From contig OZ017758.1 in NCBI GenBank assembly GCA_963969365.1, forward strand, positions 248,001 to 312,000: 64,000 nt of DNA, read 5' to 3'. Positions 1 to 64,000 of the stretch are shown here, in pieces (the first letter of the stretch is position 1; every line of letters begins with the position of its first letter). The notes beneath the pieces are model-generated. The model saw only the letters and a program-made list of their open reading frames with translations. It made no database searches and was not told the DNA's origin. Position numbers and translations under genes: made by a program. The stretch is from Asterochloris sp. CNOR1 (Eukaryota; Chlorophyta; Trebouxiophyceae; Trebouxiales; Trebouxiaceae).

Positions 1-739
1 AGGTGAGGCGCTGTGGTAGGCCCGCGGGGCTTGTACAAAATACCGTGCTGCGTCCGTGAGCAGCTTCCGGGGTAGAACAAAGGCGGCCTGCATCACATGC
101 CGGGGCTCAGCCAAGCTTGCATTCCTGCACATACTGTTCAATGCAGCAGACCTGAGGCCTTTAGCTGACAGGGCAGCTCAGCAAGTCATGCCATCATTCA
201 CAGGTGGCAGGGGGTCTTTGACCCCGCAGTGTTTGCCGCCGCCTATGATGGCAGCCATACTAATTTTGTCTTACATGCGCTGCCAGCTGACAGCAGACTC
301 CAGAGGCAGACTGGAGCAGCAATGCTGCCCACAGCAGCTGGCAGGCTCATGAGCAGGAGAGGGAGACTGCCGGAACAACCAGGTGGCTCTGTGCGGCTCG
401 ACAGTACATGCGGGCGCTGTTTTGAACTGCAATGTCAGCCACAGCTTCACTACCTTAGCTGTCTGCATGCTGAAACTCTACACACCACCAGCAAGCCCCA
501 CATCCCCCTGGTTGCCTATGTTGCCATAATTTGTCAGCAGGCCCAGTTTAGAGTCCAACAGCTGAGCAAGTGGCATAAAGCCTGCAGACAGCGTGCTGCA
601 TTCACATGGAGTCCTGCAGCTAGCTCACATTGCATTGTAAAGCATTGATGCTGCAGAGCATGCAACCATTCTTGCACCCAAGGCTTCCCAGCTTGTTGTG
701 ATGGGGACAGCAAGGGCTTGAGAACTTGGGAGTACTCAC
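1..739. other. unassigned left end: intron and 3' part of the myosin locus
   Basis: No exon could be assigned here. It follows a strong GTGAGT donor of the myosin gene on the minus strand, so it should hold an intron and possibly the last coding exon and 3' UTR. The short open frames on both strands show no recognisable domain. The AGGTGAG at 1-7 on the plus strand could be a chance donor-like word. Confidence 0.4.
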
Positions 740-3700
740 CGTGGAATCAAGCAAAAGGCTGTCCTCGTCCTCTAGAGTCCTGTGCGACATGACTGAGGCT
801 GGGGTCTGGTACCCGTCAGCCTGCATCATGGAGGGGTGCGCGGGCGTCTGGGCACCGCTGTTGGCGAAGATGCCGCCCCCCGCGGGGCCCCCGCTCCAAG
901 TTCCTTGGTCGGGGGCAAAGGGGTTGCCGCTGGTCACCGAGAGAGGGCTGCTGGGGGCGGAGCGCCCCGAGGAGTCCACTGCCCGCTTCAGCGTCTCAAG
1001 CAGGATGATGGTGTTGGTGCCCTGCAGGGGGAGAGGCCCAGGATGTGGGGCAATCAAGGTGCTTCTGGTGAAAGCACAGGTCATGTCGCAGGCACAACCT
1101 GTAAGGTGCCCCGCAGAGGGAGAGGCCCAGATGTGGAGCAGTCACAATGCTTCCTGTGAGGACACAGTCACACTTCATAAGCACAAGTCGTGGAGCACAG
1201 TAACTGTTGACCCTGCCCTGTCAGCTCATGTGGTGAGGGTACACTTTGCACCACAGGCAAATCTTGTGAAGCACAGCAAGTCTTTACCCTGCCTTGCCAG
1301 CACTGCTGAAAGTCTGCAGCGGAACCAACGCGTTCCAGGCCCATGCAGGAGCAGTGTGCAGGAGAGCGGAAGAAGGAAGGGCTGCTCAAGGGGCGCACAC
1401 ACACATGCGGCTGGCACGCCAGATCATGTCTTGAGCAGCATTCTATAACTTCATCTCAGAAAGCTCCAGCCAGAGCCAGCCACCACCAATCACCACCTCT
1501 GGTGCCCTCTGCCGGCATTATGCTGACCTCAGCAGTATCCCAACACTGCCTACAGACGCAGCTCGCAGCCGGCCAGCCCTAGCCCAACACTTCTGCAGCA
1601 GTGTGTGTGGTGACAGTGGGTGGGCACTCACCTGACCGCCAGTGATCCAGTCATCGTGGTGGTGCTCCGTCAGCTTGTAGATCTGCTGGAGCGTGAGCGA
1701 GGGGCACATCCTGCGCAGGTCCGGCGTGATGTCAAAGCCCTGCAGGCAGAGGAGTGCCTTTCAAAGGGCTGCATCTGGCTGTATCAGGGAAGGCAGACAA
1801 GCAGTGCTGAGACAGCAGCCGCAATGTTCATAGCCTGCTATGCATGAGCACTTTGCTACCTCCAGCAGTGTCTAGATGATCGACTGGTTAGGCGGATGCT
1901 CTTGGGCTTCCAGGCTGTAAGGCAAGCTCAACGCCAACGCACTGTCACGCTGGCGGCCACATCGGCAGCGCCTAATACAAGCATGTGACATGTCAGGCCT
2001 GCAGCAGCCTGCAGGTGTGATAGTACACAACTGACCACACGCATTGCCCCACCCCAGTCTTGCTGCTGGATGCCACACACAGAGGCACTTGCAGTAAGCA
2101 TCCTGACCACAGATGTATGCATCTATCACACCTTTGTCGCCTTGCGCACGCAGTCGTCCTTGCCCGACAAGAGGTAGCGCACTGCCTGGTGGCTGTGCTC
2201 CAGTGCACGCTCGGTGTCGCTGGGCTCACCGCACCAATTGCTGCCCATGTAGGCTGCCCACCCCTTGATGTCCGAGAGGCCGCTCTGCAGGGAGGCGGGC
2301 AATTCGTCAGTGCTTTGTTGTGCCAGTTGGCAGGAATGAGCAGGTGCAAACATTGCCTCTGCTAGGCAGTTCTGTCAAGAAAAGTCATGTCCATGATGGG
2401 TAGTGTTCTGTGAGTACGGGCACGACTGGTGGGATGTACGTGGGGGCCTGCAAGGCCGTGCTGCAGGACATCTCCACAGCAGCCTCTGCATGCTATACGT
2501 GGTGGCAGCCCAGTGAGCCTGCTGAAGGCGGCTCACATAAAGCCCTGCAGCATTGCTGTCCTGCTTGCTCTGCAGATCCTTGTAAGATGAGCGCTTCAGA
2601 GGGAGTCTTTGGCGCCACAGTGCATGCACCTAAAGAGTGAAGTAAATGCATGCCATCAAGGCTGGGGGTGACAGACACTGAAGCGTCAGCTCAGGTGTGC
2701 AGGTCACGGCCCACCTGCAACGCCTTGATGGCTGAGATGGAGCAGCAGTCTCGCCGCAGGACCAGCGCATTGAGCAGCTCTGCGTCCACATAACGCAGGG
2801 CTGCTGTCACCACTGCCCGCACCGCTGGAGGTGGGGCCCCCTCACCCCTCAGGCACTCCAGCACATTGGACAAGCCGCCCAGCAGGCCCTGCACGCACAA
2901 GAGCTCATAATTCTGAGCAAGGCTCCTGACCTTCTGGGCCCCCAAGCACAATTGTTATCAGGCCCCTGCAGGTTCAGCAGCAGGCCAAGACCCAGAGCAA
3001 GGCCCGTCCCCCTCAGGCACCCCAGCATCAACTGGACAAGCTGCTCAGCAGGCCGTGAGTGCACAACAGCAAGTCAAAGGTTGCGACAGGGTCAAGCGGG
3101 GCGCTGAAGCATGCCTTGCATGCAGACATGCACTTCCAGCATGCTGCCAGGCAGGGTAACAAGTCAGACAGGCAACAATGATTATGTTGTGGCACAGTAC
3201 AGCTGTGGCGCGGCCTCAGCACTGTGGCATAAGGGCAATCTGACTTTGCTTTGTCCAGCAAGGCAGGAAGGCGCAGCAGCAACAAGAGTCATACAAGCAG
3301 GCAGCTGGAGCCCAGCCAGTGAGTTCCAGCCAGCCAAACTGATGTATGCCTGCCTTTTGATACCTATATTTCTCAGGCCCACCTTCCAGGGAGAGCTCAT
3401 CAGCCCCTCGAAGGACTTGGCCTCTGCGCCGCCCGTGCTCATGATGCCGTTGCCATTGGTGACCCGGTCTTTGTTCCCTTGCTGCCTGCAGGTCAGACCA
3501 AGCCGGGGCTGGCAAACGTGTCATTGCTGCATGCAGCTGCACAGCTGCCCTGCCTGGCCCTGCTATCATTCAGACCATTGCTGCAGGCAGCTGCCAGAAG
3601 ATACTGGTCAGTCAAGTCAGCAGCGCAGAGCTTGAGCTGCACTTATAGGATGCAAACCGCAGAAATGCATGCTTCAGCCTCAGGTACAAGCACGTGCTGC

Positions 3701-6700
3701 CAACAGCAACATGCCGAGCAGAAAAGTGCGATCCCCCAGCCTCAGAGGCAATGACCTGCTAGCCACAGCCTCACCTGGCTTGCCGCTTGGCTTCATCGGA
3801 GAACAGAACGGCCACGTTGACTGGCATCATCTCTGCAACACTAGATGCCAGCAGATGGTGCAGCTGCATGAACTGAATCATTTCATCCCCAAGCTTGAAC
3901 AGGTTGCTGCAGTCGCGCTTCCCAATGCTGCGGACCTGCACTCAGATCACCGCAGACAGGTGAGAGCTGGCTGGCAATAGGTTGCTGCAGGTGCAGCCAT
4001 GGATACACAGACAGTGGCTGAGTGAAGTCAGCCGCAATCAGAAGCCTGCAGCAGGCATCTTGTTCCAGGTCTGATTGGGCAGTCAAGAGGCTACTGCAGG
4101 CGTCATGAACCAGGTCTCGAGTCACTGGCAGCAAGATCATAATGAGCGATCTGGCACAGACTCATGCTTGGGCTTAATCGCTCGCCAGCATCAACAGCTT
4201 GCTCCAGTGCAGGCAGGTGTAAGCCAGCTGTAACAGGGGCTGTCACAGGCTAGAGCGCTGGGTCACAAGCTGGGCAGCAGCTCAGGATGCGGGGTTACGG
4301 CAGTGCAGGCTCAAGACGTCGCACCTTGAGGAAGGCCCCCAGAGCCAGGGTTGTGGACAGCCAGTAAGCCTGTGCAGTCAAGCCCTCCAGCTCTGCAGCG
4401 CTGACCACAGACTCCCGCACGCGGATGGCGGCCACATCAATCTGCACAAGGGATACAACAACATTGACAACTTTTGATTTGTGTTGCCATTGCGATGATC
4501 TTCAGATGTGCGCTTTGTCACTTGTTGTCCTACTTTCTTGCAAAGCGCTGCACAGGGGCTGTACGTGAAGGAACAAGCATTTATCCCTTGCCCATCACGC
4601 AGACCACTGTACTCAAGTCCAGCCAGCTACCCCGCCAAAAGGAACTCAGCATGCCTCACCCCACATCAGAGGGCCCACCACTGCAGCGTGCCACTGTGGC
4701 GGGCAAAATTACACCAAGCTGGCCAACAAGAAGTCAGCAGCGCATATCAGCGGGTCCCAGTGAGAGGGGGGTTGATGCACGCCTCAATGGGCTGCCACTG
4801 CATTGCCCCACGCAGCAGCCATCCCAGATGGCGGCAGACTCGTCCTGCACCAGCTCCACATGCACACGGCAGCAGCACATCTAGGGACCACCACAAAGCC
4901 CTGGTCCAGGGGGCTCCCCCACAGGGCAGCCCGCTGCAGCGGGCACTTACCAGGCTGCGACAGCTTCACAGGCGATAGCAGCTTCACTCCCAAAAAGTAA
5001 CAGCATGCCCAGATGTGGGTTCAGGGTCACCACACTTCAGTCCCTGCCCACCTCAGTGGGCCGCCATCGCAGCGCCCACTGCAGCAGGCACTCCCCCATG
5101 ATCCAGGCGGCCACAGGCATGCCGATGCTGTCCGCAGGAGTGGCCCCATGCTGGATGTTGATGATGGACATGCGCCGCTCCACCACGCCGCTCAGCAGCA
5201 GCTGCAGGGTGGCCTCGTGGTCCCTGTCCAAGCCAGCATCGGGGACTGCCAGCAGGGGCTGGGGGCCGCCCTCCGTGGGGGTGGTGCTGAGCCGGTGGCT
5301 GGCCAAGTTGGTGCCAGGGCCCAGCCTGGTGGCTTGGGGGGTGCCTCTGATACCTGCAAGGCAGAGAGGCAGTGCAACATGAGTTGAGCACTGCCAGCAA
5401 TGTGGGGCTTCACAGTCTGTGAGCAGGTGCTAGTCTGTGGCTGGCCAGGTTGGTGCCAGGCCCCCAGCCTTGTAGCTTGAGGTGGACCCAACAGGCGCCT
5501 ACAATGCGGACTGTCAGAGACGTGGGGCCAGTGCAGTCCAGGGGAGCACTGAGAATCAGCACCGTGAGCAAGGGTGGATGCCCAGCAGACTGCAGTGGGA
5601 AGTTGACCCACAGGTCTCACATGCGCACAATGGGAATCCCCTGGTCCATCAGCTGCTCTTCATACACCTTTCAAAAGCAGAGATTGCTGGCTTGTATGAG
5701 GACCAACCACCAGCACAGTGTACTGACTGGTTTTATCCGCTAGTCATATGCCCGTTCAGTGAGGCTACGGACTCTAACTCTAACAAAGAATGCCTCACCG
5801 TTGGCCTGGCTGAGCACTGCCCCCTGCGAGGGCTCGGCTGCTCGCAAGGCTGCTGCAGCAGCAGCAGCCTCCTGTGCCTGCTGCTTGGCTGCCTCCACCT
5901 CGGCAGTCAGAGCCTTCTCCCGCGCCTGGGTGTCCTTGACCTGCACCAGCCGGGGTTGCTTGTGTACTGCAGACGCTAACAGCTGCAGAGCAGGGGATGC
6001 CACCAGGTAGAGCTGGATCAGAGCATGCTTGGCTAGAGCCCCAAGATCCGCTGCAGCCCATCATCAACATCCCACATGGTTGGCCCTGAAGGGCTGCAGC
6101 ACATCAACCGCCAGCAGCAAAGCAATGGAGCATAGACATTGCTGAAATGCATGTCTATGGGGGTGGGGGTGTGATGTAAGGAGGAACGTCCCTACATGTC
6201 AAAAAGCAAGCATGGCACCTTGTGTGACTACTGCAAGCCTCACAGTGCGCCCAACGCATGCATACTGCCTGCCTGTGACGACAGCACCAGGAGAGGGCAC
6301 AGCATGTTACTGCTTGGGCACAGTGCGCCCGGCGCGTGCATAGTGCCTGCCTGTGACAGCAGCCCTGAGGGTTTACAGCACAGCATGCTGCCATCTCACC
6401 TGCTTGGTCAGCTGGGCCACCCGAGAATTGAGGGCCACCACGCGAGCGCTGAAGTGCACATTCTTCTCGCGCGACTCCCGAAGCGTGGCCGACTGCGCCT
6501 TGGCATCAGCCACTGCATCCTCCACACGCTTCTGCATGGCCTGCTGCACTGCCGCCACCTCGCCCTGCAAGAGAGGCAGCTGGCACAGTGAGGCAGGCGC
6601 AAAGACAATGCCACAGGGAATGCTACCATTACAGCACATGTAGAATATGAAATGGAAACTGCCATTGTGCCCACGATGGACCATCTTCTGCAGAGCCTGC

Positions 6701-9700
6701 TGCACCACTGCACCATCACCTGAGGTTTGGCAGTGTCCAGTGCCCTGCAGCAGCCACAAGCATTGCAGCTAACATCAGCAAGGCTGTACAGGGTGGCTTC
6801 TGTTGAGGGTATCTGGCAGGTAGCCCTGCAGCCGAGCTGCCCTGCAGCAGCCACAATCTTCAGCTTGAAGCAGAGGAACGGCACTGAATGGCTTGCTGCA
6901 TCACAGCAGCCTGGTGCTGCAGTGCAAACCAATGTGTGTCATTCTCGACCTCAGACAGTGCTGCACAGAGGCAAACCCAGCACAGCTGTCGCGTTTCATG
7001 CTTTGCTGTGGCCACTTTGCCCTGCAGCAGCCATTTGCAGCACAGATTGGTCAAAACAGCATGGCTGGTGAGGGATCCATGATGCAAAGTGCTCCGGCCA
7101 CAAAACACGCAGAGCCTCCATACCTCGGCCACCAGCTGGATTGGTTTCCACAGGTTGGACAACCTGCAACCCTCTACCCAGTGCAGCGCCCACTCCATCT
7201 TGGTGCACACGTGTTACAAACATGGATTGTTATGTGCAATGTGAGACACCGAAACCTTAAGGGAGATGGAGTCTCTGAAATAGGAGTAGCAGCGCTCACC
7301 TCCATCTCAGTGCGCAGCTTCTCAATTTCGCCTTGCATGTGCGCCCGTGTTGCCTCCGCTTCTGCCGTCAGAGTCAGGATGGTGGTCTCCTTGGCTGCAA
7401 ACTCAGCATGATACTCCTCAGCTGCCGCGCGGACCTGCAGCACAGAGGGAGTGGTGCACTCTCAGGCCTTGCTGACTGATCGTGGTCAACAGTGCAACTT
7501 TGCAGTGCAAGACTCCCGGGCCTTGCTGGTTGCACGTGATCTCAAGAGCATCAGTACAAGCAGGCCCACCCTATCGCTTGCCTCAATCACACAGCAGAGC
7601 ATCCCTCGCCCTGGAGGGGCGGCACACCCGGGCCTAATGACAAGTTCAGGGCTGTACCACTTTGCAGCACAACATTGACAAGGCCAACGCTCCAGCATAT
7701 CTCACAGATGTCCATCATCTGCTACTGTTGTGCACCACAGAAGTTTCGCAGCTCCACAGCAGGCAAAAGCAGTGCTGGACTGCAGCCCACCACTCACTCG
7801 CTGCAAGAGCAGCGCTCCAGCGCAGGCAGCGTGATGCATTGCACCGCAGGTCTCAAGCACCTTCCCACCCACCACCTGCGCATGCGGTCGGACTGCTGTA
7901 CAGCACAGGCACTGTTGCCAAGCACTGCTGGGAGTTGATCCTATACCGTCCACAACATGACCAGACCTCAAAACGCAATTTGGCCATGCACAACGGGTCT
8001 GATCGGTATGTCTTTGAAGTGGGTATTGAGGAATCAAGGAGTGCTGGCCTGCATTGCGCGGAGTTGCCACCTGCTGCCGCGCCAGTACAGGCAGTCTGGG
8101 GTGCTGCACAGCACATGCAATGCGCAAGGACCACACCTGCTCCCACAGCTTGCTGTTTTCGCGGTCCTTGGCCTGAGCAGCCGACAACATGTCGTCGACC
8201 TCAGTCCTTTTGAACTTGAGCTGACTCTGCAGGTCCTTCACCTGCAGGATAAAAGCACATACCATGGTCTCATAGCATGCCACAGCGCTGGCGAACAGAG
8301 CCTCAACCTGCGGTGGGCGGCACAGAAGGCGACCTAAGATTTGTTGCTGAGCATGCCTTCAATCTGCAGGGGCTCGGCTTGGATGGGCTCTGCGTCAACA
8401 GACATGCCACACAGTTCAGGGCAACAACTTGAGGCCCTCAGGCCGCCTTAAGTGCCCACGCTCCAGAATGTAACTGCCAGGCCTTTCACTTGGCTGCCCT
8501 ACGGCCAGTGCCTGGCTTTATGAAAGCCAGTGAGCAGTGGGCCCAGGTGTGACGGTGCTGAAGCCTTTCAGCATGCCGCTAATGAGCCACGCTGTTCCAA
8601 CCTGCTCATCCAGCTCCTGTGCATGGCCCTCCGAGGACTGCTTCTGCCGCCTGAGCAGCTCCATCTCCTCCATGAGGGCTGCCTGCGCTGCGGCCTGGGC
8701 TGCCTCCAGCTCAGCAACTCGCGAGGCATCCACGTTCGACTGCATCGTCCGGCTGGAGCGCTGAGACTCCTGGTGCATCTGCTCTCGCAGCGTCTGCAGG
8801 GGCACCGGGCAAGGCCTGTGAGTTCTGACCAAAGGCGCATCCACAGCTGCCTTAGTGATACATGATAGGCCAAGGAGCTTGTGACTCCTGAACAAGCAAG
8901 CAGCAGGCAGCGCATGAAGGCCACTCATGCTCGACCCATGACAAGGCAGCTCTGGTATCAGGGCGCCTGTGACGGTACACCCCAGTGGTTAGCAGCTGGC
9001 TTGCCGTGAGCAAAGGGATGACAGCTCCTGCAGGAAGCTTTGGCCGACTACTAGCAGAGCACTGAGCCTGGCACCCCAACCCATGGCAGCCTGCATGCTG
9101 CCCGCCCCACCTGGTTCTCAATTTCTGCCCGTGTGAGCTCTGACTGCAGCCTGTGCGCGCTGGCCTGCAGCTCGCTGGCACGACGCTGCTCTGCCTCCAT
9201 GCGGGCACGATACTGGGCCACCTGTAGGAGCACAATGGGCAGATGGGCTGAGGCAACTTTGGGCACTCGTGCAAGGGTCAGTTTACCTGGACCTCACCAA
9301 TCTGCAAGAGCTTGGTGCAGTGGCCTTAACAGGCAGATCATATTGACGTACTCGGCCAGCTAACTCCTCCAGCCCCCTCTCAATGGCAGGGGACAGGGCA
9401 CATTTGATGATGAAGTCAAGGCGTTTTCGACAGGACCAACAAGAGGGTCAAGCTGCCACACAGGACCCACTGCGGCCCAGCAAGGCACAGACAGGGTCTC
9501 TGCTGCACTATCACCAATGTGCAATGCAGCCCAGCAGGCAGGCAAGATTCATCATCAGATTCCGCAGACATGCACTGCAGCCCCCAGAAGTCAGGAAGCA
9601 GGCTCCATGATGAACCTGCACAGGCACGCACAAACACGGAGGGGGAGGTCCAAGCAGGCATTTGCTCAACAATGAGTGGCCCACCTGCGCCAACAGAGCC

Positions 9701-12700
9701 TCCCGCTCGCCAGCCAGAGCATCTCGGGAGTCCAACAGGTCCCGCCACCGGGCAGCCTCTGCCCTCCTGGCTTCCAACTGCAGGCAGAGGCGACTCCTTG
9801 GCAGGACGGGCAAGCAGCAGCACATGGACGCAGGTGCAGGCACAACAGACCGTAAACCCTAGGGCCATGCGTAACATAGAGTGGCTTCTGTTCTGGGTGC
9901 ACCTTGCAAGTCAGGCATGCAGCGCTGTCAGACCTTCTGCCAACCCATTCAGCATCTCCCCCCACAATCAGAGTTGCAGCTGCCCACATAGTAAGCAGCA
10001 ACAGACTGACCGCTGAAGGCGGAATCCGGATGCAACCCAGAGGCTAAACTCTTGCAGGCAGAAGCAGCCTGGACCCAGTAGCCCACCTGCATGCACGCCA
10101 GCCAGCGGCGACAGTACTTCTGCAGTACCACAGCTGCGTCGACACGCCTGGCCACTGCAGCTGCTCGCAGGGCAGCCTTCCTGCCGGCATCTGTGGTGCG
10201 CCTGAAGCGGAGGCGCGTGAGCCACATGCGGACCCAGCTCTGGATGATGGTGGCCTTGTGGTTCCTGCAGGGAGGTGCGGTCGAGGTGGGTTCCGTTGAG
10301 AGTGTGGGTGGTCTCCCTGCTTGACACACGCTGCGGTTCTGAGATGCTTCAGCGCACAGCAGCTTGACCACAGAGGGGAAGCCACTGAGTCCCATCCTTC
10401 TGACCAGAGCCTGACAAGCAGCACATTACCTCACCAGCCTGCTGGTCAAGTTTCAGAGTCAGCCATGCACCACAGAGATTGCAGGGGCAGGAGGGGACTC
10501 TGATCAACACCTTATTCCTGTGTACCTGAGTGCGTGTCGCTTCTCAGGCAGCACAGGTGCAGTGCTGTGGACAGGCAGCCAGAGACTATTGCATGCACCT
10601 TCATGCATAGGAGGGTGCCCAGCTGCTCTCCAGGCAGCACAGCAGCAGCGGTCCCACCTGCACTTGCCTCTGAAGCTGCAGCACTCTGGTTTTGGGTCGA
10701 GTGGCTGGCACTCAAGTTGCAGGGCGAGTGTGCTCACCGCAGATGCAAGATGTACATCGTCCTGCACTTGTGCGCGCGCCAGGCTGCAGCGATGGAAGTG
10801 ACCGCCCGCTCCTTGCGAAGCTGCTGCACCCACAGCCGAGCCTGGTGGCCTCGCCACAACGCCTGCGGCAAGCATGGACCCTTTCAGGCCAGACATTCTG
10901 CATAACCAGTGTAGCTGCTGCTCTGCACACATCAAACATGCACAAGCCTGTTGCGTCTTTGAAATGGCAGCGGTGCAAGAAGGTGCAAGCTGACAAGCTC
11001 TTCGAAACATGTGCAGGGCCTGGCCCTCCAGCACAAAGCCTGCAGCATGATTAGTGCTGAAGAGCCAGGCTCAGGGGCAGTGGCGCGCTGCAGGAGCAGC
11101 GCAGGCAGCCCCTCTCCACAGCGACGATGTGATGCCCTGTGCCAATCTTTGCAGTGCCTGGGCTCAGGCAAGCACAGTGTCACGGCAAGCAGCAGCCAAG
11201 ATGGTGACGGTGCTGGGCACCTGTACTCGGGAGGCAGCCCGGCGGCCACGTTTGAGTTCCCGCCGCGCAGCCAGCCCACGGAAGGCTGCCTGGATGATAA
11301 TGGCTGAGGCTGTAAGGTGGCGGCCCCTGGCACCCTGCAAACAAGCAGCGAGCAACTGACTGTCTCCATGCAGACCTGAGGCAGCACCTACTGGCCAAGC
11401 AGCAGCCTGTCCAGGGTGCAGACAATCAGTTGCACTGCAGAGACACAAACAAGTTGATACAAGATGCACACAGCCTTTGCTGCGGTCAATCACAGCATCA
11501 CAGTCAAGAAGCTGTCATCAAGCACAGGTTGGGAGAAGGAGTGGCACATGACTGTTGGTCACAGCCGCCATGGCAGCTGCAGCTGCACACGCTCAAGCAG
11601 GGCCCATCGCAGCACTTACAGCTGCCCAGGAGTCAGGTGCTGCAGACGCTTCCAGGACTCACCTCCATCTGAGCCAGCTGCCCAGCACGCAGGAACACCC
11701 GTGACTTGCCGATCTGCCAGCCTTCTAGGCGCACGGCCTGGAGGATGCGCCGCGACAGGTCCGCAGCCTCCTCATCAGCCAGCTCAGAGGCGTCTATGGG
11801 GTTGTAGGTGCCCTTGCCCCTCGCCAGGAGGATGTGGTACCGCTGCACGAAGGGCCTGCAGACACCACTTAACCAACACTGTTGCAAGAGACGTCTGTGG
11901 GTTGTAGGTGCCCCTGCCCCTCGCCAGGAGGATGTGGTACCGCTGCACAAAGGGCCTGCAGACACCATTTGGCCACCAATGTTGTACAGGCATATCACTT
12001 TGCCGTCTCCTTCTGACTGTTTGCTGTTGCTTGTGTCAAGTGAACAGATGGGGGCCAAAACTGGCTCTGGCAGTAGAGGTGGCTGCTCAGTCATCGAGAT
12101 GGTAAGGGTGCTAAAGACTGCTGGCTGGGGCTTGTGGGTACGGGGGCCAACATTGTGTCAGGCTGGCTATGGCAGGTGGAACCCCGCAGCTGGACCCCAG
12201 GCAGCACAGGGCGTAGAGCATGCAATCGCTCCAGCCTAGATGCTCAGCATGCCAGCTGGCTGCAGGTGCCTGCAGCTTGGCCACAGGTTCAGACAGGTCA
12301 CAGGTGCGCGCCATGCAGGGGTACATGGTCACTCAAGCTCCTGCCGAATTGCAGACTCAACGACAACGCCAAGCCTGTCGACTGGCATTGGAGTGCTGAT
12401 CGCAGGGAGTTCAGGAGGCCAGGTATACACCGCCAGAGGCACCCACTGGGCTTGACTCTGGCACTGGCTGCCACACTGGGCAGTGCTAACCTGAAGGGCT
12501 TCCTTGTGGGGAAGCCGGCACAGGCGATCCTCACGGCCTCCAGCACTCCTCCTGCCCTCAGCTGCTCCAGCACATACGGCGGAGCCAAGCTGCCAGGCTG
12601 GGACTGAGCGTTGGGCTTGATGCACCTGCAGAGCAGCGTGGGCATGGCTGCCTGACCTGGATGAAACCAGCTTCCACATGGAAATCAGCTGTCTGACCTG

Positions 12701-15700
12701 ACGACAATGCAGTGATCCATGCAGACAGCCACAGTGGTGGCCCTTTCAAATCACCCGCAGGTGTGAGCTGAATGCAGTAAGTTCTCGAGACACAAAAGTT
12801 GTTGTGTTCTGGATTTGGCTGCAGGCAACCTGTCCTCTGCCTCACCTGATGTAGTGCGGCTGGCACTGGTTCAGCGTCTGCATGAGGCCCTGCAGCTGCT
12901 TCCTGAAACGAGCTCCCACGCTGTTGAGCTTGTAGGCGCTCTTGCTGACCCGCCCCGGCCTCGACGGGGGCGGCGCCTCTGCAGGCTCTGTGTCCTCAAA
13001 GATGAGCCTGCACAGTGCGGTGGCAGTCCGCAGACAGCCCTCTGCACTCTTGAGAGCACAAATATGGCCCCTGCAGGCTCCGTGTACTTAAAGAAACTCC
13101 TGCAAAGAGCAGTGGCGCTCCCAGCAAGCCGAGAAGCCGGCCCCAGGACGCTGAGCCACACCTGACAAAGTCAAACTCAGAGCTGGCCATCAGCTGGGCG
13201 TGCTCTGCGATGACAAAGTCCTTGTTCTTGTCCATCATGAACAGGCTGCTGTAGGTGACCTGTCCCGCGTAGTGGTCCACAGTGAAGCTGTGAGGAGGGC
13301 GCTTTGGGGCTGAGAAGCGTGGGTGGTCGTCAAGCTTTGTCCTCACAGTGTGGGCCAGGTCCTGCAGAAATCATGCAGGTGTGAGATGCTGCAGCTTGCG
13401 CAGACTGGACGAGAGCACCGCCTCATCTCGGATCAGACGGATCCGGCCAAACTCTGCTCCATCCCCCTCAGCACCTTCAGCGGGAATGGCTGTCTATGCA
13501 GGACATGCCTGCACAAGCACAGCCGACGCATCTTTGAAGCGTTCAAGCTTGTTTCCGTGACTGCCCAGGGCAGAGCTGCAGGCGCAGGCACCTTGCCAGG
13601 TCAGACTGCAGGTGCACTCAGCACAAGGTAGCAGCAACACCATTGCGCCGTACACAAGCCAGCAGCAGGCAGTGGCGCCACAGCTTGGGGAGCAGCAGTG
13701 CACAGCAGAAGCAGCCAGTGGTGCCAGCCGCCCTGGTGATGTCCTCATGAGAGCAGGGCCCGATATGTAGTGCGGGGCAGCCTGCAGGCCTCATCAATGA
13801 GAGAAAAGACGGCCACTGCTGGCAGCCTCATGAGTGCAGGGCCACCCCTGGTATGTAGGGCAGGGCAGCCTGCAGACCTCATCGATGACGGGGGCCAATG
13901 GCGATTGCTTGTGACCTTGTGAGAGCAGGGTCGCACCTGGTAAGTGGCGCGGGGCAGCCTGCAGGCCTCATCAATGAGGGGAAAGACGGCCATGGATGGC
14001 GCATTGGCTGAGCCCTCCAGCAGGTCCAGACAGTCCTGGTTGTCGATGAACTCCACGTAGCTCCAGTCAATGCCTTCCCGCGCGTACTCTTCCTGCACGA
14101 TGGCGCTTTGGCAACCTGCTCAGCAGCAGCTCAACGGAGCGCGGCGGGCCCCTGCAGAACTGGGTGCCAGGCAGCACCCCCTGGTGCCCACAGCACACTG
14201 CACCCTCAGCTGATCACGTGCCGAGCAGCTGAAGACCAGTGGCCAGGAGCGGACGCTGCCGCCTGCTCCCATGCTGCAACCTGAGACGATGGATGTGCAG
14301 GAGCAACAGGTTCCAGTCTGTGAATGGTCTAGCACTTTGGCAGACAGCTTGGAACGTCCAGTCACTGCGGGACAGGCACCTACCTGCTCGCCCTTGAAGA
14401 CGTGCTCATTGAACTGCTGCTGCAGGCGCTCGTTGGCCAGGTTGATGCACAGCTGCTCAAAGCTGTTCTCCTTGAAGGATTCGAAGCCATAAATATCCAG
14501 GATGCCGATGGTGCGGTGCGATCGCCGTCCAGTGCCTGTAGGCCCATTTGTCAGTTGTCAGGCAGCAGAGTCAGCGCCTGGCTTGCCAGCTGCAAAAAAG
14601 TATTCACTTGATCATCAAGCATTTGTGACCCAGTCGTGGGCAGCCAAATCGCCACCGGGAGTACCAGGGAGGCTGATGCATGAGCCGCCTGTGCCCATGG
14701 GAGTGATGCAGACTCTTGAAAGCTGCTGTGCTGCAGGCATCTGAGGATGCCCCAGATCTCAGATAAGCGAGTTGTGCACTGTGGCTCACCCAGAGCTGAA
14801 ATCTTCCTGTTGATGGCAGCCACGAGCCAGTCAAACAGCTTGGCGTACAGGTTCTTTGCCAGGGCATCCCTGCTCTCTGAGGCCGCCGTGGCATCAAGAG
14901 ACTTGATGAAGCGCTCCCCCACCGTCTCAATTGCGCGGGTCGTCAGTGCGGTCAGCAGCTGCTCCTCACTGACCTGTGAAGTCATCAGAAAGCTCAGCAA
15001 CCTTGGACTGGCAACAGATTGGTGCACTGGGCCCCGCAAAAGCTTCCTGTACCGGCTACAGACTGCAGCAGGCCTGTTGAACAGGGAGGGCCAGCTGAAG
15101 TGGTTGACCAACAGAGAGTCTCTGAAGTCCATCACCTGTAAGCCAATGTCTGCAGGCTGACAAGCCCCCAAGCAACAGGCATGTGTGCCACCTGCTGCAT
15201 ACTCAGGGCCTGCTGCTCAGCTGGGGACAGCCGCACAGATCACTGGGATTGCTGCGGCTGCGCAGTGGCAGCTGCACAACCAGAGGGCGCATGCAGGCTG
15301 CTGCCTCACCTCCAGGAAGGTGGCGACGTTGAGGAGCGCCTGCTGGGCTGCCTCATCAGAGATGACAGCCTCATCAGAGTCCCCCTGGGTGAATGTGATG
15401 TTGCCGATGTGCAGCACAGCGGCCACAATTGTCAGCACACTCTCCCGGTCCTGCAACAAGAAGAGAGCCGCGTGAGGAGTAGCAAATAACAGGGGGGATG
15501 CACTGCTTGATGCTGCTCCCAACGCGCACCTGAAAGGCAAAATTTCACAGTGCCAGGCTGCGGCCTGGGGTGGCAGGCTGCACGCCTTTTTCGCATGCAG
15601 ACCTGTAGTTGTGGCGCCCGTCAAGGTTCCCAGCGTTCTGTCGCCAGCCAGCACACGAGAGCAACAGCCGGAGGACGTCACTTGCCAAGGCCATGCTGGC

Positions 15701-18700
15701 AAAGCAGGCGCCCAGCTCGATGATGCTGGTGACAAGGGTGCCCAGCGGCAACCAGCAGGTGCTCACATCTTCATCCAGGCCAATGACGGCCATGGCGTCC
15801 ATGGTGTCCCGGAAGGCTTCCCCATCGTCCACCTCTGCAAGCGTGTGCACCTCGCTGCCTGCCAGGTATCTGAAAGACGACCAGCCGTTCTGCAGCCTGC
15901 ACGCAGGGCACACAGACCAGGTGAGAAGACAGTACCATCTGAAGCCTGAACCACATGGTCAGCCAGGTATCTGAGGGACACCCAGCCGTTCTGCAGCCTG
16001 CACACAGGGCACAGACACCAGGTTGCAGGTCTCTGGCTGCCCCCTGCAGCCTGTAGCTCGCTGCCAGCAACACTTTCAGAGAACATCCGGCAGTATCAGA
16101 ATCTGCACACAAGAATGCGTTGAGGGTTTGAAACAAATCAGCAACACCAGAGGGCGCACGCCTGACCTGACCGGCTGCTCACCCAAACTGCTCACCCAAT
16201 TTGTTTGAGCAGTGCAGTAGGACCTGACAGCACCACCACCTTGAGCCCCTGGCTCCTGCAACACAGGATGCACTCAACAGCTTCATCTGAATACTGGAGC
16301 CCCCCACAGGCAGCTGGTGGAAGGAGAGTATGGCAGAATCGGCTGACCTCAGCCTACCTGGCTCATGCCTCACTCAGTCAGCTCCTTATGGCCACCACAA
16401 GCATGAGAAAGCAGCTGCAAGCCAACACCACCACAGCCTGCGCCCAGTGCTCACCCGACTGCTCCCTCTCGTCATGCAAAGGCCCCACGCACAGCTGAGT
16501 AGTGCTGAGTACAGAGCTGACTGGACCCCTGGCTCGTAAAGTGCAGGACTCACCCAAACTGCTCCTTCTGGTGTGCAGGCCCCCAAGCATAGCTGGGAGG
16601 TGCTGAGTACAGAGCTGAGCACAGCTTGGCGGTGTGACAGCGTCACCGACCGGGCTCCTTGCTCATGCTGTGCAGGGGCTCACCCAAACTGCTCCTTCTG
16701 GTCGTCTGAGGCTCCTGCGCACAGCTGGTAGAAGATGTGGTACGAGCGCTCAGGTGCGCTGACTGACACCACCCGTGAGCGCTCCAGGAGGTAGGTCGAG
16801 ATGGCCGCCCCTGTGACTCGCCCAGCTGGGTCAAATGAGATCTCCACAAACTTGCCGAAGCGCGAGGAGTTGTCGTTGCGGGAGGTCTTAGCATTGCCAA
16901 AGGCCTCCAGCAAGGGGTTGGACTCCAGCACCTGCAGCAGGCAGTCTCAATGTGCCTGGGAGGATTGGTGTTTCTGGCAGGGTGCAGCAGGGTAACACTG
17001 CAGCACCTGCAGCACCTGTGAAGCGCTTTCACCGCAGCAGCCTGCTCTGTGGCTTGTCCTCCGCAGGACACTGGTTCATGGTGGAGGAGTGACTCCAGCA
17101 GCTGCAGTCAGCAGCGCCCAGCTGGCTGCTTGCTTGTCTGCCTGCCACTCAAGACGTCAGGGTCCCTTACGAGGTGCTGTAGGCCCAGCAGGGCGTAAGC
17201 GCATGCATGCCATGCACCTCCAGCTGTGCAGCATCTGGCTGCAGGGGTGAAGCTGTCGCACTGAGGCAGCAGCATGTTGGGTGCACACATGCGCCAGACA
17301 CCTTGTCAGAGCCAGAGGGTGCCCATGCTGGCCGGTGCAGCCCCTGCTTCTTGACAGGCACTTTGCTGGCCCCTGTGTGCACCACAATCTGGGGCTGGCC
17401 CGTCTGCTAGGCAGGGCATCACACAAATCTCCCAAGAAAGTTGTTCCATGCGATGCAAGGACACAGGTGTTTATATTTTGGCGAAGGAAGCATCTTGCTT
17501 CTACAACAGAACACATGCAGTGCTCATGCATGTGCAGCAGCTCACCTGCTCCTCCACAGGCACAGCGTTGTCCCCAGCTCCCCGCGGCCGGCTGCTGCCT
17601 GGCAGCTGCAAGGGGGTCGTCCTGTGAGCCAGATACTGCATGACCATCTTGGCGCTCTCCGTTTTGCCTGCGCCAGACTCGCCGCTGATGAGGATCGCCT
17701 GCCGCTGCTCATCGATCATCATGGCATTGAAGGCCTGCAGGGCCCATGTGACACACATCTGGAGCAGGGCACAGAGGGCAGCTGAGTGAGGTGCCATGGC
17801 AGCACAGCCGCCCCACATCAAGTCGTCTGCTCTTGAGCCTCTGCACTCAAGAGACCCTCAAGACGTCAGTTGGTAGAGGCGCCAGTTGGCAGCCACTGCT
17901 GTGCACAAGCTCAGGACACTGGTAGAATCTCCCCAGCAGCAGGGCAGCACCCAAGTAAGACAGTGGGCAGCAGGTGTCAGCTTGAGGAGGTGCAGCCCTG
18001 CAGCACAGCAGCCAGCTGGTGCTGGTAAAGGGCAAGCTGCACAGCAGCTCAACAACTGCCACCGCATTCAGGGCCTCTAGGACAGCTTGGCAGGGTGCAA
18101 AGATGCTGTCCCCAACACGCGGCTGAATGGTGTGCACTGAGAAAACGTATCACAGGCTCACATCGGTGCAGGCAGCTTGATGGAGCTATGTGCAGGTCTG
18201 CTGCATGCAGGAGAGCAGCGCCACGCTGACGGGTGGGGTCTCCCTGCAGTAGGCTTGCTTGGCGCATCAGTGTGCTCAGTTTGTCAGAGTGACCTAGTCC
18301 AGAACGTTCCAAGAACAGTCAGTGCCGCGGCATATAATTGAGTCTGACCATGAATTGCACCAAGAACAACTTCCTCAGTTCAGCCTGCCAGGCAAGGCTG
18401 ACCTGCTCTGCAATGGCATAGGCGTGGGGGCTGAGCTCCCCCAGGGGCACACCCCTGTACTGCGTCATCATCCTGGCTCCATACAGGTGCCTTAGGCGCT
18501 TGTGGGGGTTGGCCTGCAGCCGAGGGTTCACGTCTGCTGCTGACAGCCGCACATCATGAAAAGGGGCAGCATGTGGCACACAAGCGGCAGCAGGCGGGCA
18601 GGACATTCCCTGTTCCTCGAGGATTGGCCAGAAGCACCCTCTGGCTGCCGCCGAGGGTCCCTACAACAATCAGCTGCGCGGAGCCACAATCATATACAGC

Positions 18701-19790
18701 AGCCGCCACATGTCAGGCAGGCCTAGGTAGGCAAGGCCCTGGCGGTGAGCAGGCTACTGAGTGCCGGGCAGGAACAGAGGTCCCCTGAACAATGCCTCTC
18801 CCAGGTTGGACCCCAAAGCCACTCAAGTCTGCCTGCCACAGGTGCCAGCCCTCAAGCTGCACGGCTCACCGCAATCAAGATGTTGCCTGAGTAGGTGTAG
18901 ATCATGTCCAAGGTGTACCGAACTTGCAGAGTGTGCAGGATTCTGCACCAGGACAGCAAGACACTCAGGCTCACAGCAGCAAGTGCCGCCAGTCAGCCGC
19001 AGTGCACTGCTGAGCCCGTGAAAATGCATCGCCAAGTCAGTGGAAGTGTGCTGAAAGATGGCTCCCAAAGAGACATCTGCTGGTTGGTGCTGGCACCAAA
19101 CCCTGTGGGAACGCCTTTGTACAGCCTCTGTACAGCTGCCACAGCCAGCTCAAAGCTGCAGGCCGGCCCAGTCAGGCACCACGCTCATGTCAGCGTGGTG
19201 ACTTGCGCCCCTGGCACGCTGCAGGGGGGGCTTTTGCTGCTGCTCTGCCAAAGGGTCAGGCATGTCTGCCCTGCACCGGCCTGCTGCTCAACAACATGCC
19301 TAAACTTAATATGGTAGGCCTGGTCACTGGCACCATTCTGGCTCTTGCAGAGGTTTGCCCTTGCCCAGCGGTTCCTGTGGCAGCTGATGTGCAGGGCAGG
19401 GCACACGCCCTGCTTCAGTGCAGGCATGCCCGCAGACTGGTGCCTGCAACGCCAGTGTCATGAAGAGGCAGCTCCCACACCCCGATATCTTGTTTGCAAC
19501 TGGTGGGTCTGTGCTCCTTAAGAAGCCTGAGGCTCCTTCAAAAGCGGAAACAGCCCTCCACTGGCTTGCCCTCACCCTGGCTCGTGCAGGAAGTCGCTCT
19601 TGACCAGATCGTCCACCGTGTCATCCCGCTCATTCTGAGGGGGACACTCCAGCGCCGCCACGCTCAGCCTGGCCCCCTCCTCTGTCTGCACCTCTATCAG
19701 GGGGCTGCCATTGGCGCCGGCCCCCAGTGCGACGACTTGTCCCTTGACCCAGCGCGCTGCACGCAACTTGCCATCTGCAGCGGCCTGCAT
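740..19790 (-). CDS. class XI-type myosin heavy chain with DIL tail (about 30 exons)
   Basis: Actin-based motor for cytoplasmic organelle and vesicle transport. Reading from 19790 downward the protein has an SH3-like N-terminus, a full motor domain, at least four IQ motifs, a long coiled coil and a dilute (DIL) globular tail: the order of plant and algal class XI myosins. Diagnostic strings are [10 protein letters not shown] (P-loop), [10 protein letters not shown] (switch I), DIYGFESF (switch II) and RCIKPN. The start at 19790 lies in CACCATG and is followed by residues expected of a myosin N-terminus. However, the frame stays open upstream and TGCAG overlaps the ATG, so an earlier first exon is possible. 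The last exon recognised ends at 740 in a strong GTGAGT donor, so at least one more coding exon should lie downstream. Several introns carry copies of neighbouring exon ends. Class XI is inferred from the DIL tail; the N-terminal [15 protein letters not shown] also recalls class VIII. Confidence 0.93.
1017..1135 (-). repeat. duplicated acceptor and exon start (myosin last known exon)
   Basis: The segment around the acceptor of exon 740-1022 (plus strand GTGCCCTGCAGGGGGAGAGG) recurs 88 bp away at about 1110 as a slightly diverged copy inside the preceding intron. Confidence 0.7.
2842..3070 (-). repeat. diverged copy of part of a DIL exon in the upstream intron
   Basis: Plus-strand 2842-2900, inside the exon with [11 protein letters not shown], is echoed at about 3005-3065. 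Both contain CCCCTCAGGCAC, then GGACAAGC and CAGCAGGCC. The second copy lies in the adjacent intron, about 160 bp away. Confidence 0.6.
5285..5490 (-). repeat. duplicated exon start in myosin tail intron
   Basis: Plus-strand GGTGGCTGGCCAAGTTGGTG at 5294 recurs as GTGGCTGGCCAGGTTGGTG at about 5437, about 142 bp away, followed by matching CCAGG...CCCAGCCT sequence. The first copy is exon; the second lies in the intron immediately upstream on the coding strand. Confidence 0.75.
5630..9800 (-). other. myosin coiled-coil exons
   Basis: Eight or so short exons encode charged, alanine/glutamate-rich helical sequence typical of the dimerising rod. They lie at about 9665-9790 ([15 protein letters not shown]), 9105-9225 ([19 protein letters not shown]), 8600-8795, 8135-8240, 7310-7435, 6405-6565, 5795-5945 and 5635-5670 ([14 protein letters not shown]). 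Each is separated by introns ending in CTGCAG. Continuous heptads across exon joins were judged by composition only. Confidence 0.78.
6225..6370. repeat. 79-bp tandem duplication in a myosin intron
   Basis: The string CACAGTGCGCCC, then GCATG or GTGCATA and TGCCTGCCTGTGAC, occurs at 6241 and again at about 6320, with the intervening sequence partly conserved. It lies in the intron between two coiled-coil exons. Confidence 0.7.
10090..11320 (-). other. myosin neck: IQ-motif exons
   Basis: Three exons encode light-chain or calmodulin-binding IQ repeats. At about 11230-11320 the string [16 protein letters not shown] fits IQxxxRGxxxR. At about 10740-10870 there is [16 protein letters not shown] followed by [14 protein letters not shown]. 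At 10090-10265 there is [18 protein letters not shown] and, after a 20-residue alanine/arginine-rich spacer, [15 protein letters not shown]. This gives about five IQ-like units; class XI myosins usually have five or six. Confidence 0.8.
11801..11970 (-). repeat. 100-bp duplication of acceptor plus exon start
   Basis: Plus-strand 11801-11865 and 11901-11965 are nearly identical, with an exact 100-bp period. Each copy holds a TCTGCAG acceptor followed on the minus strand by the start of the exon encoding [11 protein letters not shown]. The gene-proximal copy (11801) continues into [11 protein letters not shown] and is taken as the true exon; the distal copy is a decoy whose frame breaks after GTYNP. 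Confidence 0.92.
13770..14000 (-). repeat. three tandem copies of a myosin exon end with donor
   Basis: The word GCAGCCTGCAG(G/A)CCTCAT starts at 13777, 13865 and 13954 on the plus strand (periods 88 and 89 bp). On the minus strand each copy reads [10 protein letters not shown] or a frame-broken version of it. Only the 13954 copy joins the upstream exon (DCLDLLE) and has a good donor (CAGGTGCGA). The other two lie downstream in the intron. Confidence 0.92.
15862..16035 (-). repeat. 101-bp duplication of acceptor plus exon start
   Basis: CCAGGTATCTGA starts at 15862 and 15963. Both are followed by CCAGCCGTTCTGCAGCCTGCA on the plus strand, so both carry the acceptor and the coding start [10 protein letters not shown] or [10 protein letters not shown]. 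The 15862 copy continues into the motor-domain exon. Confidence 0.9.
16180..16735 (-). repeat. array of copies of the switch I exon end and its donor
   Basis: CTCACCC(A/G)A(A)CTGCTCC, the minus-strand end DQKEQFG plus GTGAGC donor, occurs at 16679 (true exon), 16549 and 16450, with fragments near 16180. The units also share GCTGAGTACAGAGCTGA at about 16505 and 16602. The copies fill most of the following intron. Confidence 0.85.
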
Positions 19791-19935
19791 GGTGGTGGAG
19801 GCACATGTGAGCGCGATAACCTGACGCTCGATCCAGCAGACTGCACGTCATGTGCTGTCCACAGCGCCCTGTAGAGGAGGGGTGCATCTGTGAGTGCACA
19901 GTTGCAGCGCCAGAGTGCATGCTGCAGGCGTGGGG
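19720..19935 (-). repeat. degenerate copies of the myosin first-exon start
   Basis: Three units of about 82 bp begin near 19725, 19807 and 19889. The second translates in frame as ERQVIALTC, a diverged echo of the first-exon [10 protein letters not shown]. They extend upstream of the proposed start codon, so the true 5' end is uncertain. Confidence 0.6.
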
Positions 19936-21136
19936 TGCATGGTGGCCACTGGCATCTGCAGCTTTTGTGCACCACGTAGATGGATGCTGGCAACTCGAGC
20001 GAAGGTCGCAGCAGCGGCCATCCTGCGGGCGCTTTGTCTCTGATGGCGGTGAAGTGACAGGCATATCCCAGGGCTTTGCTGTGCAGGTGACCGCCATCTC
20101 ATTAGCGCTGAATGAGTTGAAAGCCTACTGTCAGCCCCATGCAGCCTTTCCACGTCAGCAGATGGCCGCTGCACCTTCCATTCAGAGAGCTGCTGTTAGT
20201 GGGTGATTTGCCACAGAGCAATTGGGTCCACAGCCATGTGGCTCTAGAGAATGTCAATCGTGCAGCATAGTGTGGCAGTCACTTGCCTGCGGGACGCAGA
20301 CTCCTGCCATCCTCAAGCTTACCTGTGCTGCCTGCTCTGGCACCCAAACCAGCGAGCCAACATGGTAGTTCTGCTGTGTTGACCCTCGGTTCGCTTTGGC
20401 CAGGCTCATGTTTGCCTTGCCAGCTAAGCCTGGATGGATGTCTCTGCCCTAGCTCCTCCTCAGCAGCAGCGCTCCATACATCATTGCATGGGGCCCACTC
20501 AGGCCCCACCCACTCAGGGCCCCATGGTTCACCCGCGACTCACTGCCCTGCTGAATCTAGTGCCAATGGCTTACTCCACAATGTCTGTGGACTTCGGAAA
20601 TTGTCAGACTTGGTGTCTAAATGAGGGCCTTCACAATGGTTTGAGAGCCATCACTGGCGATCAAACCAAATGGAGTGCAGCACCGCAAGATGATGGACAG
20701 CCCAGAAGGCGCTCTGCCTGCAGAAGGAAAAGCACGTGCACTGAGGCCTGCACTGAGGGCCGTGTGAGGCAAAAAACTTGCCATTAAAGTATTTCTTTTC
20801 ATGACAACAAAGCTTCGGTCAAGTCTTACAAGGCAGGAAGCAGGCAACAGCATTCCAGTGCAAGAGAATTCCCCAAAGACTTCTACTCGTCCCACAGCCA
20901 TCATGGAGCATGCATGCACAGAGAGTACAGTGAAGACACGCTGGATTTGAGCCAGACACAGGCAGGAGCATGCTACACAACTACCTTTCGTGGCCTTATG
21001 ATGGGATCTCTGGGGCAATTCCAGAGTTGGTGCTGCAGAATCAGGTGCTGGGTGGCTAGTTCAGTTTGTCATTCATCGCCTGTGCTCAAGGAGGGGCCAG
21101 GTGTGATGCAGTACAGCTGAAGCAGTCCTGAGGGGC
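19791..21136. other. intergenic: myosin 5' region and kinase 3' region
   Basis: No coding sequence was recognised. The part near 19791-20200 holds exon-like repeat copies and probably the myosin leader and promoter. The part near 20800-21136 should hold the 3' UTR of the kinase. A minus-strand TGTAA (plus TTACA at about 20826), the polyadenylation word of green algae, lies about 310 bp past the kinase stop. Confidence 0.45.
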
Positions 21137-24100
21137 TCAAAGCTCTGGCTCCTTGACGGACATTGAATTAACAATGATGTCCAATGCCTGCTGAGCTGTT
21201 GGCCGTTGCTGAGCAGGCAGCTGGATGCAGCCTGCAGACACAACGAAAAACAAGTGAGGCAGAGGCAGCCCAGGCTCTGCAGGACGGATGCAGCATGAGG
21301 TGACTCACTGTTGATCAGTTCCTCTATGCAGTCTGGGCACTCTGCAGGAACTATGCACTGTCTGAGCTGTGCCCGGCGAGGGATGCCACCTGCACCGGCA
21401 TTGAACAGATCCTGACAACATGTCCTATTGTGCCCAGTGATGCTTCAGCAGATGATGCTTGGTACAGTGCAGCTGTGCCAGCAGACTTGCGAGGCAGCGC
21501 AGCCACCTGTTACAATGCTCCAGAGGCAGACGCCGAAGGAGTACCTGCACACGGTGGGAGCTGTGGTGTGAGCCATGCCTGTGTGCTGATAGACTGCAGA
21601 GGGCAGCAGTCGAGCCACTGGGCTTACATGTCAACTTGCAGTGTGCACTCTGCCCTGTCCCCAAGGAGCAGCTCCGGGGCTGCAGTCACAGAACCATGTG
21701 AGTGCCGAGCTTGACAGCAATCTGGCTCTTGCACCAGCAAACGAGGAGACCTGTGCACTGAGCACTACCTGCGTAGGCAAAGGTTCCCATTGGCATGGTG
21801 CTTGTGGTCTGAGTGTGTCCCAGCACACGACTCAGCCCAACATCTGCAATCTTCGCCTTCTGCCAGTCCTTGGTCAACAGCACGTTCTTGCACTGCAGGC
21901 AGCATGTGTGGTGAGAAAGCATCCTTGCCTGCTGTGAAACACTGTGAGCACGCAACAGGGGAAGGCAAGGAAGCTTTGCCAGCAGGGTCAGAGGGACCCA
22001 CCTTCAGATCCAGGTGCATGGTCTGCACAGCAAACAGGATGGCTCAGCAGCTTTGTCAGGACTTACACATCTTGCTCAACATGACAAGGCAGTGCGAAGC
22101 ATGCACATGCGCTATCGAAACCAAGCTCAGGCACAGCGCTGTCGCCATGCTCAAAAATGTCTGCAGCGTGACAGCTGACCCGGGGCGAGGCGCCAAACAA
22201 TACTGCAGCTCAGCAGACGAGGGCCTCACCTGGCGGGAATGCAGGAACACAAGGGCCTCGGCTATGTCTCGTGCCAGACTGGCTCCCTGGGCGTACCAGC
22301 GCAGCTTCCTGTCAGCCAGCACGCCGCTGCCAGAGTCATTCTGCAGCGCTGCAGCCAGGTCGCCACCCTCCATATACTCCAGAACCAGCATGGCTGCACA
22401 TCAGCCCAGCTCCAGTCAAACATTACTGCGTGAGCCAGAAGCAGGAGGGCAGGCATCAAGCACCATCACACCAGCATGGCCACACACAGACATTGCATAC
22501 GCGATAGCGTGCTGACTGGGGCCCAGAAGCAGGAGGGATCCAGACCACGCCAGCATGGCAGCAGACAGATATAGCAGGACAAGCCAGTCAGCGAGGAGGC
22601 TGGCAAGCCTGGCCCGTTGCATGCGCAGCAGACAACATCGTGGCAATGCTGGCAGCGGCAGACAGGCTTGTCAGAGGCAGGCTCACCGTGATCTTGTTCT
22701 AGACATGCGCCAAACATCTGCGACAACAGGTGGCAGGACATTCACTCTGGAGCAGATGGCAGCAATGGCATGGGCCTTCCCATGCTGATGCTGTCTTGCA
22801 GTCCATTAGCCCTGGTGCGTCCGGGGACACTTTGTGAAAGTGGCCATGCGGTCAGCAAGCTGCTGTATGAGGCTACATGCGCAGCACTGTATCACCATGC
22901 CATGACCTAACCACAACAATGCTGCAAACTCCAGATAGTGGATGCTGTCAGCAGGTACAGCAGCAGGGGCACACACCTGTACCACCCCATCATGCTCGGA
23001 GAGGGATCTCAGCATGGCAATCTCCCGCCTGAACTGCTTGAGCTGGTGCTCATCAGCAGCTGCCAGGAGCTTCAACGCCACTTCAGAGGTCTCATTCATT
23101 ATGGCCCTGCAAGACAGCCCGCAGCAGCCTCGAGGTGGATGAGACAACCGCAGGGCACGCCGCTCTCACCAGGCAAGCAACATCGCATCAGTAGGGGACC
23201 ATCTTCCAGTAGGGCAGCGAGACGCAGCAGCCATTTTAGTCAAGCACAAGGTGCAGACCTGCAGCTCAAGTACATGGACTGCCTTGTAGACCAGTGTGAA
23301 GGCGTTGTGCAGCAGCTGCAGGCATGCATACATGAGCAGACCTGTTATGGGCGGAGCTGCTGCGGCTAGATTTCAGGGACTTGCTCAGAGACCAGGCCGC
23401 AAGCCCCACTGCCCCTCACAGGCTACTGTCATACATCTGCAGGCAGACTTGCTACAGCTGACTTTGAATGACTCACCTGTAGACAAGGCCGAAGGCCCCA
23501 GTGCCCAGCAGGTCCAGGTTGCCATTCGCCTTCTTGCACACCTGCAGCTCCAGAGTCTCGGTCCCGGTGCCAGTCACAATCGTGAGCTGCATGTGGGGAG
23601 CGGGCCCATACAGCTCCGCTACTTCTGAGGCGGAGTCGGCCACCTGCTGCCGCCCCTCCAGCCCACTTCCTGACATGGGGTTGAGCTGCCCCATCTGGCC
23701 GCTTCCAGAGTTCCTAGAGTGACTGCCAGATCGGAACAGCAGGCCGTGAGCATGTGCAAAGCCCCTGATGCTGCTGTGGGGGCCCCGCGACCCGTCCATG
23801 GAGCCCCGAGGGGTGTCCTCAAAGGGGTTCATGCGCTGGTGTGCGAAGGGTGTGGAGGCTGAGCGGGCTGCCCGCCGCTGAGCCAGCCAGCCCTGCAGCT
23901 TGCGGAGCGCTGCCCTGCCTTTGAAGACAGCCAGCAGGATCAGCAGGGGCAGCACAATGCTGCAGGCGACGCCAGCAGTGGCCAGGTCTTTGGCTGCCTG
24001 CTCAGCTGCCTCCAGTGCCATCATGGCCTCTGCCTGCTGCGTGATGGTCTCATTGGCCAGGGGCTGCGTGGACAGAACTTGCAGCTTGACGGGCAACCCT

Positions 24101-26608
24101 GCCTCGCCCATGTTGCGCTCAAAGTGCTCAGGGTCCTGGAGCAGGAGCTGCAGCAGACATGGAATGCCTGTCAGTGCTTCTTCTGTCAGTAGCTGTCAGC
24201 GACTTGAACAGCTGCAGCGACAACAAGCTGCCCCAAACCACTCAGCGTCCTGAAGCATCACAGCACAACAGGCGTCAGTGTGCATGCCAAAATAGCTGGC
24301 AGCCGCTTCAGGCAGTGCCCTGGGCTCCGGCGCAGCAGCCGCTTCAGCACAGCAGACCAGGACTGTCGGCAGACTAGTCTGTGCAGCAAGCAACGCAGAA
24401 GCTCAGGTACAGCCTGACTGGCAGGCAGAAGAGTGCTTCTATGTATTTGATCCCTCAAGCTCACACCTTACCCACCCCAGCTGGGCTGCAACCATCAAAT
24501 GAGTCCTGATGATGACAATCCTGATGCAAACACCCTCAAGCCACATCCTCGGCCAGCACTGGGCTGAACCCAGTGCCACACAGAGGGCTGGTGCATTCTC
24601 CGACCCTGAGCACAGGCAGGCTACCCACCTGGTCAAGCCCGGCCGCCACCTTGATCTTCACCACAACCAGGGTGAACTGGACATGGCCGTGCTCAGCATC
24701 CTCCGTCACATCCTCGATGCGGTGCCACTGGTCGCCCCACAGGAACTCCTGCTGCATCTTGTGCAGGGTCATCAGCGCCACGGCCTCCTTCTGCTGGTCA
24801 AAGGGCAACACGCCAGCACCCTCCATCTGGAACGGAAGGTGTGGTTGGAGTTTGGCACATTGTCGTGTCATGCGGTCATATGCATAGCTTACAGCAGTGC
24901 CCTGAGGCGGAGGAGGGAGGAAGTGGGAGGAGGACGGGAGGACAGGAGGAGAAGGGAGAAGGAAGGAGGAAGGAGGAGCAGGAAGATAATGGCAGCTGCC
25001 CCGGGGGGGTGCTGTGCCATGGCCAACACAGGCACGGAAGGAGCAAGTTTTGTCTCCCATGTGTGATGGCAGCTCATGGAGGTGTCACACTGAGGCTTGG
25101 AGTCCAAAACAGCAAAAGGGGCAGAGCTTTGAGCACTTCACCTGCAGCCTCATCTGCACAGCTTGGTATTCTTGCCATGGCTCGATGAGAGTGGCAATCC
25201 TGGGGTCGAGGACAGTGTGCCTCATGAGCAGGTCTGCCTTGATCTGCAGGCCACAGTTGATACTAATTGCTGCCTCAGTCTGGCAGACATGTGACGCAAT
25301 GTAGCAGTTGCAGTCACGAGGAAGCAGCATCAAGGCTGCTTTCAGCATGCAGCCAGCCCCAAAAGTAAAGGCGCAGCCAGGTGATGGCAGCAGCTGCTCC
25401 TTAGCTGCAGCAGCAGCAAGCAGGTGGCCCTGGCACAGCTCACCTCGATCCCAAAGTGTTGATACAGCAGCGTGACTGCCCGGTGCTGCGACTGCTTGGC
25501 AGTGTCGACCACCAGCAGTGAGTCCCTGCCTATGTCCACCTCTGCCCAGATCAGCGCGCTGGCATAGTCCGGAAACTGCTGAAGCACCTGTGCCTTGGCA
25601 CATGGTGGGCAGTCTGCAGGATTCTCCCTGATTGGGTAGGTCGCAACCACACAGTGCCGCTGGCAGCGCTGCTCCTGCGGCATTTCTGCAAGCAGGCAGG
25701 GCAGCCCTCAACATCATTGCAGCTGCGCCTCCTTGATGGTCAGGCCTGCTGTTAGGAACTTGAAAGCTGTGCGCCAGCTGGCCAGATGCAAGCCAGCAGG
25801 CTGCTGTTGGCTGATCAGAAGCAACCCCAGCAGCGGCCTAATGCACTTTCTGAACAGTCTGTCTAGGGCCACAGTCCGCACTACTCTGACACCGGTGTCT
25901 GCCCTCTGCTGCAGCATGGCATCTGCACCAACAGAGCTGAGTGTTGCGGGACCTGCCTGTGGGACCGACAAGGTGCCTCACCTTGCAGCTGCAGCAGGTG
26001 GTCATAGGTCATTCCCGGCGCCTGCACTGGTGCAATCCAGGACCGAAGGTCATGCCGAAAGGCAGTCGAGAGCTTCCTGGAGATGCTCTCAGCTGCCTCA
26101 GACATGTTTGTCCCCAATGGCAGTGTTCCATTGCCAATTAGCCTGCAGCATGGCAGCGTGATCAGATGGTGGGTTGGGCTGGAGCTATGCTGCTGCGACT
26201 GCACACCTCCAGAATTTGGTGTGGCTCTTGCTTGTGCTGTTGCCTGGCAGCACGCTGTCGGGCAAGAATCGGGAGGCTGGGGCCAGGCCCAGCCTCCAGC
26301 CCAGGTCAGCCTTCGGAAACTCTGTGCTCTCATTCTTTGACCCCCCCGCACCTGCACCTGATACCTGTGTACCTGGGGCTGCCTGCAGAGCACATGTGAG
26401 CAAGCATGAGTAACATGTATATCTCCTAGCTAGCTAAAGCGGAGAATATTTGGGCAGATTTTGGGGCTGCATCATGCTCGCCCAGCATTGTCAGCCCTGA
26501 GCCATTGCTCTGAACACACATTGCAGGTCCAGATTTGAAATAGCTCTGACAGGTAGAATTCGGGCTCACATGGGTCAACAGAAGCGCTGACAGCAGCAGG
26601 CAGATCAA
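21137..26608 (-). CDS. receptor-like protein kinase with novel ectodomain
   Basis: Membrane-bound serine/threonine or tyrosine kinase-like receptor. The first exon (26570-26608) encodes the signal peptide MICLLLSALLLTH and splices in phase to AAPGTQVSG (exon start 26382). The ectodomain exons near 26000-26140, 25442-25685, 25145-25250 and 24630-24880 (KIKVAAGLDQV) match no family I recognise; they carry NGT and NMS glycosylation sites and several Cys. The exon at about 23475-24110 holds a transmembrane helix (CSIVLPLLILLAVF), a Ser/Arg-rich juxtamembrane stretch and the glycine loop GTGAFGLVYR. Later exons give VALKLL (22970-23110), LVLEYMEGGDLAAAL (about 22240-22391), HLDLK (about 22010), CKNVLLTKDWQKAKIADVGLSR (about 21760-21900, shown here as family-typical motifs), APELLLGDR (about 21640), YSFGVCLW (about 21550), and the final exon 21137-21231 with RPTAQQALDII. 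Catalytic Lys, Asp and Asn are kept. HRD is HLD and DFG is DVG. Confidence 0.85.
24900..24990 (-). promoter_or_regulatory. very long polypyrimidine tract before a 3' splice site
   Basis: Plus-strand 24903-24985 is almost pure purine (GGA/GAA rich). On the coding (minus) strand it is an 80-nt C/T tract ending at CCGCCTCAG, directly followed by the exon GTAVSYAYDRM. It would act as an unusually strong U2AF-binding tract for that kinase intron. Unlike most acceptors here it does not end TGCAG. Confidence 0.75.
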
Positions 26609-27069
26609 GCATCCCTTTTTGGTCTCCAGCTCGAGCCCAGATTGGCCTGAACGCCGAGAGCTCTGGGAGCCAGCTGCGCCAAGCGGTTGGCAATATCGTG
26701 TGGCAAGCTCAGGAGCTGGGGGTTAGCAAAGAGCTGTTGGACCGCCTCTGGAAGTGGTACCACTGCCTGCCTAAATTACTTGCGTTTAAAGATCTGGCTT
26801 GAGGCCTGCAGCTTACATCAGGCCTGCCTTTCTGCTGCATGACCACAGCAGCTGATCAGCAGCATGCTGAACCCTCAAAGAGGCCATTTCCCAGAAAGCA
26901 GGCGTATGCAATATGGTGAGTATAGAGCCTGTGCTGCTTTCTTGCGCCAGCTTCAGGACTGAGAAGCTCTCACTGTCAATGTAGGGTCAATCAGCTATCA
27001 CAGGCAAGCAGGCAGCTCACGCAAGCACATGCTGAAAGACCAGTTTGACATGCGCATTACCTGTTGCAG
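26609..27069. promoter_or_regulatory. divergent promoter region, kinase and MFS transporter
   Basis: The kinase start codon (26608, minus) and the first recognised transporter exon (27070, plus) face away from each other, so both promoters should lie here. The first transporter exon must also be here. An ATG at 26861 opens a short frame ending in a GTGAGT donor at about 26911, but its phase does not fit the 27070 exon. No TATA box was seen. Confidence 0.5.
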
Positions 27070-30000
27070 GGTGTCTTCATTACACTCCCATTCACTCTGG
27101 CAGGTACACATTGACAGCTGATGACAACTGCCAGACCCAACAGTAGCGTGGTGCCACCATAAGGTATCACTCAGCACAAGGCCCCCTGCTTCTGCAGTGT
27201 TCATGGTCCGCTACTTCCATGGAGAGAGCGGCAGCGAGGGCACTATCGGACGTCAGACTGGGCTGCTGGTGCGCTCAAGTTGCCCTGTTGTAGGCTGCAG
27301 CCTTGTATTCGGTACCAAGCTGCCTCTTGTGGGGTGCAGGCAGCTACAGCATCTGCAGCCCAGGCCATGTCGGCGTTCTGCTGGGGACTGATGAGCGATC
27401 GCATCGGCCGCAAGGTGAGCGCCCGCATGCACTAATGATGACTCACAGTGAAAGCTCGGCCAATCACCTCTCTGTGCTGCCCTGCAGCCCGTCCTCCTGG
27501 TGGGCAACATGTCTGCTGGCTGCAGCATCCTGGCGCTTGGCCTGTCGCCCAACTTTGCCGCGGCTCTCGTCAGCCGATTCACTGGCGGCCTGCTGACTTC
27601 TGCCACTGGCGTGTGAGTCTGCCTGACCCTGAAAGCAACTTCTGCTGCTGCTGTGGTCAGCCCCATCTGAGGTTGCTGACTCCCAGCACAGGCGTGTGAG
27701 GCTGCCTATGCAGTCTGACCTACCATCATGAAGTTGCACCTGACGGACAAAGAGCACAAGAGCGGTGCTGAGCCGATTGGGTGGTGCTGAGCCGATTGGG
27801 ACTGACACAGATGCTTCGCTGCAGGGCTGTCAAGACGCTTATCGCTGAGAGCTGTGATGACACAAATCAGGCAAAAGCAATGGGAGTGATGACCTTTGGC
27901 TGGGGGATGGGAACGGTGAGCCAATGCTGTCCACACCTTTGCAGCTTGTTTTGCGAGCTCTGACAGCTTCAGAAGTTGGCGCCATCTGATGGGTGTGCAG
28001 CAGGCGTTGCAGGGGCCCAGGTGGGTCCAGTGATGGGACCAGATAGCTGGGAGCATATGCTCATGAAGTAGGCTGTGATTGGTGATGTGTTGGCAAGCAG
28101 AAGCAGCACACTAGCCATGTGCCTGTGCAGCACATCAGCTGGACCATGTCATGTGCACCTCCGCAGCCTGCGCTGCCTGGAGCGGTGTTGACTGGTGCAG
28201 GACAGCCGCTGTGGGCTGTTAGCACAGTTGGCTGCCTTTGCTGACCTTTGCCGGCATGCAGGTGTTGGGCCCTGTGCTTGGTGGAACGCTCGCTCAGCCC
28301 TGTGATCACTGGCACGGCATGCCAGGCTGTCGACCTGGTCAACTATTCAATGTCAGGTGAGAGCTGTGCAGCAGCAGGTCCCTGGGGCACCATGCTTGAC
28401 CAGGTCCTGTTCTTGCTGGCCTGGCATCTTTCACACCCTGCAGCGCTGCCAACAGGCTGCTCCGGTCGGGACAAGCAGCCGCAGCAGTGGTAAGGTGTTG
28501 CTGCAGCATATCACTTGGGAAGGCAACTTCATCCGCAGGCACCATGCAGCCTGAAGCCAAGGAGCTCCTCAACATGCCGCCATCCTTTCTGCAGGCCTTT
28601 TCTGCTGCCCTGCCTCGTCTCAGCCTTCCTGGCCTGTGTGGCCACCATCAACAACATCCTGCAGCTCAGCGAAACCCACCCTCGACTCGTGAAGGCTCAG
28701 TACAGGGCCCTCAACAGCACAGACGATGTGGAGGCCTCCACTCATGGCCGCTGCAGCAGCAGTGATAGCCCGCAGTGGAAGGAGGCTGACAAGGCGCACC
28801 TTGTGGCTAGTGTGTACAGTGGCGTTCAGGAGCAGGCCACAACCTCACTGAGGCACCAGCAGGAGGTGGAGCTGCTGAAGCTGCCGAGCAGCCAGCACTT
28901 GGCACACGCTGGCATGGCTGCGCATAAGCGGCAGCAGCAGGAGCAACAGCAGGAGCACCTGCTCCCAGTCCTGCATGGCCAGCAACTGCATGCTGCTGGT
29001 TGTGATGATGGACATGACCCTTCTGTTGGGCCACCAGGGCTGACGGGGCAGTTCAGTGGAGACAGCGCCTCGTCAGTGAGCACACGCAATGCCCTGGCCT
29101 CACCTGACGCCACCCCTGGTGCTCATGGCGGCAGCCCAGGAAAGGGGGCTGCCAGCCCAGCAGGCAATGCTGTCCAGCCGCAGCAGCAAGCCCAGCCACT
29201 ACCAGCAGCTGACGGGCACCTGCCAGGCAGCCCAGTGGCGGCTGAGGAGCACAGGGAGCAGGAAAGCTTGTCTCAGCGGGCGTCCTCTCAGCAACTGGTG
29301 CTTGACGTGGAGGGAGATGCTGCTGGTGCCGCTGGAGCAATGGCAGTGCTGCACAGTGCTGCTAGCACCTCGACGGTGTTCTCAGTGCTGGGAGACGATG
29401 ACCCCATGTCTCAGGCAAGCACACCACTGTTCTCAGCTGCACCTGCGTCGCTTGTCACCCCTCAGCTGCAAGCGTACCTGGCAGCAGTGCATGAACACCG
29501 CCAAATGCTTTGGCAGTTGCTTGTTTCCACAGCTCTTTCTCTGAGAGCTCAGGCCGTATTCTCTCAGAGCTCTTGCTGGGGCTGCGGCATGGAGTACAGG
29601 GCCAACAGCACACATGCTTGCTGCTGCAGGCGACTCCAGTGCCTGATGAAACCCTGCATCAGCCTCAGGCAACTGAGTCTGACCAAGAGGATGAGGGACA
29701 GCGGCTGCTGCCTGCCCATGGCACGGAGCCCGCTGTGCCTCAGCGGAAGTGGTTCAGGGACCGGCAGATCCTGGTATGCCTGGCAGGCGCTGCCCTCCTC
29801 ACGCTGGTGAGCTCCAAGTCTCAGTGTCTTGGACTTGTGTGCTAATCTTCTGGTTCTTCACTGCTGGCCTGTCGTAAGTCTCATGTAAAGGCAAAGTGCA
29901 GTGCACCAGTCCTGTGTGGGAGCAGTCCTGTGCAGGTGGAGTATGGCGGATTCACTTCCCCTGGAGGTTTGGTGCCTAGCGGTCGGCAGTGGGCGTCACC

Positions 30001-30627
30001 CCTCTGTGCAGGACCTGGCTCAAATCGCTGTCCTTGCTGCAGGTGTTCAACCTGCTGGCTGAGCTGGCACCCCTCATGGCCAGCGCCCCCCGCAGCAAAG
30101 GGGGCCTACAGATGCGCGAGCATGACTTCTCCCTGCCCCTCACCTTTGGCGGGGCAGTACTCATGGTCTACAGCCTGCTTTTCTACCCACGCATGCAGAA
30201 ACGCTGGGGACAGATCGTGTGCTGCCGCATGGGCCTCACGGGAGGCGCCCTGGCAGCACTGCTGGTGCCATCGGCCACCCTGGTGGCGGGCCGTAGAGTA
30301 CGGGAGCAGGCAGTGCTCTTCTTGGCCATGGGGGTCCAGGCCATCAGCAAAATCATGAGCTTGGCCTCAAGCACCCTCCTCATCAACATGGCTGCTCTGA
30401 AGCTGGCTGGCCCCTCTCAGATTGGGGCAGTCAATGGGGCATCTCAGACGGTGGCTGCAGTGGCAAGGGCCATTGGGCCAGCCCTTGGTGGTATGCTCTA
30501 TGCTACATTTGCTGGCTCCCATTTGTTTGCGGCTGTCTGGTGGCCTTTCGTTGCATGTGCCACAGGCATGCTGCTGACTTCCATTCTTTACGCAGTCTGC
30601 GTACGCCCACCCAACTCTGCGTCCTAA
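27070..30627 (+). CDS. major facilitator (ZIF/tetracycline-resistance-like) transporter, 5' exon not found
   Basis: Proton-coupled efflux-type MFS carrier of the plant ZINC INDUCED FACILITATOR-like group, probably in the vacuolar or plasma membrane. Exons and phases fit well: 27070-27103 (GVFITLPFTLA), 27198-27268 (VFMVRYF), 27340-27414 (AFCWGLMSDRIGRK, the MFS motif A loop), 27488-27612 (LLVGNMSAGCSILALGL), 27825-27915 (GVMTFGWGMG), 28262-28356 (VLGPVLGGTLAQP), 28595 to about 29475, 29630-29806 and 30043-30627. The last exon has five or six hydrophobic helices and stops TAA at 30627. The exon from 28595 begins with TM6 (FLLPCLVSAFLACVA) and then holds a 270-residue hydrophilic insert rich in Gln, His and Ser, far longer than the usual central loop. 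The donor ending that exon is unclear. Substrate is unknown; Zn, nicotianamine or other chelates are only family guesses. Confidence 0.87.
27600..27805 (+). repeat. duplicated exon end and short direct repeats in MFS intron
   Basis: The donor region GGCGTGTGAG(T/G)CTGCCT at 27609 recurs at about 27693 inside the intron. A second direct repeat, GGTGCTGAGCCGATTGGG, occurs twice in 27760-27800, 20 bp apart. Confidence 0.75.
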
Positions 30628-30881
30628 TTCCTGAAGTGCTGCTGAACATCATTGCAGTGCGAGTCTCATCTTGAAGTATGCCCATTGAAGTCAGGCCTGT
30701 CAAAACCCACAGCATATTACCTCCTGCAGCCTTCTGATGTGGTTCGATTTGCAGGGCAGACCTGCTGCACATGTCCATCCACACCTGGCCAGTTGTTGCT
30801 GCTATCCAGCAGCACGCATGGTGCGACATCAACTGCCTTATAAGCCTGATTAGGTCAGCTTGCAAGAAAACCGAGCCCAGC
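30628..30881. other. intergenic between MFS and SPATA4-like genes
   Basis: 254 bp between two plus-strand genes. It must contain the transporter 3' UTR and the next promoter. No conserved site was recognised. Confidence 0.4.
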
Positions 30882-32461
30882 ATGCGTCCCAAGCCTGCAT
30901 CAAATGTCCAGTTACCACAGGGCCCGGACGTTTTTGGTTACAGGGCTCCCCCAGCAGGCATCACGCCCAGCAGGGAGGTGTTGCGCTGGGTGCAGAGCCT
31001 GGACCTCTCTCTCTCCCTCAGGAATGCCCGTAGGTTAGTGCAGCCGTGGCTTAGCACAGAGCGTGGCTGTATGTGGTTGCAACAGTCTCCTCCATCTTGC
31101 AGGGATGTTGCAAACGGGTACATTGTGGCAGAGATCATGCACAGATACTACCCTGTGAGCCTCTTCCTCTGAAATACATCCAGCGTGTGCTGCTCCCAAC
31201 CCCTCACACTGCACAGTATGCTGCCTCAGGCTGATGTTCCCCTGCATGCCTACTCCAATGCCACCAGCTCACACAGTCGGCAGGACAATTGGGACCAGAT
31301 AAAAAAGGTGGCTCAGCGCAAGAGCCTACCCATCCCCAAGGACCTGATTGAGGGCACCATGAAGGTGATCTGGGTGACAGTGAGTTGGGCGTGTGCTTGC
31401 CAGGAGGTTCAAGTCTGGCCGTCCCAAGCTGTCTAGCTTGCCAGCGCTGAGTCTGGCATGCTCTCATGTCGCTGCTTGACTACCACGAGGGCGGATGCAG
31501 CCAAATCCTGTGCCCATTATTTTGTGGTGAACCTCTGGGCTGTCAACAGCATGGTGCAGGCCAGCCTTCCCATTTGTTTGTGAGCATCCCCTGGGCTGTT
31601 GACAGCATGCTGCAGCACCATGCTGCGGTTGGAAGTGCCGCTGTGGTTTCCTGGTCGACAGGTGCCCCGTGTGCAGGCATGCTGCTCTGGATCCAAAAGT
31701 GTTGGCTGCCTGCAGGAGCTGCCTGGAGCCGCCGTCCTGCTTCTGGAGAACCTGTATGAGCAGCTCACAAAGAAAAGGTAGCTTGTGGGAGTCCTTGGGT
31801 TGTGCCCACACAGCTCGATCAGATGTCATCTGCAGAGGAGGCCAAGGGGAGGGTGTCCCACCTGCACATCTTGTCAGTCAGCGCTGCAGTCAGTACTTGA
31901 TAATGCTATTACGATGGCAGGCTCCCAGGCCAGGCTGCTGGCTGCCATCTCAGCCTCCAGCAATGAGCAGGCCACTTGTTCTGGACAGCTGCTGTCCATG
32001 AAGCAACTCGCACCAGCCTGTGCAGCCCTGCAGCCATGCAACAGCTGTGCCCCGGCCTGTTGTGCTGTGACTGGTGCCTGCTGCTGGCATGCAGTGTGCA
32101 GCACATACCTGTACCTGTGGCGCCTGCTGCCGATGGTGCTGCCCAGTCTGCCCCTAAGCCTAATCAGCCAGTTGCAGGAGGTGGGTGGGCACCTGCAGTG
32201 CTATGCTTATGCTGTGAAGCAACTTCGGCCCTTGTTGATTGTCTCTTGGTGCTTCGTAACTGCTTTGCTATTCAGCAGCTTGAAGAGGCCAGCTTCGCTC
32301 ATGCTGCAGGTGCAATGGAGGAGGGTCCCCTGAACCCCATTGCTGGCTCTAAGCCCATCACCACTAGCCTGCAGACTGGGCCAGGAGTTGAGTTTGGCGC
32401 TGTCAAGCTGCAGACGGTGGATGAGGCTGTCACGCTGCGCCAGAAGATGGCAGCCCGGTAG
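30882..32461 (+). CDS. SPATA4/CLAMP-like calponin-homology-domain protein
   Basis: The N-terminal half closely follows animal SPATA4 (spermatogenesis-associated 4), a CH-like domain protein of cilia and sperm tails. Exons: 30882-31033 (REVLRWVQSLDLSLSLRNARR), 31103-31154 (DVANGYIVAEIMHRYYP), 31230-31364 (ADVPLHAYSN to DLIEGTMK) and 31716-31778 (GAAVLLLENLYEQLTKK). Phases join cleanly. SPATA4 has matching LRWLQSLDLSYSVRN and NGYLVAEIF strings. The start at 30882 is the ATG nearest the conserved block; the frame is open to 30771. After KKR the frame meets TAG at 31779-31781, but AAAAGGTAGCT is also a donor. A well-formed exon at about 32280-32461 (SLQTGPGVEFGAVKLQ ... LRQKMAAR, stop TAG) suggests a C-terminal extension whose linking exons I could not phase. 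If that exon is not used, the protein ends at 31781. Confidence 0.75.
31520..31625 (+). repeat. degenerate tandem repeat in SPATA4-like intron
   Basis: CTGGGCTGT(C/T)(A/G)ACAGCATG, preceded by TGTG(G/A)(T/G)GA(A/G)C, occurs at about 31536 and 31589, roughly 53 bp apart, before the exon at 31716. Confidence 0.6.
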
Positions 32462-33291
32462 CACAGCAGCAGCTACGCAGTGATGGCCCAACACCTGCGC
32501 CCATGTACATCCCGACCACTTGGTGAATGATTGTTCCCCTATATGGACCTGTGAGTGACTGCTTGATAGCAGCATGGGGTGCAAGGCTCCTCAAGCTGAG
32601 TGTCTGGGAAGCTGTCAGAATAACAGGAAGCCACCGATGCCTCCACCTCCCTTGTGCCCCAGAAAGCCCCATCAAGCTTAAGGAGCCTTGCCACGCCAGA
32701 CAGAGCCAGAGGGAAGCTTCAGCAAGTGCTTGCTTGCCATGTGGAGGAAGAAGCTGCATGCATTGGGGTTGCTGCTGATGCCAGGTGACTGCTGCCAATT
32801 GGTGCTATTGGAGGCTGCCCAGGTTGCCTGCACCTGCAGCACATCCTTGTTGAGTGGTAGATGCCTTGAGTTCCCTTTGCAAGTGGTTGGCAACAGCTGC
32901 TGCAAGCATGCAGGCACTTCTGGCACATTAGTAGCTGCGCCAGATTAGGTGTAAAGATGTGCCAAGGGAGCTTGAGAGACCTAGAAACCCACCAGTACAT
33001 GACAAAGGTCCTGGCTGCAGTCATCCATTGCCACTAGCAATGTTTGGTGCCTGTTGTGTGCCCAGGGAGACTGCAATGTACCGGTGGGTCAAGGCGTTTG
33101 GGATCATTGTACCCTGAGTCTATCTTGGAAGATCTGGCCGGAAAGATGTGTGATAACCTTGGTGCTGACATCCGACAGCCAGAGACTGTCTCCCGAAGAA
33201 GCTTGTGCATGTCGGCTGCCGTTGGCTTCCATGGAATCAAGGACAGAACGAGAGCAGCTTAGGTCTCGCACTACTGCAACAGTGATCTTCA
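32462..33291. other. intergenic upstream of kdsA
   Basis: 830 bp with no convincing exon. It should hold the 3' UTR of the SPATA4-like gene and the kdsA promoter and leader. Open frames here lack recognisable motifs. Confidence 0.45.
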
Positions 33292-35276
<1,985 letters not shown>

Positions 35277-35352
35277 TCAGAGGCCTATGAACAGTACTTT
35301 ACCCAGGACTTGACACTCTTGAAGACCTTGAACTATGATTTCAGCTGAGGCC
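35277..35352. terminator. 76-bp convergent gap between kdsA and ATAT1 stops
   Basis: The kdsA stop (plus, 35276) and the ATAT1 stop (minus, 35353) are 76 bp apart, so their 3' UTRs probably overlap as antisense transcripts. The kdsA stop TAA lies inside TGTAA, the green-algal polyadenylation word, but at the wrong distance to act for that gene. Confidence 0.6.
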
Positions 35353-38300
35353 TCACCAGGCCAGGCACGCTGCAGCACCCCGCCCAGCCCTCTGCTTCTG
35401 AGCTGCTGCCTTGATGGGTGAAATGAAGTCACGACTGGCCTCCATCTCATTCATCATGCCCTGCTTCCCGTACAGCGCGCTGCCATAGCTGCCATTGGTG
35501 GTGCCCATGCTCTTGTCAAAGGGATCGCTGATGGCCCAGGGCGGCCTTGGAAAGAAAGGCTCAGCATGTGCCTTGATGGTCTGGTGATTGGCACCTGTGA
35601 AGATACAAGCAGGCCTCAATGTGAGTCCTGCGGACATACTGTGCTGTGGGAGGAGACACGCTGCTGCTCACAGCCCAGCCCAGCTGGCCTGCTGCCGTGA
35701 TCAAGCCCCATACAAGGCGGCATTGCAACAGACCAGGATGCAGGCAGGCTGCTAACGGCACATGCGTCCTCACCTGCAGCTGTGGGTGGCGCCCTTGCAG
35801 CAGCTGGGACTGGCTTTGGCAGCGTGATTTGCCCGCTGTTGGCCCGTCTCCCATGAACCACCGCCCTGGCCTGCCCGCTGGCCTGATCACTCTGCACTGC
35901 TGCTGGCTGCTGCAGCTGCCCACCCTGGCGCTGAAGCTCAGCAGCGGCCCTGCCCTGAGTCATGGGTGGGGCATCGTCCTCAGCAAACGACACAGCGCGG
36001 CCAGGCTGCTGCGGGCGCATGTTCTCTGCAGGCGCCGGGCTGTGCTGCCACTGCTGTGAGGCCTCCATGGTGCGACTAGGCTCCTGAAATCCGTGTCCTG
36101 CATGGCTCTGCCCACCTGCAGCCTGCTGCCGCCCATACTGCTGTCCTGCAGCCTGTGCCATGCTCCTCTGATGGTCAGGCCACCCCTGAGACTGCTGATG
36201 CCCATAGTGCTGGCCTGCAACCTCTGTGGCGCTGCTCCCATGGTCAGGCTGCCCCCAAGACGGCTGCCCCCCTGAAGGTGCTGGCCTGCTAGGGGAGCCC
36301 CCTCCCACAAAGTGGTCCAGGGAGTCTTTATTGCTGTGACCAGACCTGCCCTGCCCATGATACACTGCAATCTCGCCGCCGGCCTCCTGCCCACGTGCGG
36401 CGCGGCCGTCCTGGAAGCGCTCCTCGGAGGCCTGCTGGAGGCGGCGCTGCAGCTGAGGCTGGCCGCGGCCCTGAGCCGCCTCAACGGCACGCTGGGGACT
36501 GGCCCTGGCGCAGGCTCTGGCTGGCAGCGGTCGCCTCTGCATCCCACAGGGAGTGCCCTGGGCCGAGCTGGCGGCCGCCGCCTGCCCACGGGCCCCCCTG
36601 ACGCTGCTGCTGCTGCTGAGGAGGAGGCCCCTGCTGCTGGCGCGGCTGCTGGCCGGAGTTGCTGCGCCCAGCAGTGGCCTGCTGGGCGCTGCTCAGACCT
36701 GCGGCCTGCAAGCTGCTCCCAGAGGTGCTTATGAGGGCACCGTGGGCGTCAACCCCCATAGGGCGGGGTCATCTGACTGTAGCCTGGGTGGGCTGGCTCG
36801 TAGGGCTGGCGTGCGGAGTTGGGTCCACCCCTGCTGAGGGGGGTGGTGCCTCTGCCCCGACAGGGGCCGGTGCGACACCGAGGTCTGCAGTGCGAGTGTG
36901 GGACCTGTCAGGCTGCGGGTCAGGCGCTTGCACCGAAGTCAGAAGCACAGTCCACCTGTTCTTCCAGGTCTACTGTGAGGGCGCAGGGGACTGGTCATCT
37001 GCAATGGCCCACTTACTGAGTCCTGCCGTCCCCCTACGCATGGGGTGCCATCAATATAGCGCTGGGACAGACTGCAGATGTGCATTACAGCACAGGCAGC
37101 AGCTGTGCCCTGTGCAAGCGTGGTGGCAGGAACCCTGAGCCGACAGAGCAGCAGGTCAGCGTGTGGCAGCTCCCAAGGCAATAACCTCTCGCTCCTGGTG
37201 TGTAACCTGAGAAACACAGTGCAGATGTGCATCACAACACAGGGTGTGAGTATTCCCTGGCAGCATCCCGTGTGCCCTCTGCTGCATGCCCTTGGCAATG
37301 TCATCTGGCAAGGAGCGGGAAGCGTCTTCCCCTGCACCTCCCGGCCAGAACAGATGTGGCGGCCACAGCAGATGCCAGTCCAGGCCACAGCAGATGCTCA
37401 CCCAGGCGCCGTCCTCTGACCTCCCCTGCTGAATGCCCTGCCCAGCGAAGTACTGCTTGAAGACCACGAAGTTGTTGCTCTGTGGGGTGTACTCTGACAG
37501 CCCTGGCAGCCAGGAAAGAAGGGAGGCATCGGGCGTCCAGCTGTGCAACGACGGCTTGCAGGCGTCACATCTACCACACAGGATGAGAACGGCCAGCTCC
37601 GACAGCTAGGAGACCAGGATGAAGGCTTTTTTCCCCAGGACAGCAGCCACAGATACTTTTGCACACACATCCGTGCACAGGGATTGCTCTGCATAAGCAA
37701 TCCCTGTTCCCGCAGCTCTTCTGCCAATGCGAGGGTGGCATGTGCTCCAACCTGTGAGTCAGGCGCCGCTGCTGAGAAAGAGCAGTTGCCCTGCACAGAT
37801 CAACCCCAGGGCAGCTCACCATAGTGCTTCCTCAAAAAGCCAATCAGCTTGGGGGAGGGGCGGTCGTAGCCCATGCTGGCAGCCGTCTCCCCCTCGCGGT
37901 CCAGGCAGGCCTGCACCCACAACTCTGAACCTCTTGCTTTTGCTTTAGGTTAATCACCTCAGTTGCAAATGCAGATGGAGGGATCCTCAGGCACGCTTTG
38001 CAGGCTACATCCCCTAGAGGGCCTGTGGGTTGAGGATGGGAGTCGCAGTTCCAGAAAATGGGTTGACGGAGGCAGCAGGGGCGAGGCAGGTGGACAGGCC
38101 TTGCAGGTAGCAGCTGGTGTGTGAGCACAGCCACCTTGACGGAGGCATACAAAATGCAGGCCCCAGAACACACCACATGCAGCACAGGCAACAGTGGCAT
38201 CTGTACTGACAAGCAGCAGGCACAGCCTCTCTGCTTTTCTGGTGATGTGGCTGTCCAGGCCCAAGCGCAACACAGCTGTCAGCGATGCTAACCCTATGCC

Positions 38301-39858
38301 CAATTCAGCCACTCCATGGGCACTCAGCCCAATGTGGAGCCGCCCAGGGCTGACCTATAAAGAGCTGCAAGTGCTCACCTCAAAGATGTGCTTGCCTAGA
38401 CCCATGCGTTGGTAGCTGTCAGCTACATAGAAATCCAGTACGCACATGGGCTGCAGCTCCTTGTAGGCCCCCGTCTCGCTGCGAATGAACAGCTTCTTGC
38501 GCCCCACCTTGAGGCCGCCCAGCAGCGACAGCCTGCAGGGGCAGGTGCACAGACACCCTTGCCCGCCAGCAGCCTGCAGGAGCAGGCTGAGGGCAGTCTG
38601 GCACTTGTGCCGGGAGCCTGAGGCCGCCCAACAGCTTCCACGAGCACGCTGTTGGCAGTCTGCTGCATGCATGCTGGTCACTCTGAGGCCATGCAGTGAA
38701 AGGCTGCCAGGGCAAGTCTGGGGGCAGCCCCGATGCTTGCATGTGTTGTGAGCCTGAGGCCCTCCCGCAGCAACAGCTTCCATGGACCACTGTGAGGCTT
38801 GACGGAGGGTTTGCCCACTTGGGCAGGCCCAAGGCGGCCCTGCGGCTTGCATGGGCAAGTCAGAGGGCTGTCTGGTGCGGTTGACACTCTGCCGAGCCTG
38901 AGGCCTCCTTGCAGCAGCAGCCTGCAGAGGCAAAGCCTGCTCGGCCCTGGCGCCCTTGACTTCCTGACGAGCCTGCAGAGGGGCTGGTCACTGCAGGCTG
39001 CTGCACGGCCTGAGGTGAGCCTGCAACCTGTGAGCCACCCAGCAGCAATTGCCTGCAGTGAGCAACTCATCTGGGGTTTCTGGGGTAAGCCCGCAACCTG
39101 TGAGCCACCCATCAGCAATGGCGTACAATGACCCATCCACTGTGAGAGGGTGGACCTGGCAGGGGTACATGTGATTCTTGTTAGGCTGCAGGTGGGAATG
39201 TGGCTGCAGTGTCTGGAATCCCCCTGCGGGATGACGGTTCTTCCGGTGAGGTGCACCATGCTCGTTGTGTGCCCGAGGTCCCATCATGCTGGATGCATTG
39301 GGGGATCAGGCTGTGTGTGAGGGCTGAGTCTGTGCTTGAGCAGGCCACGCTCGTGCTCAGGACCGCCGTCAGCAGCGTGCCAAGTCACCTGCCATTCTCG
39401 ACCGTTGCTGCCAGGTACAGGTGCTGGTCTGGACTGCTGTGGAGCTTGATGTAGTCTGTGATGGAGGCCCCAAGTCCCTGAAGGCAGCCATGCCCGCTCA
39501 AACCTGCACAGGCAGACCTTGCTCGACCAAAATGGGTATCCGCGCACCTGTGCTTTCGCAGAGAGCCTCCCGAAAGTGTCTAGCACCAGCCTGAAACGCT
39601 CTGCATCCTGGCGCGGGAGGTTGCCTGCAGAGACACGCCATCAGACTGAGCTGGGGTTTTTTGAAGGTTGCTTGGCGCGTGTCCCTTCTGCCAATTATCA
39701 CACCTGAACGCTTGGCATCCCAGCATGTGACAAGCTCTGCCTGCAGCATTAGGGGTGGCAGAGATGACAGGTAAAAGTCAGCTTCGATAATCAGTTACAT
39801 TGTACAGCAAATGCAGGGCGCTCACCCCTAAGCCTGCCACAGTGAAAGGGAATTCCAT
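35353..39858 (-). CDS. ATAT1: alpha-tubulin N-acetyltransferase
   Basis: Acetylates Lys40 of alpha-tubulin inside axonemal and stable microtubules (MEC-17/ATAT1 family). Exons in phase: 39826-39858 (MEFPFTVAGLG, the family start MEFPF), 39704-39740, 39548-39624 (DTFGRLSAKAQ), 39389-39477 (HLYLAATVENG), 38379-38532 (GGLKVGRKKLFI, CVLDFYVADSYQRMGLGKHIF: the acetyl-CoA binding core), 37820-37910 (GYDRPSPKLIGFLRKHYG) and 37402-37502 (QSNNFVVFKQYFAGQGI). These align with human VGYKKLF, CILDFYIHESVQRHGHG, DRPSQKLLKFLNKHY and VNNFVIF. The C-terminal half is a Gln/Pro/Gly-rich linker (about 35776-36760) and a last exon 35353-35597. In the linker two Gln-rich frames meet near 36480-36545 with a one-base offset; either a small unseen intron or an indel lies there. 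Exon borders between 36600 and 36830 are uncertain. Confidence 0.93.
36985..37265 (-). repeat. tandem repeat in ATAT1 intron
   Basis: GCAGATGTGCAT(T/C)ACA(G/A)CACAGG occurs at about 37075 and 37222, about 147 bp apart, in the intron after exon 37402-37502. Confidence 0.65.
38505..39125 (-). repeat. array of copies of ATAT1 core-exon start in upstream intron
   Basis: The plus-strand word (G/T)GAGGCC(G/C)(C/T)CC, which on the minus strand encodes GGLK(V) after the acceptor, starts at about 38508 in the true exon and recurs at about 38618, 38755, 38899, 39010 and 39090, with spacings of roughly 80-145 bp. Neighbouring CAGCAGC and CTGCAG words recur too. The copies fill the intron between exons 39389 and 38532. 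Confidence 0.8.
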
Positions 39859-39979
39859 GTCTGCTTGGGGTGGGCAGGTCTCCGAAAGGATTTTGTAGGT
39901 GGTCTCTCTACAGCTCGACTGCCTGTCTTTAGAATCCCCTCTGTTCCTGCATATGCATTGATGCCTGCCTGGCTTTGCC
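39859..39979. promoter_or_regulatory. 121-bp bidirectional promoter, ATAT1 and APR-like gene
   Basis: The two start codons (39858 minus, 39980 plus) point away from each other across only 121 bp, so both leaders and promoters share this stretch. No TATA box or known element was recognised. Confidence 0.7.
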
Positions 39980-40878
39980 ATGATTGGTCTGTTGCTGACC
40001 TGCATGTTGATGGCTGCTGCAGCCATCACTGCAGGGTCACAATCAACAGATCTACCAGCACAGCCAGGTCAGGATGCTGACCTGCAGGTGGATGCTGGCA
40101 CGGCAGGTCAGCAAGCGCTTGCAGCGCCAGCGTTCCCCACCAACGATAGTGTACTGCAGACTCCTGTAGATGGCGCCACGTAAGCTTGCCTGCAGCAGCA
40201 TGCATGCTGTGTGATGGCTATGCACTGGACTGGTCTTGATGAGGTGACCTGCATGCCATCAAGAACACCTGCAGGCTTGTTTGCATGCAGTCAAGAGCTA
40301 TGCACTGGTCTTTCCTGTGAGGGCTGTTCACAAGCCTCTTGAAAGGATGCACCATCACCCTTTCTACCACCCTGCCCGCAGGCTCCTCCAGCTTTTGCGT
40401 GACCCCAGGCGGCCAGACTCCCTGATTGTCCTGTTTCACGCCCAGTGGTGCCCCTTCTCCAAGGCCTTCCTTCAGCTCTTTCGCTGCCTGCCCCAGTACT
40501 TCAGGCACCCAGTGACATTCATTGCTCTGGAGGCCTCTCAGCTCAGCCAATCAGACACCATCAAGCTGGGATTGCACGCCTATCCCCTGCTGCGCCTGTA
40601 CCATCATCAGGTGACCTGTATTCCTTGGCCTCCTGCTCTCCCCACATGTGTTCATCTCTGCCATCAAACGCAACTTGTGCAGAGGAGCTGCATTGAGCCT
40701 TCCTGCTGGGCAGCTGAATGAGGTCCTGCAAGGACCCTGAGTGAGGTACTGCCTGCCTCTGCAGGAACGCATCAACTACAGGCAGCCCAGAAGCAAATGG
40801 GAGCTGCTCAGGTTCATAGAGACTCACACAGTGCGCCCTGCTCCACAATTGAATAGCATTTCCTGCATCTGTGTGTGA
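39980..40878 (+). CDS. APR-like (5'-adenylylsulfate reductase-like) secretory thioredoxin protein
   Basis: Resembles plant APRL proteins, which carry only the thioredoxin-fold part of APS reductase and sit in the secretory pathway. Exon 39980-40179 encodes a signal peptide (MIGLLLTCMLMAAAAITAG) and an acidic, Gln/Ala-rich linker. Exon 40382-40610 has the thioredoxin core SLIVLFHAQWCPFSKAF with a WCPFS site (second Cys replaced by Ser, as in APRL) and YPLLRLYH. Exon 40765-40878 gives ERINYRQPRSKWELLRFIE and stops at TGA 40876-40878. An alternative is a 31-nt intron 40875-40905 (GTGAGT ... TGCAG), which keeps frame and adds a basic tail ending TAG at 40996. Most plant APRL proteins have a C-terminal membrane helix; none is visible here. 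The ATG is chosen for the signal peptide. Confidence 0.83.
40185..40330 (+). repeat. 80-bp duplication in APR-like intron
   Basis: GCTATGCACTGG(A/T)CT occurs at about 40217 and 40297, each followed by a G/T-rich stretch ending near GTGA, inside the intron between the first two exons. Confidence 0.65.
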
Positions 40879-41362
40879 GTCACATTCCGCGACACCTTAG
40901 TGCAGGGAGCGCAAGCGGCTGCTGCGGATGCAAGCCCTGAGGCTTCAGATCTCTGCCAAGAGGGCAGCACACATTGTGCCTGTCTTACCGAGGTAGTTGC
41001 ATTTTGGCTTCATGGATCACCTGCCTGTGTGCCACAGAAACTGAGGCAGACCTCTGTTCATGCAGGTTAGAGTCACTTACAGGGACATGCGGCAAGCTGC
41101 GTGCACTCCCTGGCTAGCACTGGCTGTTCTCTTTTTGTGCAGCATGCTGAGCACCAAGGCCTATCCATTGTGCAGACACCGCCTGCCTGCATTGGTGTGG
41201 CATCAATCCTGACAGAAGGAGTGAGTGTCCAGCAAAATGTCAGATATGCATCCGATGAAGTTCGGTTTTCAGCAGGTCCTTGACAGAGGAGATACGAGTA
41301 CAACTTCTGTGACAGGAGCTGGTCATGATGTGCATCACAGACAGTCATATTGTCAACAGGGA
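40879..41362. other. convergent intergenic region
   Basis: Lies between the 3' ends of the APR-like gene (plus) and the 2OG/SUMO-like gene (minus). Apart from the possible extra APR-like exon at 40906-40996, no coding sequence was recognised. Confidence 0.45.
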
Positions 41363-44300
41363 TCATCTCATGTTGGGCTCGGGGCCTGGTGCAAAGCCAT
41401 GACTGGCCCCATCAGGGTCTCGCACCTGCACCTCTATGTGGCACTCCTCGTACCCGCACATGCACATGGCCTGTGGGGTGTCAGCAGCGTCCAGAATGAT
41501 GTCTGAGTCATATACAAAGGTGCACATGGGCAGCTCAAAGCCCATAGCCTGGCAGAAGGCCTCGAAGATGCGGGCAAATCGCGCAGCCGGATGGACACGC
41601 ATCTGAATCTGCAGCAGCCGCTACTTATGAGCAACATGCACAGCAGTTGGCAGCTTACAACGCACCTCTTTAATACTGCCAGCAGCAGGGCAGTTAAGCG
41701 GGGTGGGCAGTCATGTATCTCTCACCCTGCCATGCTTTCGCTCCGTCACAGTGAATGTGAGCAGGACAAATTTCGAGAGGTCGCCTCTGCCGTCCACTGT
41801 GATGCACACCCTCCTGTTCAGCTCATGCTCGGGCTTGAGACCGTCTGTCACTGACTGCAGAGTGGAGCAAACAGCTTGATGCCGACAGCACATTGCAGCT
41901 CAGGCAGGATTAGTGTGGCAAGATGGTTGGCATTGGAGGCACAAGAGAAGGCAGTCGACAGCATGGAGCCCTGTAGGGGCCTGCCCCAGGCACCCATAGC
42001 AAACGAAGCCAGCCGGGACGTATCTGCAAGCAGGCTGGTGCAATGCATGAGGGTGGCTGTAAGTGCTTGCACTCCATGTGTAAGCAGAGCATGACACATT
42101 GGCAGGGCCGGGACAGGACATGGGGACAACAAGCGCAGCTGGAAGATGCTGCTTCTACCACACTCAACCTGATGCCAGCATGTGCTGCACTGGATCCCAC
42201 ATGCTGGGGCAGAAATGCTGATCGGTCCCTCAAAGCGTGAGGCGACGCTGTGAATGCAGCACTGACATGGGAGAGCTGCCACCTTCAGGCTTGAGGTGCA
42301 ACGTATTCAAGCCCATGCACCTCTGTCAGCAGGCTGGCGGCGTTGCATGAGGCTGGCTGCAGCTGCTTACCTGAATCTGTAGATCCCCAACTGTCATTGC
42401 AGGTCACCATGCTAACAGTGCTGGGGCAGGGCATGGAGTCGACAAGCGCAGCTGGAGGAGCCTGGTCCAGATATCTTCAGCCAATTCATCGAGGCCAGCA
42501 GGCTGGCAACAGTTCATGGGGCTGGCCGCAGCTGCTTGCCTGCGGGTGAGCCACCCCTTTTGTGACAAGCCCTGAGGTTGTACGCCGGACCTTGCCGCTG
42601 CGGGTCACCGGCGAGCTGCCGCCTCCGGCAGGTAGAGCAGTACTGGCACGCTTGCGTCCCCTGCACCGCACAATGTGGCACTCTGTCAGACACAACCTCT
42701 CTGAGCAGCGCATCGACAGGAAGTGAGGCCTATGTGTGCAGACTCTTGTGCTGTGTGCTGAGCGCGGCTTCTTGCTGCATCAGAAGCAGGTTGTGAGGCT
42801 TCCCTGGGAGCCATGTGCCCCCATGGCAAGTAGCCACACCTGGGACTTGACCCTTCGCAAGCCTTGCAGGCTTGAAGCCTGCCTCGCCTGACAGGCAATC
42901 AGCTGCAGGGGGTGCAGGCTGTACTGAGCCTGCCAGGCTGTGCTGCAGAGCTGGGGCTGGGGCCCAGCTGTGAACGTTTGCTACAAGGTGAGCACATGCC
43001 CATCACTGTGCCTTGGACGCCAAGTGAAGACGTGCCTGGCCCTGTGCCTCTGCTGCAAAGTGAGCATGTCTCCAAGCATTGCCTCTGCTGCAAACTAAAC
43101 GTATGCCCAAGCCCTGTTCCTCTGCTGCAAGGTGAGGCATCTCACTTGCGCCTGGCAGCTGCCACAGCCATTGTGCTGTACTCCAGGGACTGCCTCCCAG
43201 ACTGCCTTGGCCCGCTGACGGGCGTCAGCACCTTGTCAAAATGCTGCAGCAGCTCCTTCATGTATACTGGCTGTCCCAGCCTGCATCGCAAGGTGAAGGA
43301 GGCCAGATGAGGCACAGGGGCCTGCTTGCCCAAGCTCAGCAGCCTTCAGCTCAGCTCAGCTCAGCAGTGCGAGGTGCCTTGAACAGGCGTTCCAAACAGG
43401 TGCCAAGGAGGCTGAGCCTAGCCTCTGAACAAGCACGGCCTGGTGAGGTAGGGTTGGCTCTGAGTCCTGCCAGGCTGCAGCGCACTCACTTCTCAGGCAC
43501 TGTGTGCCCAGCCTCCCGCAGGGCGTCTGACAGGTCGATGACAGCTGATGGGCGTGCGTTCAGCTGAAACTCCAGCGACTGCCGCCCATGGCCAGCAAAC
43601 GCGTCGCCAACCTGCAGGCGCAACATAGCGGCCCTCTCTGCAGGCACCGGGTCAGTCACTCTGCCCGATGCAGCTCGGCTGCCCAGGTGCCCTTAGGTTG
43701 CACTTACTGCCCTGTAGGTAGCAGGCAAGTGCAGGGCTTGAAACCTGGCAGGCCACCGGCCCAGGGTGCAGATGCTGTGCTCATATGCCAGGCTCACCAC
43801 CCTGTAGGTGGCAGGTTGGAAGAGCCCGCAACTAGCCCTGGCTGCAGTGTGGCCAAACATGACCACAACCTCCCCCACTTTGTGCTTCACATCCAGCCAA
43901 GCGCCGCCTGCCTGCACCTGCAGCAGCAGTCTGACGCTTCAGTTGCGCAGAGTGCATGTGCAAAACTCACAATCTCTGTTGTCCTACAGCTTTTGACAAA
44001 GTTGCTGCATGGGCACAGTGCCATCTCAGCAGTGGACTTGAAATTGTGGCGAATTTAAGCAGCGTGCCTGGAGTTTAGAACCTCTGTCTGGGTTTTCCTG
44101 AGCTTCCGTCGGCGACATGACGCTCAGTAAGCCCTTGATGGCATACCCCTCCTGCAGACAGGTCAGCTCAGCTTAGGAAGCATATATGGCGCAAGCTGTG
44201 CTCCAGCAACCCCTGCTTGTAAGGTGCCACAGCGGGGGAGCGACTCCCTCACCTGCGACAGTGCCAAGCTCTGCTGCCGGTGGGTGGCAGTGGCTCTGGT

Positions 44301-46978
44301 GAAGTTGTTGACATGCTGCACAGAAACCAGTCTTGAAGAGGAGCGGACACCCTGCAGCCATGCCAGGCAGTGAGCAAGAGGCGGTCAGATCAGAACCCCC
44401 ACCTTCTCTGCTGCAGTCATGGTCAGGCTGCCATGCTGTGGCTTGCATACAGGTGCAGGACTCAGCCCGCCGTGGCCCCTGCCACATCGTTTGCTGCACA
44501 CAAGGTCTGGGCAGCCAGGCAGAGGCTGTAGCTCAGCTCTGTACCTGGGTTAAGGGACAGCCACAGCTGCTGCTTGGTGAGGGCCCCTGGCTGCTGCACC
44601 TGGCAGCAGTCCCTCAGCCAAAACCCAGAGAGGCTGCTGCAAGAGCACTCAAGCTGGCAGTTCCTGCCCTGGCCCCTCAGACTGGCAGGCAGCAATGCAA
44701 GCCATGCAATGCTCACCCATGCAGGGGGCTGGCCAGGGCAGAGACCTCCTGCAGGGTTCTGTGTTGGCATGTTACCCAGCAGGGCCAGCCACAGGTCAGG
44801 TTGCAGGCGCATTCCCAGCAACTGCCGCTGTCAAGTGGCCCCTCAAGACATGCCGTGCGCTGGCCAAGCTTACCTGCGGCAGCGGCATATCATCCAAGGG
44901 GGGTAGCCACCGATCAGACCTCAAGCGCCCTTTTGCCAACTGCTGTTGGCCTGTGGCCATGTGCCGGCAGCAGGTGCCAACTGGTCAGTTCTCCATGCAG
45001 GATGCAGGCCTGGCCACCTTGCGCTGGCGTATTGCATCACCCCATCTGACCTGGCACGGCGCGGCCGGTCACAGGTCAGACCACAGGCACGTCCCTGGCA
45101 GCTGTTGCTGCCCAGCAGCCTCTCAGGGCATGCAGGCCGCCAACCACTGCATCCTGCGCTGGCCAAGCTGACCGTGGCAGTGGCACATCGTCCAAATGGG
45201 CCAGCCACAGGTTGAACCACAGGCGCGGCTTGTCCGACATGCACGCAGCTGGCCAGGCTCACCCGCGTCAGCGGCATGTCGTCCAGCAGGGGCAGCCACA
45301 GGTCAGACCTCAGGCGTACGTGGCACGAGCGGTTCAGGCTGGCCAGGACCAGCCGAGCGACCTCATCCATCAGCGAGTAAGCCTGCGGGGACATGGTGGC
45401 TCAGCATGGGTCGCATCAGGCCTGCACTTCAGCAGCACTGTCGTCCCTGACCTTTGACAGGCACTCCTCCATCTCATCTGTCAGGGTGTCGGGGGGAAAG
45501 GCTCCAAGCCTGTAGTCGATGCTGTTCCTGCAGGCCACATCAAAAAATCGAATGTTTACAGCGCACACAACAGCCTGCCATCCAGCCATCATAGGCGGAA
45601 GCAGGGCTTGCATTCGCTTGGCTGACGCTGCTGACTGGTGCTCACCTCCCGGGCAATGCGCAGAAGCCTGGACTGTCAGGGCCGCTGGCAACAAACTCAG
45701 GAGGCCTCTCGGCAACTGGCTCAAAGGCAAGCATTCTGCACATTGCGATAGCCGACACCAGGATCTCCTTCTCCTTCTCTGAGAGCTGCACAAGGCAGGC
45801 ATTGTGCCTGCACCCAGCAGCAGTCGTTGAGGGCATGATTTGCTGGCAAACACATGCAGTGCAACTTCTGAGGCAGTCAGGATGCTGTTAGTGTGGCGAG
45901 CATGATCCAAAGGCACGGTGGGGCTCAAGTCTCTGCTAGCCTCACCTGCACATGCTGAGGTAGAGCTTCTCCAGGGAGAGCTCATAGCGATCCGTTGACA
46001 CACAATGTCCTTTGCACTGCAGGTCTGCCTTGCTGACTCTTTGGATCGCCTGAGCCATTCTGCAACAAATAGTGGGCCCGTAGCACCTCAGAGCACCCGG
46101 GCTGGCCCTGATGCAGATCTGACTGCCAAGCAACGCATTCCGCTCGGTACAGAATGTTGTGCAGGGGAATGCAGTGCACGGGGATCAGGCGCTGCTGGGT
46201 GTTCGGCACATTGACTCTGTTGGATTCAAGAGCAAGATGTACTTGCTGTCTTGGCGGTGGCATCTTGGGAAGGTGTCCAGTTACTGCATAATTTGTGAAT
46301 GGCAGCATAACCTGGAATCAGACCATGTTCATTGTAATGAGGCCAGACTCTCAAAAACGTTATGCAGTGGCTGGGAGGGCGAGGGTGACTTCCAGGCAGA
46401 GCATCTGGTTCTGCAGCCATGTAGCCGGCTCAGCAGGAGATAGCAGGATACAGCTGTAGAGAAAACCCTGATGGGCCAGCAGCCGCGAGAGGACCTGCTG
46501 CCAGGCTGCCAGCGGTGCACCAAAATGTGCAGTGATGCCGCGCAGAGCTTTGCACAGAGGCTGCACTTCAGTGTGGCTCTCCTGGCAACTCAGCACATTG
46601 CAGGCCGCTGGAGCTGGGCTTATTTGTTAATTAGATGAGTGTAGAAGAACCTCTGCAATCTCCAGACTGGACCTGTCTTCTGCCAATGCACTATACTGAA
46701 TGCTTTGCACTACTCCTTCAGTGTTGTGACCTTATCTTTGATGTGCTCAGCAAAAGCTTTCCTCCAATGCTCTGTTGCGCACAACTTCATGTCTTTCTGA
46801 CGATGAAGCCTGCAGTTTTTGTACTTAACACAGTTGAGCAATCACCACAGCGTGGAGCAAGCTGCACCTTGTCAGCGTTCTGCTTTGGCAATGACTGTTC
46901 GTAAGTTGATGTGATAGACACTTCAATGCACTCACCATCATTCATGGTGATGCTTCCCGCAGTGAGCAAGGCGTTCAT
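41363..46978 (-). CDS. probable 2OG-Fe(II) oxygenase-like protein with SUMO-like C-terminus
   Basis: Exons: 46938-46978 (MNALLTAGSITMND, proposed start), about 46440-46570 (ITAHFGAPLAAWQQVLSRLL), 45955-46020, 45655-45790 (LSEKEKEILVSAIAMCRML), 45450-45540, 45280-45395 (DLWLPLLDDMPL), 44250-44325, about 44080-44155 (EGYAIKGLLSVM), 43797-43917 (GEVVVMFGHTAARASCGLF), 43492-43610 (GRQSLEFQLNARPSAV, DALREAGHTVPEK), 43135-43276 (LGQPVYMKELLQHFDKVL), 42550-42715 (basic, KRASTALP), 41730-41860 and 41363-41610. The LLDDMPL, GEVVV, RQSLEF and REAGH strings in that order recall a plant 2OG oxygenase family (DLLDDTPL, RCSLAFKL, REAGHGV). The Fe-binding HxD was not located, so activity is uncertain. The last two exons (VCITVDGRG, FARIFEAFCQAMG, DAADTPQAM) fit a SUMO-like (Rad60-SLD type) beta-grasp. 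These could be two adjacent genes. Confidence 0.5.
42020..42560 (-). repeat. long degenerate repeats in intron
   Basis: Units containing GGCTGG(T/C)GC or GGCTGGC, then CATG(A/G)GG(G/C)TGGC(T/C)G and GACAAGCGCAGCTGGA, occur near 42030-42145, 42330-42455 and 42495-42540. They lie in the intron between the basic linker exon and the SUMO-like exons. Confidence 0.65.
42985..43135 (-). repeat. 45-bp tandem repeats next to a splice donor
   Basis: CCTCTGCTGCAAA(G/C)T or CCTCTGCTGCAAGGTGAG occurs at about 43047, 43081 and 43119, with a further weak unit near 42980. They lie in the intron following exon 43135-43276. Confidence 0.65.
44735..45315 (-). repeat. five copies of an exon end with its donor
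   Basis: Plus-strand units beginning CTGGCCA(A/G)GCTnACC and ending GCCAC(A/C)GGTCAGACC(T/A)CA(G/A)GCG start at about 44738, 44860, 45010, 45159 and 45249. The 45249 unit is the true exon end (RLRSDLWLPLLDDMPL). The 44860 copy still reads RLRSDLWLPPLDDMPL with an intact GTAAGC donor. The copies occupy about 500 bp of the downstream intron. Confidence 0.92.
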
Positions 46979-47118
46979 TCAGGGCAAATCTAAAATTCAA
47001 TTTGCAATACTTCTTCTCTGTTTTGCAACAGCAGGTCAGCCTTCAGGACTCAATCACCGTCATGAGGATTGCTGCTGGGAGCGCCCAGATCTCTGAATCT
47101 GACAAGCCGGTATGCTGC
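46979..47118. promoter_or_regulatory. 140-bp gap between two minus-strand genes
   Basis: Separates the stop of the upstream gene (47119) from the proposed start of the 2OG/SUMO-like gene (46978). It must serve as 3' UTR of one and promoter of the other if the start is right. It is more A/T-rich than its surroundings; no TATA box could be defined. Confidence 0.45.
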
Positions 47119-49802
47119 TCAAAATGGGTTCAGGGTGAGCTCAGCTGGATGGATGTGTGTCACGAAACTGGTGCATGAGACTCTCGATCTCTGCAGCAGC
47201 ACAGAGATGGCCTGAGAACACAAGCCTGTGAAGGCCCTTGCTGCTGTAAGGTAGGACCTCGTTATGTGCAGACACCTGCCTGATGTCATGGAGGCTAACT
47301 GAAGAGTTGCCTGTGCCTGCTCTACTGTGACTTGCCGCTGCAACCTGGAGATGTCCTTTACCGCCTGCAGGTCAACAGAGCGCTCAGGTTGCCCTTGAGC
47401 TACAGCATAGGACCTTCAAACTCCAGCTGCTGCCATTGCATCCTGCAGCAATGCCTGGCCTCACGTTGACAAGTGCAGAGCTGGCCCTGCATTGATCTGC
47501 TGCCAGACCCGCAGGTTCTGCATTGTACATTGAGGAGCCTGCTATGAGATCTCCTCACCATGGCTGCAGAGGTAAGCTGGGCTGCCTCCTCCACTCTGGG
47601 CCCTGCTGGGAGATCCCCCACAGCCTCATCATCATCACTGCTGTCACTGTCAAGGTTGGCTAGGTCGTTAGCAATCATGACTGGCAGCGCCTGCACCTGC
47701 AAGACCTCAAGCATTCAACCTGGTATGGTGCTCATGGGTACGAACCCTTGCAACATGGCAGCACCGACCCCTACAGCTGGTGGCTGAGGGACCCAGCCGT
47801 CACCGTTTAATATGTCCACCCTCAACAAAGCAACCACCAGCAACACGTTGATTTGTGCTGCTGACAACAGAAGCAACAGAGACCTCTGGGAGGGTCTGCC
47901 CCTGACTGTGCAGCCAGCAAAATCACACAAAACTACTCCAAGTTGCTGCCCGTTCAGTGATGCGACGCGCCAGTGCGCACCTTGCGCCGTGTCATGCAGC
48001 TGAACAGGTTTCAAAGCGATGGGGTCCACTGATGGCAGCATCAATGCACACCTTGCGCCGTGTCATGTGGCTGAACAGGCCGCCAGGAGCATTGGGCTGC
48101 CTGCCTGCTTCCACAGGCACCATGGGTCGAAAACTGCGACCCTTCACTGGAGGGAGCGTCTCCTTCAGCTGCAGCTTGGCTTCCGCCTGCAGCTCCGCAA
48201 GGGACCGCACTCCCTCGCGTCCCTCAGAGCTCCCTGCACGGCAGGCACAGCACATGTGCAGCCACCTTGCAGCCTCGGTCGTGAGCCGCAAAGCTCTGAT
48301 CTGGCCCAGGCTAGGCTTGCGCAGATACACCCAGCCTGACAGTGAGCTGGAGAGAGCTTCCACACAACCTGGTCATGCACACCTTGGTGATATGGGGATT
48401 GGCAACTGCAGGACACACCACCAGAACAGCAACTGCATGGCCTCCACTATGCGGGGTGCAGCAGCGGGCCTCTCAGTCAGCCACAGGCAGTGCACAGCCG
48501 CCTCACCTGTCTCCTCAGGGTCCAGCTGTTGTATGCCGCGCAGCTTTGCCAGCAGGGCCCGGGCAGTCGTGCTCTTGTACGTCTGCAAGCCACCAGATGG
48601 CACAGGGTCAGCGCTCAGGCGGTTGTCTGTGCTGCTGCCAGCATTCCCTGGCTGGGACGCTGCTCCCCTGGCCTCTGGCAGTTGCCATGCCCGGGGAGGC
48701 TCAGCTGCCTGCCTCCTGGCCAGCGCGGTGCTGCTCTTTGCATAACCCCGTTTGGGCACTGCTGCCCTGGCATCTTGCAAATTCTGCTCTTGGGAAGCCT
48801 CAGATGCTCTTGCCTCAGCTGGGAGAGCGCTGCTTTCTGCATCGCCTGGCTGGTACATCCTTGCTGCGGCTGACTTGGGCTTCTCCCTCACCGAGGAGGC
48901 TGAGCCCAAGGGCAGAGTTCGCAGCCTGTTGCTGCCTGAAGGCGAGGCTCTGCCTGAGGCGGCAGCAACGCCCAGTCCGACGGCTTGTCTGTCCTCCTTG
49001 GCAGCAGGCGCCGTGGCCGGCACTGGCGTAGCAGGGAAGCCCCGCGGCGTCAGCTGCTCCTGTGCCCACCGCGCGGCGCTGATAGGCGCATTCCGCCGTT
49101 GGGAGCCAGGGGCCTCCTCGTCTTGCTGTTCTCTGGAAGGCCGCTCTGCATGAACCTCCTTGGCAGCAAGCACTGCGGCCGGCACAGGCGCAGCAGCGGA
49201 GCCCCGCGGCGTCAGCTGCTCCTGTGCCCGCCGCAGGGCGCTGATGGGCGCGCTCGGCCGCCCACGCCGTTGGGAGCCAGGGGCCTCCTCGTCCTGCTGT
49301 TCTCTGGGAACCCCCTCAGCAGCTGCAACCTCAGCCAGACGCCCAGCAGCAACCTCCGGCAGGCGCCCAGCAGCTGGTAGAAGTGCCGTGACAGCCCCAG
49401 AGGCGGCAGCGCCCCTGGGGGAGCCCATGCTGTAAGAAGTCTCAGCCTGCTGGCCCCTTGCAGACCCGGGGGGCTCAGCAGCGCTTGCCAGGCTGGGCTG
49501 CTGCCTAGGCTGCCTAGCCAGCACTGCTGCAGGCTCCCTCGGGGTGTGGCCCCCATAGACCTCGCGTCTCCTGCGCCCAGTCTGCACTGGGCTGGTGCCA
49601 GGGCTAGCCACAGGGGGCGCAGCAGCAGCTGCTGCACCAGGCTGCAGTTCAGGAGGCCTGGCTGGAGCACCGAGCTGTGGAGCGGCAGGCGGCTGCGGCG
49701 GCTGCTGGCCGGGCGTGGCTTCCTGTGCAGAGGATGCCCTGCCCTCGTCGCCGTACTTCTCGGAGAAGCGCTTGCTGCCCAGGCCCGCAGAGGCTGGACC
49801 CA
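47119..49802 (-). CDS. low-complexity protein or C-terminal tail of the polycystin-like channel
   Basis: Four exons in phase on the minus strand: 48506-49802, 48052-48335 (GWVYLRKPSLGQIRALRL), 47559-47696 (acidic, NDLANLDSDSSDDDEAVGD) and 47119-47364 (AVKDISRLQRQVTVEQAQA, stop TGA at 47119-47121). The first exon begins at an acceptor (GATGCAG) in phase 1 with a stop just upstream in frame, so it cannot start a gene by itself. It continues some upstream exon, most simply the polycystin tail ending near 50200. Sequence is Ala/Pro/Gln/Ser-rich and probably disordered, with a coiled stretch (LAELQAEAKLQLKETL) and no known domain. It has an internal repeat of about 54 residues. Alternatively it is a separate gene whose first exon I missed. 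I prefer the single-gene reading. Confidence 0.6.
47975..48075 (-). repeat. 71-bp duplication of exon end and donor
   Basis: CACCTTGCGCCGTGTCATG starts at 47978 and 48049 on the plus strand, followed by (C/T)(A/G)GCTGAACAGG. The 48049 copy ends exon 48052-48335 (FSHMTRRK plus GTGTGC); the other is a decoy copy in the intron with a GTGCGC donor. Confidence 0.9.
48990..49330 (-). repeat. in-frame tandem duplication inside a coding exon
   Basis: Two copies, about 162 bp apart, encode the blocks EQQDEEAPGSQRR, then (A/S)API or NAPIS, then AQEQLTPRG, then PVPA...AAKE. Both stay in frame and both keep TGCTGTTCTCT and CGGCGTCAGCTGCTCCTGTG on the plus strand. Confidence 0.9.
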
Positions 49803-50173
49803 CTGCATCCAGTCAATCACTTCAGCTTGGGAGCACAGGCAATCCAGGCAAGCAAACACTGGGTGGCCATGCAGGGGCTTGCCCTCCTGCAAACATTGGC
49901 AAGTTGTGCTGGAGCACAGGGGAAGCGCATGCCAGCTGGTCAGCCAGAGATCAGGCCCTCTGCAGTAGTGGCAGAGCCACGCTGTAGAGCACAGCAATGT
50001 TGAGGGGCACAGGCTGGCCACACAGACAACAGCAGCCTGGACAGTTCAAGCAGTCAGAGAAGCACACGCTGGCTGGTCACACAGAGCCCTGCACGTAACA
50101 GAGCAGCTGCCTTGTGGATGCTGGCGCACTTCACCTGCACACACGAGGGCAGCTGGGGGAGCCTGCAGCGCGC
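49803..50173. other. probable intron within the channel tail
   Basis: 371 bp between the stop of the frame of the large tail exon (50174) and the acceptor of exon 48506-49802. It contains no recognised domain and repeated GGCCA/GCACAGG words. A phase-1 donor near 50230-50240 would join the two parts. Confidence 0.45.
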
Positions 50174-53100
50174 TTAGCTGGCATTGCCACATCCAGGAAA
50201 CGTTGCACTTGCATCACGCAAAATGCTCTGACCGGAGGCAACGCCTGACCATCCATTTAATAAACAACATGGATGGTGAGAATGAGCGCTGCAGACCTCC
50301 ATGCTCAGCCCACCTGAGAGCTGCGATAGCTTCAGCCTGGGCAGGCGCACTGCCCGATCCAAGCGCCCTGCAGTCGCTGCAGCTCCGGCCTGTCTGCCTG
50401 GCCCCTCCTTGGCTGCCTGCCCCCTGCCTGCTGGTGCATCCCCCGCCAGCTGGGGCTGTGACATAGCTGAGACAGCAGGAGGCCTGTCTGAGTTTGCAAG
50501 CATGGTGCCGCTCAAGGCAGGTGGTGTCACTGCTGGCAGTTGTGGCTCGGATGGTGCTGAGGGGCCACCACTGGGGGGTGCTCCAACACGTGCATGGACA
50601 GTCTTTCTGGGCTGGTCCTGCGTCTGTGCGGCAGCTGGGGGCTGCTGCTCCACCACAGCCTGGGCACTCAGCTGCTCAGGGGCGGCGCCGGTGCCCTGCA
50701 GCTGCTGTGTCTGTGGCTGGGCAGGTCGCAGAGGCACCGTGGCTGCCGGCGGCTGGGCGGGCGGCGCCTGCCTGGGCAAGGCAGGGGCCCCACTGTTTGC
50801 GCTGCCTTGCCGCCGTGGGCCCCTGGCAGCCGCTGATGCCATGGAGCCCCTTGCACTGGCAGGTGCCATGCTGCGAGAGCTGGACTCACCACGACTGCCT
50901 GCGGGCTGCACCGTGCCTGGAGCTGTGCGACGCTGATTGCGGGTGCTTGCAGGCGCAACACCAGGCTGCCCGTGTACACTGCCAGGCGCTCGCGCGCTTT
51001 GTGGCGCCCCTCCAGACAGGCTGGTGCCGCCCTCCGTCAGCACAGTCAACGCCTCTCCACGCTGATTGGCGGCCCCTTCAAAGCCGGGTGCAACATCAGG
51101 AGCAGCATCTGGGGGGTCAGCCGCCCTGCCAATGGGCAGCACCGGCACTGGCAAACTGCCTGGGCGCCTGACAGGCTCAATCGCTGCAGACACAGCAGCT
51201 GCTGTGCTGCTGGGCGGATTTGCTGCAGCACCAGATGGTGCCACAGGGCCCAGCCTGCTGCTGGGCCGACTGGCCACTCCTTCGGGGGGCAGCAATGCGC
51301 CAGGTACACTTCCTGAGGCATCCCCTGCAAGCCCTTTGACGACGCCTGGTCGACTGCCTTCCGCGGCCAGACCAGCTGCGCTGATAGGCCGGCCGGCGCT
51401 GCCAGAAGACGCTGCCTGGTTTGGGAGGGCACCAGAGTGGCTGGGACGTAAGTCACCCACCCTAGATCCCACTTGACCGGCTGCCAGATCTAGCAGCAGC
51501 GCAGCGCCCAGTCCCGGTCTTTCCACGACTTCAGGCAGCAGCGCAGCGCCCACCGTGTCGCTCAGGGAATCTGAGTCGCTGCCAGGTGGTGGCTCATCCA
51601 AGGGGAAGCTGGGCAGCACTGCCGCTGCATCAGATGCCGCCGAGCCGCTGGAGGAGCTGCTGTGGGGGCCGCCTGCTCTGGGCGAGCCCTGCAGCCGATC
51701 CAGACCGCCATCTGCACCTGCCGCCAGTGCAGCGGCCGACGCACTGCCAGGGCCGCTGGCTGCACCACCAGGTTCTGGGGGAACGCCAGGCCCACGCCTT
51801 GCCTCTGTGGGCGTTGCAGCACCACTCAGGCGCCTGCTGGCAGCCTGGAAGCTACCTGCACTCAGTGCACTGCCGGGACGCATGGCAGCCTGTGAGGGGG
51901 CTGCCCTGGGCGCTGGTGGGCTGCCAAGGCGGCTGGGGGACAGCAGGTCGGTGCTCAGCGTACTGTCCAGGAGGCTGGCAGCCGTTGCAAGGACTTGCGG
52001 CCCCAGTGTGGTGCCGGAGGGTGCCTGCTGGTGGGTGGGCTGGGGCCCCTGGGCCCCACTGCTGCTGCTCATGGGGCGGCCCAGGTGCAGCAGCAGCGGG
52101 GCCAGGCGAGCAGCCACGCCCGCAGGGGAGGTGGGGCCCGAGGCCGGCCCGTCGACGGACAGTGCCCGCTCCAGCACCACGTGAGAGGGTGTGGCCTGCC
52201 CCTCCACCTCGGCCCTGCTGACGCTGGACACCCCGCTGGGCTGCGGGCTCAGCAAGTCTGTGCTTTGCACCAGCGCTGCGTCCGCAGATGCTGCGCCGGG
52301 GTGCTCAGCCTCCTGCTGGCTGCCCGCTGCCAATGGAAACAGGGTCTGAGACTGCTCTGCGGCCCAGTCGTCTATGGACAGCACACGCTCCAGACCTCGT
52401 GGCTCACTGGCTTGCGCAGGTGGCGCCTGGTCTCCGCGCAGCTCCAGCAGCTGGGCCTCTTGGCTCAGCGCAGCAGCTGAAGCTTGGCTTTGTGCAGGAA
52501 TAGCATGGTCCCCTACTGAGGCCAGGCCTGCTGGCTGAGCAGGAGCTGAGGCAGACTGGGCTGCAGCTGCCTGGTGCAGCAGGGCCAGACCTGCCTCAGC
52601 AGCAGCACCAGCCTGAGCAGGCCGCGCAGGTGTGCCTGGAGCAGCTGCTGTTGCTGCTGGAGGGCGCTCTGCCAGTGGGCTGGTGACCTCGTCAGCCTTA
52701 CGCGCAGATCTGTGGCTGGTTGCCGAGGGGGGGCTGCTCTCCACATGACCTGGCAGGAGCCTGGCGGTGTCAGCAGTGCTGCTGGTGGCCTCGGAGCGCC
52801 CAGCAGTGCTGCTGGGTGCACTGGTGGCTGCCCCACTGGTGGCTGCGCTGACGCTCTTGGGGGCGGCCGCTGCACCGAAAAACGCGGCTGCCTTCTGGAC
52901 CGCCACTGCCCTGCGGAGGAGGGCACCTATGCCCCTGCGCGGCGAGGCCAGGGCAGCGGTGGGAGGGCTCTCTGCCGCGAGGAGGCCCCTCCCGCTCTTG
53001 GCTCGCTGCATGATCGTGCCAAAGAGGGAGGCCTCCTTGGGCGTTGCATCGCTCAGCTGGTGGCGCAGGGCCAGCAGCTTCTCGGCAAACGTCTGCACCA

Positions 53101-56100
53101 AGGGAAGCACTTCTTGGTACCCTTGGCAGGATTGCGGATCCTCACACCCGCTCGGGGACAGGCAGTGGAGGCAGACCTGCCACCCCCTGGCTCAAGGGCT
53201 GTGTTGCTCCCACCAAGCAGTCATCAGAGCTTGAGGGTGGCATGAGCAGCTGGGCATGTTGAGCAGTCCAGCAGCAGCAGCAGCATGTCCAGGGGGTTGC
53301 TCTTGAGGAGGAGCCCTTGTCATGTGACCAGGCTGTGCCACGGACTTTAGAGACCTTGCCGCTCTCAGAGTTTCTGGTCATGTGACCAGGCGGTGCCGGG
53401 GACCGTACCTTTCCACTTTCGGATGGGCGAGCCATCTTGGTCTTCTGGGCGACTGCATTGGCACGCACTGCTTGTATGAGGCTGGTGAAGGCCCCAGTCT
53501 TGCGTTTGCGCAGGAAGGCCTCGCTCCAGTCGTAGCGCATCCCACCAAACCTTCACATCAGAGTGATGCACACCTCAATTTGTGGACGGTAAATTGACAA
53601 GCTGCACAGTGCTGCAAGGCGCTCAGCTGGCTGGCAGGCACCGGTGAGCACTGGAGTGCCGCACACCCTGCAGATTTGACGTCTGAGTGCAGCAGCAGGC
53701 ACTCGGACTGACAGGTGCCTGCAGTCTTCCGCCACGTTGATGTGAAAGTTTGCACCGCTGCGGGCAGCCTCTGGAAGCCCACCTGTCAATCAGGACCTCT
53801 GCCATGGCCCTGAGGTCCACCACAGTGGTCATGCCAGGCCAGGCAGCCTGCAGGTCGCGCCCCAGCTGGTGGTTCAGGTCGACCACATCGTACAGGCGCC
53901 CGCCCAGCTGCAGGCCCTTCAGCCCCTGGCCCCTGTCCTCATCTAGACCCAGCAGGCGCTCCCACCAGGTGTGACGCTTGAACTGGATGCCGCGCAGGCG
54001 ATCCCAGCGACTGCCTGCGCGCTTGCGCCTGCAGGGTGGTGCTAGGGTCAGCAGTGGCCAGTTTTGGGGTAGCAACGACCGGATGTTGTGCAGGAGACGT
54101 CAGCGACTGCTGGAGGCCGCTCACACCCACACCACCCTTGAGTCTGTGTATGCTGTGAGGCAGGGTGAAGGCAGAAGCAGCAGCACAAAGCCCTGGACCA
54201 CTGCTGAAAGTGCTGTACAATTGTTGAACTCATTGATGAGACACATGTGCGCATCTCTCAGGTGACGTTATGGTGCATGCCCACTACCGCGCAGCATGCT
54301 GTTGCAGGTAACACAGCCTGTTCCCAGAAGCTGGGTGGTCTCCTCTCTCATGAAACGGAAGGGGTGCCCCCCCGCCAGAAGACACCGCATGCAGAGCCAG
54401 GCCCACCTCTCAGGCGCCACAGCAGCCATGTTCCGGGTGATGCGGCGGTTGCTGGGAGCCCGCTTCAGCAGCATCTGCAGCCACTGGCGCAGCATGGCGG
54501 CCACATCAGTGTGGATGCCCGGGTCGCCTCTGCCCCGGCGCTTTTGCGCCTTGAACTCCAGCACCATGGAGGGGATCAGCACGCTGCAGGCAGGGCGCAG
54601 CAGCTGGTCAACTGGGAGGCCGAGACCTGTCTGGGTGACACATGCGGCTGGGTCAGCCGCTGATAGGCCTGCTGCCGTTCATGACTCAGCATGCTGCAGC
54701 CAGGGGCCAGCAATAGCTGGTAAGTGGAGCAGCAAGAGCCCTGTCCATGCAGGCTTCACATGGCTAGGCCAAGCGATGTCGGCCTGCCTCTGAAAGGTGC
54801 CTGTCAGCACCCAGAGGCAGGACCCCTGTTTTGCTCAGGGTCAAATTTGGGTGGGCAATGCTCCACCTTGGAACCAGAGCTTAGCCTAGCTTTGTGGGTG
54901 CTTACGATCACCCTTGGATGTAGTAATGTGCTGCATCATGCCCTGTACTCGGCACAACGTCAGTTCCAGGCACCCGCAGTGGACACAAGGCAGACCATGC
55001 TTGCACAGCAGCTGGAGGTGTCTGTTGTGGAGCAGCATTGCTCTTGCAGGAGGCCAAACTCACTTCCAGAGAAGGATGATAAGGGTGAAGGGGATGAGCA
55101 GGTACCAGGCGTAGGCCAGGGCTGTGGTCAACCAGTTGAGTATGTTTTGAGACAGCGGCTCGTTCTGGACGTCCTGTGTGGATGGCTCCACCTGGGTGCT
55201 GAAGAACACCTCTCCCATGCCTGCAGGGACAGGATGCTGCTCATACGCAGGATGCCTCTTGCTGGCCATATCGTCTTTGCAGACTGGCATGCTTCCGTTT
55301 GTTGGCTGCAAGCGCTGCTGTGCTGCTCATGAGCAGGTGTGTCAGGCACACAGGCACCACAGACAGACAAAGCTGCCTGCAGGATGAACAGCGCCAACCT
55401 GACAGGGCCAGGAACAGCGTGGTGAGCCGCGGCGCAAAGTCGCCAAACACTACCACGCCCAGGGATGCGTACATGATGGCTACCAGCAAGAAGGAGAGGA
55501 GGATGAACCCAGTGACAGGGGCCACCTGCAGACCAGGACCTAACACCTAACTTCGTCAGCTGCTGAAGTCTGGTTTGTGCAGATGAGGAGGTCAGCATGG
55601 TAGGTGCCGCCACAAGTGCATGCCTGCAGCTAGAGTTTTTGTGGGCAGCGGCCAGCTCAATCGAGAAGAACGACTCCCACACTGCAAAGACCCCAGTGCT
55701 TGCGGCCAGACAGCTGCCTGCAACCTGCAACACCACTGTCTGTGAGGAAGGCATCAGCACACATGAGCAGGAGGCAGGCACTGCACTAGTATGGGCAGCA
55801 CAACAGGCTGGCCTACATACACTGCGGCCCCCGAAACCCACGCCCACCTGGACCAGGGTGGTGGTGATGATGCTCAGCCGCTTCTGCATGGACAGCACCC
55901 TCATCTCCTTGACGATGACCAGCAAGATGCAGATGCCCTGGATGCTGGAGTAGTACTGCCTCAGCGAGTTGACGACTGTGCTGAGGTAGTACAGGTAGGC
56001 AAGGGCATCCAGGTCTGCAGCCAGGCAGCACCTCCTTGAGGCACGCTGAGGGTCAAGGCATTCAGGGCAGCAGGCATTTCCAGAGCTGAAGCGCAGGAAG

Positions 56101-59100
56101 CCTGGTTGGCAGGCGACCACAGAGCTGCATTGCAGTGCAATCAGATTGGCGGGCAGGCACAGTGCTGACGCGCAATGCATCCGGTGTGCAGGAAGGCACA
56201 GCCATGAGGCCTGCTGACAGGCCCATGCCGCCCCCCAGCAGGTGGGCAGGCAGGCAGGCACGCAGGCGTGTGGGACTCTGGAGGCCATGCGACAGCACCA
56301 GCAGGCAGGCAGCTCCATCAAGCATGCTGAGATGCATGTATTGACCCAAGCCGGTGTTCAGGCTGACATGCTGGCCCACCAATCAGGCTGCAAGGCATGT
56401 ACACATGTCCTTCGCCCCAGGTGGCCATTTGGCAAGCTTCTTTGGCCTAGGGTGACAGCGCGGCCTGATGCGTGCAGTGTAGGGCACAGCATGACACAGG
56501 CCAATTGACAGCGTGTCAGCAGAGCTTAACCGCCTGCTGGGAAACACAAGTGGCAGGCAATACACTATTTGACCCCTTCCTGGGAGTCCTAAGCTCAAAA
56601 ACCATTGTGTGTTTTTACGATGAGGGCCTGCCGCCTGGGGAAGCACAGCACTGGTGAGTGGTTGTGGTTAGGCTGCAGGCTCCGGTGGCAGATTCAGGGA
56701 CCTGCCTAGGTCATTGTCTGGCAGGGACCACCTGCCAGGGTCTCCGGGAGCGGCTGCGGCAGACCCAGGGACCGCCTGCCAGGGTTCCCAGGGGCGGCTG
56801 CAGCAGATCAAGGGACTTGCCTGTGTCATTGTCTGGCAGGGACCACCTGCCGGGGTCTCCAGGAGCGGCAGCCCAGGTGCCATTGCTGACAGCTGGCTGC
56901 TCCTTGGCCGCCAGCAGGATGTGTGCGTCTGCGCTGAGGTCGTCATATATGGCGTAGCTCTTGCCAGGGTCGATGTCCCCTATGCGCTGCCCCACTATGG
57001 CAAAGCCCACCAGGAGGCACCCAGCTGTTACAGTCAGCACCAGCAGGCTGCCATCGTAGAGCAGCCAGAAGCCACTCAGCCGGTCCTGCAGTACAGGCAG
57101 CGAGGCCGAGTCAGCTTGGCCAGTGCTGGGCTGGCAGGTCCAACACGTGACATGGCTCCGCTGCCCAGGCAACGCTCAGCGCTGGGCTGGCAGGTGCAGC
57201 AGGCATTTGCTGCCTCAAGCCTGGCAGGGGCAGCGCACCAAAGCAGAGGGCAGCTGTCAAGGCATTGGCGCCAACAGTCATCAACCGAGGCTTGCCAGGC
57301 AAGAACAGCCGCACGCTATGGGGAATGTGGTGCTAAAATGGCGGGCGCCACAGAGTGACACTTGGCCACCAAACAACCTGGCTGCGTTGTGGACAGATGC
57401 TGTGCAACAAGGCAACAGGCGTCACAGCCGTTGGGCTCACCAGCTTGGCCAGCAGCATCTTGCTGTGCTTGAGGCGGTCCCTGATGCCTAGCGCCACAAA
57501 GACAGCCTGCACCGCGGCCAGCAGCAGTACCAAAACATCCACCACGCTCTGTCGCACGCCCAGACTGGTGCGCACGCTGTAGTATTCGGAGGGCAGCGCT
57601 GAGAGGGTGGCTTTGTACAGCACCGCTCCAGCGTTCACCCACACAAACTTGATCTGTATGAACCTGCATATCAAGGTGGACGAATGAATCGCAGCCAGGC
57701 AAGCTTGCGCAGGGCTTCGTCGTGGGCACATTGCAGGCTGACGGAGAAAGCAGAGAGACAATTTGATGCCCACATACAGTTGTGGGCCAATCCCTCACAA
57801 GATCCTGGCGATTGATTGTGCCAGCCCCTGCCACTCATGATGCACACAGGTGCACCACACCCACACCAACCGCTGCCTATGGGTGCAGGTGCAAGTGCTT
57901 CCATTGTTGCAATGCCTCGGCGGGATGGTGTGCAACTTCCTAGCACAGGGACCCCGCCTTTTGTCGGTCCCCACTTGGCACATGTTTACAGGCACAGTCA
58001 GCCCTCCTGCAAAGCTGCAGTGGCTCAGCACATGTTCACAGGCACAGTCAGCCCTCCGGCAAAGTTGCAGTGCTCAGCACATGGTCACAGGCACAGTCAG
58101 CCCTTCTGCCAAGCCGAGCAGTGGCTCAGCAGGTGTTCACAGGCACAGTCAGCCCTCCTGCCGATCTGCAGTGGCTCACCCAAAGACGCGCAAGGCAGCA
58201 TTGTAGGTCACAACCTCCAGGGTCAAAGTTGCGCTGCGTGAGTCCAGGAAGTTGGCCACCATGAGGTACTGCAGCAGTTCTGCGCAGGCGGATGCAGAGA
58301 GGCCGTTGATGAAGATGACAGGCCAGCCTGCTGGCTGGTGGGGGAAGTTGCGAGTGTAGAAGGCAAAGGGCAGGCCATAGACGCTGACGTCTGCAGAGGT
58401 GTTGTAGAAGCTGCCTGCAACACCATCAGCAGTCTGCTCAGCTGGAACTTGCTAGCTGCCTGGACATGATCTGCACCACTGCAGCCACCACATAGCCCAT
58501 GTTCACACCACAACAGCAGTGCAGAGCAGCAGGACAGTGGTTGGCAGCAGCCAGCTCTGCAGGCCAAGCACTGCTGCCCCTAGCAGCACTGCTTCCTCCT
58601 GCAGGGGGTCAGAGTCATCAGAACAGCAGGTGGTGCCGACACACGGGAGGGTGCGCCAATCTGCCCAGGAGGCTTGAGAAATGATAAGGCAGCAGCCACC
58701 GACATGCATCTGAGAGGCTTACCAATCTGCCCCAGGAGGCCTGGGTTGGAAAAGGCTGAGCCTGTCAGGAATACAGGGTCCACACCAAAGGGCGGCAGGG
58801 CGGCTCCAGCATCAAGGCTCTGGGTGTCCCCAGAGAGGGCAGCTGCTGTGTCTGTGGTGCTGAGGGCTGTACCGTTGCTGTACACTGTGCCTGAGACTGT
58901 GCAGGCCACAATGAAGCGCTGGAAGCGGCTGGTGCAGGTGTAGCGCTGCCCCACATTGCGCGTCTGGTGCAGCAGCATGCCGCCCATGATGGCGTTTGAC
59001 CCCAAGTAGCCTGCAGGACGGTCCCACAGGGACATGAGCGCTCCAGGGGTTGCGAAAGCAGTAGACCAAGCTGCAGGCAAAGCGCAGATAGGACAGACTG

Positions 59101-62100
59101 GAGCAGCCTGCAGGGTGCACATGAACAAAACCATGCCAGAAAGTTTGCACATTGCGTAAGCCCTCCAAGTGAGGGCTGCTGCTCTGCATGCTGGCTGGAC
59201 TGAAAGGTTTGCCCCATAGGTCAACATGCAGGGTCGGTGCACAAAGAACATGAGCGCCGTAGGCAGGTATGGTAGACAGTCATCTCTGTCTGGCTTGCTG
59301 AGAGCATGGCCATGCATGCTGCACAGCGCTGCCTCACCGATGTAGCGCTCAAGTGGCTGCGTTCCAAAGACGTCGTCAGCGCTGGACGTGTTGCTTGTGG
59401 CGTTGCTGGAAGAGAGCACAGCAGACCCATTGCCTGCCACCAGGATGCTTCCATTGGGGTATGTGGTCACCTGCAGGCTCAGAAGGGGTGCCTGGACATG
59501 CCCCCAGCTGGTGGTCAGCTGCACGATGCAGCCAGCCATAAAAACAGGCAGTGAGCCACCTTGCCCAGCTGCGCCATGCCGCCCCAGAATACAAGCCCCA
59601 AGGCATTCCTCAAGGGCCTCAAGGTCCACATGCAGCTGAGCTGCCAGCCACAGAAGGAAGAGGCAGACAGAACTGTGCCAAACAGTCAGGAAGGTGCAGG
59701 CTGGGGGCTGTGCCATATGGCAGCCACGGAAGGAACGGGCAAAGGGACTGTGACATGCAGGCAGCCAGGGAGGCGCAGGCGGAGAGGTGTCCCAGCAGGC
59801 AACATGGGACAGCCCAGCAGCAGTCACACTCACCACAGACACCGCAGTGGCGCTGCAGCTGGTGGAGAGGAGGCGCCTGCTGGTGGTGGCACTGGCAGTG
59901 TCACTTGCTGCAAGTTCGGCTGTCAGGTTGACGTTGGCTGCAAAGCGGGCCTTAAGCAGGCCGTCAGTGCGGTCGCACCCTGCACCCGCTGCAGCGAGGA
60001 TCTCAGCTGCGGACAGTGTGGTGGAGGAGCTGTCGTTCTGGATGGTGGCCAATGATGTCTCAAGGGACGCTGCAAAGGAGTTGAAGATGCTGGTGAGCTG
60101 CACGACGTCCTCCTACAGGCACAGCACAGCCGCCTTGCAAGACATCCTGTGGACACTCTCACTGGGCCAAAACACAGGGCCAGATGTCTGCAGTGTCTCC
60201 TGCCCGGAGGCAGAGGCAATGGCCCCCTGTGGCTGCAAGCTCTGTGGTGGGGGCAGACATGCTGGCAGGATGGCTGCTGATGTGGGCCAGACCTGACCTA
60301 TCAATGCAATGCCTGCTGCTCTGTGTTGCATGCTTGCACTTGGGAGCCGCGTGCACCAGACCCACCTTCTGGTCTGACAGGACGTCCGTGTACAGGGCCC
60401 CCCACCACTGGCTGATGTTGGCAACTGACTGGACCAGGGGAGTCGGGCTGCCCAGCGCAAGGCTGGCCAGACGGGTGGCCTGGTCGGCGGCTGCCTGGCC
60501 CAGGCACGTCATGTTGGCCAGCAGCGCAGAGAGCGCCAGCGTGGTGTTGTCGATGGTGGGAGTGGCTTGGCTGGCAGAGGTGACGGTTGCGCTGCTGGAG
60601 TTGGCTGACACATTGGTGGAGGCTGCTGCCCCCAGGGCTTGTGCCAGAGTGACTGGCTGGAAGGTGATGCTGCTGGTACCTGCTGCGGCCAGCAGGTGCC
60701 TGTGGGGAGGGCGAGGCACCTGGCTGACAGACAGCTCCACAGAGTGAGGCATGAGTCCAGTCGCCAGGTCAATGGCGGGTGGGCGCTGCGGCATTGCAGG
60801 TGTGCTCAGCAGCCGGCGGCGGGATGTGGCAGTGGAGCCATCGGAGAGGTTGCCGGCCACGCCCAGCTGCAGCAGCAGGCTCAGCTCCAGCTGAGCTGTG
60901 CCGCCCACGGAGGAGGCCTGCGCCGACTGCAGCGACGCCGAGAGCACCTGGATGGGCGTCTGGGACACAGCCGAGAAGGTGGCCAGGGCATAACCAGTCA
61001 CCGATCCTACTGCAGGCTGTATGATGGCAGACTGTAGCATCGAGGGCAGGGCGGCTGTCAGCGAGGTGCTGCTTTCAAGCGATGCTGCTGTGGCATCTGC
61101 AGCTGCCATGCTTGCACCATCCAGCGGCACCAGCATGGACTGCAGGCCAGCATTGGGGGAGATGTCAAGGGCAGCTCAACCCCAAGAAAGCAGCATGCAT
61201 TGGCAGCAGGAGGTGTAAACGGCAAGCAGGCTGCTAGTGCAGCAAGCAGAGCTGGCTACGGCCTTCAGCAGACCCCCAAAGCACAAAGCAGTGGTGGGCG
61301 CCATGGGCTCTGCATGATAATGCATCAAGGCTTGAGGGGGAGGCTTCAGCCTGCTACTGTTGCGACAACATCTGGCCGGTCACCTGGCCAGCTTTTGCAC
61401 ATGCCGGGAGCACTGCAGCACCTCAGGACAGACAATGAGGCTGATCACAGCAGAAGTACTGCTCAGAAGCTGATGTCAAGAGCCCACCAGGGATACATCA
61501 TACACAGCCTGGACCTGGACTGTCCTCAGAACTGCAGCCTGGTCATTGCGCTGGTCCTTGGCTCTGCAGGTTGAAAGCTGCCAGCGTCAGTCTCAACACC
61601 AAAGGCAACACAGGGCGTCTGCACTGAACACTCCTAAAGTTGGAGCTTGCGGATGACCACGACTGTGCAAAAAGCACAGCACACACATGCTGTGAGTGTG
61701 CTGTGTTGGACAAACATCGTTCAATAATGAACTTGGCCTTCTTGGCCAGACAAGCCTGACATCATGTGCTTGTCATGTGAGAGTAGCCCTGACCTGTACA
61801 GGTACAGGTAGGTGCCGGGAGCACACAGCCCGTTGGTGGCAAAGGTGATGTCGCAGCCAAGGCAGCTCTGCTGGCTGAGGCACGGCGTCACATCGGTGGC
61901 GGTCAGGCTGCTGGTGACATCATTGCCTGCATAGTCGCTGGCCACTGCCCCGCAGGTGCTTCCGGCTGCCACGCCGGCTGTGCAGGGCTGCAGGCTCCAG
62001 GCAGCCGGCGTGCCCTGAATGACTGAGACTGAGCTGAGCTGCCCCGCTGGAAGCAGGTTGATGCTGGGAGGGCCGCTGATGAGAGCCGCCCTACGGCCAG

Positions 62101-64000
62101 GACGCAGCACTCAGGATGCAGCACCATCTTGCACAGAAGGAGAGGGACATGCTGCAGTAAGGTCTGCATGCTGCACCGCGTCCGGCCAGTTGACGCCCTG
62201 GCCAGCCCAGTGTCCATTCCGGCTGAACAGCCAACTGTGACCAGCAAAAATGTGGACACATCTGCACAGTCCAACTCACCCTAGTGAGCAGGCAGATGGG
62301 ATGCGGCACACGCCATCGCTGCACAGCGTCTGTTCACTGGGGCAGGGGTTGGTGATAATGACTGTCCTGTTGATGGACGCATTGTGGCTGGGAATGTTTT
62401 GGTCAAACACCAGGAACTCAATGGTGTACTTGGTGCCAATCTTGGCAGCGGCGTTCAATCCACAGCTGCCAATGCCTTGCAGGTGAAACTGATAGCCTGC
62501 AGATGGTGGGGCAGCAGTGGTCTTGCCAGCTTCTGGCTGCAGCCCTGCCAAGCTGCATGCAGCAGCTTCATTGGCTGTACTACTGCTGCCACTGGTGCAG
62601 TGCAAGCTTCTGGCTGCAGCCATGCCTAGCTGCATGCAGCAGCGTCATTGGCTGCACTACAGCCGCCACTTATGCACAGTGGGAACCACTGGCTGCAGTG
62701 TAGCCAAGCTGCACGCAGCAGCTGCATGTGCTGCTGCCATTGGTGCAGTACAGGCTCTTGGGCTGCAACAAAGCCAGGCTACGTGCAGCAGCTGCATGGG
62801 GCTTTCTTTGCTGCCACCAGTCATGCAGCGACACACACCTGGCTGCTAAGCATTCAAGCAGCTGCTCTTTCATCCTGCAGGATGTCAGGTGCACACCAGG
62901 CTGGGCAGCACTCACCTTGGCAGCCTGTTGCAAGGCAGGAAGCAGCTGGGCAGGCCAAAATGGATGACGTCAGGCTGCTTCCTGATGCGTCACTGGCCAC
63001 CGCTCCCAGCTCACAGGGAGCATCTGTGCTGGGCAGCACCCCCGTGGAGCAGGCAGTGTAGTTGTGACCCTGCAGGCAGCTCATATACTGAACTGCTGCT
63101 GTGCGCCGAGGAGCAGGCTGATCAGATGTGACATGGTGCAAGCAACAAGAGTTGCTGTTCTGCTTCAAGGAGCCGGCAGCAGCGTGAGAGGTGCAGGCCC
63201 ATGCTGCCAGTCAACAAGCCTCTGGCACCAGCTTGAAAGGTGCAACAAGGTGAGTTGCTGCCATGCAACAATCCTCTGGCACCATCAAGGGAGGTGAAGG
63301 CAAGATGACTTGCTGCCTGCATCAAGCCTCTGGCACCAACTCGGCAGGGGCGCCAGACATGAAAGGCCCAGATTTCAGCTGGCTGTCTGCTCGCCTGCCT
63401 GACCGACACAACACTGGAGAGCGCAGCAGTAGTGACGAGTGTGATGGTGGGTCCTGTCTGGACGGTGGCTTGGGTTACAAAGCCGCCTGAGGCTGTGAGG
63501 TCTGCCAAACAGATGCCGGTGTAGCTGCAGCTGACCTGCACATGGCCAGTTAATCGCATGAAACCTCAACAGCAACTCACATTTGAGGCAGGACTGTGCC
63601 ACGGCAAGCAGCATGCCACAGTCCTTGACGGGTCACCTTATCGTTGCAGCACTGTGCAGCTTCCAGCAGCGTGCCAGACTGTTTTCTAGGTCTCCATGTG
63701 GTGGCAGAACTGTAAGGCTGGCAGCAGCATGCACATACTGTAACGAGTCACCTTGTTGTTGCAGACATGTTCGCCCACGGCGCAGACGATCTGCACAGTG
63801 ATGGTACGGTTCACGCCAGCTGATAGGCCAGCGCTGTTGGTGACTGAGTATGTAACTGTCAGATTGCCGGGAGTGGATGTGTCCAGATTGCAAGCCCTCA
63901 GACCATTCTGGCTGACCAGATACCTGCAGAGCCCAAACATGTGCTGCTGTCAAAGGTGATGACAAGCAAGCTGGCAGGCCACCTGATGTTGCCAAACTGA
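50174..64000 (-). CDS. polycystin (PKD2/TRPP)-like cation channel, N-terminus beyond the window
   Basis: Minus-strand TRPP-type channel; the 5' end lies past 64000. From the N-terminal side: extracellular Cys-rich Ig-like units (61790-63995), then Ser/Ala/Asn-rich segments with RRLLST (60370-61160, 59830-60110), then the polycystin domain (59340-59490; 58720-59030 with IMGGMLLHQTRNVGQRYTC and GVDPVFL; 58170-58410 with NFLDSRSATLTLEVVTYNA). Membrane exons follow: 57430-57670 (VVDVLVLLLAAVQAVFVALG), 56865-57090 (SLLVLTVTAGCLLVGFAIVG), 55850-56025 (SIQGICILLVIVKEMRVL), 55400-55530 (FILLSFLLVAIMYASLGVVV) and 55070-55220 (last helix, YLLIPFTLIILLW). The GTGAGT after LLW joins in phase to NVLIPSMVLEFKAQKRR at 54415-54590. 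Cytoplasmic exons are 53785-54030, about 53405-53560 and 53092 down to about 50200 (Ala/Ser/Pro-rich, about 950 residues). In other eukaryotes such channels sit in the flagellar or ciliary membrane and pass cations. A TM1 helix before the polycystin domain was not identified. Confidence 0.88.
53320..53425 (-). repeat. 57-bp duplication of exon end and donor
   Basis: TCATGTGACCAGGC(T/G)GTGCC occurs at 53320 and 53378. Each is followed by a donor and, on the minus strand, by ESGK(V) coding. The right-hand copy ends the exon MARPSESGK; the left-hand copy repeats NSESGKV within the intron. Confidence 0.88.
55598..55760 (-). other. possible extra channel exon or intron
   Basis: An open stretch reading GVFAVWESFFSIELAAAH lies between the exons with RLSIITTTLVQ and VTGFILLSFLL. 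It could be a short exon of the S4-S5 linker, or part of an intron. In PKD2 the two flanking segments are nearly adjacent, which favours intron. Confidence 0.35.
56100..56300 (-). repeat. degenerate repeats in channel intron
   Basis: Units built of GGCAGGCACAG(T/C)GC or AGGAAGGCACAGCC, CAGGCAGGCA and GCATGCCG occur through 56145-56300, spaced about 25-50 bp. No coding frame is conserved. Confidence 0.55.
56695..56880 (-). repeat. 114-bp repeat of a channel exon end
   Basis: GGGAC(C/T)TGCCT(A/G)(G/T)GTCATTGTC and the following CTGGCAGGGACCACCTGCC(A/G)GGGTCTCC are found at 56698 and 56812; a third partial unit lies at 56767. The minus-strand reading of the exon end, AAAPGDPGR, is echoed in the copies. 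Confidence 0.88.
57975..58180 (-). repeat. four tandem 50-bp repeats starting at a splice donor
   Basis: CACATG(T/G)T(T/C)ACAGGCACAGTC, then AGCCCT(C/T)CnGC, starts at 57979, 58029, 58078 and about 58130. The right-most unit abuts the donor of exon 58170-58410, and each unit repeats the intron start TGAGC(C)ACTGC on the minus strand. Confidence 0.93.
62525..62825 (-). repeat. four tandem repeats of about 75 bp in an intron
   Basis: CTTCTGGCTGCAGCC(C/A)TGCC, then (A/T)AGCTGCATGCAGCAGC, occurs at 62530 and 62607, with diverged units at about 62687 and 62757. The array sits in the intron upstream of the exon encoding IGTKYTIEFLVFDQN. Confidence 0.92.
63180..63345 (-). repeat. three tandem repeats of about 60 bp in an intron
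   Basis: CAA(G/T)CCTCTGGCACCA occurs at about 63213, 63270 and 63323, each preceded by TGCTGCC. It lies between two extracellular-domain exons of the channel. Confidence 0.85.

Follow-up and report, generated by a model that had tools for sequence, protein, structure and literature searches.

Local direct repeats carry copies of splice junctions into the introns of the green alga Asterochloris sp. CNOR1

Introduction

Why do some introns of a green alga contain copies of their own splice junctions, and does any process aim at these borders? The origin of intron DNA is rarely visible, because introns diverge fast. The window in this study is a stretch of 64,000 nucleotides of Asterochloris sp. 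CNOR1 (C13:248001-312000), taken from a whole genome of 56,383,464 bases in 21 contigs. The initial annotation of the window claimed that introns of unrelated genes hold diverged copies of the adjoining exon border, including the donor or the acceptor, and that a genome-wide process is responsible. Herein, the window is compared with other parts of the same genome. The pattern is real and was found in every stretch sampled. It is probably best explained by a recurrent and untargeted tandem-duplication process that is seen through selection.

Sample, gene models and measures

The sample comprised 314 kb, namely the window plus 25 pieces of 14 other contigs that together make up 250 kb. Adjacent pieces were joined, which resulted in 16 stretches (the window and 15 others). 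The GC content of the window is 0.53-0.67 in 2-kb steps. Genes were modelled by a self-trained ab initio gene finder from the sequence alone; the models are without RNA support and some are merged. Within the 314 kb, 54 genes with 619 exons and 565 introns were predicted, with a median of 126 nt for the exons and 284 nt for the introns. The consensus in these models is CAG|GTGAGC for the donor and CTGCAG|G for the acceptor. The coding score was at least 8 in 57% of the predicted exons and below 2 in 12%, and 201 of the 565 predicted introns were flanked on both sides by high-scoring exons. For orientation, the genome of Asterochloris glomerata is reported to have 56 Mb, 173 genes per Mb and 9 introns per gene (PMC6652019).

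Repeat pairs were collected at an ungapped score of at least 18 and a distance of 20-600, and three dinucleotide shuffles of the whole sample served as the control. Locus counts include spacings up to 300 only. In the simulations, duplications that were wholly exonic or that crossed more than one border were thrown out. The first simulation of class shares covers the intron-intron, exon-intron and junction-intron classes only (189 of 234 events); the simulation with re-predicted genes and the simulations at four divergence settings cover the same three classes only (106 of 134 loci). Five window proteins were scanned against Pfam: three of the four predictions entire, and stretches of 470 and 538 aa from the fourth, which is 4016 aa long. 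The domains found were myosin head/IQ/DIL, protein kinase, MFS, sperm-type CH domain, DAHP synthetase I, alpha-tubulin acetyltransferase family (ATAT1) and polycystin (PKD) channel.

Results

Direct repeats are local and mostly tandem

At a score of at least 18, 247 direct pairs were detected in the 314-kb sample, 62 of them in the window, versus 0, 1 and 0 in the three shuffles. Inverted pairs at the same score and distance numbered 8. The same scan of a 50-kb stretch of E. coli K-12 found 0 pairs. Repeats were present in each of the 16 stretches, at 0.5 to 11 per 10 kb at a score of at least 20; the claim of a genome-wide process therefore holds for all 15 stretches outside the window. After merging, 234 events remained (61 in the window), and 134 loci had a spacing up to 300.

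The reach of the repeats is short. The median spacing was 111.5 nt, with a tail beyond 160. The pair density was highest at a spacing of 80-124 nt (6.7 and 5.3 per 1e6 position pairs), fell to 0.10 per 1e6 at 500-699 nt, about 70-fold below the peak, and reached about 0.005 at 3-8 kb. Fifteen pairs were spaced 1 to 2 kb, and most of those listed sit in one repeat-rich stretch, L022. Within the sampled stretches, 7 direct pairs at 2-12 kb were found, plus a single block duplication near 14 kb. The block, of about 1.5 kb, lies at 3130-4707 of stretch L012_013 (C6:500001-520000), and its direct repeat follows 13.96 kb further on, at about 17.1-18.7 kb. This stretch is the poorest in local duplications, with 0.5 per 10 kb at a score of at least 20. 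In L022, repeats that contain GGGGAGGGG- and CACCAAAA-like stretches are also dispersed over about 2.1-3.6 kb, spaced 1.0-1.5 kb apart.

The structure was examined in 52 strong pairs with gaps allowed. The similarity covered at least 85% of the period in 31 pairs, 60-85% in 7, and less in 14, several of which are second-order pairs of an array. The 31 strong tandems had a gapped identity of 0.70-0.97. This agrees with the earlier description of copies that range from near-identical to barely visible, which had suggested repeated events over time. In 27% of 175 events similarity ran past the core; for complete tandems simulated with short indels, this share was 69-81%. The weaker events are therefore read as partial, eroded or filler-containing duplications. 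Non-tandem copying as the main mode was hinted at by this core-extension test, and the hint weakened once larger gaps were allowed; it may still apply to the weaker events. Whether copies abut with little or no microhomology was looked at in 12 two-copy rows, three of which belong to the array at 57978. The offsets ranged from -41 to +12 and stayed within 5 nt in 7 of the rows; the copies are diverged and their breakpoints blurred. Overall, the copies are direct, local, and tandem or partly tandem, with the source mostly within about 200 bp, which is the form looked for in duplications at staggered breaks.

Sixteen junctions of the window have intronic copies

Copies of exon borders in at least a dozen introns had been claimed for the window. 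By our gene models, the border is copied into an intron at 16 junctions of the window, 8 donors and 8 acceptors, and 12 of the 16 have the copy in their own intron. For the other four (5051, 15997, 38532 and 56731) the copy lies in a neighbouring predicted intron, and the short predicted exon in between may be spurious. Nine junctions belong to the myosin gene, one to the kinase gene, one to the MFS-containing prediction and five to a merged ATAT1 and PKD-channel prediction. The core identity is 0.68 to 1.00. The spacings are 71-166 nt in 13 cases and 269-389 nt in three. Events run from 1016 to 63732, slightly beyond the claimed end of the span (1017 to 63345).

The predicted myosin gene (740..19790, minus strand) has 37 predicted exons, is open at its low end, and carries the Pfam domains Myosin_head (1.3e-202), IQ and DIL. 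All features below are on the minus strand unless the plus strand is named. Acceptor borders with a copy in their own intron are found at 1016..1130 (junction 1021, period 89), 2867..3070 (junction 2888, spacing 166), 6741..6856 (junction 6744, a 19-nt identical copy at spacing 97), 11736..11984 (junction 11855, a near-identical copy with period 100) and 12975..13121 (junction 13007, spacing 92). The donor border at 13936 has two copies in its intron with a period of about 89 (13740..14016), and the donor border at 16683 has one at spacing 130 (16546..16702). The copy of the donor border at 5051 lies in the next predicted intron at spacing 269 (4776..5090). At 15846..16111 the acceptor border is duplicated, with sites 15896 and 15997 at spacing 101, and the used site is uncertain; here the gene finder probably added extra myosin-head exons, which are absent from both paralogue predictions.

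Outside the myosin gene, the donor border at 23476 of the predicted kinase gene has a diverged copy in its own intron at spacing 92 (23350..23506), and the donor border at 27612 of the MFS-containing prediction has one at spacing 83 (27591..27707, plus strand). In the merged prediction, the acceptor border at 38532 has its copy in the neighbouring predicted intron at spacing 389 (38503..38932). The donor border at 45262 has several irregularly spaced copies in its intron, with spacings of 91-507 (44766..45316), and the donor border at 48051 has a copy in its own intron at spacing 71 (47952..48079). The acceptor border at 54583, in the prediction with the PKD-channel domain, has a copy in its own intron at spacing 110 (54576..54712). 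A three-copy repeat at 56688..56880 has donor-like sites 56731 and 56846, with the copy in the neighbouring predicted intron.

Other tandem arrays touch only introns or only coding sequence. Intron-only arrays lie at 57978..58178 (4 copies of about 50 nt), 62524..62800 (3-4 copies, period about 77) and 63153..63351 (period about 54). In-frame coding repeats lie at 48993..49374 (a tandem duplication of 162/171 nt) and 36082..36289 (a tandem repeat of 69 nt).

The window myosin was compared with two further predicted myosins, in stretches L028 and L029. The three have few exactly common intron positions: alignment columns 227 and 680 for the window and L028, and columns 296 and 728 for L028 and L029. 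Several other intron positions are a few codons apart, as if slid or replaced. Dating the duplicated introns by this paralogue comparison failed, since too few positions are exactly common. In the L028 paralogue, a border of another intron is duplicated (322-388 and 444-510, with the donor at 368). A search of viral contigs for algal DNA with the myosin stretch found no relative.

Duplications are probably filtered by selection, and copied motifs persist

The period is divisible by 3 in 14 of 14 wholly exonic tracts, versus 25 of 90 intron-only tracts and 39 of 122 mixed tracts. Because the gene finder requires open frames, it favours the exonic result to some extent. In exons of at least 150 nt, repeats cover 10.5% of the outer 25 nt, 7% of the next 25 nt and 1.6-3.9% of the deeper parts; in introns of at least 400 nt the cover is 6-11%, with one deep bin at 3.5%. 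The cover near exon ends indicates that these ends tolerate duplication almost like introns. A depletion of repeats between genes was dropped as a claim: the predicted intergenic DNA amounts to only 30 kb, and gene models are merged.

The copies were also said to lay down decoy splice sites, and the motifs bear this out. AG is kept in 28 of 35 copied acceptors, 26 of which score no lower than the 5th percentile of the predicted acceptors. GT or GC is kept in 25 of 32 copied donors, with 18 no lower than that mark. This retention indicates that the decoys are not visibly erased. The donor copies match the simulation in motif keeping. For the copied acceptors of the 314 kb, the motif identity is 0.877 versus 0.767 in the flank on the exon side and 0.777 on the intron side; the neutral simulation gave 0.894 for the motif and 0.900 and 0.880 for the flanks, and thus does not reproduce the better keeping of the motif.

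Introns with a repeat locus (n=115) have a median length of 466 nt, or 330 after removal of one unit per locus. Introns without a locus (n=450) have a median of 252.5 nt, or 397 when length-weighted; the latter value indicates that longer introns are also larger targets for duplication. By an upper-style estimate, about 7.7% of the intron bases fall in tracts beyond one unit, in line with the proposal that the process lengthens introns.

Border overlap exceeds random placement and is reproduced in one of four settings of an untargeted simulation

In the whole sample, 67 junction-copy pairs were identified on the ab initio models, 56 of them within the junction's own intron. Of the 1130 junctions, 49 different ones have such an own-intron copy, 25 of them donors and 24 acceptors, and they belong to 46 of the 565 introns. 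Are borders duplicated more often than other positions? They might be, if the junction motif (CAG|G or CTGCAG), transcription or exon-placed nucleosomes provoked duplication, or if selection kept the copied sites. Placing the repeats at random speaks for such targeting. Border-spanning events numbered 83 of 225, versus 60.8 ± 6.5 by random placement in the gene, and 0 of 500 placements were as high; 60 of 129 loci overlapped a junction, versus 42.4 ± 4.9 (1.4-fold). An enrichment of repeats at borders over shuffled positions, which the initial annotation proposed as a check, is seen by this count. With high-scoring exons only, 25 border loci were found versus 17.4 ± 3.9; an excess was seen to some degree for acceptors (16 versus 9.3) and not for donors (9 versus 9.5). 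However, random placement alone is the wrong null, because copies in exons lose similarity more slowly and duplications in exons are purged.

The simulations take account of such effects. In the first one, the simulated junction-intron share was 20-26%, versus 33% observed (63 of 189 events). In one matched simulation with re-predicted genes, it was 25% (109 of 435) versus 41.5% observed (44 of 106 loci; p 1.5e-4). Three of the four divergence settings also leave a border excess (p 0.007 to 0.05). The fourth setting, with a core identity of 0.81 versus 0.82 in the data, shows no significant excess (donor p 0.11, acceptor p 0.41); it was singled out afterwards for this match. For the 106 loci it gives donors 15.9% versus 20.8% observed, acceptors 18.6% versus 19.8%, intron-intron repeats 42% versus 41%, and exon-intron repeats 23% versus 18%.

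A motif as the hot spot was rejected. CTGCAG occurred at 0.31 versus 0.11 in intron-only cores, but this count was pseudo-replicated; with each array counted once, it was 5 of 28 versus 3.0 ± 1.7, which is not significant. The lack of a frame preference in the mixed tracts also stands against targeting, and the better preserved acceptor motif stands for it. Taken together, border targeting is not needed for the observed overlap, and a special aim at borders is weakly supported at most. We consider a border-targeted process unlikely.

Intron birth, mobile elements and assembly error

The initial annotation mentioned that tandem duplication of AG|GT-containing segments has been proposed as a source of new introns. 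Under this Rogers model, which is documented in other systems (PMC4974935), the introns would be born by duplication of AGGT-containing exon segments and the repeats would be birthmarks. One candidate is consistent with it: a near-identical 68-nt tandem array at 545-748 of L022, where the predicted intron 608-742 spans about two periods and has similar donor and acceptor flanks. Apart from this sole candidate, a donor and an acceptor in register in two unit copies were found in none of the 565 introns. The donor and acceptor flanks of the same intron are 25-26% identical outside the motif across the 565 introns, the same as random pairings. Birth by duplication is thus very improbable as the general source.

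Mobile elements or introners, which would spread shared sequence through introns and are reported in 5% of the species searched in one survey (PMC9860276), are likewise very improbable, because the similarity is local within the sampled stretches (the few pairs at 2-12 kb and the one block near 14 kb aside) and the array at 57978-58178 was found in one place when searched in the whole genome; the comparison for dispersed sequence was made within stretches, plus this one array against the whole genome. Assembly error is hardly credible either: tandem copies can in principle be mis-assembled, but no positive sign was found, the strong tandem copies are 70-97% identical and so not identical, and repeats are present in every sampled stretch.

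Discussion

We propose that a recurrent and untargeted mutation copies segments of about 50-250 nt to a place right next to the original, without inverting them. Within coding exons, such duplications would persist only if in frame, and intronic ones would persist freely. When a duplication crosses a border, the exon-nearest copy would stay in use and the other copy would turn into intron, so that the duplication would be harmless. Each such survivor would lengthen the intron and leave a diverging copy of the donor or the acceptor. With introns that measure just two to three units, a sizeable fraction of the survivors would cross a border. Random duplication and selection suffice for this account, given that the wholly exonic tracts are all in frame. 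The local direct repeats, their reach, the tandem form of most strong cases, the exon/intron filter and the retained decoy motifs are direct observations. A single mutational process presumably lies behind all of the repeats, and the exon-nearest copy is presumably the spliced one. The biochemical cause would most likely be end-joining repair of staggered breaks with fill-in synthesis, which has been put forward for insertions in rice and observed at induced breaks in mouse stem cells. Several results weigh against the untargeted account: three of the four divergence settings and the two other simulations leave a border excess, the acceptor motif is kept better than its flanks, beyond the simulation, and the low share of events with similarity past the core points to many partial, eroded or filler-containing weaker events. 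The choice of the matching setting after the fact and the part of the gene finder in the in-frame result also weaken its support.

A bolder version appears doubtful to us, somewhat more so than border targeting. It holds that the rate of 50-250-nt duplications is unusually high in this genome, that mirage-like junction copies (in the sense described below for amphioxus) are a normal content of its introns, and that acceptor copies keep their motif beyond the neutral level and are recruited or tolerated as alternative sites. If this is true, the genome would offer a natural experiment on how introns grow and slide.

Up to about 8% of the intron bases (upper-style estimate) lie in recognisable tandem copies of neighbouring sequence, with decoys at graded ages. 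With RNA data, the alga allows one to ask how the spliceosome ignores a near-identical site about 100 nt away. It also allows one to ask how fast introns grow by duplication versus mobile elements. Annotators are warned that the decoy sites probably misled the gene finder used here.

Comparison with known systems

Among the matches listed, consisting of titles and abstract openings with thin coverage of the subscription literature, none described repeats of this kind from a green alga. Intron gain by tandem duplication, as in the Rogers model, has been described for potato RdRp and for novel intron positions in Drosophila (PMC4974935, PMC2891723). The kind of mutation is the same; in the alga, however, existing introns grow, and births were not seen, one candidate aside. 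In human duplicated genes, internal tandem repeats at exon-intron boundaries are reported to alter splicing (PMC2812944). The alga likewise has tandem repeats that overlap exon borders, whereas the human case is described as transcript-backed and linked to novel introns; the algal case is read from DNA and has no general sign of novel introns.

Break repair gives a second comparison. Natural insertions in rice are reported to be tandem and partly tandem copies (via PMC7407515). Staggered breaks are reported to lead to tandem duplications by cNHEJ in mouse stem cells, and the same paper cites comparable duplications in A. thaliana and in human cells (PMC5730883). The algal repeats resemble the rice and mouse duplications in being direct, local, tandem or partly tandem, and tens to hundreds of bases long. 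Those are natural insertions or induced events, whereas the algal copies are diverged and their breakpoints blurred.

The closest relatives are the "mirages" of amphioxus, described as tandem repeats that span exon-intron borders in the Adh3, troponin C, globin and PGBD5 genes (PMC3087553, PMC3902484). According to these reports, the units are 10-160 bp (60 and 108 bp in PGBD5), both donors and acceptors are involved, AG/GT is kept in many copies, and splicing is reportedly undisturbed. The algal repeats also span the border at both the 5' and the 3' side (25 donors and 24 acceptors). Their median spacing and their peak at 80-124 nt are within the amphioxus range, and many but not all copies keep AG or GT/GC. 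Mirages are described from a few chordate genes, some of them length-polymorphic, whereas here 49 of 1130 predicted junctions of one green algal genome are involved, mostly with diverged copies. Border-spanning repeats are thus already known from amphioxus, and the alga adds a new, dense case of the same kind.
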